Shown: positions 1 through 64,000 of the stretch, piece after piece | Numbering within the stretch: position 1 is the first letter of the stretch | Layout of the letters: the number at the start of each line of letters is the position of its first letter | Source of the DNA: Pyrenula massariospora | Lineage: Eukaryota; Ascomycota; Eurotiomycetes; Pyrenulales; Pyrenulaceae | Assembly: GCA_021030905.1 (NCBI GenBank) | Contig: JAGFMI010000009.1 | Span: 434,001 to 498,000 of the forward strand | Direction of reading: 5' to 3' | DNA: 64,000 nucleotides | Translations under genes and position numbers: made by a program | Notes under the pieces: model-generated | Databases searched by the model: none | The model's input: only the letters and a program-made list of their open reading frames with translations | Told to the model about the DNA's origin: nothing

Positions 1-239
1 ACTCTACCGAGTGCAAGCCTTGGCAATGAACAGCAGCCTATCGATGATAGAAAAGCGCCGTCTCCCAACAACACTTTTCCGGCCGACGGACATAGTCTTG
101 GAGACACATCGCCGACCTTACCATCGCCGTCTTTACAGCTTAGCAATCGAATAAGCTACCCAAATGACGTTCTTCTCGTGGGCAAAATTGGAGAACAAGA
201 GCCAGAATATCTGGAAGACTTATCAAGCGACAAGCAATA
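1..239 (+). CDS. possible 3' end of a gene cut by the window edge
   Basis: The first reading frame is open from the left edge to a TAA at 237-239, giving 79 residues rich in Ser, Pro, Asn and Asp. No domain is recognisable; it looks like a disordered C-terminus. There is no start inside the window, so if real it continues to the left. An unrelated chance open frame of this length is quite possible. Confidence 0.25.
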
Positions 240-842
240 AGCCTTTAGAGCCGCGTTCGGAGACTGATATTAATCAGGCAGACTTTCATCCGAGCGGGAT
301 ATGTCCACTTGATACGCAGGTGCAAGCCAATTCAGGCCAGTTTGGCTTACAAACCTCATACTTCAAACACTGATGGACTACGGCGCTGATGTGACCGGAG
401 ATCCGAGTCCAGCGACTTCCAGTAGTGGGAAACACCCAAACAGCGGCCATTCTACTTCATCAGGGGCCGCGATCTAGATTTCTGACAATAAAAGGGAAGC
501 GGCTTGCTTGGGTACGTGAAAGCTTAGAAAAGGATTGCATAATTACGGCTTAGGACAGCTTAGTCATCACTTAAGTTACAACAGCAAGTGTTTAGGTCTG
601 GAAAGGGAACTGGAGTTTGGCGATGTCAAGTTTAGTGATGGTGTATGGCACTATAGCGAAGATAGACCAGGAGCGCGGCTACATCCCCATAGTATAGAGG
701 CTCCAGACTCTGAATTCAAGCCTCGCTGCAACGTACCGCGTCGCACGCCAATTCCACAGCAGGACTGAGGACAAGGCTCGTTAGGATGACTTCTTCAGAC
801 AATCAGCAAAATTGCTGGTATTGCTCCGCTTCGCGCAGATTG
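240..842. other. intergenic, no clear gene
   Basis: A second open stretch in the same frame (535-768, ending ...PRRTPIPQQD) begins without an ATG. It could be a further exon of the gene cut by the left edge, but I cannot place convincing splice sites. Nothing else is recognisable. Confidence 0.4.
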
Positions 843-2533
843 CTACGCCCTTCGCCGCCTTTTGGACCTTTGTTGAGCACTCCAAGTCCTCGTATCAGCG
901 AGCTTTCGCTTGCCTCCGGGGTTTGCTATTGTGATTTTCGTCCAGCTCTCTAGATCCCAATTTCGTTTTATATAACTCGCGTCAACAGCTTTTGTCGACA
1001 CGACAACTTTAAAAACGGTAGAAGACAAAGTCCGAGAGAGCATTTCTAACAGTCTTGTCGCTGCATAGGGACTATCCTGCGTCATTCGGGTAAGAATTTC
1101 GTAGTCTAGTATAATATACAGCGTTGAGACACCAGACAAAGCACGGCTCAGAAGCTCGAGCCAGTCCTTTTCGTTCACGGCATCGCGAAACGCCGCCACT
1201 GTGATCGGGTACTGTCCCGCCGTTAGTGAGCCTGGATTTAATTGCAAAGAGTGCAGTACAAGCATCTTCAACAAGTCGATGCAAGTAAGGTCTCTAGTCC
1301 AGTAGTCCTCGAATCTTAGCGCCCAGATGATTTGAAGCTTTGCTTGTTGAACGAGCTCCACCAGGTCGACGAGAAAGTCTTTAGACATCTGACAGTTGGA
1401 GGATTCGGTGAGCAGGAACGAGCAGTCTTTCTTTTTGGACCAGACTTCGAGCTGATTAATTGTTAACGCTGGCGGCCGAAATCTTTGCCTTCTCCGATCA
1501 CGTAATGTTCGGCAGTAATTCATTGTTTCTCCCGACGTTGGGAGTCGTGAGAGAAACGGCAGCGAGAGCACTTGGTTCAGCTCGATCCTGGAGATGGATG
1601 TTTTAGATGAATCTAGATCCAGCTGCATCTGGTTCTGCAAAGAATAACTCTCTATTACCATGTGTCAGTGAAAATGCATAAGCAGCCTCAAATGCAACTT
1701 ACGGTGCGCAAGTTGTACAAGCTTGTCAACCTGTAGCCTCACTTCTTTGAGCTCTGTCCGAACTTGGTGAACCTCAAGGTGGGTAGCACGCAATTCCGCC
1801 TTGGATGCGCTGCTTGCCAACTTGTCTATCCGTCGAGAAACTTCTTCGATGTTATCGACGTGCCCTTTAAGACTAAGCTCCCAGGGCCGCGCGATTGCAG
1901 TCCATGCGTGACTCAGTTTCCCTTTTCTGTACCATTTGACAGCATGCGATAGGAACCGGATCATAACCACATAGAGCTCATTGACCGCCCTCTCCATCTT
2001 GTCGGTCTTGTACATCGTAAGAGTCAGCTCTACCCGGGGGAGCACATCTGCGACTCGAGCACAGGCTTTGGCTAGTTGGGTAATTTGCTCTTCGTGGTTT
2101 ACCACTGCCTGTGGAGTCATTCGCTTTAGCTTATCCCATCATCAATCACGTTCTGGAGAGAAAGAATGTCAAACTTTGCGCAGAGACTGAGGAGAGTACA
2201 AACAGTGAATAATAGTTTAAACGTGCCCCATGCCAATGAAACGTATTCCGGATGGTGTTGGGACAGCACATCGAGTATTGTGCCGTAGTACTTGACCCTT
2301 GTGGAAAAGCGCGCGAGCCAAGTGAACGCCTTTGACAACGGTTTTGATTCGTAACGAATCTGGGCATCGGTCAACACGGTTTGGAGGTCCTGAAAAGTGT
2401 GGGATTGTTCCATCCAATTATCTTGACCCTTGTGGAGCCCGATCTCTGTGGTAAAGTAGATTCTTGCATTTTCATAGGCTAAATGTAGAATTTCGTCGGC
2501 ACTCCTAGACTCGTTAGACTTCAGTGTTTTGGA
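843..2533 (-). CDS. DUF7708 fungal-specific protein
   Basis: Exons in transcription order are about 2533-2204, 2108-1703 and 1651-843. Intron 1 (2203-2109, 95 bp) joins ...TFKLLFT to AVVNHEEQ. Intron 2 (1702-1652, 51 bp) has a perfect GTAAGT donor and a CACTGACA branch site, and keeps frame as LAH-QSYSLQ. The N-terminal part (YENARIYFTTEIGLHKGQ, then WGTFKLLF, VADVLPRVELTL) is the signature of the fungal DUF7708 region found at the start of many NACHT-like fungal proteins. Here no Walker motif follows. The C-terminus instead ends in a basic, nuclear-signal-like tail (RSKRRRRA). The function of the family is unknown; links to STAND or incompatibility proteins are inference. The 5' end is unresolved: the frame is open to about 2572 without an ATG, and an upstream exon is likely. 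Confidence 0.75.
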
Positions 2534-3231
2534 CTGTCGTAGTGATAATGTTGAATAATTATGGCCAGAGAATTAAACGACCCCATGTGATGATCTTGTT
2601 CAAACCCGCTAGGTAGCTAAGACTAGGGTATAAGTCTAAAAGAAATGGCATACCTTGAGTCTGTACAAGAAAACCATTCCTCTAGCCGTTCGCTATCTGA
2701 GAAGAAAGCTGGATTTGACTGCAACATGCTATCGGCTTGCCTATCTCGAATTCTTCTTACTGGCAAAATCTCGCTCCGCAAGCTCTAAAGGCATGGCTGG
2801 TGGCTAAAACTTAGGTGACTTCTTTTTGGGAGATGCACCCATACAAAAAGTAGACGATTTGAACATGAAGTGTACACAGTGACTGGTATCCTTTATTCTA
2901 GACCGTTCGGTGGTTTGGACTTGTGTTAGTGGGGGCTATGCAAGCATTGGGCTTGGCGATACCCTTCATACGAGAGCGTCGTAGCTAATGCGACATGCGG
3001 CAGGAGGCGTTTCGCATGTTGAGGCGGTGCAAGAGCACAATCTCAGCCTTATTGCTTCTTCTCTCGTTCAACCATGAATGATTTTCAGTCACTCAAGATA
3101 GACGGCTTTTACTTGGATCCCAGTAAATCCCTTTTCGTGCTCCAAAATTCACGAACTTTTCAACTATCTAATTTCAAAGATACCAACGACTATTCCATGG
3201 GTGCGGGGATCAATCTCCACGATAAGGCTCT
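2534..3231. other. intergenic between divergent genes
   Basis: It should contain the 5' exon or promoter of the DUF7708 gene (leftward) and the promoter of the AAA gene (rightward). An ATG at 3074 opens a 54-codon frame ending just inside the AAA gene at 3238. It may be an upstream ORF or part of an unrecognised first exon. Confidence 0.4.
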
Positions 3232-6200
3232 ATGTTGAAGCCAAACCATCCCGATCAGCGAAACACAACTGTGGACGGCATCGGATTGGCAAAAGACCAG
3301 AAAGTTCATTCGACAATATCTCAAGACTTTTCGCAAGGAAAGCTCGCTAGAGAGGTAGCTGCTCTGCAAACTTTGGGTAGAAAGTCCGCAAACGCGCAGG
3401 ATTCCAAAGCTAGAGAGCCGGGACAGTTCACGCGAGTCCAGAAACCACTTGACCCTTTCCAGGTTTTGATACCATCGCCACGGGAATTTAGGGAAGATCC
3501 GAAGCAGGCAAAATACGGACTTACGAAATACCAGGCCCAACTAAAGCTATTAGAGCTACAAAACAAGAAGGGGTCAATGATGACAAACAGTGAAGAAAAG
3601 TTAACACAAGTCCAAATAGAACAAACCGATGGTGACATTGAGACTACCATTGTCAAAAGAAGTACGGCTTGGCCAGAAATTCCTACTACGCCAAAAATTG
3701 CTGTCAAACGGAAACGAGACTCGATCGGAGATGATTGTAGTGAGAAAGGGGTGGAAATTGAAAGACGCATGGCATTTGCAACGCCAGAGCGAGCCGAATC
3801 TGCTACACTTGCGATGCCGATGGCGACAGTGAACAGAGTCAGTCTGAGTACCTGGAAAGTTTTCAAAACTGACTAAGTATTCAACAGACTCTACATGAAC
3901 AGTCGATAGATAACTCCAGAGATGTAACAGAGGAAATGCAATTGAAAAGGCGCACGCTGCCACAGGTAGATAGGAAGCTTATCCCGGCCAAAGAAAGCGA
4001 TAAGGCAACGGTAGCAGCCGGGAGGAGCAAAATGCATTTCCGAGTATTGCATCAGATCATCTGTGACGGTTTGTTCCATTCTGGTACCAAGATATCCTCC
4101 GTCACACCTCACTGGTTCAATAGAAAGAGCATCGTCGATAGGCGGGCACACTTCACTTCGGCTTCTCCTGTCGTTAATATCCCAGATTTCATTGAAAAGT
4201 CCGGAGATATTGCTTTCATCGTCTTTCGCTACTATCGTTGCAGCGATGCGACTCTATGCGACAACGTCCGCCAACGGAGCAAAGGTTCCGAGCAACAGCT
4301 ATTCTACGATGAAGGAGTCGTGATTATCTCGGAAACTTTACAAAATGTCATTCACAGTGTCAGCCGTTGCCTCTCCGATCCCAGAGACTATCATTCAAGG
4401 ATTAGTGACCGCAACAAAGAAGAACAGCATAAGAATGAGTACTCTACTGCATTCTTCTATCACCATTTGAATGCAATCACTAGCGCTGCTGTAAGCGTTC
4501 CGAGTGAAGTTCAGGATCAGATATCTGCTCTACTTGGCTACTTAGAGTCAGCTCATGGCCGATATTTTGCAGAAATGGACGATCTTATCGCGGCAGGCAG
4601 ATTTCAAAGCCACAACATCGAGATGTTGTTCTGTCCGAACGAGATTTTGGTAACCAGAATTAATGGCGTACTGAGTGCTTGTGTCCTCAGGGCATGGCCG
4701 ACAGGTGGATCCAAAATAAGCCTTGACTGCTGGGCTTGGGGATACAACGGTCATTGGCTCCGCCGCAGACGTCGCGTATTAACCATAAATCGACCAATCC
4801 AGACTATCATCAACATATGTGACCTTGAAGTTTATCCAGCGAGATTCGCAACATTGGAAGAATGGACGTTTCTGCAGAGACGAGGACAAAAGTTCTGGAG
4901 TCTCCGGTACCAAAGCTTCGTGGCCTACGAAGGATGGGATTTTCGAGCAGAACAATACTACGTAATATACGCCCATCGTATCAATGGAGTCGTGCCTTTA
5001 CTGACCCTTGCTCCAGAGTAATGAGTCGAGATGGATGGTTGATTATAGAACATATCGAGAAATGCATCCCCGTGCTCAAGCTTTCGACTTTCAAGCAATG
5101 CAGAAAGTATCATTTGACAAATGGTCAGAAACGATAAAACACGACGCCGATCTAAGCGCCAATGATTATGTCATTCTACCGTCCCAGATCCACGGTTTTG
5201 CATTCAAAAAGAAGAAATGGTGTACGTGCAAGTGTCACCTCATTTTCGAACGTGCGCTAAGACTATCTACAGATGGACTTTTAATTGATAACATACGCCC
5301 AGTCAGTTGGAACAAGGAGGCATTTGAGCGACTAGTCCTTCCACGAAAAAACAAAGATATGGTCAAATCACTTGTGCTGGTCAGAGCCTCTTCAAGAGAT
5401 CCCGAGGAACTACACATTCTGAACAGCAGGCGAGACGATCTTATCGCCGGCAAAGGTAACGGACTCATCATGCTGCTTCATGGCGGCCCGGGGACTGGAA
5501 AAACTCTTACAGCCGGTAAGTCCAATCGTTATAGAAGAACATGGAGGACAAACTAATTCCGTGACTTAGAGAGGTGAAATTGCCACATTTTCAACCTTGC
5601 TGAACCTTATTAGTGTACTGACTTGGTAAAGCGTTGCTGAATTAGCCGAGATGCCCCTATACAGTGTCACATGCGGTGATATTGGTACTAAGCCTGAGGT
5701 GGTCGAGAGATACTTGGAGACAGTTCTCATGCTGGGGAATAGATGGAACTGTGGTAAGTAGGAAATTCCAAGCGGAGAACGCAGGAAGCTAAGGCATTCG
5801 AATAGTCCTTCTTCTTGAAGAGGCCGACATATTCCTTGAGGAGCGGACACTTGCTGATCTTGAGAGGAACAGCCTTGTGTCAGGTAAGTCAAGTATTTAA
5901 TCCCGCTGCCAATTGATCATCATTAACCGCGTTAGTGTTTCTTCGTACGTTGGAGTACTACGACGGCATCTTGATACTTACGAGTAATCGTGTTGGGACA
6001 TTCGACGCGGCCTTCACCTCTCGTATCCAGGTTTCATTACATTACGAAAAACTCACAGCAAAGTCAAGAGAACGAATCTGGAATAATTTCTTTAACATGG
6101 TCCAGGAAGAAGAGGAGGACGTGGATCTGGACGATCTTGAGAAACATATCGACGATTTAGCTGGTCACGAAATGAATGGTCGTCAAATTCGCAATGTTTT

Positions 6201-6360
6201 CACAACTGCTAGGCAACTGGCTCTGTACCGGAAGGAAACCCTGGAATGGGATCATCTAGAACAGGCGCTCCGGTCCAGCAGCGATTTTGGCCATTACTTA
6301 CGAAAACTCCATGGGCATTCAGAAGATCAATGGGCGAAGGAGGAGAAGCATAGATTATGA
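3232..6360 (+). CDS. AAA+ ATPase with DUF7025 N-terminal region
   Basis: Proposed exons: 3232-3837, 3888-4961, 5017-5515, 5570-5573, 5632-5753, 5806-5883 and 5936-6360, giving 935 aa in one frame. Residues near 100 (KYGLTKYQAQLKLLELQNKK) and the block around 450-520 (PNEILVTR, LDCWAWGYNGHWL, VYPARFATLEEW) are typical of fungal DUF7025-AAA proteins. The ATPase core has Walker A GGPGTGKTLTA near residue 714, Walker B VLLLEEAD near 768, sensor 1 LILTSNR and an arginine-finger-like FTSRIQ. The family is thought to be a Bcs1/Cdc48-like remodeller of unknown substrate. The exon of four bases is required to rebuild the conserved TAESVAE after the P-loop. The donor of the first intron could also be at 3829. 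The start is the first ATG of the long frame; a longer N-terminus is possible. Confidence 0.82.
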
Positions 6361-7390
6361 CAGCACCTATTACTCGCCTACAAAGCGTAGCTGAGTTCTA
6401 CATTACTTCTATCACTTCTCTCACTTCTATCCCATATCTTCGCATTCCTTCAGCGACCAGCCTTATGGATGGGGTTTACTCGAACTAATAGCGTTTAAAA
6501 AAATTACATTAACGATATGATGGTCAGGCGACGTTCCCAAGCTTTTTCAAGTTCTACAATAATTACTGGTAGTGAATACAGCCCCATTGCGCCATTCTAC
6601 TTATATACAATTCTCTTCAGGGCCTGCAATGAGAAGGGCTTCAAAATATTCAACATGGCCCGGAGAATGGCACAATGGTGAAGATCCGCAGTGGCGTTCC
6701 AGATGATACTGGAAAAGTGGTCGCCTGGTAAATTTCAAACTAAGCATACTGTTCTTCAAGCTTTGGCTGCCTATTTTTCTTAGCATCACAGGGACTCGGG
6801 TGACGGAGAAGATGGCAGAAGAGATAGAACGGAGCGCAGAAAACAGAGAAAAGGCCCCAAGCGGTTCTCTCATGGCCTCATAGAACGGCACCGTTGACGG
6901 TGGTACATGAGAGCAAGCCAAAAGAGACAATGAAGAAGCTCATACCCATCCAGACGCCTACGATTGTCTTATCTTTAGTCAGATAACCGTAGGAAGTATC
7001 TTACCATTGTGTCTGTGGGTTTAAATAGACATCTTCCTTCTCTACAGGGGCACATACTCCTAATAAGGCACATGTACACTCATTTCTAAGGTTTTGTTGT
7101 TTAATCGAGCCAGACTGATCGTTCCACTCCTGGGGTCCTCAAGTATATGAGCTGATCTTTGTGCCGTTCCCCTCCCTCTTCCTCCCTTATCTTTCTATCC
7201 AAAACCTCCCTCTCTTTCTGTCCAACCACAAACACGCCGAAAACCCCTCTCTACCTCCTTATCCACAAAAAACCCCGCAAACACCATATACTATTTCGAT
7301 CAACTTAAATCTCCTTTTCTTATATTCACTCTCTATATATCCAGCCTATTACTGCTCAGAGCCCACAAACTAATCCCCTCCCCCTCTATT
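6361..7390. other. gene-free stretch, pyrimidine-rich at the right end
   Basis: No frame with recognisable protein content. From about 7160 to 7390 the + strand is strongly CT-rich, with poly-CT and CCTCCC runs, like a fungal 5' leader or promoter tract that leads into the direct repeat at 7391. Confidence 0.5.
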
Positions 7391-7537
7391 AGAGACCGAA
7401 AAACATAACTTCCCTTCCCTCCCCTTCCATTCCCCATACAACACAGCCAAACCAACCGCCCATCCCCTGAAAACCACCTCTCACTTCTACCCATTCTCCC
7501 TATAGCTCTTCTTAGCTCTCCAACAATGCCGTCCGTA
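7391..7537 (+). repeat. dispersed direct repeat, copy 1
   Basis: Begins AGAGACCGAAAAACATA and ends at CCGTCCGTA. The same ordered blocks (CT-rich middle, TTCTCC-TATAGCTCT, TCCAACA-GCCGTCCGTA) recur at 11741-11878 with small indels. It looks like a diverged segmental duplication of a promoter and gene start. In this copy the last block holds an ATG at 7526; in the other copy the corresponding bases are GCG. Confidence 0.7.
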
Positions 7538-7720
7538 GGTACAGTGCAGTCTAGCCAACATGGAGCTGCTTTTGAGCATTGCAAAGCTATTCACCGACTT
7601 AGACATGTGTCTTTGAAAAATGACTACCGAGGACAGGAATGGGGCGACTATAGCGTTCTAGTCTTTAGCGGCAAGTCGAAAGTAATGATTGAGACCACCG
7701 ATCATTCAGCTGTCACTTAG
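7526..7720 (+). other. small ORF at the end of the direct repeat
   Basis: A 64-codon frame starting at the ATG in the repeat and ending at 7720. No family is recognised. It sits directly after a CT-rich leader-like tract, which is the only argument that it was once a gene start. The second repeat copy has lost the ATG. Probably a relic. Confidence 0.2.
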
Positions 7721-8795
7721 CTTCCACTCCTTCCCCAAATCGAGTAACCTGAGTCAGGCTACTTAGCGCTGCATATTTTGTTACATTCAATCACATTCTC
7801 AGCTCGAGACAGACTAGCTAGCGCGGCACGAGATGCAGATTTGCGGCCTATGAGCCTTGTGCTTCGAAAACGATGAAAATGATTCTGCACCACGTGCAAC
7901 CTTCCAGCCAAAAGCTTTGTTCAACACCCTTGCCATACTGCCTTCGTAGAGGTTCGACCGTTGTGCAGCGGATATTGACTGCTAGCCGCGGTTTCAAGGC
8001 TGGTAGGTTGGGGGCGATGTGCAGGTGTATGAGGACGTGCAGAAACAACTGGCCAGTTCGTAGCTGCCAAGCTCCTCTCTCCCAAAAGCTGAGGGTGAGT
8101 ATTAATAGGGTATAGCGTTTCTGCGAACAGCTTCCCTGCCAAACTGGACCTATGACTATTTGAGTTTTGGAGGCCTTATAGTATATTGGGAAGTGATGCA
8201 GCACAAGCCACGGACCTAGCATCAGGGTCCACGATCCATGAATATCAAGGCTGATACGAAAGGTGGAGCAACGCATCGCCATCCCCAGAGATTGAATTTC
8301 TCCACTGCCTTGAGGAGCCCATAACTGACTGCTCTAAAGTCCTAATCGTACCTTCCAGCCTGTTGTCACTTCAGTCCTCAAAAGCCTGAACGAACCATTT
8401 CTAACTTCAACTTGATTAGCTATTACTACCTATTCTGCAGTTCTAAGGTATATTCTACTCTTATACTAAAATAATTCTCCTCTCAAACAATCGGCTACTG
8501 CCTCAAATCCTGCCTCCCCTTTCGCACCGCAATGTGCGACCAATTTCCAGCAAATCTTACAACAAAAGAAAATTATAATTGCTGATCCATTGCATAAGAG
8601 CCCATATCTGACCCGCACCTCACGCAAAAGGTCTGTTCGCGGGATGCATCTCATCCAAGAGCCCGAAGGAGAACATGCATAATTCCACACGATGTCCTGG
8701 CCCCAATATGCATCCAGTAGAATCAGCCCGAAGACAACCAAGAACCCTGAAGATGATACCCCGCCTCTCACACTGACATACAGCTCGACGATCGC
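7721..8795. other. gene-free stretch
   Basis: Only short overlapping frames on both strands, none with a recognisable motif. No obvious transposon terminal repeats. Confidence 0.5.
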
Positions 8796-8833
8796 ATAGC
8801 CGTATACGAGCTCGTGCGAGACTGGGGGAGTCC

Positions 8834-8878
8834 GTGGCCGATCATTTTGGCGTGAAAGGGGCCAAAATGATCGGCCAC
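8834..8878. repeat. perfect inverted repeat (fold-back), possible transposon end or MITE
   Basis: Arms GTGGCCGATCATTTTGGC (8834-8851) and its exact reverse complement (8861-8878) flank a 9-nt loop. Imperfect pairing continues outward: ACTGGGGGAG on the left matches the complement of the right flank, and a weaker match reaches about 8796 and 8918. A CTAG followed by T lies at 8892-8896, 13 nt after the right arm, which resembles the end of a Helitron. The symmetric outer pairing fits a MITE-like fold-back better. No transposase is nearby. Confidence 0.75.
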
Positions 8879-8918
8879 GACCTCTGTCCCCCTAGTCCTG
8901 GTGCGTATATGAAAGTAA

Positions 8919-10062
8919 TACGAACTTTCTTTGTATAAGCTGACCATCGCTACCCTGTTCAAACCTATGACTAAGCCATCCCCGCTGCCTAATTGTCAGA
9001 ACCTTTTTAAAATACGGCTACGTTAGACTAGGATTATCTCGCGCTCAAGGAGAGGTTCAACTGCATAAGGTGAATATTAAAAACCCCCATTTTGCAGCCG
9101 TACGTGGGCTTAGCACCAGATCAAAGCCGAGTTGTTATCCTGTTTCGAATTTTGAGATTTTTGGATTGGTCTGCCTGAGCCGTGCCAACCTAAATCCTGT
9201 CCGTGTCAACCCCTCCCAGGGATGGCACGGACAAAAACAGGCCTATAAAAAAATGTCGACATTTGTAACAGGATAAGGGATACTGTGGCTCACGCAGCCC
9301 GCAACGGAGGTACCCCGAAGTTTTAGATGCCGACCGGACTTCGGCCAGTAAAGCTGCAGAAAAGCGCTTCGTGCTCACACTTTCGATATGTCGTGAAACG
9401 ATACGTACGTGACTTTGGGCCAGAATTCGTTCACGCACCATCCCCTATACCCTGTCATATCTGGCGAAAATTATTTTGATTGGATGCCTTGCGCAAGGCT
9501 ACCAATTTATGATTCCTTGAGAATTTGCCGATCCAATTCAAAAACTCTCCGCTATTTACGACAAAGCAGGGGACAGGGTCTTCGACAGACTGATGATGGG
9601 GGCTAAACAGGAGCAGGATTTCAACTTCTGAAAATCAGAAGCTGCGTAGAGTCTAGCAGCCGATAACCACTGGGCTCTTTCTTCGGTATCTATGGTTCAG
9701 CCCCCGCTAGCTTACTAATCTTAAGTACTACCGATATCTAGGGATTGTCGTTTATTGATTTGCTGCGTGGAGTACCAACCCAGGGGTCATTGCCGCCACT
9801 ACAATTGCCGTAAAGTCGTGATTTTCCTTTATATCTCTCCTCCAACTTATCTCATCTTCCAAGTCAGCAATGTGAGGATCAAAATCAAGTTCTCCTAGCC
9901 CTCGCTCAAGCAATTGTAATCCTCAATATCTTCCTTTGACTTTACTTCCTTGGTCCTAAACACTTCCTCCTTACGACCTTACCTTTGCCCATTTTTTCTC
10001 TCCCTGAACTCTCTCCCCGGTGTTTCCTCGTCGGATTGCTGCGTTCCCGCCATCCAGTTTTC
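8919..10062. other. gene-free stretch with a small hairpin
   Basis: Contains an 8-bp-arm inverted repeat, TGTCCGTG (9198-9205) and CACGGACA (9226-9233), in a 36-bp unit. The last 150 bp before 10063 are CT-rich and probably form the promoter and leader of the receptor-like gene that follows. No coding signal otherwise. Confidence 0.45.
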
Positions 10063-10173
10063 ATGAATCAGCTCACCTCGTACTCCACCGCCTCCCTGTT
10101 CCCATACCGTCGTCGAAAGAGCTACCAGCCGGGTGCTGTTCTGGTGCTCTTCGGATTCGGGGCGGAGCTTTGA
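10063..10173 (+). other. possible upstream ORF in the leader of the receptor-like gene
   Basis: A 36-codon ATG frame ends 19 bp before the chosen start at 10193, in a different frame. If the transcript begins upstream of 10063, it would act as a uORF. No transcript start is visible, so this is a suggestion only. Confidence 0.3.
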
Positions 10174-10192
10174 GCCTTGCCTGCGACTCATC

Positions 10193-11424
10193 ATGCCTCT
10201 CCCAACTCCGCAACAGCTCGAACACCTTCCGCCAGTGTACCTGGCAGCACACAGAGGCGCGCCTTTGCTGCACCTGAGCATTGCCCTCCTTGTAATTGAA
10301 ACTTTAGTTTTTGGGCTTTTTATCACCTCGCGTATCATCCTCAAGAATTACAAAGGCATCGAAATCTGGTGCTTCATGCCATTGGGATATCTCTTCTCCT
10401 TGGGTAATTGCATTCTTGCTATCCTCGTTGTACAACATGACGGCGGTAGACATGAAGCCTACTGGCTCTTGAAAGACCCCAGCCATATGATTAGGACCAT
10501 GCAGATCACCCTTGCCCAAGAGTTTTGGTACCCACCGTCGATCATGTTTCCTAAACTTGCAATCATTACCCTGTACCTCAGGATCCTGAGGGAGAAGTGG
10601 GCTCGTCGCATTACTTGGGTATCAGGCAGCATTGTCATTTTAAACTGCCTTGCGAGCCTCATCACCGTATCAGCCATATGCCAGCCCTTCGCTTACAATT
10701 GGAACAAGAACATCCGAGGAGGATACTGTGCAGACCAAATGGCCTTGTTCAGATGTACTAGCATCCCCAACATCATCACTGACGTCATTATCATCTTCTT
10801 ACCGCTACCCACGATCTACAAATTACAAATATCTATCCCGAAGAAGATTGGGATTTTCTTGACATTCATAATTGGCGGTTTGTAAGTGCCTTCCCCTAAA
10901 GCCTACCAATCAGCGTTCTCTTTCTCTATCTTACCCATCATAGCGGCATCATCACAGCTATCGTTCGCTTCGTCCACTTCTACACCGAAAACCTCTTTTT
11001 GGACCTCACCTGGGTGGGTACGGACACCGAGACCTGGACAATAATCGAGCCCAGTGCATACTTCCTCTGCTCCTGCATCCCCGGCCTACGCCCCATCCTC
11101 CGCCTCGTCGAGCACAGTGCAGTCTACTCCAAGCTCTCGGGTAAAATCTCGAGCAGGCATTCCAGCGGACCGCACAGGCAATGGTACTCCATCACTAAGC
11201 GGTGGCCGCTGGGGAAAGCAGATCATCCACAAGAGTTCTCGATTCAGAATGTGGTTACGAATGAATGGATGCTAACGAGGCCCGAGGAGATCCACAGGTC
11301 GCCGACTGAGAAGAGATTGGCCCAAAAGGCGCCGCTGGCCAGCAACGGGGCTCTTCTAACGCGGCCGGATTCTAAAGAGGCAGACGCTGCTAGCTGCGAT
11401 CATGGCTACTTCGACTCGGTCTAA
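10193..11424 (+). CDS. seven-TM fungal rhodopsin-domain membrane protein (Pth11/SAT4-like)
   Basis: Exons 10193-10881 and 10944-11424 give 389 aa. The 62-bp intron has a GTAAGT donor and rejoins IIGGF-GIITAIVRF in frame. Hydrophobic segments follow a seven-helix plan: ALLVIETLVFGLFITSRI, FMPLGYLFSLGNCILAI, FWYPPSIMFPKLAIITLYLR, WVSGSIVILNCLASLITV, the CQPF...W loop, IPNIITDVIIIFLPLPTIYK, FLTFIIGGFGIITAIVRF and AYFLCSCIPGLRPIL. The pattern CQPFAYNW, DVIIIFLPLP and EPSAYFLCSCIPGLRP is that of the fungal integral membrane family related to Pth11 and SAT4 (Pfam rhodopsin_fungal). The tail of about 100 residues is hydrophilic and cytosolic. The ligand is unknown. There is no cysteine-rich CFEM domain at the N-terminus. 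The start at 10193 suits the family; an earlier ATG in this frame was not seen. Confidence 0.88.
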
Positions 11425-11740
11425 CTCCGGAGAGCATCATTGGTACGAGCACGATGTTCCCTCGCACTTGAAAGCTGGGACCAAGTAACATCTGGACTGG
11501 GAATAAGTGAAAAAGAAGAAGACACCTTTCGCAGACTTCCGTGGGCTGTAATTGTCGATGTTGTTGCCTTACAATCTATTGAGGTTTCCTGTTGAGGCGC
11601 GTGCCTGGGAGGGGAGTGAGAGATCGTGGAGCAATTGATGAAAGGGTTCGGTTTTTCCCCTGGCTTAGGTGTTGGCAGTGGCGATGACGCCTGAGCTGGT
11701 GGTCTACCACTTAAGCCCAAGTGCATCGATCCCTTTCCAT
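11425..11740. other. downstream region of the receptor-like gene
   Basis: No coding signal. Probably holds the 3' UTR of the receptor-like gene. Confidence 0.4.
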
Positions 11741-11878
11741 AGAGACCGAAAAACATAGCCCCCCTCCCCTTCCCCACACAACAGAGCCCAACCACCCACC
11801 CACCTACGTTAAACCCACCACTCACGCTTCCCTATTCTCCTTATAGCTCTCCCCAGCTATCCAACAGCGCCGTCCGTA
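11741..11878 (+). repeat. dispersed direct repeat, copy 2
   Basis: The partner of 7391-7537, in the same orientation, 4.35 kb away. The first 17 bases are identical (AGAGACCGAAAAACATA); the rest is alignable with substitutions and indels. The ATG of copy 1 reads GCG here. The two copies flank the gene-poor block and the receptor-like gene. Confidence 0.7.
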
Positions 11879-12957
11879 CCGCACACAAATGAATTCCAAC
11901 CCTATCGAAGCCGCATGGACAAGACCGGACATAGAAAGGTCCACACTCATGTTAAATTGAAAAGAAGCCCACTTTACCGGCCCATAGTTGGATAAATGCA
12001 TTGATCCCGACAGCTAGAAGAATATGGCTGTACTCAGACTGCAGGCGCAGTGGGAAAAAGATACGTTCAATGGAGGTTCCGCGAGCATCTAGTATCTGCG
12101 CTGTGCCCGGCAAACTTTCCCTGCAAAAACTTGCTGCCAAAATGGCTGCTCTTCTCGTCTGCACGACGGTGTAGTACTAACTTCAGGCTGTCCAAGCTGG
12201 GATGTGAAATCGGAAACCAAATCGTTTTCCATACGAAGTACCACCTACTCAGCCACCTTGCTCAGCCATCTGCTCGAATGGATCAGCTATCGAGGAGAGA
12301 AGCCCTACGTATTCAGGTCCGCTCAGTCTGATGGGCTAGGTACACACACATCTCATTAGCACCATGTAAATCTCGGCACACCTTGACCTCTCAAACTCCA
12401 GAGTGTGAGCACTACCAAGCCTTTTCTTCATTATTTCGAGATTGGCCTGCTTGCAGGATGGCCACTGGCATTTGGATCTTGAAATAAAAAAGCCTTGTAG
12501 AGCGCCTGGTACATCTTCCGTCGGAGGATATCCGAGCTGTGTCTCTCGCTGTGTTACAAAAGCTCCGTTTCCGCCGAACGTGACCCTGTACCGGCAGGAG
12601 CCCACTTATATGGGAGAAGATTCCAAGGCTCGCTCCGGGGGCCAGAAGTCGATTCGCCCCAAGCATATCTCCCAAAACAAGTATTTTTAGGCGCTTCCTC
12701 CGGCCGACACCGGTATAGGGTGGCTTATGCCTCGAGAAAAAGCGTTAATGCGAGGAAAGGGGATCGGAATATCCTTTTCTTGTCAAACAGGTCTTCCACA
12801 AACATTTGTGGAAAGTGCGACAGACGATTTCGTCAAGACTCCGAGTTTTGAAGGGCCTTGGACCTTTTAAGTGAGATCGCATCCATTTCAAAGATACTTG
12901 ATGTGTTTTCTGTTTACTGTTTCAATGATATTCTCAGTAAAGTACTTCAGAACCGTC
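11879..12957. other. gene-free stretch
   Basis: No convincing gene. The last part should hold the promoter of the DUF6536 gene. An in-frame ATG at 12901 would add a hydrophobic leader (MCFLFTVSMIFSVKYF) to that protein. Confidence 0.45.
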
Positions 12958-15627
12958 ATGGACTGGAGGTTTACTAACTATGTACCCCGAAGCCCCAATC
13001 TTATTAACCCTATTGGCCACAATCCGAGGAGCATTTATTCTTCGACTGAACATGGCCCGCCAGAAGAGAGTTGCATTGCAGACTTCTCTTCTGACCACCT
13101 TCCATCCGTGCCATCACCGCTAATGACGGCTGAGGGCCCAAATTGGCCGAACAAGTACGAGAATCCTTACAATAGAAGGTTCAAGGGTCATGCTGACGCA
13201 CTGTAGAAGGGGTTCCTCAGTTCCTAATAAATCACGGTCATGTTGGACTTGGCTGCAAGACACTCGCCGTAGATTTCAAGGATGGCGCGCTGGCGTCACT
13301 GCTTGCACATTTACTGCTACCATTATTCTTTTGACAAATATTATTCTGTTCATCTTGGCTATAACACACTTTGATCATTCAACTAACCTTGGAGTCGCCT
13401 TTCAGGGCAATTGTGACAAAGCGAAGAGCTTCAACACAGCTTTGCACCTCTTAATCAATGTCGCATCATCTGCGCTTCTTGGTGCATCTAATTACACAAT
13501 GCAATGTCTCAGCTCGCCGACACGGCAAGACGTTCATCGAGCCCATTCACGACAGAAATCTACGACTATTGGCTTACCAAGTCTAGCAAATCTCTTCCAC
13601 GTTGACAAGAAGAAGGCCATACTTTGGTGCCTCTTGTGTACAAGTACCCTGCCTTTGCATCTTTTGTAGGTATTACTCTCTTTCTAACGATAGCTATTTC
13701 CTTTTTTACATTATGATGACAATACTTGCTGGTTCTTCTCCACCCAAACATTTAGGAATATTTCCGTCCTAGGGCATCAATTGGCTAATCCGTCGCCTCC
13801 AGTTGGAATTCTACCATCTTTTTGACGACCGGGTCTAACGACTTTATTTATGTGGTGGTGGATGAAAGCTTCCTCTCCGACGCCCCATACATAAACCCCG
13901 ACGGCGGCCTCGGTCCTGATACGGTTGACACTCCGGTTTCTGACGACCAAAATTCACCACCAATTTCCATTATCATATCAAATATTCGAGAATCATACAA
14001 AGTCGGAAACTTTGGAGGCCCTTACAGTCCTGCTGATTGTATTGCAATGTACGGTCCGCAGCTTCTGACTCAGCGGCGACATCTGATAGCAGTCACTGTC
14101 CCTATAAATGGGACCACCAGGATGTCTCCCGCTTCCGCATTCACCGACGAGGCTACATCGGATGATACATCCGACGATAACTGTTCCTCTTCTGGTGATA
14201 CTTGCGATCCTTCGGATGACACTGCCAGCATATTCCCGACACAACCGTTCTGGAACGGTTCGTCTCTCATTGCCTTCGATTTTATTGGTGTAAACAGTGG
14301 CAGCGACTGGCTCTGCAGCGGCTACGATGATTTCAACTCCCAACCGGGAAGCCATGGCAATGCTGCGCTGGCCCATAAGCTTTTGAGCCAGAATGGCACA
14401 TGGTTTCTTCGTCCATACGATCCACAGGAAAATTCTGCGTCAGCTTATCCGATCGAGTACTGTCTGAGCGAGGAAAAAGTTCAGCAACACTGTGTGCTAC
14501 AGCATGTTCCAGCCCTATTTGGAATAGTGGTCGCATGCAACCTCATCATATTGCTTTGTATGTTTGGCACAGTACACATATTATCTCAGGAAAAGGACGC
14601 TATTCTAGCAACAGTCGGAGACGCCGTGGCCTCGTTTCTGAAATGGCCTGACCACCATACTAGAAGTCGATGTCTGATCAGCTTTTCCAACCACAAAATG
14701 ATTACCAAGTATGGATCTTGGAAGCGCGGACTCCCACTGCCGCTGACACATAAGGCGTCTAAAACAAGGTTATTTCACGTAACGTCAAAAACGCACTGGT
14801 TCGCTACATTGGCCACTTGCGTTCTATTCTCGTCGGTCGGCATTTACTTTCTGTTGAATTTCATCCAAGAACTGAATATAACGAGCGTTGCATCTACACA
14901 AGACATCTGGAAATTCGGTTTTGGGAAGCCTAATACCCACGCCATCATGGAAACATTTGATACAAAGACCTTCAACATCTTTCAGAACATCTTGGTTGCA
15001 AACAGTTTTCAACTCGCTCTGTCAATCACTTACTTTCTATACAATTCACTTTTTACCGCACAATGTTGTGCACTTGAATGGTCCATGCATGCCAAACGCC
15101 ATCAGCCACTTCGTGTGACTAATCCAACAGGCAAACAACGATCCACGTGGTTCCTTCACCTCCCTTTCAAATACGGTCTCCCTCTTACCATTACATCGAT
15201 GGCCCTCCATTTTCTAGTTTCCCAGTCAGTCTTCATCCTCAGCATCCAATGGTACTGGCTTGACGGCTCCAAGGACCTCGTGAATTCAATCTTCACCGTA
15301 GGATACTCCCCGTTAGCAATCCTATGCTCGATCTGTGTCATCGCCGGGCTCATGCTCGTGCAATGCTTACATTCCCTTCGGACGCTCGACTCCAGCATTC
15401 CCGTCCACGGCAACCTCAGCATGGTAATCAGCGCGGCCTGTCATCCCCGGCCCACCGCTGGAGAGGAGGGAGTCCCAAACTCACACGACTCTATGGCAAC
15501 AAGGCCGTTGAGATGGGGTGCCGTCCGTCAGGCTGACGAAGGGGCGGACCTCAACCACAGAATTGGGCATTGCGCGTTGACAGCAGAAGCAGTTGAGATG
15601 CCGGTCCCGGGTCGCAAATACGCTTAG
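12958..15627 (+). CDS. DUF6536 multi-pass membrane protein
   Basis: Exons 12958-13154, 13207-13665 and 13803-15627 give about 826 aa. Intron 1 (52 bp) has a GCTGAC branch site 12 nt before its TAG acceptor. Intron 2 (137 bp) ends CTCCAG and rejoins LPLHLF-WNSTIFLTTG. The core starts RFQGWRAG followed by a TM segment, as DUF6536 proteins do. Further TM segments include FGIVVACNLIILLCMFG, FATLATCVLFSSVGIYFLL, LALSITYFLYNSLF, LTITSMALHFLVSQSVFIL and SPLAILCSICVIAGLMLV. The C-terminus (SAACHPRP, LRWGAV, GHCALTAEAVEMPVPGRKYA) is the usual family ending. An Asp/Ser-rich extracellular-type loop lies around residues 310-340 (SDDTSDDNCSSSGDTCD). The family's function is unknown. The start codon could instead be 12901. 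Confidence 0.85.
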
Positions 15628-16405
15628 AAGGCGGAAGGAAACTGTGGAGCTAAATTCGTACACTTGCGCTATAAACTTTCTGCAAAGAGAGGTTCATTGT
15701 TCTTCCCTGACTGGGCCGTAACTATTTCAAAACATGGTCTAGAAAGAGCTTTTGCTAAGCTCGCGGTTGGTTGCAGAGAAGAGACTTTTCGCTGTGGAAA
15801 TATTCTTAGCTTGGATGGTGACATATTATGGGCTCTAGATGGTTCGGTTGAAGTTTATGTGGACTGGGGCGGCTGCGAGAAGATTGATGCACTATGCGCA
15901 GGGGTGGTCATCCTGAAACATCATTGTCTATCTGCACCATAGCCGACATATCACTTGGCGGCAGAGAAGGGCCATCAATCGCACGTCGACCGGCGAAGCA
16001 AGACTGTCAATAACCACCCTTCTAGATCCAGATACTCATCAAAAGACGATCATACTCAAACCCATCAGACTTGAGACAAAAGATACTGCATTCAATTAGA
16101 AAGGTAGTAATGCTTTTCCGCACCGACATCTCCCACCGGCCCACTCCCACAATAACTCCAACATTATATCTAGTTTGGTCAGGCTAGGATAGTAAAATGC
16201 ACCGTACCCAAAACAATAGTCCCGACCCGATGCGGAAAAAAATCTTTTAGATATACAGGTCAGATTCCCACGCAGCCCAACCCACGCACAGCAAGAACCG
16301 TAATGGTCTGGATCCATTCGCTCGCAAATGCACGGATGCTCATACGTATACATGGCCATATCGCAACGCCACGCCAATTCAGCCCAGGATGATACACGGA
16401 AGCGA
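15628..16405. other. convergent intergenic region
   Basis: Lies between two genes that point at each other, so it should hold both 3' UTRs. A 92-codon frame at 15664-15942 lacks an ATG start and any known motif. A leftward frame to 16096 that looks like an extension of the kinase gene is intron read-through, not coding. Confidence 0.55.
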
Positions 16406-19400
16406 TCACACCTCCATGATGTCTTCCCCGCCCTTCCCGTCTCTGTCTCGTTCATCCGCGATCCCGTCAGCAGCAAAAAGCGCCCTCTTCTCGATGGACG
16501 CGCGGAATTGATGCCAGCAACTACCAAAATTAGCACACGACCAACATTCGGAGAAAAGATTACCCACTTCGGCGCCTCAAGCACATACCGCCCCATCGCC
16601 TCGCGAAACCTCTTCTTATACTCCTTCGGACTCGTCACCGTCGGCCGATTCCTCCCGCCCCCCCCACCCCCCAGCCCCCTCTCCTTAATCCAACTCTCCA
16701 ACTTCTTATCCCACGTATACGTCCTAATACAATCGATAATGCCCACCACCAACTCCTTCCGCATCTCATCAATCGCCACCATCAAGCTATAATCCATCAC
16801 ATTCTGCCGCGCCAAAAACAGCGTATCATTGTGCACACTCCCGCGCAGCAACTTCTTCGAATGCTCCCTTGCAAACAGCGGGCTCTCGTAGATGAAATCG
16901 ACCATGTTCTCGTCGAGCAGCACCTCCCCCCCCGCGCCCGTGCTCTCCACTTTGCGGTTGCGCATGCTGCCTTTCAAGTCAAAGATGCGCGTCGGCACCC
17001 GGTCGTAGAAGAGGTTCTCCATCACGAGCAGGAACCAGTTGCACTCGACGCCGGTCACCGGGTTCTTAATCACGACGTTATAAAAGCCGAGCATCTTGGC
17101 GATGACGGAGGGCAGTTCATGAAAAAAGGCTTCGGACATGATTTGGAAGTAGGCGGGGGCGAATTTGAGAAAAGCTTGGGTCTCGATGGGGGATAGTGAT
17201 TTGAGGACGAAGCGGTCGTCGAGCGTTTTGAGAAACAGAGATTTGGTTTTGCCGCCCTTGGAATCCCATTTGAGGCAGCGGGACAAGGACTCGACGATAC
17301 GGTCGCTGACGCCGCATTTTCGGCGGACGGCGTCGAATTGCTCGGCGAAGAAGATCTTGCAGAGCATTTTGGCCGGGCCTTCTTGGAACTGGTATCTTAA
17401 GTGAGTTCCAGTTGCACGGAGGAGGGAGTGCATCACATCGGCTTGGTTTTCTTCGAGTCCGCCTTCTGAATGTGGGGGAGGATTTTGGATTTCGGGATGC
17501 TGTTGGATGGACAAGAGTTTGGATTTGTAGTCGGCTGAGTCGAGAGCAAAGGCGATTAGAGAGGAAGGCTCATCCTCGCGGACGATGATATCGCTATCGG
17601 CGAAGATATGGTCGGATGCGCTCAAAGGGTAGTCGAGGGGGGCCCAGCCACTGGCAGAACGCTCGGCCCAGAAGGCAGTGAGTATTTTCATGAGAGACGT
17701 GCGTTCATTTTTTGGGAGTTCTTTTAGATCGATGTCATCGGCTGTCATCTTGGCGAGGTGTTCTGGTGTCTCTGGAATTGGCATGTTATCTAAGAAAGAT
17801 TGTTCAGTTTCGCTTTGATCTTCTTCCGTCTCTGACTGCGTTTTGCTCGTTTCCATTGTTTCTGGCTCGCCCTCGGTCGTCTCTGCTGCTGCATCCTCAT
17901 GATGAAAGGTCTCGTCTTTCGTAGGACTTGTCTTGGCCATTCCAGTCGCTGTGTCGATCGAGACACCAGACTCGTCCATCTGAGACGGCATTGAGTCTGG
18001 GAGCTGCTCTTCCTGAGAAAAACTTTCATCGGACGTCTCTTTTTCCTCAACGGCTTCATGAACATTTCTATACACTTCAACAATTGGCTTTGAGGAAGCT
18101 AGTGGATACACCCTTGAATGCCTCGATCTTGCAGCTCGCTGTTTACGTTCCTTCATGCGCTCTTTCTCGAATTCTCGGCTAAGCTGCTCAAAGTGCTTTG
18201 CAAGGTTGGTGACACGCGTGTCTTTACGGTTTGCTACCGACCTCGGTATCAAAGAGTGGCCTTTGCTTAATTTGCCGTGTTTGAGATGGCTTAAGCCGAA
18301 CCGGTCTGACAGCTTCTTTTCGCTTGCCTTCTGGTGACCTTCAACCCCATGCGGAGTAGGCGTCTTTGGGGTTCCAGATCCAAATCCTTGTGTAGCTGTG
18401 ATTGCTTCTACAGGACCACTTGAGCTCTTTTCACGTCGGAGACTAGGCGCAGCAGGTTGGGATTGGGCCCGAATCAATGGCGGCGAAGGGCCAGCACCAG
18501 CGACAGCCGCCCGTCGAGTAGAAGGGTCAAGAGGTCGTGGTATGGCAGATGGTTGCTGACTAGGCTGTGCTCGATGTGAAGCATCTTGACTCTCATCTGC
18601 TGAGATTTCACGCCCGTCACTTTTGGATTTCGGCGCGATAGCGGGACCTTCCTCCTTTCCGCTACCATTAGACGTGTCGGAGGATATTTTAGAAATGGGG
18701 GGAGATTGACCAATTGATTTGCCATCGCTTTCTAGACTTGTTTGCGACTCTAGCCCAGGAGGGAGAGCAAGATCAAGATGTCTAACATCGGGGGTAGATT
18801 GTGGAGGAGATACCGAGGTGCTCAAAGTCTTGTCAAGATTCATTTCCGGAGCCGGCGCAATCGCCTGGGCTGTATCGTTAAGTAGAGTTCCAGAATGCTC
18901 CTCTACAACAGACTGTAGCACATTCTGCGTTTTTTCTGGCGACAGCTGTGTCAGCTTCCTAGGCCTTGTAGGTCGCGAAACTGGGTCAATGCCGATAGCC
19001 CCCTCACTTTCTAACTTTTCGTTAATAGCAGCATCATGAGTATCAGAGGTAGGCGTAATCGGTGCGTCATCCGTCGACGTTAGAGAGGTGACGGATATAT
19101 CTCGATCAAGGAATATTTTACTTAGCTGCAAAGTGGCGAGCCGTCTGATATCCTTCTCAGATGGAAAGAAGTTTCTTTCAAACTCAGCAAAGGTCGCGTC
19201 CCATTCCGCCACTTTTTCTTGTGTGAATCTCATGGCTCGGTTCAACGGTATTGTCTCCCAATGTCGCGAATTCACATACCGGTCTTGGAGTTGCCTGATC
19301 AAATAGACATGCTCTTCACTGGCGCGCTTCGCTAGCTTTTCAATTTCTTGCTTACAAGCCTCGACCGTCTCAGGCAATACAGCTGCTGAATTGATTGCTT

Positions 19401-22400
19401 TGATGCGGCTCTTGGTCGAAAGCATGAACTTGTTGATCCGTTGTTCAAGCTTTGTATATACTTCGTTGCGGAACTTCAGATCATTATCTACTTTCCAAGT
19501 AATCCGCATTCGAGGCACAATAATCTCTAAAAGATTGATTGCATCCCAGTGAAATCGGAGTGCGAAGTCTTTGAATCCAAAATAGCGAAGATGGTCGCGA
19601 TGCAGATCATGAGGGCATATACCTGCGCGTGCATGCAGATCGGCGCTCCAGAATGATAACTCTAAATATTTACCAAAGGAATACTTCCAGGTACCACTCG
19701 ACATTGGAATGACAGGTGTCTCGTTTCCACAAATTTTGCATTGACTCCACATCAAGATTGTCTCTTGCATGCCACGCATTTTAGCCGGATAGGGTATGAC
19801 AAACACACTGACCTGAGCTTCTCCATGCACATACTGACGGTGATGTTCGTGCATTTTACGTTCGCACCCATTGGCTGTGCAGACATTGTTCGCACTATAA
19901 CACAAGTCTTCCACATACTGGCCGAGAGTTGAATCTGGAACGAATTGGTCCACACTTTCATGTTCGTCGTAAAATCCTAGTGCTAAGAGCTCTGGGCCAA
20001 AACAAGGGACAGACGTGGATGTGCAGACTTGGCTATAAAGAACGACAATGTTTTGGTGGCTGTACGGGTCAAACAAGTTTCGATTACCAGAGAGGTACGT
20101 TTCCCACTGACGTTTCTGCGTCTCATAATTGTGGAATGCTTTGTCATATTCAGAGTCATGGACCGCATGCAGAATTTCTCGGACCTTCTTAGAAGCACCA
20201 GAAAGGGACGCATGCACCATTTCTGGTTGGATCAATGTGAATTTCTGACCTTTGGCTTTCTCTTCAACAGCCGGGTCCGATGAGACATCTTGGTCCCGAA
20301 GCCTCTTAAGATATGCAACGCGTCTCTCAAGCTCTCGAGCGCGCATTAGCAAATATGGCTGCATAAATTTGACAAATGGCGAAGCTGAAAGAATTTTGGT
20401 CTGATGTTTCTCGACCATGTCTTCGTAAAATGTTGGCACAGGGATATCATCAGGAATATCACTAGAGTCGGCGCTTTGAATACGGGTTGGTTGAAGCATA
20501 GCCTCTGACTTTCTGCCATCAGTCTGATCGGAATGAGAAAGCTTTGTTTGCTCGCCATCAGCCTTGCTTTGATCTCTAAGCCGTTGGTTCACGGCGTTGA
20601 TGCCAGGAGTATGAGGAGTCAGGTGGTTGCGAGGTTCCTTCTGGGAAGAAAGAGACCCATCTTCCGTAATTGTCGGAATAAGGGCAAACTCATCTCTCAT
20701 CAGACATGTCTCTAATTTCAGATTATACACAACATAGACCATGAACTCTGTGATTTGTTTGATTTTCGTCAAAACATCTCGTTGAGCACCTCGAAGAGCA
20801 ATTGTGCATCCAAGCTGCGGAGCACATCCGGAAATAAACATGTACGTTCTTTTACGTTCATTGAAAACGTATGTTTTGACATCGAAGCTCTCACAAGTAC
20901 CGGTATGCGCTGGTCGGGCCGCTAATTTGTCCATTGAGGTGACAATTCTTGTCTGACTGCAGCGTGAGACAGCCTCCAGCACAGAAGGTTTCACATTGTA
21001 TGCAGTCGCAATATTCGCCTTTTCCAACAGCTGAAGTGCTAACCCAGACACATTCTTCTGTGCGAGCAAAAGATGCGGCCCTAGTGCCGCGATTCGATTC
21101 ACAAGATTCTCCAGATACTCTCTTTCTTGCCGGATCACTGGTTCGAGGCTCATGAAATGCTGCTCATGCCGAGCGTACTCCAAAGGAAACGTAACAATGA
21201 GTATGTTTGGCGTTGAAATGCTTCTCGGCATACTTTTCAGAGCAAGATTTTTGGTGAACACAAGACCAGATACATACGCAGTGTCGCCTGGTCGACCCCC
21301 TGGAATCTTCTTCAGCTTGACATAATGACGGATATCAAGATCGTCTCCGTGCTGCACATCCGGGTCAACGTCATCGGTGGCCTTCAACAATATCGGTATC
21401 AAAGCGGTTTCCCAGCTGTCAACTTTGGGTATATTGGCATCTTGTAGTTGCTGCCGTAATAGCTTTCTGACATGCTGAAGACTTGCCCGATTCAATTCAA
21501 CAGCTGGGGCGCCTGCGCCTTTCATGGAAGCGCTCCTCGTTAACCTAAATCTGCCAGGCACAATCGTCTGCCCCGGGGATATCATCGGACTCGGCGATCC
21601 ATGCTGCGGTGGGGCCAGTGTATGAGGTTCGCGTGCAGACCTTGGTGAAAGGTACTGGTGCACACTACTGGCAACACTTAGATTCCGGCGCCTAGAAACG
21701 CGAGGGAGGTTGACGGCTCGCGAACTATTGATACTGATCTCGTCGGCATCTCTATTTGGATTTAGAAGGCTTCCAGTATATCTATCTCCTGTGCGGGAAC
21801 GACCTTTTCTTACAGCTGCGAGAAGACCACCGAATGCAGCCCTCTCGTTGTCGGGTGTACTTTTGGACAACCGTGACTCCGTCACTGGAAAGATGCTCGA
21901 TGGTTCATCTTCGCTTGAAGAATTGTCTGAGAAATCTTGATTGAAGTCTGCGTCGATGATACTATCACGATGAAACGTAGACTTTCCCGAGTCGTCTTCT
22001 TGCTCTTCACCAATACGGCGCTGGAAAGGAGCACGCTCGTCATGGTATGACTTGAAGCTACGAATGTGTTGATGCTTTGAATGGTTCCTGCGGTGGCCAT
22101 GGCCAATCGAGTGAGAGGTCCGAAGGGATCTTGATGAGCTAGGTCGAGGCAGGGGTCGATCAGAGTCAAATTCAAGAATAGCAGATCGCCTATTCGAACT
22201 ATCAATGGCCCTTCGAACAGGTATACCCATAGTCGGTGTCTTAGCCATTTGATCAAGTGGCTGGGAGGCGATGGATGCTGTATCGTCATCTTTCAGAAGG
22301 GCCTCGCGTTTTAATTGTTGTTCTGAAATTGGAGTATGCGGCCGAAAAGTCGTCATTGGACTTGGGACAACAGCATCATCCACAGAGTAATCCGAGGAAT

Positions 22401-24036
22401 CAGAATCGTGCGCGGTAACCATAGCCTCACAGGGCAAACATACCCTAACAGTACCACTCACGCCAAAGTAATTGCCCGGAAGAAGTGTCGTGCATTTATT
22501 GTCGAAAATCTGACCGCACGTCCGACAGTGATGTTTCCTGTGAAAAGTGGTAAATTGCTGTTGACAGTGAAAACAATCTTTCGCGTTCTCATCTCGCATC
22601 CAGAATTCTCTGCTTAAGAGTTTGCTTCGGAGCTTATTCAAGACAATTTTGGGGGTGGCCACTGAGCCCCCTCTCGAGTCTGCAGGACCATCAATCCCAA
22701 CATTGCTGAATCGAATATGGCTTGGAACATTCTGATTCGTTGCCATAGAATCTGAAGAAGCTGTGCGAGCAAAACCGGGTAGTCTAGACTGGCTAACGCG
22801 CGGTGTCATTCTGTCAGTTGGGCGCTTGATCATCACGGCGGGATTGCCATTGAATGCAGGGAACGAGGTGGTCCCGACACTGCCAGATGTATCGCTGGAT
22901 GTGTTCTTGGCAGTCATTTGCTTAAGACTTGCTTCATTCGTCATAAGTCGTAAGGGGTTTTGAGATTTCGAAGACGGTGCGGATGATTCACGGGTAGAAG
23001 TCCGAGCGAGAGGTTGTGATTCTGCAATTTTAGATAGAGCTTCAACCGAGCCTTCTACAGCGGTGTTATTTCTCGAGTGGTGGGACGATACCGGCTCAGG
23101 TAAATTAATGGAATGAAATGACCCTTCGCGCTCGTGAAGTGACCGGGCATCGGTTTTTTTCTTATCCGGGAAAACACCATCTTGCAACCGTGGGGAAGGA
23201 AATTGATGTTCTGGAAACTCGGGTTCTTGAGTGCTAGAATGCGAAGGCACTCGAAGGGATTTTTCATTGTCAACTCTTAGCTCTCCCCTGCCCAACTGGT
23301 TTGACTGATCTGGCTTATATCCACTCTTGCTGTCTTCCTTCGAAGCTGTGACGCTGACCTCGGCAACAGTTGGATCTGTTGTGCCACTTTGGGTCTTTAA
23401 GGGACCAGTAGGTGATCTGACAGCAGGAGTCGATGGGGCAGACGTTTTTGATGAATTACTCATAGGCCTCGTAGATAATTTTATCGGATGTTTACTGCCC
23501 TGGTGAGCGCTCTCCACGGCAGCCTCAAGAGATGTCAGAGTTGGGGAGTGAAGCCTGGACGGTTGGCCCGATGACGGAAAGCTTTGGAGTAAATCAGTCT
23601 GTGAGGGTTTGATGCCAGTTGACGAAGGTCGAAAAGACGGTGTGCTCTGGTTGGAGCTTCTTGTGGAAGCATCGTCGCCAGCGACCTGTGCAGACGGTAC
23701 CTCTGCGACCTTAGAAAGACCTGGGCTTGATGCCCCAACTGAAGACCTGAATCTATTGTATAATCCACTGATCCCACCCTGTAGTTCGCCAGCAATGCCT
23801 TTATTTTCATTTACCACTGTGGTTGGGGGAGGAGCGCTGTACTCGTTGAAGACGGTGAGAGTTTGGGATTGTGAAGCTGCAGTGTGGATTTGATTGAGAG
23901 TTTCCACCAATGTATCTCGGTCGATTTCGGTTGCAGTAGATGCCCGAGAGTCGCGGCGTGATCCTCTTCGGCCCAATGGCAGGAAAAGTGAGGAAGCCGA
24001 TGGACTTGGCGCATCTTGACTGCTGGTAGTAGTCAT
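16406..24036 (-). CDS. fab1: Fab1/PIKfyve 1-phosphatidylinositol-3-phosphate 5-kinase
   Basis: Makes PI(3,5)P2 on vacuole and endosome membranes. Exons are 24036-16568 and 16520-16406 (about 2527 aa). The order is: a disordered Ser-rich N-terminus; a FYVE zinc finger at about 478-540 with WxxD-like FWMRDENAKDC, RKHHCR and RVCLPC; a Cpn60/TCP1-like domain at about 842-1115; the fungal CCR region; and the PIP kinase domain at about 2205-2500, with FVLKSLS (ATP lysine), IFDLKGSMRNR, MDYSLMVAIDE and GIIDCIRTYTWDKKLESW. The 47-bp intron (16567-16521, donor GTGGGT) is essential: it restores the conserved YVLEAPNCWHQF end and a stop at 16406-16408. Without it the frame runs on for about 120 unrelated residues. 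The protein is of normal length for filamentous fungi and the catalytic residues are present. A poly-Gly run (ERGLGGGGGGR) in the kinase domain comes from a C-rich tract. Confidence 0.96.
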
Positions 24037-25280
24037 GATTGTGCGAGACTATGAGCAGAACTTGTGCGGCAAAGCAGCTTAAGCTGAGGCTCGCAAAATG
24101 TAGAACCCAAGGAAACAAGAACACCGGAAGTATCGATCGTATTGAACATAGCCTTTCGTTCTCAAGAGTTTAAAGCAGGTATATAAGTCGATCCAGCCAA
24201 TTCGCAGGACTTTATGGCGATTTTTATACAGACCCAACGCTGGATATGTATTCTTCAAATCTTGCAGCTTGTCGGGTAGCCTTCACTCTTGCGTCTAGGA
24301 TGTGTTTAAGGTCGCTTCGAAGTATTCGGCGGGGACGGTCTGCCGGTCAAGAACTATGGTATATTTTGTTTCTAAGATCGAAGCTTCAGGGGTTCGGACG
24401 AGTCTCAGCACAGGTTCCCCAGTGTTTGGTATGCTGACATTCCACAGAGGCTAAACAAGCGTGGGATGTTGCCAAGCTGGGAGTTCCTTCTGCAATGTCA
24501 AGCTTGTCGATATTATTCACTCGGTCTTTTTAAGGTGCTCCTCAACACGAAGACGGAATTCTCGTGGTCACTGAACGGCCCTGCTCTTCCTTGGATGATG
24601 GTGAGGACTCGGGACAAAGTCTTGATGTTATATGGATCGCTCGGTCCAATCCCATGAAGCTGCTCTAAGAGAGGGTTCTGCGTGGCAAACAAGGGCTCCT
24701 TTTACAATGTCATTAAGAATATCGGAGGAATGTAACTTGTCGTAGAGACCTTTGAAACGGCAGTGCGTGTTGGATTTTTCGCCCGCGGGCTTGACGACAC
24801 GTTGAGACGTGATTTGACCGAGGCAAAAAAGGGTATTTCGTAGGAGGAATGCGAATGCAAAGATTAACTGTCATCAATCATCAGTCATCAGATCGTGGCG
24901 AAGTATGTCACTTTATGGATGGGAAGAGTTTGCGGCGAAATCCTTATGCCACACCTTTGATCTTGTGTTGACATGCAGCCCGGGCGAACCAATGACGTCT
25001 GTGCTTACAGGAAGAACCGTTCAGGCGTGTCTTGCCCCGCGCCTTCTCTCACCTTGGGCTGGACTCGGCACCGTTCCGCCCGCTCGTTCGCCGCACCTTC
25101 CGCGTTCTTCAGGGTGCTTTACGCGGTGCGCGTCTCCCCGATTTTGACGTGAAGGTCGTTGCTGCCTTGAACGCAACGGCAGGCCACCTGACAATCTCGA
25201 AATGCCAAGATCAACGTCTCAAGGCTCTACGATACCCGCACCAAACTTGTGCAAGGTCCTTGTTGCAGGCTCCCTCAAGC
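24037..25280. other. divergent intergenic region between the kinase and shelterin genes
   Basis: About 1.2 kb with no clear gene, presumably holding two promoters and leaders. A frame at 25032-25460 overlaps the first exon of the following gene but has no ATG before 25281. Confidence 0.5.
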
Positions 25281-28200
25281 ATGGAACGGGGCCTCCAGAA
25301 ATGGATGCGCTCGCTTGTTGAAGATCGACTCAAGAAATGCATCGGAGTCACACGCAGCGACGGCGTTGCGGAAGAACGCGGGAACGAGCTTGGTATCAAA
25401 CAAGACTTGAGCAATCTCTACATCTCAGTACCCTCAGGGAGCCACGTGCAAGCCTTAAGAGTACGCAGATCCCACGTCAATGAAGAAACATACTAAAGCA
25501 ACATACTTCTAGTGGTCGTCCAATTCTTCAGGCTTGAGCGCCATCGCCTCAGACTCGGAGTCATTCATTACCATGGAGTTTGACCCGCCTGCCGAGATCG
25601 CTTTTCGCAAGTGCATTGATCAGGAATCAACAGATATTGAAGTAGCCGTCGTCTTGAAGCTAGAGGAGAGCCAGATCCGAGTGACCGACTGCTTCTCTCC
25701 TCCAAGGCTCTTCCTATGCGCCAAAAGAATCGATGTCCGGAAAGAAAATAGCAATCTCAGTTTCGGTGCATCTCGAAGGCTTGTTGAACAGGGCAACATA
25801 ATACAATTAATATCAGCATACAGTGTTTGGAAACAAGACGATGACAACTCGAGGACCAACGGTGGCATATCTGCAGAGCAGTGTGAATCTCAGAAAAATG
25901 ACCACGTAACGTTACGATCGAGCTCAGATGAAGGCTATAATTCGTCGGCTGAGTTAGCCACCCAAATTCGTCCTGCCAGAATAACGAGCACGTCACACGG
26001 ACCGAAGTCACACGCCGTTCAGCCCGACCGTGAAAAGCTAAGAGATATTTTACGCAGACAACGCCCAGCACCTCAGAAGAGTTCTACGCAAAAGGTTATG
26101 CCGTTAGTCAAGAGCCAGGATCCAGAAGCTGGAAAGGAAGCATGCTCGACTAGTAACGAACACCCGGATGTGGTCACGTTAGCCGACCGCCACGAGAAGG
26201 TCCCATCATCGCCTTCAAACCCGCTTTCTTCGAGTGCTGCCAAAATCGCTCCAAGTCCATCACCGAAACTCATTCAAAATGATCCTCATCCAAGCCCTAA
26301 GAGGGTCAACCCAGATATACAAGTCCCGGCTTCATCCAGTCCTCAGCTATCCAATCACCAGTCAAAAATTTCCTCGAGTAGAGCTACTAAAGTTTCTGAC
26401 TCTCAAGGACAAGAAAAAATTAATCAGCAATCTCCAGTTGACACTGGGCCCCAAGAAGAGAAGAAAGCAGTACATGAGCCTCAATCTACTTGGCAGAGAC
26501 CATCTCAGGAGATTTGGGAAGAGTACCGGGACTCGCTTGGAACAAATGGCTCCTTCCCACGTCACACAGTCCAGATACCAGGGACACAGGAAAACATGTT
26601 TGGCGATCACGCCTTCTATCCGCCTCTCCCGGGGAAAGGCAAGCCGAAGACCAACATACCTATCGCGCTATTATCCGCTATAACTGACTTTGTTGATTGT
26701 CTACACGAAGCTTCACCGGATCAGATGGAGATTGAAGAGCCGGAGCAGAAGCCTTCGGATGAAAAGGGGGACGAGGCTAATCGTAGTGAGAATGAAGACG
26801 AGGACGAGGAAGTTCCTCCTTCTCAATGGCCAAGCTCTCCCTTTCGACCTTCACGCAATACAAATGGAGCGGTAAATGAGCAACCTACATCCAGTCCACA
26901 CGATGTTGCGCAACCTCCGGTCTTCGAAATCGATAGTGACGAAGACGAAGGCGAAGTGTCAGTGTTCCAGTCGCCAAGCTCTCCTGCAGAAAGTCTACGT
27001 TTGCCACCAGACAGCAGTGCTATAGATGCAGAATCCATAGATTCTCCAGCAAGACCTCCAAACGAAGACCCATCTCGGTATGTTCAATCCACCGAAAATT
27101 ATACAACACCAAATGTCGATCTTGACCCCGAATACCAGTCCGAAGACAAAGTCTCTAATTCCGTCCAAAACAAAGACAATGTCCCAGTCTCACTGGCTGG
27201 AAGCCCAACAGACCGTTCTACAGAGGCATTTTCGCGACAAGAAGACGTAATAAGAACCACCCCTGACCCAATACCCAGAGAGCTCCCCAGAAGTCTTCTC
27301 AGCTCCCCTGAAATCCCATCTTCAAGATCCATTCTTGTACATCGCACGCCACCTCCTAGAGACAAGAGTCGTTCCACATCTGTTACTCCTGCACGAGGCC
27401 TCCTAACGCAGATCGCATCCTCACAACCCAATATCTCTCCGTCTTTGTCCGCCCACCGGAAGAGACCGCTAGTCATCTCCCCAGCCAAAATACCCGATTC
27501 CGTTAAGCATCCTAGACTTTCGTCCCCAGACCTATCTATTCCCATCAATTCGCAACACCCAACTGTAAAGTCGCGGAGAATAAAGGAGCAATTTCTGGCC
27601 TCGCTTGAGAAGCATGAAGATTCAATTAGTGCGATTGTAAAACCACCAAGGGTTCTTGATGAAGACTCAGACAATCCCACCGCCAAATCTCTCAAAGCCA
27701 AAGCTAAATTTCTAGCCGAGCTCCAAAAACCTGAGTTTGAAGCGCAGCGACCGGCTTCGCCTCCTTCCCCAAAACCGAACTCCATACCACTGTCGACGCC
27801 TGGTCATCCGCTTGCTCCAGGATCCAAAGAAAACTCCCCCGATCCTCTCGCATCGCCCTCACTTTCCACGCCATTCCTCGCTGACAGTTGCCATCCGCCT
27901 TCACCGGCCCAAAATCGAAAAGACTCATCATCGCCCTCGCAGCAGTCTCCACCTCCACCCACCTCGCCTCATAACCCTCCCACCCCTTCACAACCCCAGC
28001 CTGACCCCGCACCAGCCCCAAGACTCAAACTCTTCGACATCCTAGCCAAGCTGGGCAAATACCCCCCTCCGAAACCGGATCCGGACGTGCCCATGAAGGA
28101 AGCGCCGAGTCCCACCCCAAAAGCTGAGAGCGAGAATGAGGATGAAGATGAAGCGAAGACGTGGTACCACGCGCCGAACACGCCGTTCAAGATCTGGGCC

Positions 28201-28317
28201 GCGCAGTACAATGCGTTGCCGGGGGTGAGGAGGGAGAATGAGAGGGCGAGGGAGGAGTGGGGAGCGGTGGAGCTTGGGGCTTGGGGGGCTGCGTGGGAGG
28301 ATAGGGGGAGGCGGTGA
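25281..28317 (+). CDS. probable TPP1/Tpz1-like shelterin subunit (telomere protein)
   Basis: Exons 25281-25460 and 25513-28317 (994 aa). The 52-bp intron has an ACTAA branch site and a CTTCTAG acceptor. It joins GSHVQALR to WSSNSSGLSAIASDSESFI in frame. The N-terminal 170 residues follow the TPP1/ACD OB-fold pattern: W-x(4)-LVE near the start, VQALRW, SAIASDSESFI, then GNIIQLISAYSV. Such proteins bind Pot1 and recruit telomerase. The rest is long, disordered and rich in Ser, Pro, Asp and Glu, with many SP/TP sites that suit phosphorylation. The end (TPFKIWAAQYNALPGVRREN) is predicted to be folded and could be a partner-binding motif. The family call rests on pattern memory of weakly conserved proteins and could be wrong; the gene itself is certain. 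Confidence 0.6.
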
Positions 28318-28408
28318 GGAGGAGGTGATTGGTGGATGAGGAGAGAAAAGGTGGGGGATGGAATGAGCGGATGGATGCTTTGGTGCTGTGTGTGTGATTT
28401 GGGGGAAT

Positions 28409-28433
28409 GGGTTGGGTTGGGTTGGGTTGGGGG
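28409..28433 (+). repeat. (TTGGG)n short tandem repeat
   Basis: Four to five TTGGG units followed by a G-run. It resembles, but is not, the ascomycete telomere unit TTAGGG. Likely a simple repeat in the 3' flank. Confidence 0.8.
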
Positions 28434-28488
28434 TTTTGGGAGGAGAGACGAACCGAGGCGGTGAGGGGATGAAATGAACAGAATAGAA

Positions 28489-28514
28489 TGATACGATATG
28501 ATACGATACGATAC
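28489..28514 (+). repeat. (GATAC)n microsatellite
   Basis: Five imperfect GATAC/GATAT units in tandem. Confidence 0.8.
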
Positions 28515-30162
28515 CCCTTTAGCATGGCATGGCAGATTGTGAAAAGTCGGAATTTCGGTACTATTGGTCGGCGTTGAGATAGAATAGAAAAATAACCATC
28601 AGATAATGAACTGAAACGTGGGATCACAAGTGCATGTCGATAGACTTTTTTGTCTTACTCCACCTACACTGTATACGATGAGATTTAGAATATCGATCCC
28701 ATGAAGCCACGAGACAATACCGTACGTTCTTGACCCTCGAACTCGAACTAGTGCAGATCGCAGGGAAGTACGTGAGTGAGGGTTTAGGTGCTTCTTAGAT
28801 AGCTGGGTTCGGGTTGTGCTGGCCGGGGCTGGCCGAGTCATGGTTGAGGTTAGATTTCGCAGGGGGGGACGGGTTAGTAGCTGGCTAGCTGGCTGGCTTG
28901 CGGATCACAACACAACATGGAGTGGTTTGAGTGTATTGCATTAAATTTACGCTGTATCGGTCGGTCGGTCGTCTTCGGGGCTTGGTTTAGGGACATGGTC
29001 GGGGTACGTGGGTTTGCTTGAAGCGGATGGATTTTGGATGGTAGAGAGTGTAGATAGGTACGGGTTGATAGGTGGGTTTCATGGAACGTAGCGTAGCGAG
29101 CTGTGGGGATAGAAGAGAATTCTCGTCGAGTGTTCGCAAATGCTTCCAGTAGTCATAGATTGTGTAATAGCATCGTATTGTAGATATCAACAGCAGGATT
29201 CTGGTTGTTCCAGGCTTCGGGGACTGACGTTGAAAGTGTTTCAGCGTACGGTTCGTACTGTAGAGAAGTGCGTCCAGTAGATGCATCAAAAGCCCTGGAA
29301 AAAGGAAAAGGTTAAATGCGTAGAGGGTCATCTAAATGGTCGTAGATGACGGGCGTTAATAGACCCAAGGGTATGATTGCGATGGTAAAAGAGACAATTA
29401 GACGGAACTGAGTACGAGAAGATCTTCTGAGTTCCAGAATATATCGGCATCCGTCAGACGAGCTTTCGTCAAGTCGGCGTCAAAATGAGGATTCCTAGCT
29501 TAGGTTTTGGCGTTTGGCATGAACGTGCTAGAGGACAAGTTGCGGTTCGGATTTAGATAACAACGTGGAAAGTACCTGGAGTCATACAGTGGCCTCATTA
29601 TCAAGACGTCAGATTTGAAATTTCATTTTCACGCTTCGGGAACAAACATTTGGAAGGGAAACGAAGTCTTTGCCGATGATAGTTGCCAGTTATGCCAAGC
29701 CATGCCAAGATTGCCCCTGATTGGTTGAAGTTCAAGGCGTCGTTGAAAAGAGTGAAAACCTTTTTCACGATACCCACGGCAACTACCTCTTAACACAGTT
29801 CAAAGATGGTCCGGCCGCAATTGAATTATATTATCGCAGACTAACCATTGACTTTATACACAGAACTTTCATCTCCGTTGACAGAGAGGGATAGGAGTCT
29901 CCGCAAGTGGTGAGGTTTCCGGGTGCCTGCAAAGGTGATTTTCATTGGTCAAAAGTCGAGCTTCAAGTTCTGCGACGCTGGCACACTGCTGCCTATCAAG
30001 AATGAGCATTTGTAATAGGGTCTAAGAAAAGAGAAGAAGCATACTACTGGCGCGTCTAGACAAGCGAACAAAGAACGAGGTGACGTCTTGATTCAATTAA
30101 GAAGATATGCTCCGAATCTGCCCATTTCTAAGCACACGTTTTTCCAAGTTCTGCTCTTTTCT

Positions 30163-30597
30163 TCACTGACCTCTCACAAATTTGCCTCGTGCCCCTCTCC
30201 ATCTGCCCCTCTCGTCTCTGTATCTATAACCGCCTTTCTGCAAGCATTCGGGGCAGATCGCCTGGTCCCCGCCCGAAACCTGCCTCCACTCTTCTTCATA
30301 GTAGGCGCGGACATTCGTCTCGTCGGTCAAGTTTGTCCAACTTCCCTGCCTAGGTTTGAATCTGGCGCAAGCGACGCAATAGATCCATCCTGGCGGTGCC
30401 GAGTGGGGCACCAGGCGGGTCAGCTTGTGCCAAGATGGGCTGTTAAAGCAGGGATTCGTGATGTCTACAAGAGTACTGGCTACTGTGGCCATATTCTTGT
30501 TGGTCAAGCCCAGACATATTTGGTAAGCAGGATCACCGAGCTGGCTCAGAATCATCACAATGATTTCTTTCGGAAGCCTGTCCAGACCACAAGCCAC
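30163..30597 (-). CDS. small F-box protein with a four-cysteine tail (5' end unresolved)
   Basis: An open frame of about 144 codons. Residues 6-35 (LDRLPKEIIVMILSQLGDP) form an F-box, which would bind Skp1 in an SCF ubiquitin ligase. Two CxxC pairs follow (YCVAC and ICPEC), about 50 residues apart, as in many small fungal F-box proteins. The exon has no ATG before the F-box: it opens after a possible acceptor TTTCAAG, so at least one upstream exon is missing from this model. The target is unknown. Confidence 0.7.
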   Translation of the reverse strand: MACGLDRLPKEIIVMILSQLGDPAYQICLGLTNKNMATVASTLVDITNPCFNSPSWHKLTRLVPHSAPPGWIYCVACARFKPRQGSWTNLTDETNVRAYYEEEWRQVSGGDQAICPECLQKGGYRYRDERGRWRGARGKFVRGQ

Positions 30598-31181
30598 GCT
30601 TGAAACGTGCGAGTGACGGGTGTTGAGTATCTCCCAAGTTTAGTGTTCCATAACAAATCAGGGCAAAACTGACGAGAAGAACTCACTGCTGATGGAACTG
30701 AAAAGCAATTTTCTTCGCTCCTAATTTCGCTATTGGATCTGGAATGGCTCTTTGAACTTAGTGGCGAATAGGGAGGACGGATCCGTCCAAAACTGGGATG
30801 AGGGCTGGTTGAGTTTCCAGACACTGTCAAAAGATGAGACTACAACTTGTTTAGCATCATCGCTATATAGATTTTGCTGACTCACTCGTGCCATCTTTGA
30901 GTCTGAGATAATCATCTATGTGGTGGGCTTGTTCGAAATCGTCTCTCCCCAGAATGTCGTAGACCAAACAGTCTGCGAGATAATCAGGTGGGAAAGGAGA
31001 AGTCCAAGAAGCCGAATAACGACTCGAACGTCCCAAGGCTGACGCGGCTAAGCGAGATGATAACAAGGCATTGTGCAGCTGATATAGATGTTGTTCACTT
31101 CGCACCTTCCATAATAAACGTCCTTTGAGTGATTCACCGCAGATGGCTTGAAAATTTTTCACCGCCAACACAGGGAGAGAC
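30598..31181 (-). other. possible exons of an unresolved gene
   Basis: On the minus strand a frame from 31171 to 30893 (ending ...DDYLRLKDGT) meets a good GTGAGT donor, a GCTAAAC branch and a TTTTGACAG acceptor, and reopens in frame at about 30830. A second GTGAGT donor at about 30684 follows. I could not join these to the F-box exon without breaking frame, nor find an ATG, so I leave them as unassigned coding-like sequence. Confidence 0.3.
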
Positions 31182-34100
31182 CTATATCCCTAAATTTCTC
31201 AACTCCAGGCCCACTCCAGCGACCATGACTCTTGCTTCAGCACTTGGTCCGTTTAGTAAGGCAATTGTCATTGCTGCTGCATCTGCAACCGTAGTATGTT
31301 CATCTACTTCCTTAATCACTGTCATGCTGCTTAGTGTGTCTTTCACTTCTGACGCCTCCAGTGCAGAAAGGTCAATACTCAGTCGCCAAATCTTGAAGCG
31401 TTGGTCGCATCCTACGGAATAGATGAACAAGTTTCTTTGGTCGCCTCTCGTTTTTTGAGCTTGATGGTGATTATTGGTGGTCACGTAATTTGAGGCGGTA
31501 AGGATTGAGAGACCAGTGATTGCCGCGGTATGCGCGTTGGGAATGAGAAGAGTAGCAAATTGTTGCTCTTCGGTGAAGGGAGCGGACCTTTGAGAAGGTA
31601 GGCCATAACGAGAGAATGTAAGACCTATTGCGTTATCGTCTCCTCCAGTTGCTATCAATCGGCAATTCTGATCAAAGTAATGGAGATCAATGCATTTGAT
31701 GGAGGACTGGTGAATTTGGTGGGTTCTAGAAGGGTGCAGGATGTCCTGATTTAGAAATTGAGACGACGTCGTTGCTTTCCACACCGCAATGCGGCCATCT
31801 GTGCCAGCCGTCAGCAGATCCACCCATGTGCTGGTCGGCGGCCGAAAGATTTTTGCCTGTGTTAGACAATTGCTCCCATATAGACCCTGCTGGAGCAATG
31901 TGAACAAAGCTTCCTGCGAATTATATTGAAACACTTTGAGTACAGAGTTCGAGTATACTACATTAAGCAGAAAGCAAGGGCCGGTATCAATGTTGTTGTG
32001 GGCAGGGATAGCGACAATGTCAAAGCCGGTGATCCGCAAGTCGGACACTGCTGTCTCCTTTGATAACTCTGCTTCCAACACAGCTCCGATTCCAAAGCTG
32101 GGAATATTAGTCGTTACATGCCAGACGAAGAGCTCTTCACAGCCGGCACTGCTTAAGAGATATTTACCACAGGGCGACCAAGCCAAATGTTGTATACCTG
32201 TAGTGTGTTTATCCAATGTTCGGACTGAACAGACCCTATCCTTTTTGCCACCGATCGTGCAGATTGTCAGTCGGATCGTAGTATCTTCAGCACCAGTAGC
32301 TACTAAAATTTCCTTCTCTGAGAGTTGTTCACAGGCAATGGCTTTAATTTCTCGGCCATGACCACCAGCATGCAAGACTTGGTGAGAAGATGAAGTGAAT
32401 TGAGCAAAATTAAAAGAAGATGCCTGATTCCAGACAAAACGTCCGGTAGTCTCTGAGTCAGCATCTACATGAAACGCCCAACTGCGGTGAGCGCCACCAC
32501 ATTCCACGGAAAAGGTTTCGGTCTGAAGTGATTCGTTGAAGACGACAAAATCTTTGCTCCGAAAGCCATAAAGGTACAGACAATGAGAAGTTGAGAAATA
32601 CGCCCCTTCTATGTGAGGACCGAAGGGTAGGTTGGTTCGATGGATAGTTTGCAATTCCTTGCTCTTGAGACAAAACGTATGTAAGGCATAGTAGCCATCG
32701 CGGCCGCATGTGAGGAATGGGGCATCTGAGTTGCCACGAGCAGGTAACGCCACCACGCAAGTGATAGCATTCTGTCCATGGATGTGACGCTTACAGAGAG
32801 TAGCAGAGGTAGGAGTCGAAAAATGGCCTTCAGAGTTCGTACATTGGTATACAGCCATAGCACCGGCCCGGCTTCCAAGCAAGAGCAATGCGAGCTCTTC
32901 CATGATGAGAGCACTCGTCACAAGAAACGTGTCCGGAAGCTCGAAAGTAGAATGTCGATGAAAAGCCACTCTATCCGGTCCTGGTCTAGGAGGCATTTCA
33001 ATCAAATGGGCCGTGTTAGAACCCATGCAGGTAGCCACCGCGTACAACAGCTCGCGGTGTCCGTTGGTGCTGTAACCCTTCGAAGTGTTGGGAAAAGGCG
33101 AAAGATATATCGCACTAATCTTGCGATCTAAACATCGAAGGAGGCTCAAAGAATTATCGTGGTCAAAAAAAGCCCAGACGTCTCCGGTATGCGTCCCAAT
33201 CAACGCCATATTGTACAAGTCTGACGCGGCAAGCACCGAATAGGAGCCAAATATTCGCGGCACCGCTACGTGTTTCCAGGATAATTGGTTGTATTTCTTG
33301 CCTAAACCTGTGAATTTCACCATTGACCCGCCCTTTGTTGTTGCAATCAGAGACTGCTCTGATATCCAGCCGTAATGGACCAGCATGTCATTTCCGCCAT
33401 TTTGAACCAGAGATTCATCATCCGGGGGTCTTGGCATCAAAACATTGTAGAAGGGGACTCTGTAGGGAGCGCTTTGATTGCTAAACAATGAGCTAGTCGA
33501 ATAAGACGGCCTTGATATCACCGACCCATCGGCGCCGCCAGTCAAGATCAAGTGCTTCTTATCCTGCAAAGGTAAAACCGCGGAGGACCATATGTTCTTC
33601 CCATAGTGAAATTGATCTTTAGAGAGCAAATAGAAATCTACGGCCTTTGCGGACGAACTTTGAGGAATTAAGATTCGCCACTGCCGAAAAGTAGCGTCTT
33701 CACCTTGAGACACTAAATATAACAGAGAAGGGGAAGCATCAGAAGGTAAAAACTTAACGCTCCAAATTCGTGAGGCATGTGCGTAAGCATGTGCCACCCG
33801 CATACTTCCATTAGAATTCTCTAAATGTTCAGCGATCGCGAATCCAGTCCTATGATTCTCTGGAGACAGGTTCTGAGAATGACTAGATTCTGTTTCATGA
33901 TCATATGCTGGACAAGTTCCGATGTTCCAAATTTGGATAGTCCGATCATCACTGCAACTTGCAAGAAATCTTGTTGGAACGCCTTCGGGCCCTAAAATCT
34001 GCGGTGATATGGCAACCCCAAAGACAGAGCCTTTGTGTCCACGAAAGATATGATGAGTCCTTGGCGTCCATTCTAATACTCCATTATCTGATTCTTCATC

Positions 34101-34694
34101 TTCTCGGACGCATGACCATACCAGTATTTCTCCAAAGACAGTGCCAGAAGCGACCAGAAATGACCCAGGAGATTGGACAACGATGGAGGAACTATAGAGG
34201 ATTGACTTTAGCCCGCATGCGATCTCCTCAACGCGGTATTGCATCTTCTGATCTGCTGCAGCAGCTTCTTGACTCAGGAGATGGACAGCATTGTGAGCAG
34301 TGATTAATCCGGCGCTGATTTGATGGTTTAATTCCAAGGGGCTGGTGAAAGCGGCCTGTAGAGTCCAGTCCGGGGTTTGGATTTCATACCCAATTTCTAG
34401 ATCGTTGATACTATGTATTTGGGATGTTCTCAGTCTGCATATACTAACCGAGCGACCGCCCCATACCAGGATGGCAGTTTCGGCCTCCTGGGAGGAACAT
34501 TGATTATGGGCGATTCCATGAATTGTTTGCGTGGCAAAAATTCGTGCCTCAAATAGACAGCAATTTGTCTTCAAAGCGATAATCTTTAATGAAGAGCCCT
34601 GGCCTGCGAGAACAAATTTCTCACCATTTTCCCCAAAATCGATCACCGCAAGCGCTGTTACTGGAAGACATGTTGAAGTGATCTCCGAGAGCAT
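31182..34694 (-). CDS. WDR6/Rtt10-like WD40 protein (Trm7 partner for tRNA 2'-O-methylation)
   Basis: A single exon of 1170 aa. The N-terminus (LPVTALAVIDFGENGEKFVLAGQG) and WD blocks such as GHKGSVFGVAISP...LASCSDDRTIQIWN, AHASRIWSVKFLP and KHTTGIQHLAWSPCGKYLLSSAGCEELFVW match the WDR6 family, which has two to three beta propellers. In yeast Rtt10 works with Trm7 to methylate position 34 of certain tRNAs; the human homologue acts with FTSJ1. Expected role: cytosolic tRNA anticodon-loop modification and, through it, translation and recycling phenotypes. Length is normal. The start ATG lies directly before the conserved N-terminus. Confidence 0.88.
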   Translation of the reverse strand: MLSEITSTCLPVTALAVIDFGENGEKFVLAGQGSSLKIIALKTNCCLFEARIFATQTIHGIAHNQCSSQEAETAILVWGGRSVSICRLRTSQIHSINDLEIGYEIQTPDWTLQAAFTSPLELNHQISAGLITAHNAVHLLSQEAAAADQKMQYRVEEIACGLKSILYSSSIVVQSPGSFLVASGTVFGEILVWSCVREDEESDNGVLEWTPRTHHIFRGHKGSVFGVAISPQILGPEGVPTRFLASCSDDRTIQIWNIGTCPAYDHETESSHSQNLSPENHRTGFAIAEHLENSNGSMRVAHAYAHASRIWSVKFLPSDASPSLLYLVSQGEDATFRQWRILIPQSSSAKAVDFYLLSKDQFHYGKNIWSSAVLPLQDKKHLILTGGADGSVISRPSYSTSSLFSNQSAPYRVPFYNVLMPRPPDDESLVQNGGNDMLVHYGWISEQSLIATTKGGSMVKFTGLGKKYNQLSWKHVAVPRIFGSYSVLAASDLYNMALIGTHTGDVWAFFDHDNSLSLLRCLDRKISAIYLSPFPNTSKGYSTNGHRELLYAVATCMGSNTAHLIEMPPRPGPDRVAFHRHSTFELPDTFLVTSALIMEELALLLLGSRAGAMAVYQCTNSEGHFSTPTSATLCKRHIHGQNAITCVVALPARGNSDAPFLTCGRDGYYALHTFCLKSKELQTIHRTNLPFGPHIEGAYFSTSHCLYLYGFRSKDFVVFNESLQTETFSVECGGAHRSWAFHVDADSETTGRFVWNQASSFNFAQFTSSSHQVLHAGGHGREIKAIACEQLSEKEILVATGAEDTTIRLTICTIGGKKDRVCSVRTLDKHTTGIQHLAWSPCGKYLLSSAGCEELFVWHVTTNIPSFGIGAVLEAELSKETAVSDLRITGFDIVAIPAHNNIDTGPCFLLNVVYSNSVLKVFQYNSQEALFTLLQQGLYGSNCLTQAKIFRPPTSTWVDLLTAGTDGRIAVWKATTSSQFLNQDILHPSRTHQIHQSSIKCIDLHYFDQNCRLIATGGDDNAIGLTFSRYGLPSQRSAPFTEEQQFATLLIPNAHTAAITGLSILTASNYVTTNNHHQAQKTRGDQRNLFIYSVGCDQRFKIWRLSIDLSALEASEVKDTLSSMTVIKEVDEHTTVADAAAMTIALLNGPSAEARVMVAGVGLELRNLGI

Positions 34695-35214
34695 GAAATG
34701 GTATGTACAGACCGGAAATCTATGAGTCTAGAAGCGAGGCCATATATGTGGGCAAATTTTGTGTATCATCAGATTGCTGGCGACGATAGCGTGTACGAGC
34801 AGTGTTCAGTAGGGTTGATTGTCTAGTAGAAGACCGTCGCTTCCAATCGAAGTTTTGTGGCCGGCGCCAATTTCTTCCGAACCGACTTCGTCCGAGTGGT
34901 GCCGGATCTTTGTTGTTTCTTCAGTTTTTTAAGCCCTCGTCGTCAAAGCCTTCCAGCATGGCGCAATTTTCGTCCTTTTGCATACCTTTAGCTAGCTATG
35001 CCAATAGAAACTCGGAACTCTGTGGCTAATGATTACACCACGACACCGTTGCGGCCTTGCATGGGCCTGGACCGGAGGGGTGCAATTCGCAACTCCTTTA
35101 CCACCATCCTCATCGCGCAGGTGAAATGTGAATGGTCGACGCGTTTAACCATCTAGCTTACTTCATTATCATTGACTCGGCTCTATTCAAGGACCTTGCT
35201 TGACCATCAAAAGG
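34695..35214. other. divergent promoter region
   Basis: Separates the WDR6-like gene (leftward) from the histone methyltransferase (rightward). No coding signal or clear motif beyond what a shared promoter would hold. Confidence 0.5.
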
Positions 35215-38200
35215 ATGTCTCGAGAGTTCGTTGATCTTACGGGCGATGATGTCCGAGAGTTACCTTTGAGGCGCAACACTACGGAACGAGGTTCAGAAGT
35301 CATATCACTTGTTTCCGACGATGAGTCAGCCCAGGTTAGATCATCCTCTAGTAAAAGGAAAACCACCAATTCACGTTCGGGCAATCGTCTAAGCCATGAC
35401 AAGCGCTCAGCCCACTCCTCATCTCAAGGTACAACATCTGCTGCGCCAGTGAGACGTAATGGCCAGGCAGCTTCGAGGAGCAACGTCTCAAGCACAAGGG
35501 GTGCATCAAATTCAAATAGGACTCCAGCCAGTCGACGTGGTCATACAGCAAATGAAAACAATGATCAAAGTTCTAACGCGACTTCACCAAGCGTGATCAA
35601 TAATCCATTTTCACTGGCCAGATTTGCCACAAAGCCTGCAAATCGCGGCGCAGGTGGTTTTTCCACAATTGATCCTTTGCGACATCATTCTGGTCCCTAC
35701 CTTACAATCAACGGCGTTCAGACCAAGACACCTTTACATCAAGGCTTTTTGACTCGTCCATCACGCTATGAAGACGAGGACAGCCCCATCAGCAGCAGTA
35801 ATGATGCGTTATCGAATTTGAATGAAGCAATCAGGAGGGTGTCAAACACTAACGAGCAACAATCATCCACCGGACTCAGCCCGCAACATCCGCCAGTACC
35901 GAGTGCGGGTAACACTCAGGTCGGCGAAACCTTGAGTACAAACCTTAATCAACCCAATGTCGTCAGCCAAATGACCCAGCCATCGACAAATCAAGAAATT
36001 CAAGATGCTGTCTCAGCTCAAGTATTGCGAGAAGCATCCACATTTTCGTCCATGCCACGCTCTCCGCCAGCGCGGAACTGGTCTCGCGATGTATCACAAA
36101 GTATCACACATTCATCAGTCAAAAATCGAACACCGGCGAATGAAAATCAACCACACTCGGATAGCAATGATAGCAGTCAAGCAGCCGATGAAGACATCAA
36201 TGCTTCTGATGATGGTATTGTTGATATTGTTGACGCAACCATTCCGGAACCTACACAACCCGACCCTCCCTCCACGTCGGTAGTGAATGTCGAATCGCAT
36301 GAAGACGTACCAATGAACCCAGCCGCTTCACCGGAACTTCAAGCCTCTGTTGAGCCTGTTGCTCTTGAAATTGCACCAATCAAAGCAGTCTTAAAGAAAC
36401 AGATTGCTGCAGCTTTTGAGGATCAAACCCCTGTTACTAAAGCTAGCTTGCAACTAGCTAGGCTTCAGGCAAGTAAGCCATACCTAGCAACTAAGGCAAC
36501 TCAGGACCCATGGGCAAACGTGATTCCTGTTTCCCTTTCCAATCCTTCTCCGGCCGAGGGGCCTCCATCTCGCGATTTCACCACCAGTGTACTGACTACA
36601 AGCACTGGGTACACATCCCGCAACAAAGGGACGTTAAGGGTTCAACCTGTCCACTTCGAATCCACCATATCAGCTCTACCAAAATACAAAAGTATTGTAC
36701 GTCTCGGCCCCAATGTTCTAGCAGAAAATGATCGAACTTTGAAATACCTACCCTATTTTACCGAGGAAGAGCATGTAGATGGCGAGAAAAATGATCTCCG
36801 GCGAGAACTGCAAGACCGCTTTCACGATCGAGTCAAGGACCTTCCCATGGTACTACGTTGTTCCGAAAAAGCCGAATTCTACCGCGACACTGCATCAGGA
36901 TTTGTCGACGAGATAGGGACAAGCTATAATGCTATCATGTACTTCCTATATCATGAAGATGAGAACTGGAAACCTTCAATGGATGTCACGCCTGAGACTC
37001 ACGCGATATCGACTGCACCCCCTGATATCGACTGTCCTCGTTGTGGCCAAGTTTATGGTGGTCGAAAATGGAACGGATTTTTGCAAAAGCTTAGTGTTCC
37101 AAGCGATAGAGAACTTGTTCTTGCTGCCCTTGTGTACAAAGTTTTTCTCGAAACCACCTCCTTCAGCATTTGGCATGTCATTCTGAAAGACGAACATGTC
37201 CAGAGATTACTTCAAGGTGAAGAAGACAGCACAAAGGAGACTTTAGATACAGTCATGATGCGATGTCTCACTTGTGGTCTACATGACTGTCCGACTCATG
37301 GTGCCTATTTTGAGCATCCAATCTCCGATAGCTCCTCAGATGAAGGCGAAAGTACTGACACGGACAATGAACTCGGCCACAATTTCAGACAGAGGCTCAG
37401 CCATCAAATGTACACCCAGAAAGATTGTACCAGGGAGCATCTATGTGGTCCGTACTGTGTGAACCTGAGAACGGAAATTAGTGACTTGCTCGGAAGCCAC
37501 CCCAAGAAGGAAATTTCAGGCGTGTACAATCAAGCTCAGGAGGCACCTGGCCCACACGGCCTGGACGATGATGAAATCTGCGATGAAGAATGCTTCTGGC
37601 GAGCCGAGCTAAGGGAGAACGGTAGCGACGGCTCTTTGTCAATAGAAGAGAACAACATGGCGTTGACAGCTCAAGGTCGATTCAAGGATTGGGATCAGGC
37701 AGATATTGATCATTACAGAAAGCTCCTTCCGGTCTATGTTAAGCGTCGCCGTGGGCCTTGTCTAATGGCCATGACAGTACCACAGTCTTGCTTAAAGATT
37801 TTTTCGGAGATGCTCTGTGACATGCAGATACATCCACATACGGCGGCCGATGATCTGGCTATCATAGTCCAACCAAATGTGGAGCCACGAGATGCAAACT
37901 ATTGGATAGATCACTCCATTACACACCTCCACGATGAACGCATGCCCTGGAAGCCATGTTCGCATGCTGGAGTATGTGAGGGAAATCTTGAATGCACTTG
38001 CTGGCGCGAAAAGGTTACGTGTGAGCATTTCTGCCAATGTCCTAAGGACTGCGTGCGACGATTCAAAGGTTGCACCTGTGCTGCGAAAGGAAAGCCCTGC
38101 TTCGACAATTCAAACTGTGATTGCAATATACTCAATCGGGAGTGCGATCCTTGGTTGTGTGGCCCTTGTGGAGTCACGGAGGTGCTAGATCCCGTCAACC

Positions 38201-39369
38201 GGTATAATGATGAGATCCTGAAAGGCCGCTGCCGAAATGCGATGATTCAACGAGACCGACCTAAGCAAACATGGAAGGGAATCTCTGAAGTTCACGGATG
38301 GGGCCTCTTTGCCGGTGAAGACATTCGTCCTAATGAATTCATTGGGGAGTACAAAGGAGAAGTCATATCGCGAGCTGAGGCTGACCGTCGAGGAGCTGTC
38401 TATCACCACCGTGGCCTTGAATATCTCTTTACATTAAATAAGGAGCAGGACGTTGACTCCTCTCGGGCTGGCAACAAAATGCGCTTTATCAACAACTCAG
38501 AAGAAGCAAAAAACCAGAATTGCTACGCACGAAAAATGTTTTGTAATGGTGTCCAGCGCATCGGTCTGTTTGCGAAAGGGCTCAAAATGATCGAGGCTGG
38601 TTCCGAGTTGTTCTTCCATTATGGCTACCCACGAGAGATCACCAAGCGGTTCTGGGAACGGGGAGAAAAGCCCCAGAAGGGCATAGCGACACCAAACCCT
38701 AGGGCTAGGACGGCGAAAAGATCAGGCAAGCTTCAGGCCGTCAAATCGAGGGCACAAAACCCGATAGGAATATCCAGTCAAGCAAAGGCAAAAGGAATCC
38801 GACGGAAAAGGGTGCGGCTTGCCACGCCGGACGGAGATCTGTACAAAGGGAAGGGAAAGGCAAAGGAAGTACCAGACAACAGCAGTCCTGATATCGTAAG
38901 GCCTAGTAGGCCAAAACGGAAAAGGATCTCCGGCGATGGCGCTGCATCCGACGAAGACATCTTTGACGTCCCTATCGGGGAGAATGACGAAAGCAATGGC
39001 GGTCCATCGCGTCTACGACACCGCCAGCAAAAAGCTCCTCTCGCTTCTGATGGGGCCCTTGAAGTGCCAGAATCCGAAGAAGAGTATAACGAGGCATCTG
39101 AAGAAGAGATTGGAGAGAGCAGCGATGTGGATGAAGACGAAGATGACGATCAGGACGATGATTTGGCAGGGTTTGGCCGCAGGCGAACCAAACATAAGGG
39201 GGGCGATGGTCGTCTTGGTGGTGAAATGCAGCGAAAGGGATGGATTACAAGAAAGAAGAACATGGCACTGAATAAGGCAGCTGGCATGCTAGTCGCTGGG
39301 AGGTTCAAGGAGAAGAAGAGGAAGAGGAAGCGGAGAAAGCGAGGACGCGGACGTGGCGCCGTAAGTTGA
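35215..39369 (+). CDS. kmt6: KMT6/E(z)-type histone H3K27 methyltransferase (PRC2 catalytic subunit)
   Basis: A single exon of 1384 aa from the ATG at 35215. A long disordered N-terminus is followed by Cys pairs near 610 and 680-750 (DCPRCGQVYGG, RCLTCGLHDCPTHG, CTREHLCGPYC). The CXC domain spans about 911-985 (CSHAGVCEGNLECTCW ... CDPWLCGPCG). The SET domain spans about 1022-1142, with GWGLFAGEDI, EFIGEYKGE, MRFINNSEEAKNQNCYA and ELFFHYGY. The CXC-SET order without post-SET identifies Enhancer-of-zeste, which trimethylates H3K27 for facultative heterochromatin. Two SET positions differ from animal EZH2: NHS is NNS and FFDY is FFHY. The first, as far as I recall, is shared by other fungal KMT6 proteins. 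A tail of about 230 residues is alternately acidic and basic and ends in a Lys/Arg-rich nuclear-signal-like stretch. Confidence 0.94.
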   Translation: MSREFVDLTGDDVRELPLRRNTTERGSEVISLVSDDESAQVRSSSSKRKTTNSRSGNRLSHDKRSAHSSSQGTTSAAPVRRNGQAASRSNVSSTRGASNSNRTPASRRGHTANENNDQSSNATSPSVINNPFSLARFATKPANRGAGGFSTIDPLRHHSGPYLTINGVQTKTPLHQGFLTRPSRYEDEDSPISSSNDALSNLNEAIRRVSNTNEQQSSTGLSPQHPPVPSAGNTQVGETLSTNLNQPNVVSQMTQPSTNQEIQDAVSAQVLREASTFSSMPRSPPARNWSRDVSQSITHSSVKNRTPANENQPHSDSNDSSQAADEDINASDDGIVDIVDATIPEPTQPDPPSTSVVNVESHEDVPMNPAASPELQASVEPVALEIAPIKAVLKKQIAAAFEDQTPVTKASLQLARLQASKPYLATKATQDPWANVIPVSLSNPSPAEGPPSRDFTTSVLTTSTGYTSRNKGTLRVQPVHFESTISALPKYKSIVRLGPNVLAENDRTLKYLPYFTEEEHVDGEKNDLRRELQDRFHDRVKDLPMVLRCSEKAEFYRDTASGFVDEIGTSYNAIMYFLYHEDENWKPSMDVTPETHAISTAPPDIDCPRCGQVYGGRKWNGFLQKLSVPSDRELVLAALVYKVFLETTSFSIWHVILKDEHVQRLLQGEEDSTKETLDTVMMRCLTCGLHDCPTHGAYFEHPISDSSSDEGESTDTDNELGHNFRQRLSHQMYTQKDCTREHLCGPYCVNLRTEISDLLGSHPKKEISGVYNQAQEAPGPHGLDDDEICDEECFWRAELRENGSDGSLSIEENNMALTAQGRFKDWDQADIDHYRKLLPVYVKRRRGPCLMAMTVPQSCLKIFSEMLCDMQIHPHTAADDLAIIVQPNVEPRDANYWIDHSITHLHDERMPWKPCSHAGVCEGNLECTCWREKVTCEHFCQCPKDCVRRFKGCTCAAKGKPCFDNSNCDCNILNRECDPWLCGPCGVTEVLDPVNRYNDEILKGRCRNAMIQRDRPKQTWKGISEVHGWGLFAGEDIRPNEFIGEYKGEVISRAEADRRGAVYHHRGLEYLFTLNKEQDVDSSRAGNKMRFINNSEEAKNQNCYARKMFCNGVQRIGLFAKGLKMIEAGSELFFHYGYPREITKRFWERGEKPQKGIATPNPRARTAKRSGKLQAVKSRAQNPIGISSQAKAKGIRRKRVRLATPDGDLYKGKGKAKEVPDNSSPDIVRPSRPKRKRISGDGAASDEDIFDVPIGENDESNGGPSRLRHRQQKAPLASDGALEVPESEEEYNEASEEEIGESSDVDEDEDDDQDDDLAGFGRRRTKHKGGDGRLGGEMQRKGWITRKKNMALNKAAGMLVAGRFKEKKRKRKRRKRGRGRGAVS

Positions 39370-39833
39370 TCCATGATACCCATCCTCCGACAGTTTGTGA
39401 ACATTCGCGGCGTCTGGGCGCTTGCGAGCATCATTTCCCGAGAATCATAGAATTATGAGAGAAATAGAAATCTCGGGCAAAGAAACAATCAACTGTCCAA
39501 ATTTCAACACAGGTAATGCCACGATGCGATGACAGGAGAAACGCGTCTCTTTATAGTCACGTAAACGCGTGTCAAGAATAGCTCGATGACGTAGGAGCGC
39601 CAAGGAAACTTCGCCAGAATAGCGTCGCATAATCCAGTCATCTTTGCACTGGTAAATTATTGACCTCTTAAGGTTGCCTGAGGTCTCGGACTAGGCAACA
39701 GCTCTGTCATTGAATATGTTCCATTGCAGTCTATCCACTTCCTAATGCTTTGCGCAATCCACCACTCCCTCCAACCCTACCAGCGACCTCGAGCCCCCTC
39801 CCCCTCCCCGATCCCCTGCGATAAGCCCCAACC
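39370..39833. other. tandem intergenic region and promoter of rad2
   Basis: Lies between two rightward genes. No coding signal. The final 70 bp are C-rich and run into the C-rich start of the next gene. Confidence 0.5.
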
Positions 39834-42800
39834 ATGGGCGTAACCGGCCTCTGGTCCATCGTCTCCCCCTCCGCGCGCCCCATCAAGCTCGAGACCCTCG
39901 CCCACAAACGCCTCGCCGTCGACGCCAGCATCTGGATCTACCAGTTCCTCAAGGCGGTGCGCGACAAGGAGGGCAACGCCCTGCGCAACTCGCACGTCGT
40001 CGGCTTCTTCCGCCGGATCTGCAAATTGCTGCACACCGGGATCAAGCCGGTGTTTGTGTTTGATGGGGGCGCGCCGGCGCTGAAGAGGCGGGTGATTACG
40101 GAGAGGAAGAGGAGGAGGGAGGGGAGGCGGGAGGATGCGAAGAGGACGGCGGCGCGGATGATGGCGGCGCAGATGCATAGGCGGGCGGAGGAGGAGGAGG
40201 TGAGGAGGAGGGAAGAGAGGGAGAGGGGGGTGGCGAGGGAGGAGGAGGAGGAGGAGCCGTTGCCGGAGGATTTGGTGTATGTGGATGAGATTGGGATGTC
40301 GGCGAGGGAGAGGCAGCAGACGAGGAAGTTCAAGAAGACCGATGCGTATCACCTGCCGAATCTTGATATTAGTTTGGAAGATTTGGGCGCGCCGAATGAT
40401 CCGAGGATTATGAGCCATGAAGAGCTGGAAGAATATGCAAGGCAGTTCCAGAGCGGAGAGGATATTACACAATATGACTTTAGCAAAATCGATTACGATA
40501 GTCCTTTTTTCCTTAGTCTGCCTGCTACCGACCGCTATAATATCCTGAATGCTGCGCGACTACGGAGTCGTCTTAGGATGGGCAAGACGAAGGAACAATT
40601 AGACGGCATGTTTCCTGACCGCATGGAGTTTTCAAGATTTCAGATCGAAAGGGTCAGAGAAAGGAATGAGTTGACACAGCGACTCATGCATATCAATGGG
40701 ATGAGCGAGGATTTCCTGAGTCAAGGTGGAAGAATCGCTGGTGAGAAGGGCAAAGAGTATATTTTGGTGAAGAATGACGGCGTGGAAGGGGGCTGGGCGC
40801 TTGGAGTAGTCTCAAACAAGTCAGGGCAGGAAGATCAGCCGATCGACCTGGACCTTGATATGTCGGATGTCAAAGAATCCGAGGATGGCTGGGAAGATGA
40901 TGATGACTTCGAGGACATACCCATAGAGGGGCTGAATCGATTACCGAAGAAGTGGGCAGGAAAGAGGAAGGTAGAAGATTACAATACTGATTATGAAGTG
41001 GCTGCACGAGAGATTGCGGAAAAGCGCAAAGCCATCTACGAAGCCAGGGCAAAGGCCACCGCTACTCGGACCACCCGAGCGTCGCAGCCTTCGAAGCCTC
41101 GTACTGGTCAAGATGATAATTCGTTGTTTGTGCCGGAGCATATAGCGAACCCTCCCGTTCACGAGGACGATGATGATGAGCTTTTCGAAGACGTCGATGT
41201 GAACCAGGTCGGCAGTGAGGATGAAGACCTTGAGCGTGCTATCCAGATGTCATTAGAAAAACCAGAAGAGGGCGATTCTCATAATGGAGGCTTCATAACC
41301 GACGCTTTCAATCAAAATAATGCGAGGTTAGGGCGCGAGGCGGCTCATCAACTCAACGCACGCTCGAATGGTGCTGGGAAAAATGGCGTTTCGCCGCCAT
41401 TGAACATTGACGAGGACGAAGACAGCGATTTGGACCTTCAGGCAGCGTTAGCGGAATCTCGTCAATCTAAATACCAACCTAAAGGACCTATTCGTACAGA
41501 ACGACCACAATCACCTAGTGCTAGACCCTCCAAACCTGCATCCAATCAACAAACAGGCCAGTTCTCCGGGCCGCTACCATTCGAGTCACTCAGTCTTGGG
41601 CAATCTCTACTTGGAAAGAAGAAGTCGCAGCGAATCGAAGAACAGATGTCTGGCGGCTTTGACAAGGACGAGACCGCGAAGACCAAGGATGCAAATCGAG
41701 CTCTACCTCCGTGGTTCAAGGATAAAGACAAGGAGGATCAGTCACCTGACAGAGAATTGTACACATTCGACGAGGAGTCGGATGAGCTACCTCCAGAGCC
41801 GACATTTGAAAGGCAGAAGATACGTCGAAATGAAACACGAGAGATCATCGACGTAGATGCTGAAGAGGAAAAGGCGACAAGTGTGATTGATGTCGAAAGT
41901 GATGTGGAAGACCAACAGTATATGCCAGACAGTCCAGAGTCCCATCAAGATGAAGCCATCCAACCACACAGCCCTAAGAGCGACAAGTCGGTCGAGGCAC
42001 AACCGCTGATGGGTGACTTGGCAGATCTTATCCGTGCGGAGCCGCCGCAATCAGATTTACCACCAACAAACTTACAGCCTACCAGCGATCTGCATGATGA
42101 TGTTCAGACTGAGAAGTCAGTACAGGCCCCGCTGATTGCACAAGACGATGATGAACCAATTGAATGGAGCGAATCTGAAGACGAAGACGCTCACCGACCG
42201 CGTGTGAGTACTACAATGGCTGAGAAGGTTGATAGAAACCACTATGAGCCGCATAATCCAGCGAGCCCTCTTGTCAAAGAAAGGAATTCTACCTCGCCAG
42301 ACGAGCAACGGCCGAGCGAGCAGTTACTAGAAGCAGAGGAAGATGATGTTGACTTCGAGGATGTTGATGCTCCTCCTCCAGCCCTTCTTCGCCAAGAAAC
42401 CTCTATGAACCTAGAACAACAAGCAGAAGCCAACCAATATCTCATAGCTGACGATGACGAAGTAAGGGAGTCTGAGAATACCGCTCCGACTATCCAAGCC
42501 CCCGAGCAGCCAATGCCGGATGACGACGAAGATCAATTCATGTACGATTCAGAAGACGAGGAACTTTTAGCCCAAATGGCCGCCGAAACCGAAGCCCACG
42601 CAGAATTCACCTCCACATTCAACAACCGCAGCACAGCTGAGAATCTCGCTGCGTACGAAGAAGAGCTTAAAAGACTACGAAACCAACAAAAGAAGGACCG
42701 CCGAGATGCCGACGAAGTAACAAGCACAATGGCCACTGAGGTACAAGCTTTGCTCGGTCTGTTTGGGCTGCCATATATCACAGCGCCCATGGAAGCCGAA

Positions 42801-43838
42801 GCACAATGTGCTGAGCTGGTACGTCTCGGACTAGTTGACGGGGTCGTGACAGACGACAGCGATATCTTCCTCTTTGGTGGAACGCGCGTGTACAAGAACT
42901 TCTTCAACGGCAAGAAATTTGTTGAGTGCTATCTAGCCGCTGATCTAGAGCGTGAGTTCAACCTCTCGCGCAAGAAACTAGTCGCTTGTGCGCAGGTCCT
43001 AGGGAGCGATTATTGCGACGGGCTGTCGAACATTGGACCTGTGGGCGCATTAGAAATCCTCGCCGAATTCGGCAACCTCACCGATTTCGCGGAATGGTAC
43101 AACAACGCCTACTTCCAGGACCCAAAGGCCATCAAGAACGACACCTCACTCACCCCGTGGAGGAAGAAGTTCCACAAGCGCCACGCGACAGGCGGGTCAA
43201 AGGGTCTGCTCCTCCCAAACTCGTTCCCGAGCCAAGCGGTCGAAGACGCGTATCTCCACCCCGAAGTCGATTCCGATCCCACGGGCTTCCAGTGGGGCGT
43301 GCCGGACCTGGACCAGCTGCGGAGCTTCCTGATGGCGACCATCGGGTGGAGCCGGGAGCGGACGGACGAGATTCTCGTCCCGGTGGTGCGGGATATGGGG
43401 AAGAAGGAGAGGGAGGGGACGCAGGCGAATCTGACGAGGTTCTTTAGTGGGGCGGTTGGGGTGGGGGTTAGGGGGGTGAGAGGGGAGGATCGGAGGGGGA
43501 GGTTGGGTGGGGTGGAGGTTGGGGCGCCGAGGAGGGTGGCGCCGAGCGGGAGGATGGAGAGGGCGCTGGGGAGGTTGAAGGGGGTGGAGGAGAGGAATCG
43601 ACGAGATAGGGGTGGTGGTGATGCTGGGGAGGCTGCGGATGGGGAGATTGGTGGGAAGGGAGCTGCGCAGGATGGGAGGGGGAAGCGGAAGAGGAATGTA
43701 CAGCCGGCGGCAAAAGCAAATGCGAAGCGCAAAGGCAGGAAGGGAGCGAAGAAGTCGAAACGTGCTTACACGGGTGACTCTGATGACGACATAACGATGT
43801 CTGACAAAGGTAGCGACATGGATGAAGATGGGAATTAG
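39834..43838 (+). CDS. rad2: Rad2/XPG structure-specific endonuclease (nucleotide excision repair)
   Basis: A single exon of 1334 aa. The XPG N domain (residues 1-105) begins MGVTGLWSIVSPSARPI and has LAVDASIWIYQFLKAVRD and FVFDGGAPALKRR. A long acidic, disordered spacer follows, as in all Rad2/XPG proteins; it carries TFIIH- and PCNA-type interaction segments in homologues. The I domain (about 967-1095) has MEAEAQCAELVRLGLVDGVVTDDSDIFLFG with the metal-binding acidic residues. The helix-two-turn-helix DNA clamp reads GSDYCDGLSNIGPVGALEIL. It makes the 3' incision in excision repair. The C-terminus is basic with several KRK clusters for nuclear import. Codon choice is odd: strongly C-ending in the first 65 codons, then abruptly G-rich, with a second switch near 43.33 kb. 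Confidence 0.95.
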   Translation: MGVTGLWSIVSPSARPIKLETLAHKRLAVDASIWIYQFLKAVRDKEGNALRNSHVVGFFRRICKLLHTGIKPVFVFDGGAPALKRRVITERKRRREGRREDAKRTAARMMAAQMHRRAEEEEVRRREERERGVAREEEEEEPLPEDLVYVDEIGMSARERQQTRKFKKTDAYHLPNLDISLEDLGAPNDPRIMSHEELEEYARQFQSGEDITQYDFSKIDYDSPFFLSLPATDRYNILNAARLRSRLRMGKTKEQLDGMFPDRMEFSRFQIERVRERNELTQRLMHINGMSEDFLSQGGRIAGEKGKEYILVKNDGVEGGWALGVVSNKSGQEDQPIDLDLDMSDVKESEDGWEDDDDFEDIPIEGLNRLPKKWAGKRKVEDYNTDYEVAAREIAEKRKAIYEARAKATATRTTRASQPSKPRTGQDDNSLFVPEHIANPPVHEDDDDELFEDVDVNQVGSEDEDLERAIQMSLEKPEEGDSHNGGFITDAFNQNNARLGREAAHQLNARSNGAGKNGVSPPLNIDEDEDSDLDLQAALAESRQSKYQPKGPIRTERPQSPSARPSKPASNQQTGQFSGPLPFESLSLGQSLLGKKKSQRIEEQMSGGFDKDETAKTKDANRALPPWFKDKDKEDQSPDRELYTFDEESDELPPEPTFERQKIRRNETREIIDVDAEEEKATSVIDVESDVEDQQYMPDSPESHQDEAIQPHSPKSDKSVEAQPLMGDLADLIRAEPPQSDLPPTNLQPTSDLHDDVQTEKSVQAPLIAQDDDEPIEWSESEDEDAHRPRVSTTMAEKVDRNHYEPHNPASPLVKERNSTSPDEQRPSEQLLEAEEDDVDFEDVDAPPPALLRQETSMNLEQQAEANQYLIADDDEVRESENTAPTIQAPEQPMPDDDEDQFMYDSEDEELLAQMAAETEAHAEFTSTFNNRSTAENLAAYEEELKRLRNQQKKDRRDADEVTSTMATEVQALLGLFGLPYITAPMEAEAQCAELVRLGLVDGVVTDDSDIFLFGGTRVYKNFFNGKKFVECYLAADLEREFNLSRKKLVACAQVLGSDYCDGLSNIGPVGALEILAEFGNLTDFAEWYNNAYFQDPKAIKNDTSLTPWRKKFHKRHATGGSKGLLLPNSFPSQAVEDAYLHPEVDSDPTGFQWGVPDLDQLRSFLMATIGWSRERTDEILVPVVRDMGKKEREGTQANLTRFFSGAVGVGVRGVRGEDRRGRLGGVEVGAPRRVAPSGRMERALGRLKGVEERNRRDRGGGDAGEAADGEIGGKGAAQDGRGKRKRNVQPAAKANAKRKGRKGAKKSKRAYTGDSDDDITMSDKGSDMDEDGN

Positions 43839-44079
43839 GCATGTAGTGATTTAAATGCCATCTTGTACCCCTGCTATCTACAGTATCGTCCACGAGATAT
43901 CTCATCCTCCAAACCCCCCAACACGCAGTGCGAGATCACGCATCCCCCTCCCCCTCCCCTCCCCTTACCCCCCTCTACGCCCTCCTAACACCCACCCCCT
44001 CAACCCCACGCTCTCCACCAGCCCCCTCGCGCCATCCGCAATACATCAGCATCCGCTCAGCATCCTCTCATACCGCTGC

Positions 44080-44587
44080 TCATCGTTCCTCCCCTCTCCC
44101 CAGCGCGTCCGCGAGCCGGACGGCGATTGCGCGGTTAGCGGCGGAGTCGTGCAGGAATGTGAATGAGCATGCGAACGGGGTGATTGTGGTGGTAGGGGAG
44201 GGGAGACTCGATGAGGGATTCTTCGACGGCGAGTTCTGCGGGAGTGGTTGGGCAGCTTGGAGGACGGAGGTGGAGATCAATTGCGGTGGCTGCGGTGAGT
44301 ATGTTCGTGCCGGTTTGGGTATCGAGCGGGTGGAAAGGGGAAGGGGGGGCTATGTGGTGGATTGTTGTTGCGCCGTGGGCGAGGGGGGCGGATTGGGCTG
44401 GGGAGGTGAGGTCGGCCGGCTTGGAGGACTTCGGCTTTGGGGTGGGAGGTGCGGTGGTGGTGAGAGAGTGGGAGGAGTTGACGGCGAGGCGGAGTTTGTA
44501 GGTGAGATTCGTGGAGTTGTAGAGGAGGGGGGTGAGGCGTTTGGCTTGTTTGCCGGAGGCGCAGGTTAGGACGATGAGGTCTTCCAT
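44080..44587 (-). pseudogene. NmrA-like NAD(P)-binding protein relic
   Basis: The N-terminus reads MEDLIVLTCASGKQAKRL, followed by YKLRLAVNSS, ADLTSP, HGATTIHHIAPP and TNILTAAT, which is an NmrA/SDR-type Rossmann start. Then the middle of the fold is missing: the frame jumps to VEESLIESPLP, which in intact proteins lies some 60 residues later. The typical SFTFLHD block follows in another frame (to 44080). A run PPTPKPKSSKP replaces the expected KYPKAEVLQ, which is still readable one frame over. So there are at least two frame changes and one deletion. The region is extremely C-rich and then G-rich on the + strand. A functional short gene with unusual introns cannot be excluded. Confidence 0.55.
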
Positions 44588-45434
44588 TTCCGGACGATAA
44601 GATGTTTTGGCCTAATGACAGCGTCGGGTTTAATTGCGCGCGAATTGTAAATTCTATCCAGCAATATTGATGAATGGCCGTGCAGTGCTTATTACTTGCA
44701 CGACGAGCAGAAGAATATTTCAATCTTTATGCGAGAAAGATCCAACAGGAAAAATATGAATTTCTGAACGTGAAGTCGCTTTAAAGAACGCAGCGATAGA
44801 AATGTTCAAATAACAGAAATCAGTAACGAGAAACCTGAGAATGACGAAAAGCGATGACTTACCGGCGGAATCGGCTTTTTAGACAGTCCCGAGTGATTAA
44901 GTGTCATGGAAAACATGCCAACCATTGTCCTTATCATTGAAAGTAGTCGTCCGAGATAGTTAGTCTCAACTAACAGTTATGATATCAATTCCCTACTACT
45001 TGCAGGAAAGATACTGAAGATCTGGCTGACATCCGATTCGAAGACGAAGCAAAGTACCGACATTCCGACATGTTACGGGCTCAAACTAATGTTTTTAACT
45101 CCGTTGGCATTGCCTCGCCACAGTATTGCTCTCCTGTACAGTAAAAATTTTGTCCACCAGCAGAATAAATACTAGACTGTGGAACTTATCCATACTTGGA
45201 TAAATGTTCACATCACTCCTGCAATCCGGGCTTTGTTTAGTGATAGATGCATTCGTGAAAGTACATGAACACAAAAGAGACGACAAGACGGACTACTACA
45301 ATCTAAGTATCTCCTCCATGACATAGCGAGCCTGGACATTAAAAATCGTAGCTTATCTCATGACTATCTAGTCTGCTACCAACATTAAGAATCAGATGCG
45401 CCCGAAATCCTAGTAATCAACCCTGTTAGTTCTC
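44588..45434. other. gene-free stretch
   Basis: AT-rich, with no coding signal. Should contain the promoter side of the NmrA relic and the 3' UTR of the CorA-like gene. Confidence 0.5.
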
Positions 45435-46986
45435 CTACGCAGGCAATGATCGCGTATCATGCTGCCGGTTTCTTCGCACAGAAACCATCCTTCCACTAAA
45501 GGCAACAATATCTCTTACAATATCTCTCCGAGATATATACCATACAAGCATCGTCAAAACTGTCAATGGAATAGCTACTGACAAATATATCCAAATCCTC
45601 TCCGAGACTACCCACCTTTCAGGCTGGGAGTCCGTTCCGGGGGAGAAACTAAAGAAGCTCATGCTGAAAATAGCCTGCATCGGAATCAGAAGCGGCGCAA
45701 TCTTGGTGAGAGAGCCGTGTACTAACGCATGTGAACGTTGCTGGTAGAAATGCCATTGTCACAGTGGCGATTGTCTTCATCGAGGCGCTATCAGACTTGG
45801 CTGCATCGCTGAGCTCCATCATGATCTTGCTGTCTCGTTGTGCGATTAAGTTGTAGGCCTCCAGACATTTCAGCGTCTAAATGTTGAATGCTTATTTTGG
45901 AATTAAACAATGCTTACTAGCGTGATCTCGTTTCCAAGCCTCTTTTCATTAGACTCTGAACGTAGTTTTAGATTTTCTAGCATCTGTAACTGTACAGCCA
46001 GATCCGGAGACACTCTTTGTGATGGCAAGCCTTTCCCCTTGGCTATTAAACTGCGTAGGAGCTTCTCGTGTTCTCGCAACAATGTTCGGGTGGAGTTTAC
46101 GGCCACAGCGAGTGTTTCAGTCGAGTGGATTGCATGTCTTTGGATCTCATGAAAGGTACAGAATTCCGGGTAAATACTGGTGTGGCTTGCTCTTTCCTAG
46201 CAATAGGTTAGGAAAACGGTCTTAGAGATAGCTATCATGGTCAGACTTTTTCAATTGCACGGATTTCGTCTCGTATGAGCCATACGGACTGATCGTAGAG
46301 ATTCACAACCTCTTCGATTATAGGAAGACATAGATAAAATAGATTTTCAACCTCAAGTGTTTCGGATCTCTTCAAAAGAGAACACTCGATTCTATCGCAC
46401 GAGCTTGTGGGCATCCCAAAGCAGAAGACATGTGGGCCTTCTGGAGACTTCCACGAGAGACAGGTTACATTAGTCCATGTATACTGCAGGACCCTCTCAA
46501 TGTGTCCGTTAATTTTCTTGATTTGAAATCGAAACCAGATTCATAGTTCCAAGTCAATTGATAGAATTCAATATTCCAATTCATCTTACCATGACAAGCT
46601 AGATCTCCAGCCTCATAGACAAGGCTATCGACTCCGGAACAGCCATTGGATTGACTGTATAGATTTGTACCCAGAATATTCGGTATACAAACGTCAGGCT
46701 GGAATTTTGCATTTTCCACAAAATCGACTAGAGCGTCCTCGGTAAAGAAACGGACATCCAGCGACCCTAACTTTAAGGTTGCAAGAGAAGAAGTCTGGGT
46801 AGGATGGATCATATTGTCATAATTACAGTAATGTGCGCGGACGAAGTCAGAGTACAAGGGCCGATAGTTGAAATATGATGGATGGTGGGGTAGAGCATGG
46901 CTCTTGTCAGCCTGATCGCAGTCTCCCATCATCAATACGCAGAAATTGCCATGGCCAAAAGGACTATGTCGTTGGACCTTCCTCAT
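45435..46986 (-). CDS. CorA-like fungal membrane protein (one junction unresolved)
   Basis: Exons in transcription order: 46986 to about 46590, then a junction I cannot fix, about 46535-46247, 46196-45918, 45876-45727 and 45674-45435. The three downstream introns (50, 41 and 52 bp) are in phase 0. Diagnostic pieces are YTWTNVTCLSWKSPEGPHV, CTFHEIQRHAIHSTETLAVA, KTIATVTMAFLPATFTC-AIFSMSFFSF, then the last TM helix IWIYLSVAIPLTVLTMLVWY. This is the fungal CorA-like family with two C-terminal helices; I see no GMN-type loop, so magnesium transport is doubtful. Between 46.50 and 46.60 kb the reading frame must shift. Either an intron starts at the GTAAGA donor (first base 46589) with a non-obvious acceptor, or there is a single-base frameshift and the gene is dead. 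Confidence 0.7.
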
Positions 46987-48229
46987 AAATTTTCGTCTCT
47001 CAGAATATAGGGAAAGGTGACTGAGAAGGCCGTCAAAGAGCCTTCGCCCGTCAGATGCTCTCTGAGAAGACTCTTCTATACCTCAAGGCTAGATTTTTGC
47101 AAATCCGCGAAGCCACAGCCTCCAGGATTCACAGGCTACTTGAATGGATTTGATGCACCCTTCGATTGTCTGCTATTCCTTCGTTCAAGAGACCTATCCC
47201 CGGCATCCTATCGCCGTCCCCGTCATAGTAGGCCGATTTCCTACCCGCCTGTTCTCCTATCCTCACCCGCGCTTTGTCTTTTCTCTACAGTAAGTACCTT
47301 GACTCTCACCCTGCGCTTTTCCAAGCATGATCGACACTAACTCCCATTCTTGATCCCTGGCATCTAGCAGTCTCCATGTCTTTGCACCGTTCGTCCTTAC
47401 CCTGTAAGACCCTCCACCCCAACCATGGGGGCGCCTCTAGCCTCCTCGCGATCACGGCATTCTCGGTCAGACGGCAATCCTTCCCACATTGTAGCACCGA
47501 GCCCTCTGTCACGTTAGCCTTCAATCGATCCACACCTTCCTCATTGCGCGTTGTCTCTCGAATAGGCGAGCAGAGATGAAAGCGGCGCCCGAATCAAGAC
47601 GAGAACGCGACGATATGACGCATGTGAACGCAAAGCTTATTGAGGTCAGTGATGCTCACCGTTACTCGTCTTTCTACCTTTCCAACAAGAGTCACTTCTG
47701 GATGGCCTCATTGGAATAAGGTAACCCTTGCATCTCATGGGATGGCCTTAAGGTTGAAGTATAAAATATAATACCAGCGGCTTCGAGCTAACGTGATTAC
47801 AACATTCAGTCGAGGCTGATCATCAACTTCAAATAACAAAGCTCAGAATGAAACTTTCAAAGACCTCTTGAAGACTTTTGACGGAAGCTTTTAGCTATCA
47901 CGTTGTGGGGCCGTAACAGTGCCAGAAGGTCATGCTCAAGTCAATGTCTTCATCGGCCATCATGTTCCGAGGTCTTGCAGATCATTGTGTCAAGCGATCT
48001 AACAAATGTCGGAGGATTACCCGCGGGTGGTGGTGGTGGTGTCAGATATCGTGAATTAACGTAGTCCGGGGGCCGAGGGGAGACCATATAAAACTTCTAC
48101 ACCGGGAGCATATTGCCTTAAGCTTTTCTTCTCTCGGTCAACAGCATTTAGCCGGCGCGTGTTCGGTCTCGTATCAGGTGGACCTTATCAGTAGAGCCGC
48201 AATTGGGACATCGATGAATAGCTAAAGCT
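46987..48229. other. gene-poor stretch with a possible gene relic
   Basis: From about 47200 to 47300 a CT-rich leader-like tract leads to two short ATG frames, one beginning MGAPLASSRSRHSRSDG and a second at about 47576 of 48 codons (MKAAPESRRERDDM...). Neither matches a family I know. A short (GGT)n run lies near 48030. The rest shows nothing. Confidence 0.4.
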
Positions 48230-49041
48230 TCATTTCTCTGTCTCGAACTCTGCTGACTCTGCTACCTGTGGCGTAGCCTTCTTTAAAATGAACCCGTAGT
48301 AATCGAAAGAGCCTTCAGAACCATCCAGTACATCAACCTTGATGTCCCACATAGCTCCTTCACAGTTAAGAAGAGGTTTGATAAAGTGAGGCTGTCGGTA
48401 TGTTATATAAATAAATATTGCGTCAGATTTAAGGACACGAAAGACCTGGAGAGCAAACGAGGTTACTATCTCATAACAGAGCAACTTGTACAAAAAAGAA
48501 TTCTAGAGATACCTCGCGAACATATCGGCCGGTATTATTTAGAACCTCATCAGGCGGATCCCATGGGCTGCCGTAAATCATGGCATCTAACGTTCCCTTA
48601 TCAAAAGCAACATCTACTGACTCAGATAATATCTGATCCATCTGGCGAACATCGGCGTACGTCCAGGTGATACCTTCAACATCTCTATGTCGTTTGGACA
48701 TGGTCTCTACAATAAGTGGCGAGAAATCAACACATAATTGGTTCTTGTAACCTTGTCTCGAGAGGTCTTCTGGTATTGTCTGCACTATAATTAAGCCTTT
48801 GTAGTCTTTCTAGGACTCTAAGGTCTCAAGAACTTACACTATCTCCCGATCCTAGATGCAGGATCTTTGGAGCTGATTTCGGTTCTCGTGTCTGAAAAAG
48901 ATGGCGGCTGAGAAATGGCGCGAGGTCGTTGTAGGACTTGAACCACTCGTGGAGTTGCCCATCCGGGCCGACCTTAGCATAACGCTCATCCCAGTACTCG
49001 GAATGAGCCACGCGCTTCAGCTCGGCTTCCAGCATTGTCAT
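48230..49041 (-). CDS. EEF1AKMT4-like SAM-dependent methyltransferase
   Basis: Exons 49041-48838, 48779-48513 and 48445-48230 (228 aa). Introns of 58 and 67 bp are both in phase 0, with GTAAGT and GTATCT donors. The order of motifs is HSEYWDERY...WFKSYNDL, motif I ILHLGSGDST, CVDFSPLIVETMSKRH, ADVRQMD, VDVAFDKGTLDAM, then VFRVLKSDAIFIYITYRQPHF. The YWD-RY start, the GTLDA block and the RVL...G-FI-IT..QPHF block match the eukaryotic EEF1AKMT4/METTL13-like group, which methylates lysines of translation elongation factor 1A. The substrate here is inferred from family membership only. Length is normal. Confidence 0.85.
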
Positions 49042-49325
49042 TGCGATGACACACGAAAGAAATCTCCCCCTCAAGTGGATGGACTGATGTTTGAATTCTA
49101 GTGCTGATGTCGGAGAGAAATGGGTAGGTGAAATTGCAGTGTTCCGTAAGCTTTGCCAAGCCAATGTCCGTCCTACGGTACAACCCTAAATTTCTTAGTG
49201 GGGGTTCTGTGATTTTGTTTATCAAGTGAGTGTATTTCGGGACTGATCGAGCCAGCCCGCTATTAAAATTGTACACGTATGTGGAACACGATGGGGCAGT
49301 AGAGGCCATTGAGCCTGTGGCGTCG

Positions 49326-49434
49326 CTGGCGGACGGGACGGTCGATCATCAAACTTCGTCAACACCTGTCCAATGACAGCATACTTCAAAGAGGTACGAC
49401 GTTTCCGTAAATAACCTGGCGGCAAGGCGCGTAC
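49326..49434 (+). repeat. local direct repeat, copy A
   Basis: Shares ordered blocks with 49631-49739: CGATCATCAA, CTTCGTCAACAC, CCAATGACAGCAT, AAAG-GGTAC, GTTTCC. Spacing between copies is 305 bp. Similarity by eye is about three quarters. Confidence 0.75.
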
Positions 49435-49630
49435 TCATTCGATGTCCGCGATCTGGGATTCATTACACATAGGAGGTCTGATCTCTCACAGCTTATCAGT
49501 TCATAAGCACCCGCTAAGTCTCATCCACAACGAGTCTAAGAGAACGTCGAGCTATCTTCACCAATGAATTAGAAGCCAGATCATTGCATATGCACGGTGC
49601 CACTCTTTGTGTTACCCGCGAGACATGGGG

Positions 49631-49739
49631 CTGGCGACCGTACTGGCGATCATCAAGCTTCGTCAACACTTACCCAATGACAGCATGCAACAAAGGGGTA
49701 CTGCGTTTCCACAAACTATTTTGGGGGTGAGGCGCATAC
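49631..49739 (+). repeat. local direct repeat, copy B
   Basis: The second copy of the block at 49326-49434, same orientation. Differences are mostly substitutions plus one or two small indels. Confidence 0.75.
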
Positions 49740-50235
49740 AGTGAAACCATCACATAAGAATTTGGATTTTCCCACGGATTGTGCTTTTCATAAGTAAAAT
49801 CAACTTCTTTCAACTGCCAACGGCCGCCTTTGGAGAACCTTAGGTCTAGAAATCCGTCTGTGAAGACCTTGACCTATAGAGATTGGAAGTGGGTATCTAT
49901 AATGCCTTCTGAGACATTTACCCAGCTCCATCTTCGCGGATCATCTGAAGAAAGGGGAAGAAGCAGCTCTTGGCTCAACAAGTTGAGATGGCCCTCCAGG
50001 TCTAGGGAGCCAGCCTGAAATCTATCTGAACGCGGACAGGTCCTTGACTCGGACCCATTAAAGAGGTTGGTATCGTCGATAACCTTCTCAGCTTGTATAT
50101 TCTAACGTTAGAAGAGATGTTGCTACGTCCGTGCAAGATGAACACGCGTCTAATTTCATAGCGTCTGCCGTACCAATTCCATCTAAACTCGCTCCAGCCA
50201 ACGATAACAACCAAGCCAGAAGTACAATTGGTATC

Positions 50236-53200
50236 ATGGGGACTGATGCAGCAGGAGCAGGATTTACAGACATATGGAGCGCCGCATACCGTGAGGCCGT
50301 CTTCAGTCTTGGGGATGAAGTGAACAGCGTCATATTGAAGGGCGAGAGGATCGAGACACTGCTGACAAGTGTGCAAGAGACCAACGAAGAACTCGCAGGT
50401 GACTCGCTGTTCCGGCGTGGGGTGCGGAGATTGCAAGTGCCTCTCAAGAATATCAAATTGGCCTTGGACATGGCTAGTCCTCTCACGAGTATCGAGCCCG
50501 CTGTATCAACTGCTGTTGGAGTTACGAGGTGCGTGACTGCAGTGGGTTCCCCCTTCAGCAAACGTCGGGAGATTCCCAGACTTGAAGTTAACCACCCGTA
50601 GCAGATTGCAGTTGCCATCTGCGGAGCTGAAGACTCGCTGAATGCTCAGATCATCAGCATGCTGGAGCACGTCTCAATTATCGATGATTGTGATATCCTA
50701 GGTCAGAAGTTGGATGCTGAGAATGGTGTTCACAAGGTCCGTCGATGTATTTAGGTCGGCCTAGACGCTGTCTTTTCGGATCTGATCAAGTTTTTCAGGC
50801 GCTTGTTCCAGTGTACAAAGATCTCTTGAACTTCTACATTGCCGCACAGGACATATTAACAAGCAAGGTTTTCGTGCTTGCGCTAGCTTGTGACCAGCTC
50901 AACCAGCGCCTGCCGACAATTGTCTCGGATTTTCTCTCACACGCCGCTCTTCTGCGCGATAGGATTCGAAACTCAACATTGGAGCTTGTTACAGATATCA
51001 GGAGACTGCTTCAAGAGAACAAAAGTAAGTTTCCCATGGAAGAAAGACTCCAACTTAGGAAGAGGCTAAGATGCCCCGCAGTTCAAAAGCTGCTAGGCGT
51101 CGACAAAGACAAGCAACGGAGCGAATTACACTCTGAGCTTTGTGGACTTCGAGCCAGTGATGCTTGCAATTGGATAATCGCGGATCCCAAGTTCGTCGGA
51201 TGGTACAATGCCCCGAATTCTGGCCAATTGGTCGTCTTTGGTCATATGGGTTGCGGCAAAACAATCATTACAGCATATGTAATTGAGGAACTGATCCGCG
51301 TGAACATGCACAAGTTACCCCGTCCATTTATATGTTACCATTACTGCGTAAATGATGAAAGAGGAAAGCCGCTCTACATCTACTCGAGTCTCATTCTACA
51401 ACTGCTCGATCAACAAGAAGGTCTTAAGGTCGAGTTCGACAGGTGGTACGATAGGACTAGGAAATCTGAGCGCTTAGATCCGGCACAGTCTTCCGTGGAC
51501 CTAGGGAACTTCTTATTAGCTTGTGTCGAGAGTCTCGGCAGAGAACTGTTTATCGTCATTGACGGCCTAGACGAGTGTGATAACGAGTCACGGAATGAGC
51601 TTGTCACCCTGCTCGACAGTCTTTCAAACAAAGCGCAGAGACTGAAAGTCTTTTTCTCGTCGCGGCCTCAGGAAGGAATCGAAAATCTTCTACAAGGAGT
51701 CACCCAGATTCGTTGGAACCCTACTCGGGAGCGTGATGTAATCATCATAGAGCAAACTGTCAAGAGGTGCCTTAGGGAATGCCCTTCCGCTATTCAGTCG
51801 CTTGTGACCGAAAGGCTTTCGGAGTTAGCACAGGGAAGCGCCATTTGGGTCAGGCTTACGATTGAATTCATCCAGAAGCGGAAAGTACAAGCAGTCAGCC
51901 CAATGAAAAGGTTCTTGGCGGATATTCCACCTCCAGCTGCACTCTCACATTTATATGCTAAGTTGTTTGCTCATGAAACCGGGGGCGACCCTGCCAATGA
52001 GCAGCTCGCCACAGGCGCACTGGAGATTCTGGCAGTCGCACAAAGACCCCTAAGCACACTTGAGTTGGGTTGGTCTATGGCGTTGAACGATCCTTACGCA
52101 GAGATCCGGACCGTAGAGCAAGTTAAAGACTATGTGGACGAAAGGAGGGTCTTGAGCCTGGTGCAGCCTTTCTTACCGCAAATTGACTTCGAGGACACCA
52201 AAAAAAGACAGCTAAGACTCCTGCATCAATCCTTGAAAGAGCTGATCCTGCGAAATGCTCCTTCTGACTGGGGTCGCTCGCAAAACAATGCTGAGGAGGT
52301 ACACATCAACAAGCAATGCATCCAGCAGCGACAGCCTAAACTGGAAGCATCCCTTTTACGCATATGCGTCAGATCCCTTCTCCTTGATGACGTCGATCAG
52401 AACGACCTGTTTTCGGAAGAACAGGAAGCAATCCAAAACTGGAGGGAGATGCCCCAGTTCGCGGCGTTTAACGATTCCAGTGATGGTGGCGAGCAAGCAG
52501 ACTCATCTGGAGCGAGTCCAGACCTCAGAAACGATGGAGAGGACGAAGAGATCTATTATGACCCTGCGCAACATGGGTTCGGCGAGTTCTTTGTCTATGC
52601 GTCTTGCTTCTGGCTCGATCACTTCAAAGTGAGCGCGCCAGAATTTCTGCCAGACATGTCGGATATTGTGAAGCTCTGCAACGCAAATTCGAAGAGGTTG
52701 AAAAACTGGACTAGGCAGAATTGCCATCCGGAATGCACTATTACGCCAAAGTTCGGCTACAACAATTACTCCCAAGATCCGCTTACCGTTGTGTCACTAC
52801 ACGGTCCTGAGTTTGCATTGAGAAAGCTCCTAGCAGACGACAGTATTGACCTTGGAAGTAAGGACTTCTTAGTTGATTCTGTTCAGTCAACTATCGAGCA
52901 AATCATTATGTGGGGCGATATCTCTCGGCTATCCATACTCTTCCGAGATCCTCTAATCGGACCAGAGGTTAGAAATATCGGGACCTTCTACCAGATGATG
53001 ATGAAGTAGTCTTTAGATGAGAGATCGAGACCATGGGCAGACTGCTTTGATCTTATCTTCGAAATCTGCGATGACATACTAGTCCGAGAGAAGCGGGGCA
53101 ACGAACTCTTGTGTCTAGCCGCCAGCCTTGGTTGTCTCCCGATGGTTGAAAGACTCTTTGAAGAGGCTACTCGCAGACCGGCCATGAGGGACGAGATCCT

Positions 53201-53951
53201 GCGAGACGTACGACGAGATACCAAAGCTCGAAATTACCACCAGTCTGTTGGGGAAGCGGTCTGGTACAACCATGTCGAAGTTCTTCGCTACCTACTAAAA
53301 CAAGAAGGTATAGAGGGCCATCTTCGGCATCGTGACTCTAATGGATACAACGTCCTCCACAGAGCAGCGCACTCGTGCAACCCAGAAGCGGTGTCTCTCC
53401 TAGTTTCACACTTCCCGGAAGGTGTGAACGAAAGCAACAAGCATGGCGACACACCATTACACATAGTGGTTTTTGGGGCCATGTCGACGTCTGGATCACT
53501 AGAGTCGGCAAAGATCTTGTTAATGCAGGGTCATGCGGATGTAAGAGCAGGTTTCTCAGATAATCTCAGTGGCGAGGAAGAACTGCTCCGGATGGCTGTG
53601 GGAAACGGCGACATAGCGATGTGCCGCATTTTAGTCGAAGTTGGTGGTGCTGACCCTCGACTTGCGCTGAAGATCGAAGATGGGCACTCTGAATTGATAT
53701 ACCCTGTGTATGTCCCAAAGCTGGCTCCTAAGATTTTGGAAGCTTTGTGCTCGCTTGCCGGCATAGATCACTAGGTGTACACATCAGTAAACGATCTATC
53801 TTCCAATGGGACGCGGTCATTGTTGAGAGCTAATATCGCAGACCTCGAAGGATTGATAGGAACATTATTAGACGTTTACCGCGAGGAGGATGCCAGCCTT
53901 CCAGTACTCAAAGAATTGGCCTCTACTATTCCTTTTTCCATAAATTTATGA
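50236..53951 (+). pseudogene. NACHT-ankyrin NLR (STAND protein) interrupted by two in-frame TAG codons
   Basis: Model: 50236-50541, 50605-50725 and 50791-53951, all in one frame. The N-terminal region (WSAAYREAVFSLGDEV, GDSLFRRGVRRLQVPLKNIK, then AIAVAICGAEDSL-like after splicing) is the helical domain common in front of fungal NACHTs. The NACHT has Walker A GHMGCGKT near residue 294 and Walker B LFIVIDGLDECD near 395. Ankyrin repeats follow (DSNGYNVLHRAAHSCNPEAVSLLV, NKHGDTPLHIVVFGAM, MAVGNGDIAMCRILVEVGGADP). Codons 882 (53007-53009) and 1137 (53772-53774) are TAG; the frame stays open and protein-like after each, to a TGA at 53949. A 42-bp phase-0 intron (52968-53009, GTTAGA...GTAG) could remove the first stop, but nothing comparably clean removes the second. 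Either this is a nonsense allele or the product is a truncated NACHT protein. Confidence 0.8.
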
Positions 53952-54649
53952 TTATGTCCGCCTTGCCATCTTCGGAAGGCCGGGGTGACTCTCCAGAGTG
54001 CTCTTACAGCATTTCCACGATCGTGATGGGTGGAACAAATCCATCTTCAGGGTCAATGTGCTGCTAACGTTCACCATCAAGGCTTTGCGGCGTCTTTATC
54101 ACCGTCGACCAAGGCTCTCGGGAAACATATAGATATCTAGATCATGATTATCAGGCCACTCGCCCAATTCTTTATATCAGGACCCCCGCCATCAAGTATC
54201 ACGAAGTTGAGAGAGGGAAGGTAGAATTTATCAATCATTTTGAATAATTTTAATACTATAAACTACTCTTGAGTCCTTATAACTTGGAGCCCTATTCTGC
54301 AATATTAGACTATTGCATACACACGCCTCTAAGGTGTGGTCGCTCAATTTCGCCTAGCGCCACCCGCTCATCAACTCATGCAGAGAGGCGTCCGTTGACC
54401 AATCCTCGACGACGTGCAAAACTCGAGGTGGCTGCGACTGCAGCCGCAAGGCTGCCAGGCTGCGTTTCTTGAAAGCTGCCATATTTTCCCTTCCTTAATT
54501 GCCTTGATGCTTCGATAAAGTCACGCCGACCATATTGCGTTGTACGTCTTTCATTGCAGGAGCAGAAGCTCAATGATAAATTTCGATACCGAAGTACCCC
54601 AGCGGCCGCCAGCAAGACAACCGGTATTAAGTGCTGCCTTTAAGCCTCA
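53952..54649. other. spacer between the two NLR genes
   Basis: Mostly AT-rich at 54180-54330. No coding signal. Presumably holds the promoter of the second NLR. Confidence 0.5.
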
Positions 54650-57600
54650 ATGTCCCTTCGTCGTCTTCGACCGGAAGAATATACAGTAGGATGGGTATGC
54701 GCGCTCCATATCGAGCTTGCGGCGGCGCAGGTGATGTTGGATGAAAGACATGAGAGCGTCAAGACTGATCACACCGATGAGAACTTGTATTCGCTTGGGT
54801 CCATTGGAGGGCACAACGTTGTCATTGGTTGCCTTCCAGAGGGCAGGACTGGTAACGAATCTGCTGCAGCCGTAGCAACCCGCATGAAGGCTACCTTCAA
54901 GGGCCTACGGTTTGGACTGATGGTTGGTATCGGAGGTGGCGTTCCAACGCAAGAGATAGACATTCGTCTTGGAGACGTTGTGGTGAGCCGACCCGACAAG
55001 ACTTTCGGTGGCGTCGTACAGTACGACTTTGGGAAAGAGACGTCAAGTGGCTTCGTCCGCACAGGATCGTTGAACTCGCCACCGTCGATCCTACTCAATG
55101 CAGTCACAATGGTGCGCGCCATCGATGATCAAGGAGAAAGCAGGCTCGAAGAATACATTTGCAAGCTTAGCGAACGTCCAAAATTCAACCGCAGTAAAGC
55201 TGGGCCCGATATTCTCTATGAGGCGTTGTACGATCATGTAGGAGGTCGGACGTGTGAGGTATGTGAGAAGAGTAAGGAGGTGCAGCGGTCAACTCGCCCT
55301 GACCGGGGGGTTATAGTTCATTACGGAACAATCGCATCTGGTAACAAAGTCATCAGAGACGGACTAACGAGGGATACACTCAACTTGAAGCTTGACGGCG
55401 TTCTCTGCTTCGAGATGGAAGCAGCTGGGTTGATGAATACCTTTCCTTGCTTGGTCATCAGGGGAATCTGCGATTACGCGGACTCTCACAAAAATAAGGG
55501 ATGGCAGCCGTATGCAGCGGGTACAGCGGCGGCGTACGCAAGGGAAGTTTTGTCGATAATACCGCCATCGGATGTTGGAGAGTTGCGCAGTGCAGAAGAA
55601 GCAATACGTGGTTAGATTTGATAGATCGTCCATACACCAAATAGTATCACTGATGGTTTTATAGAAAATGGACGGAAGCCTTTCCATCATATTCCATTTA
55701 CCCGAAACCATCGCTTTGTGGGGCGAAATACGGAACTCGAGGTGCTGAAATCCAAACTCTTCATCAACAAAGAATGTCAGAAGCTCGCCATTGTTGGCCT
55801 TGGCGGAATAGGCAAAACACAGGTAGCGCTCGCTTTTGCGCATACCGTCAAAAAAGAGTACCCAGACTATTCCATCTTCTGGCTGCCAACGCTGAGCTTA
55901 GAAAGCTATGAGCAGGCATGTGCCGAAGTCGTCAAAATATTGAAAATTCCTCGACTGTCAGAAGATCGGCAGGACGCCAGAGAACTGGCTAGGCAATACT
56001 TGAGCACCAGTGCAGCCGGAAAATGGCTGCTGATCATTGACAATGCAGACAGTAAGGATCTCTTATTAGGAAATCAAACGTCGAAAGGTTTAACGGATTT
56101 CCTACCCATCAGCGACGATGGGCTCATTGTGTTCACCTCTCGCAATCAAGATTTAGCAGAATCTTTAGTAGGAAGCGACATAGTCGAGCTACAGAAGATG
56201 GACACAGCAGAGGCAATGGTCTTTTTTGAAAAGTCGTTGCGGAAGGAGATAGTCAGGGACACCACCGTCATGGCTAAACTCCTCAAAGAACTTGAAAACC
56301 TTCCATTAGCGATCGCACAAGCAGCCGCTTACATTGATAGGAATAAAATCTCCCTTGCGAAATACCTACAACTCATGAAAAACACTGACGACGACATCAT
56401 TAGTCTCATGAGCAGAGAATTTTACGACAACACACGCTACCATAATTCTAAAAATGCTGTGGCAGCAACATGGGTTATATCGTTCAGACAGATTAAAGAA
56501 CATGACGCCGACGCTGCAAATATCTTAGCATTCATGTCATGCATCGAATGGAAGGCAATACCGCGCTCAATTTTGCCCTCGGCCAAACCAGAAACCCGAA
56601 TGGTTGACGCGCTTGGCACGATCTGTTCGTACGCTTTTGCCACCAGACGTGAAGATGATGAAGATGTATACGACATGCACAGGTTGGTGCATTTAGCTAT
56701 GAGAATCTGGACAAATCAGAATGGCCGTCGCGCAGAGGTGAAAGAGATGGCAATCCAACATGTTGTTGGGGTGTTCCCAAAATGTTGCTGGCCTACCCGT
56801 AAAATATGGAGAGGCTATTTGCCACATGCTGTACGACTGTCAAACCCGGATCCTGGAGCAGTGCGAAAAGTCAATGACGTTTTATGGGTAACGATTGCTC
56901 GTTGTTTACAATGGGAAAGAAGAGACGGAGAGGCGATTACCTGGTTCAAGGAGTACCATCAATGGTCTTCAAACAATCTACCAAGAGCTAGCAATGAACG
57001 ATTGCGGTCGCTGACCTTTCTTGCACAAGCTTACGAAACCGGTGGAAGGTCCAAAGAATCAATTGAATTGCTAGAGCATGTTGATGTTAAGAGTATCGGA
57101 GATAGCAAACTACGTTTACAGCTTCAGGGAAGCCTCGCGGTAGCGTATAGAGAAAGTGGGCGATTAGGGATGGCAATAAAACTTCTAGAAAATGTCCTCT
57201 CGATCTCAAAGCAGACTTTAGGTGAGAATCATGAGGCTGTCTTACATTATCAAAACGAACTCGCACGTGCATATGGAGACAACGCTCAGATTGACAAAGC
57301 AATGCAATTATATCGGCAGATCCTTGAGATTAGGAAGCAGACCCTGACGGAAGACGACCCTTACTTGCTGTTTTCGCAACACGAGCTTGCATTGGTTTAT
57401 GAAGCTAACGGACAAAGGCAAGAGGCATTGAATTTGATGGAACACGTCATTCGGACAAAACAGCAATCTTTTGACCCAGAGGAGCCTGATTTTCTAGCTT
57501 CGCAACACGAACTTTCTCGCATGTACTCCGAAGATAATCAGAGATTAAAAGCATTGGAACTAATGGAACATGTCGTTCAGACGAGACAGCAATTTTTAGC

Positions 57601-58261
57601 GCCAGAGGATCCTAATCTTCTGAGTTCGCAGCACGAGCTCTCTCGTATGTACTGGGATGATGGACGGAGAGTGGAGGCAATGGAACTGATGGAACATGTC
57701 ACCCGAGCCCGAGAGAAAATACATCCGCAAGAGCATTTTCGTCTTTTAAATTCGCAGCATCGGCTTTCTACAATGTACTGGGATGAAGGACAGAGATCAA
57801 AGGCATTCGAATTAATGAAACACGTCACTCGAGTTGGAGAGAAAACATATCCGCAAGAGCATTCTCTTCTTTTAGTTTCGCAGTACCAGCTTTCTATAAT
57901 GTACTGGGATGAAGGGCAGAGATCAAAGGCATTGAGGTTAATGGAACATGTTGCCCGAATCAACGAGAAAATCAACCCGCCAGGCCATCCTCATCGGTTG
58001 CAGTCACAGGGTCGACTTGCTCGAATGCGTGCAGAATATGATGGACCCTCAAATGAAGAGACAGAGAGATCTGATATTGGAGATAACCTCCAAGAACGAG
58101 ACATGCTTACGCCGTCCAGAGAATCCCTTGACTTGAGAGACTCTGGGCCAGAACGACGATTATTATCTGTGTCGCGAGTAGGAAAGCTACATCTGCTGCA
58201 CAAGTGGAGGGTGGCGCTTCCTATTCTCAAACACAGGAAAAATGAGCAGTTAAGAACCTGA
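54650..58261 (+). CDS. PNP-NB-ARC-TPR NLR (STAND protein)
   Basis: Exons 54650-55610 and 55665-58261 (1185 aa). The 54-bp intron (donor GTTAGA) joins SAEEAIR to ENGRKPFHHIPFTRNHRFVG in frame. The purine nucleoside phosphorylase-like domain occupies about 10-305 (YTVGWVCALHIELAAAQVML, VGIGGGVP, GDVVVS, CFEMEAAGL, IRGICDYADSHKN). NB-ARC follows, with P-loop VGLGGIGKTQVA near 365, Walker B LLIIDNAD, VFTSRNQ, and LENLPLAIAQAAAYI in place of GLPLA. From about 765 to 1110 there are 42-residue TPRs, the last six very similar to each other. This is the architecture of fungal NLRs related to HET-type and VIP-like non-self sensors. The role is inferred: ligand-triggered oligomerisation and a cell-death or immune output, with the PNP-like domain as effector. 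The frame looks intact. Confidence 0.92.
57362..58030 (+). repeat. tandem 126-bp coding repeats (TPR units)
   Basis: Units of 42 codons, each with QHELS/QYQLS, MYWDEGQRSKA-type and LMEHV blocks. The units around 57.78, 57.90 and 57.66 kb share long identical DNA stretches (e.g. ATGTACTGGGATGAAGG and CAGAGATCAAAGGCATT), while earlier units have diverged. The outer TPR copies thus look recently duplicated or homogenised. Confidence 0.85.
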
Positions 58262-58560
58262 CCTGGAGATAAGCAGGAGAAGTCAGAATTTGGAGGCATT
58301 CTAGGTTAAGATATCTGCCAAAGCCCAGCCTAGATTCTTTTAAGATTTATCTGGCGACGAGATACATCAAGCTCGTTGAGCACATCTCCGGCCGTATACG
58401 AAAAACTTCTACTCATACTCTATGTAGTCACAAAGATCAGAAAATGTTGTCCGACTACATATGGTCCCTCGGCCAAAGCGACGTTTTTTTGTGGAATTTG
58501 TCATGCCTCACTCTGAGAAGGACTACCAAATTTTAACACCAAGATTTCGGCCCGTCTAAC
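58262..58560. other. convergent intergenic region
   Basis: Between the 3' ends of the NLR and the pirin gene. No coding signal. Confidence 0.5.
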
Positions 58561-59616
58561 TTAATTCGAATCCAAAACTACCACCTCTGCCTCCGCCTCT
58601 CCGACGCTTTCAAATGCAAGGCCGCTTCCGACATTGACCTTCTCCACATAAGCGCCATCTCCTTCGCTTAGAATTGAATCGTCACTCCCAGCGAGCTTAA
58701 TCTTCGCTTTTCCATCTTTGGTCATCGGGAGATGGACGTATACCTTTCTGCCAGCCGAGCTTGAGACTGCCCCCTTCGGCCCGCCCACCGTGTACTCGAA
58801 TTTCTCGCCCTTGGGCACAATGCCCGCGCTGAACACCAGGTCCGCATGAATCGGAATCGTGCCCTCCACCGCCGGAACAGCCGCCTGTTCCTCCTCCTTC
58901 GACGCATTAATCCCCGCCTTCAACGGACTAATAATCGTCACAAACCCCTTCCTCTTCCGCCCCTCATCAAACGTCTCGGTATGATACGTCGGCCTCAACC
59001 CCCTCTTCCACGGCAACGCCCAGATCTGCAAAAAATGCACCTCCTCCAGCTCACTCTCATTCTCCTCTGAATGCGCAATCCCGCTCCCCCCCGTCGTGAA
59101 CTGCACATCCCCCCTCCTCATCCGATAGAACATATCCTTATTACCCCCCGACCCGCCTTCGGCGCCCTTGCGCAGCATCGAGTCGCGGTGCGTCAGCTCG
59201 CCGCCGAGGATGTAGGAGAAGATCTCGGCGTCGCGGTGCGGGTGCGTGGGGAAGCCGCTGAGGGGCGCGACGCGGTCCTCGTTGAGGACGCGCAGGGCGC
59301 CGAAGGAGGTGTGGGCCGGGTGGTGGTAGGAGGCGAAGGAGAAGGTGTGGTAGGTGTTGAGCCAGCCGTGGTGGGCGTGGCCGCGGGCGGAGGAGGGGCG
59401 GAGGGTGATCTTGGGGGTGGACATGGTCGGTTTGGTGGCGGCGGTGCTGGTGGTGTTGAGGGCTTTGGATATGGCTTGTTTTAGGGGTGCGGTCATGAGA
59501 TTTTCTGGTATGAGATGGTGGAGGTCGAGCGTAGATAGAGTGAGCGCGATTGCAATGGTTAGAATAGCTGTGATTGTAAGTATGCTGGTCAATTGGAGGG
59601 AAGAGGCATGAAGCAT
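58561..59616 (-). CDS. pirin-family cupin (quercetinase-like)
   Basis: A single exon of 351 aa. From about residue 65 (MSTPKITLRPSSARGHAHHG) the sequence is a bicupin of the pirin family. The metal site appears as PTHPHRDAEIFSY with two His, LTHRDS, and GIAHSEENE (His and Glu); HFLQIWALP and a weaker second cupin follow. Pirins bind iron in the N-terminal cupin; fungal members have been proposed as nuclear cofactors or quercetin dioxygenases, and the sequence alone cannot decide. The first 60 residues are unusual: they hold a hydrophobic helix (ILTITAILTIAIALTLSTL), which suggests a signal anchor or organelle presequence. Alternatively the true start is the Met at about 65. Strong C-to-G skew switch on the + strand inside the gene. 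Confidence 0.9.
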   Translation of the reverse strand: MLHASSLQLTSILTITAILTIAIALTLSTLDLHHLIPENLMTAPLKQAISKALNTTSTAATKPTMSTPKITLRPSSARGHAHHGWLNTYHTFSFASYHHPAHTSFGALRVLNEDRVAPLSGFPTHPHRDAEIFSYILGGELTHRDSMLRKGAEGGSGGNKDMFYRMRRGDVQFTTGGSGIAHSEENESELEEVHFLQIWALPWKRGLRPTYHTETFDEGRKRKGFVTIISPLKAGINASKEEEQAAVPAVEGTIPIHADLVFSAGIVPKGEKFEYTVGGPKGAVSSSAGRKVYVHLPMTKDGKAKIKLAGSDDSILSEGDGAYVEKVNVGSGLAFESVGEAEAEVVVLDSN

Positions 59617-60077
59617 AGGGAAAGGGCTGGCTATTTGTATGAGCAGGTCGTCGAACGAGAGGGATCTACGATGTTCTTGAAAGACTTTTGGTCTTTTGGT
59701 ATAGCTGACTACGAGATCATATTAGTTTATATCAGCAGCATTCATTCAGATTTCGGCGAATCAGCCGAACGTAGTAGTGGCGGTAGTGTATATTTGAACA
59801 GTCAGCGGTTGCAAATCAATTGGAAAGCGGAGGCGAACGCCAAACTCGAATAGAGACTAATCCGAGTATGTCTTAGCGGCCTATGACGGAGCCTATAAAG
59901 GGTAAAGCCTAAATAGACCAGAACTAATCTTGAATTGGAATAGGATCACAGACGGATCAAGGAGATGGAAGTAGGCTATTCTGCTTGTTTACGACAGATC
60001 TGAGGTGATCTGACCGCATGCCAATATTAAGTCTATAATATATATATTTTTTCATGCTGAGAAATTTCTCTGATCGT
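59617..60077. other. intergenic region upstream of the tRNA gene
   Basis: No coding signal. AT-rich just before the tRNA, including an ATATATATTTTTTC stretch at about 60040-60052. Confidence 0.5.
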
Positions 60078-60205
60078 GCCCATTTGGCGCAATGGCAGCG
60101 CGTTAGACGTACGCTACACGATCCACATTGCAGAAACAATTGCTGAGTTTAACTTAGTTCTACATTGAGATCTAAAGGTTACGAGTTCGAGTCTCGTAAT
60201 GGGTA
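60078..60205 (+). tRNA. tRNA-Arg(TCT) with a 49-nt GT...AG insertion and a 7-nt intron
   Basis: The acceptor stem GCCCATT (60078-60084) pairs with AATGGGT (60198-60204), discriminator A at 60205. D arm GCGC-loop-GCGC; T arm ACGAG-TTCGAGT-CTCGT; A box TGGCGCAATGG and B box AGTTCGAGTC are good. Anticodon stem TTAGA (60103-60107) pairs with TCTAA (60171-60175). If 60109-60157 is removed, the loop reads C-T-TCT-A, then CATTGAG (60163-60169) as the normal intron after position 37, then A. This gives a standard seven-base loop with anticodon TCT. The extra 49 nt between positions 32 and 33 begin GT and end AG. Eukaryotic tRNA introns lie only after position 37, so this is either a pseudogene or a very unusual interrupted tRNA. 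Confidence 0.75.
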
Positions 60206-60208
60206 ATC

Positions 60209-60213
60209 TTTTT
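60209..60213 (+). terminator. Pol III terminator of the tRNA gene
   Basis: A run of five T three bases after the discriminator base, the usual RNA polymerase III stop. Its presence argues that the locus was, or is, transcribed. Confidence 0.75.
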
Positions 60214-60665
60214 GTTTATCTCTATTTTTCGTTCATCTTTATTTGAAGTATTCAAACAATAATGTTCACACTGTCTTCGTTACAGTGTGAAGGTGGGCCG
60301 ACAGATGCCAAGACTTAGCCTGTCGTGGACCCTAAGCGGCTGTATGTTAAACGATACCGCTAGATGGCCTACATGCGAGCGCACGATCGTCATTACCATT
60401 ACTGAACAGAAGTAAGATCATTGACAGTGTTCGTAAGCTCTATCTCGTCAGCCCAAAGATTCTACGACTCTACGGGCCGGCGATTCATGTACCCACCCGC
60501 CCATCGCGACTTCAGCCTGGCCGTGCCTGCCGTAGGAAAGGCATCGCCTGGGAAATGGAAGGCAGAGATGCAGTATGCTCTTTCCCATTGGCCAATTCAA
60601 CTCAAAGATAGGCAAGCAACCCGCTTCTTTGTCTCTTCTCATGGCATCCCTGCATCATTGTCGAT
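60214..60665. other. intergenic region
   Basis: A perfect CACTGT/ACAGTG short palindromic pair near 60268-60289 and an 82-codon frame with no ATG context or motif (60421-60669). No supported gene. Confidence 0.45.
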
Positions 60666-61733
60666 ATGAATAACCGCAAGCCCTCCATCCTATGGAATCT
60701 CGTGGAGTTCATTTTGTCGTCACTGTGGCTTTCTATACTTATTGCTTGCCTCGTTATCCTCTCAGCTTGCTCAATACCCCTCCTCTTCATTTACATCTTC
60801 ATCACCATCTTCAGCCTCAGAAAAGAAATCTACTGTTTCCTAGCCTTAAAGGCAGCCAATAGCTTAATCGACTCAATCCCACCATCAACCCCACAACACC
60901 AACCAAACCCCCCAGACCCTCTCACAGAGCTCACCGCAATACTCCACGAGCTCGCCCATCCACCCGACACCACCACCAACAACGATAACAACAACACCAT
61001 CCCCTCCACCCCACCACCCCCCTACACCGACACCACCACCTCCATGCCTCCCCACCAACAACCCCCCCGCCTCCGCACCCAAGGCCCCCGCGACCCCTAC
61101 CGCAACCCCCTAAACTTCTTCCCCCTCCGCCTCCCCCCCACCCTCACCCTGCACCCCCCAACCCCCCAACCCTCCTCCCCCTTCCTCACCCTCCCCCTAG
61201 AACTCCACCTCGCAATCCTCACAACCCTCGACTTCGCCGACACCCCCCTCCCCTTCTCCCGCGGCGGCACCCACACCTCGACGCAAATCGCCCTCGCCCT
61301 CACGTGCCGCCAGCTCGCGGCCGCCGCGGGGATGGTGGAAGTGGTTGTGCCGCGGCGGCGGACGAGTTACCATGCTTGGCTTGTGGGGAGGGTGTTGAGG
61401 GAGTGGCTGTTCAACAGTAGTACGACGATGAGCGCGTACTGTCTAAGGTGTCGACGGTGGAGGGCGCGCAAGGACTTTCTCCCCCCCACCATCCACCACC
61501 ACACCAGCGTCAGCGTAATGCCCTCAAGCGGCTGGCACGCGCACAAGCTGCTCCGCGAGAGGGGGGAGCCGGAAAGGCCGGGGTGGTGGTTCTGGTGCAG
61601 ATCTTGTCGGGGGGTTGCGGTGGGCGGGAGGGGGAAGGGGGTTTGGGTTTGGGATGCGCGGTGGGGACAGAAGGTTCGGTGGGGGGCTGAGGGGGGGTGT
61701 GTTTTGGAGGTTGAGAGATCTGAGGGAAAGTGA
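60666..61733 (+). CDS. membrane-anchored F-box-like protein
   Basis: A single exon of 355 aa. Two hydrophobic helices near the N-terminus (LVEFILSSLWLSILIACLVI and LFIYIFITIFSL) are followed by a Pro/Thr/Asn-rich linker of about 100 residues. An F-box-like motif follows at about 180 (FLTLPLELHLAILTTLDFAD). The C-terminal part has two CxxC pairs (YCLRCRRW and FWCRSCRG), the same layout as the small F-box protein at 30.2 kb. A membrane-tethered Skp1 adaptor is a possible reading. The linker's Pro codons come from a run of extreme C-richness, and the sequence flips to G-rich at about 61.33 kb, so part of the composition may be mutational rather than functional. Target unknown. Confidence 0.65.
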   Translation: MNNRKPSILWNLVEFILSSLWLSILIACLVILSACSIPLLFIYIFITIFSLRKEIYCFLALKAANSLIDSIPPSTPQHQPNPPDPLTELTAILHELAHPPDTTTNNDNNNTIPSTPPPPYTDTTTSMPPHQQPPRLRTQGPRDPYRNPLNFFPLRLPPTLTLHPPTPQPSSPFLTLPLELHLAILTTLDFADTPLPFSRGGTHTSTQIALALTCRQLAAAAGMVEVVVPRRRTSYHAWLVGRVLREWLFNSSTTMSAYCLRCRRWRARKDFLPPTIHHHTSVSVMPSSGWHAHKLLRERGEPERPGWWFWCRSCRGVAVGGRGKGVWVWDARWGQKVRWGAEGGCVLEVERSEGK

Positions 61734-62353
61734 AGTGAGATGTGAGGGTAAGGAAGGGGAGGGGAGGGGAGGGTGGTTTGGGGGTTTGTGCGCTGGTTGG
61801 TGGATGGATGGATGGATGGATGGAGTTTGGGCCGGGCGATGTTGCTGTGGGGTGTTTGTGGTATTCTTTGCTGTTTCTGTTTCTGTTTTTGTTTCTATTG
61901 CTTACAGTATGGATGGGGCATCAGGTTCAATTCACGCATTAATGCGGTAAATGTAATACAGTTGATGGATCGACGAACATGAATCTCCGGTGCTGAACTA
62001 ATAGAAAGGATATCATTATTCTGCACGGTGTTGCCTGGCTAGCTAGATAGCTATCTAACCATTTCCTCCCGCTCTAGGCCACCCACCCGCACGTCCTCAT
62101 CATTAGCAGCACTGCCATCTCGCTCGCTTCGCTCTCGGGGAATGCCCAGATCAAATAGGATCCGAAAAACAGGTACATTAAAGTAATGAAAAGATTAGGG
62201 GGGTTATGCAGCGACTCGACAACACCACCTCCTCAGCTCCGTCTGCACGACTTAAGAGCAAAGGTTCCGCTTTGTTCAGCTCAAATATCCCGCTTCAGCT
62301 CAAGTGATGAACCAATTCAATACCCGCGATCAAAATACCCGCAGTAACCGCAC
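61734..62353. other. convergent intergenic region with a tetranucleotide repeat
   Basis: G-rich at the left end, with six tandem GGAT units at about 61800-61824 and a GTTTCT/TTTCTG run near 61870. No coding signal. Confidence 0.55.
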
Positions 62354-63809
62354 CTAAGCGGCAACCGCCTCCCTCTCGCCCTCGCGGCCCCTAGCCTCGC
62401 CATTCGCAACTTCGTCCTCTTCTTCTTCCTCTTCTTCCTCGGCCTCGTCCTCGGCGTACTTGCCATGTCGCTCCGCGCTGACCCAGGAGTCCCTATCTCC
62501 CTTCAGCGGCGCATCTTGGCCCGCAAGATCGATGCCCTCAGCTGAGCGTTTCGCAGCATTGGCCTTTCGTCGTTGGCTGAGGGTGCGGGAGCGGGTGCTG
62601 AGCTTGGAGGAGACGACGGCGTTGGATTGGACCCAATTGGTCAGGGAGTCCTCGCAATCTTGGATGATGGCTTTGGAGGCTTCGTAGCCGTCGTAAGCGT
62701 TGCGTGTTTCGCCAGGGGTGACGGGGGTATCGTCTACCAGCTCGAGGAGGTGCTTTCCGTAGCCGGCGATAATGGCGAGTTTCTCGCAGTGCTCTCTCAT
62801 CGCATCGAATTGGTACGTGAATGCCGCCTTCAGTTTCTCCCTTGTGATGTTGCTCAATTGTGCCTCTGCGACTAGACTCTCCGCCTCGGCACGCACAAGC
62901 TCTTGCTCCAACACGACGATCCGTGGCGAATTGGGTTCCTTGTATTTGAGCTGGGCGATCTGGTCGGTGATCTTCTGCTTGCGATCCCGAGACGGTTGGA
63001 CGGAAGCCTCGATGTTACGGATCGATTTAATCGTCACACGGTATTGGTCGTAGCGATCGACGTATTGGTCTTCGAGCTCACCAATTTCGTAGATTAGGAC
63101 ACCGAGCTTGTCGGTCACGTCGCTGACATCGTCATCGCAGGCTTCGCCCCAGATGGAGAGTTGTTGCTATCAAAATCTATGAGTGACATGCGTAGGCGGG
63201 GAACTGAGTAATAAGGTAAACTCATACCGCAACGTCCATGCGTTCTCTTCCCACAAGTTCCATGCTACGCATAACGTTTTTCTCCATCTTAACAAGCTGT
63301 GAGAGCTTCTTCGCAAGGTCAGGGCCAAAGGCACCGGCGGTCTGTTTTCGAAATGCATGACCTATGGATGATGACAATATGATCAGCCTTGGGTATCGCA
63401 GTGTAAGACCAAAAGAGGAATGGTAGCTTGAATTCTGGGACATAGCGTTTCGATGTAAAGCCGGCGATCCACGATAGCCTGGCTAAGCTCATCGAGAGCT
63501 GACAAAAATCGCAATGGATAGGTGAGGCAGGGTAAGCAGACGCCAGCAACGGAAATATTGTGCATGTTTCGATGCAAAGGCGTCCCGGACACATTCCAAA
63601 GCGCTTTAAAGATCCCGTCTCACAGAATGAGAGATGACCAAGCCTAAGCGCTAGATGCTGCCATGATGTGTTGCGCTTGGAGCTCACTCACCAATGTTGC
63701 CCTTTCCAAAAAAGCGTCCGGCCTTAGTGGACGAGCTTGGAGGTGGTGGATTCTCGATCTGCGAAGCCGTGGGTGCACGCGATGCGCGCATAGAATACGT
63801 GCGATGCAT
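62354..63809 (-). CDS. pil1: eisosome core protein Pil1/Lsp1
   Basis: Exons 63809-63692, 63361-63228 and 63166-62354 (354 aa). Introns are 330 and 61 bp. The N-terminus MHRTYSMRASRAPTASQI, then PPPSSSTKAGRFFGKGNIG-HAFRKQTAGAFGPDLAKKL, is nearly invariant in this family. The BAR domain follows (QLVKMEKNVMRSMEL, QQLSIWGEACDDDVSDVTDK, IRNIEASVQPSRDRKQKITDQI) and a phosphoregulated C-terminus ends in a Glu-rich run. Pil1-type proteins coat the plasma-membrane furrows called eisosomes (MCC domains) and respond to sphingolipid and TORC2 signalling. The length matches other Pezizomycotina PilA proteins. The long first intron is common in this gene. Confidence 0.95.
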
Positions 63810-64000
63810 CTTGAAGAGGTGGTGTCAATAGGGAGGTGGTGCTTTTGCGCGAGCAGACAGGAGAAGTTCTCAGACGAGAAGGGAAGTTGAGCAGGCTGGT
63901 AGCCTAGAGATTCGAGGTCTGCGAAGTACGAATACAATGGAGTATGTGATGCAGTGGACTGATAGCTCTGTGAAGTGAAGAAAGAAGTCAGCAGAGAGCC

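Follow-up and report, generated by a model that had tools for sequence, protein, structure and literature searches.

The window, that is, the whole 64-kb stretch of Pyrenula massariospora DNA analysed here, carries a fab1-like gene with matches to FYVE, Cpn60_TCP1, and PIP5K, a rad2 gene, a pirin gene, and pil1, together with three reading frames that the sequence-only reading had named shelterin-like, NmrA relic, and F-box-like (at switches 2, 5, and 7, respectively) and for which a Pfam search returned no match. At eight places the top strand turns from C-rich to G-rich (Table 1). Such a C>G switch was called where F, the right minus left G-C count over 300-bp arms, was at least 95 with at least 20 on each side, and the scan recovered the same eight places, of about eight, that the sequence-only reading had singled out, including the one near 62.5 kb, described there as weaker and indeed the weakest of the set. 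The likelihood change points of the eight have 2-lnL supports 16–106 bp wide. Chance is ruled out as their source: when the window was simulated 60 times with a local order-2 Markov model, no switch in either direction reached F ≥ 95, and the largest F was 87, compared with 206 observed. The observation of C>G switches in the window is confirmed.

Table 1. C>G switches in the window, with scan positions (300-bp arms), likelihood change points, and p values of the within-gene synonymous permutation for C>G.
Switch	Extent	Scan position	Change point	Location	p
1	16500..17400	16950	16954	3' part of fab1-like gene (- strand)	0.0025
2	27730..28480	28131	28221 (support 28118-28223)	3' part of + reading frame	
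3	39740..40340	40037	40049	XPG_N domain, 5' end of rad2 (+)	0.0025
4	43140..43740	43343	43382	3' part of rad2 (+)	
5	43880..44570	44148	44118	3' end of called segment, small - strand frame	
6	58780..59620	59179	59206	within pirin gene (-)	0.0025
7	60860..61860	61301	61304	+ reading frame; G-rich arm beyond stop	
8 (weak)	62330..62720	62522	62541	3' part of pil1 (- strand)	0.07

The turn is steep, with G/(G+C) rising from 0.25 to 0.60 across switch 1 and standing at 0.13 on the left of switch 7. At switch 2, the G-rich arm reaches about 160 bp beyond the stop codon, and its non-coding part consists of A.18, C.03, G.54, and T.25 (n = 129). Switch 4 has no permutation score of its own because the per-gene test takes one switch per gene, and the called segment of switch 7, shorter than 800 bp, falls outside that test. 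The order had been described as always C then G; as a correction, three G>C switches at F ≥ 95 (43754, 61948, and 11702) also lie in the window. The strongest of them, 43754 (F 205), parts switches 4 and 5, the latter in a small frame convergent with rad2. In pil1, the gene-wise synonymous test gives p 0.0075 for G>C.

The direction of the switches was further compared in 244 kb, comprising the window and 18 of 19 further 10-kb stretches of the same genome; the dropped stretch (L011, 20% GC) contained no switch at the criteria used. An excess of C>G over G>C is clear at strong thresholds (25 v 10 at F ≥ 110, 20 v 8 at F ≥ 130, 13 v 5 at F ≥ 150, and 11 v 1 at F ≥ 180), whereas the counts are closer at weak ones (32 v 25 at F ≥ 80 and 30 v 20 at F ≥ 95). 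When synonymous-GC peaks were selected without regard to strand, 14 of 15 peaks at ≥ 0.75 turned C>G (binomial p 0.001), as did 10/10 at ≥ 0.80, 17/20 at ≥ 0.70, and 22/27 at ≥ 0.65. Synonymous permutation within genes, applied to 54 coding segments 800 bp or longer with one switch scored per gene, was significant at p < 0.01 for C>G in 18 segments and for G>C in 13, eight of the latter being significant for C>G too; at p < 0.05 the numbers were 23 and 19. Amino-acid content alone is ruled out by the 18 C>G-significant segments. When synonymous codons were shuffled within genes, C>G switches persisted on average in 17.6 of 30 cases at F ≥ 95 and in 4.1 of 11 at F ≥ 180; with non-coding DNA shuffled too, 6.5 of 30 and 1.4 of 11 remained. 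Synonymous choice therefore does not account for the whole signal, some of which resides in non-coding DNA and in overall gene composition.

At synonymous sites around the 30 C>G switches, C replaces T on the left while A/G sites move little, and G replaces A on the right, in a pattern alike for + and - genes. In the inner 300 bp on the left, C/(C+T) on the top strand is 0.85–0.90, compared with a background of 0.54, and G/(A+G) is 0.25–0.52 (background 0.52–0.53); in the inner 300 bp on the right, G/(A+G) is 0.83–0.90 and C/(C+T) 0.34–0.50. The footprint is nearly a mirror image, reaching about 300–500 bp on each side (median skew reach 270/240 bp), and synonymous GC falls to 0.53–0.64 past 500–600 bp. 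Neutral-site GC is raised locally, with GC3 of 0.77 and 0.76 in the left and right arms compared with 0.54 overall; it is also raised at G>C switches (0.67/0.63), many of which are flanked by C>G switches. The signal does not depend markedly on which base is adjacent, and a TpG/CpG-type neighbour effect is therefore rejected. C-to-G transversion alone is likewise rejected, because two-fold sites, where only transitions are synonymous, carry the signal.

Third positions shift most (left A.15, C.60, G.17, T.08; right A.08, C.16, G.61, T.15), and their AT skew changes sign, +0.30 on the left and -0.30 on the right, against the direction of the GC skew. First and second positions move as well, with GC skews of -0.27/-0.40 on the left and +0.35/+0.35 on the right and a slight AT-skew change from -0.08/-0.06 to +0.10/+0.06, the reverse of that at third positions; Pro/Ser/Thr-rich and Arg/Gly/Glu-rich protein tails result, as judged by eye. 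No AT-skew turn occurs across the switches in non-coding DNA, where the left-side C gain comes mostly from G (0.24 to 0.13) and hardly from T (0.26 to 0.25), unlike at codon sites. The biased protein tails and the shifted first and second positions are what selection on codons, protein tails, or mRNA structure could produce. Such selection is nevertheless a very improbable source of the pattern, which is strongest at third positions, appears under the rad2 XPG_N domain and in non-coding DNA, and is mirrored about a point.

The sequence-only reading had argued that, with genes lying on both strands, codon choice and transcription could not explain the switches. This is a logical error, because a C>G switch reads as a C>G switch on the other strand too: a coding strand that is C-biased at the 5' end and G-biased at the 3' end, as the available text of PMC3315797 describes, would appear as C>G on the + strand whichever way the gene points. 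A transcription-linked process, in which a mutation regime or codon preference shifts from C to G towards the 3' end of genes, is thus the main rival to the explanation we prefer. Averaged across the 47 called segments that measure 900 bp or more, the coding-strand fourfold skew starts at -0.22 in the first decile and ends at +0.16 in the last, in accordance with that published gradient; significant switches tend towards gene 3' ends, and convergent neighbours may carry one switch each with a G>C turn between them (rad2 and the next frame; L014; L007). However, when 800 bp around the switches are removed, the gradient flattens to between -0.23 and -0.02 without a positive decile, and it therefore stems largely from focal points. 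The turns are sharp and fall inside single called exons, presumably crossed by one transcript, and some are found near the 5' end (rad2) or in mid-gene (pirin, L008). Near mirror symmetry, raised GC on both sides, and a possible extension past stop codons also speak against a transcription-linked process, as does the AT skew, which in the accessible part of PMC3315797 is flat along genes and positively correlated with GC skew, whereas the third-position AT skew here turns oppositely. On balance, we consider it an unlikely source of the switches, although one to be taken seriously.

The sequence-only reading had also suggested a process that has its centre at the switch and exposes one strand as single-stranded DNA to the left and the other to the right; the nearly mirror-image substitutions, the similar reach, and the GC rise on both sides support this suggestion. 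Replication origins and meiotic breaks were both proposed for the centre. Leading-strand G excess is the usual signature of origins, and under the REV1 rule C is inserted opposite a lesion, so that the lesion base becomes G. Origins, or sites of R-loops or bidirectional transcription, where the single-stranded DNA would be the bottom strand to the left and the top strand to the right and would be subject to C-inserting translesion bypass, would by this reasoning give the correct sign and possibly a GC rise. On the right side, however, T at fourfold sites (.09–.15) is depleted about as much as C (.10–.18), which is unexpected for abasic-site bypass, and the reach is about 300–500 bp rather than kilobases. 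Neither a kilobase skew domain nor an unchanged GC content, both expected of origins, was found at the switches, around which the profile decays within 300–600 bp. According to the available portion of PMC3845650, differences between leading and lagging strands cannot explain variation in GC content. Given this and the short reach, breaks are favoured over origins, and origin- or R-loop-based bypass appears improbable. The GC rise, the lean towards 3' ends, and the mismatch in sign, as we interpret it, with translesion mutation of human resected tails were absent from the sequence-only reading.

For the switches we prefer strand-aware GC-biased gene conversion around recurrent meiotic breaks, an explanation to which we give about an even chance. 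Each switch would be a site where meiotic double-strand breaks recur; 5' resection would turn the top strand into a single-stranded tail on the left side and the bottom strand into one on the right, both tails would pair with the homologue, and the resulting heteroduplex would contain mismatches. If their resolution kept or gained C on the tail strand, at the expense of T, A, and G, over about 300–500 bp on each side, the top strand would over many generations accumulate C to the left of the switch and G to its right, with GC raised on both sides. We infer the break as the switch centre, conversion, neither mutation nor selection, as the force, and the acting enzyme. Among six one-parameter substitution rules, favouring C on the tail strand gave the best fit for each of three sets, the 30 skew-selected switches, the F ≥ 180 subset, and the 15 strand-blind peaks; two-parameter rules outdid the best one-parameter rule in every set. 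The genome contains matches to a Spo11-type domain (PF04406, above the cut-off on C22, covering part of the domain only) and to a MAT alpha box (PF04769, above the cut-off on C3), as well as two UDG-family matches, one of them to a MUG/TDG-like glycosylase. A model in which this thymine glycosylase acts was rejected on paper: it would raise GC equally on both strands and therefore yield no skew by itself. Donor-directed mismatch repair alone would yield skew without a GC rise, and two biases or a C-specific path would therefore be needed.

In the available sections of the literature, yeast C/C mismatches are repaired 3–5 times less well, and G/T mismatches best (PMC3218862), and 1435 of 2578 hotspots of Zymoseptoria tritici lie in exons (PMC5844332), the hotspot density there and the switch density here being of the same order. 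Against conversion at breaks, the same Zymoseptoria source gives a weakly negative or no correlation between equilibrium GC and recombination (PMC5844332), meiotic breaks of S. cerevisiae are described as practically excluded from coding sequence (PMC3020949), and G/C bias is reported absent from single-strand annealing in mouse cells (PMC9001825), each as far as the accessible text goes. Some of our own observations also run against breaks: the lean of the switches towards gene 3' ends, which breaks alone do not predict but transcription might; the G>C switches that are likewise common within genes (13/54 v 18/54 for C>G, p < 0.01); the share of the signal that synonymous choice leaves unexplained; and the non-coding C gain at the expense of G rather than T. 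Breaks could alternatively act by mutation of the resected single-stranded tails, through translesion synthesis or deamination, as at human hotspots, for which the available text of PMC7615360 describes strong strand-asymmetric mutation across the flanking 2 kb. In that source, human tails lose C and A and gain G (the side is our interpretation, the text not being explicit), a change that would enrich the top strand in G on the left, the opposite of what is seen here, and C deamination would likewise reduce tail C; tail mutation is accordingly highly unlikely to underlie the switches.

For strand-aware conversion at breaks, a more specific statement can be put forward tentatively, at somewhat less than an even chance: heteroduplex repair in this fungus would favour C alone among the bases, and only on the strand that forms the resected 3' tail, the switches would map the breaks, and the 5'-C/3'-G skew of genes would be their average shadow. 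The cause of the G/C preference in gene conversion and the enzyme behind it are unsettled, and a strand-blind GC rise cannot tell which base on which strand wins, whereas a strand-separating footprint can. A tail-C rule, if true, would settle the alternative left by mouse and human data (G or C as recipient, not both), and a single haploid genome would be enough to place breaks, through its C>G switches, with a precision of tens of bases. Should the switches mark breaks, fungal hotspots could become readable from an assembly alone, perhaps also in other species with stable hotspots, and the published average skew of fungal genes would need another explanation. Otherwise, a transcription-linked process would have to change its preferred strand within a single exon, which would itself be unexpected.

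Among the open-access matches listed, with preprints and most subscription papers lying outside that set, no strand-asymmetric conversion footprint in base composition was found. Strand-aware conversion has been proposed from mouse conversions, in the available text not as a base-composition footprint (PMC6715734), and in the accessible part of a gerbil paper (PMC7403616) "GC skew" means GC bias, not strand skew. Like GC-biased gene conversion at meiotic hotspots of yeast, mammals, and birds, the switches show a local rise of neutral-site GC over roughly the length of a conversion tract, strong enough to move first and second codon positions; unlike in the standard, strand-blind process, the C/(C+T) response lies on one side of the point and the G/(A+G) response on the other. 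Origin GC-skew flips share the C-to-G order on the top strand, but the switches have a far shorter reach and raised GC. Human meiotic-break mutagenesis resembles them in a strand asymmetry that reverses at the break and extends into the resected flanks; in the available text, however, it has the opposite sign as interpreted here and concerns mutation, not fixation (PMC7615360). A counterpart along genes is the gene-end skew of fungi (McLean & Tirosh 2011, PMC3315797), in which C is followed by G along genes and into 3' UTRs; its species list covers filamentous ascomycetes, and the words recombination, meiotic, and gene conversion do not occur in its text. Compared with that skew, as far as it is described there, the signal in P. 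massariospora is focal and sharp, is significant in 18 of 54 segments, and is accompanied by raised GC and a third-position AT-skew turn.

Here a C>G switch is a point with a C-rich + strand on its left and a G-rich one on its right, G>C is the reverse order, and F, the right minus left G-C count with 300-bp arms, measures strength. At F ≥ 95, eight C>G switches were detected in the window, exactly those picked out in the sequence-only reading, and 60 local order-2 Markov runs simulating the window gave no switch at this threshold in either direction. The change points are sharp: their 2-lnL support intervals span only 16-106 bp. The C>G switches are a real, strong feature of the Pyrenula massariospora genome. 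Pfam matches in the window include a Fab1-type kinase, XPG/Rad2, Pil1, and pirin, which together with the MAT alpha box elsewhere in the genome indicate a fungus, presumably a filamentous ascomycete; ARAGORN in bacterial mode called no tRNA within it.

Coordinates of the window and of individual features; L008 and L011 are other stretches of the same genome
Feature	Location	Observation
Window	contig C33, 434001-498000	genome of 37.8 Mb in 33 contigs
G>C turn	window 43754	between two C>G switches
NLR-type frames	window 50721-58261	long reading frames resembling fungal NLR-type genes (by eye): NACHT with ankyrin repeats; nucleoside-phosphorylase-like frame adjoining NB-ARC/TPR-like frame
tRNA-like sequence	window ~60084-60215	apparent long intron (by eye)
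GGAT and GGGGA short tandem repeats	window 61740-61830	G-rich arm of switch 7 (by eye)
Strand-blind GC peak	L008 5220	lies 402 bp away from a switch (L008 5622)
L011	G000:C10:100001-110000	10 kb at 20% GC, rest of sample near 49%; TpA/ApT 1.05, window 0.66; AT-rich block, perhaps RIP-altered or centromeric

Direction was counted in the window and 18 of 19 sampled 10-kb stretches, with L011 left out. C>G and G>C switches numbered 32 and 25 at F ≥ 80, 30 and 20 at 95, 25 and 10 at 110, 20 and 8 at 130, 13 and 5 at 150, and 11 and 1 at 180. The C>G excess resides in the strong switches, where the proposed one-way order holds; at weak thresholds the counts for the two directions come closer together. 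Several G>C turns sit between two C>G switches (among them 43754 in the window, two in stretch L014 and one in L016), and if arms are short such turns would be obligatory; the 20 G>C switches likewise show raised third-position GC on both sides (0.67 left, 0.63 right). When every switch that had a reverse-direction neighbour of F ≥ 80 inside 1 kb was set aside, the C>G and G>C counts were 8 and 4 (F ≥ 95), 5 and 1 (130), and 4 and 0 (180). A cleaner test than choice by skew used peaks of synonymous-site GC, selected blind to strand: 14 of 15 turned C>G at ≥ 0.75 (binomial p 0.001), 10/10 at ≥ 0.80 (p 0.002), 17/20 at ≥ 0.70, and 22/27 at ≥ 0.65, the sole exception at ≥ 0.75 being the L008 peak.

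The occurrence of switches in genes of both strands had been taken to exclude codon choice and transcription. This inference fails: C-then-G is its own reverse complement, gene strand therefore cannot discriminate between causes, and the argument tells against neither process. In a gene-wise permutation test that kept amino acids, C>G was significant in 18 and G>C in 13 of 54 segments at p < 0.01, eight of the 13 having both (16 and 7 at p < 0.003; 23 and 19 at p < 0.05); the largest C>G statistics were 108, 100, 94, and 88, whereas those of G>C peaked at 57, 55, and 52. The test included 27 genes that were 1.2 kb or longer, and ten of them carried a significant C>G switch, at a mean relative position of 0.72 (p 0.002). 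Eight lay no more than 720 bp from the 3' end, against 3.5 expected (p 0.002, with the cut chosen after the distances were known), one near the 5' end, and one mid-gene; the 3' end is that of the called segment, with an in-frame stop at most 45 bp away in nine of ten and 402 bp away in fab1. No other observation speaks as strongly for a transcription-linked process as this 3' lean does, and strand-aware conversion at breaks leaves the lean unexplained; we consider a transcription-linked process a somewhat unlikely source of the switches. In the 47 coding segments that reached 900 bp or more, mean coding-strand fourfold skew ran from -0.22 to +0.16 along genes, and from -0.23 to -0.02 once 800 bp round the switches were removed. 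An average skew along genes is described for fungi in the cited part of PMC3315797; since the gradient flattens without the switch surroundings, such skew here comes largely from focal points.

In coding DNA, called by a simple codon model, third positions form a near mirror: A.15, C.60, G.17, T.08 on the left and A.08, C.16, G.61, T.15 on the right (overall about.23/.27/.27/.23), with GC of 0.77 and 0.76 against 0.54 overall. At two-fold sites, where only transitions are synonymous, C/(C+T) in the inner 300 bp on the left was 0.85-0.90 (background 0.54) and G/(A+G) 0.25-0.52 (background 0.52-0.53); on the right G/(A+G) was 0.83-0.90 and C/(C+T) 0.34-0.50, similarly for + and - genes. The synonymous profile holds a plateau of about 300 bp and is close to background by about 600 bp. 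Unlike coding sites, non-coding DNA on the left gains C (.24 to.41) chiefly in place of G (.24 to.13), with T nearly unchanged; part of it is probably uncalled coding sequence. When synonymous codons were shuffled within genes (40 rounds), on average 17.6 of 30, 11.8 of 20, and 4.1 of 11 C>G switches were left at F ≥ 95, 130, and 180; with non-coding DNA shuffled too (40 rounds), 6.5, 4.0, and 1.4 C>G and 2.6, 1.2, and 0.0 G>C were left. Synonymous sites, non-coding DNA, and whole-short-segment make-up therefore each carry part.

Six one-parameter substitution rules were fitted to 30 skew-selected switches, their F ≥ 180 subset, and 15 strand-blind peaks. The best in all three favoured only C on the tail strand, top on the left and bottom on the right (log-odds 1.8-2.0), with AIC 5035 (next rule 5549), 1731 (1858), and 3688 (symmetric GC bias, 3960), respectively. 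Choice by skew helps this rule and choice by GC helps the symmetric one; C-only was the best one-parameter rule under both. Rules with more parameters fit better: in the skew-selected set, C favoured with T disfavoured reached AIC 5004, and for the strand-blind peaks GC over AT with A/C over G/T reached 3508. Mutation of resected tails, as at human hotspots, holds just a part of the likelihood left to lesser causes: the changes reported there (C>N and A>N, notably C>G and A>G) would, on our reading of the strand assignment in the cited part of PMC7615360, make the left top strand G-rich, opposite to the sign here. Origins or R-loops with translesion bypass, which could also make the switches, seem improbable.

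Strand-aware conversion at breaks stands at about even probability as the cause. A break at the switch with 5' to 3' resection would leave the top strand on the left and the bottom strand on the right, and in this geometry the observed rule would be that C wins on the tail, a sign that conversion bias could yield. From conversions in mouse, a result also replicated with human data, the cited part of PMC6715734 models a GC-restoring path on the recipient strand that perhaps acts at just one of G or C; if the restored base is C, the present footprint would follow. Yeast mismatch efficiencies, with C/C poorly repaired and G/T best (as excerpted from PMC3218862), would act in the same direction, favouring C against both G and T, but alone would give no GC rise. 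The genome contains a MAT alpha box, and a Spo11-type match and a MUG/TDG-like glycosylase are present, any link of either to the switches being hypothetical. The locus of a MUG/TDG-like gene (L022, contig C30) combines a strong switch in the C>G direction (F 222) with one of F 155 in the G>C direction; a UDG-family locus (L023, C3) has, at F ≥ 80, C>G switches of 139, 124, and 81 and G>C of 132, 95, and 82; loci L021 and L024 had no switch found.

Two comparisons argue against conversion: the cited passages report a weakly negative or no correlation of equilibrium GC with recombination in Zymoseptoria tritici (PMC5844332) and coding sequence practically free of breaks in S. cerevisiae (PMC3020949). 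On the side of conversion, the same part of PMC5844332 documents intragenic hotspots in Z. tritici, with 1435 of 2578 lying in exons of a 40-Mb reference; the density is about 64 hotspots per Mb, compared with about 80 switches per Mb here (20 in 244 kb at F ≥ 130, a threshold-dependent figure).
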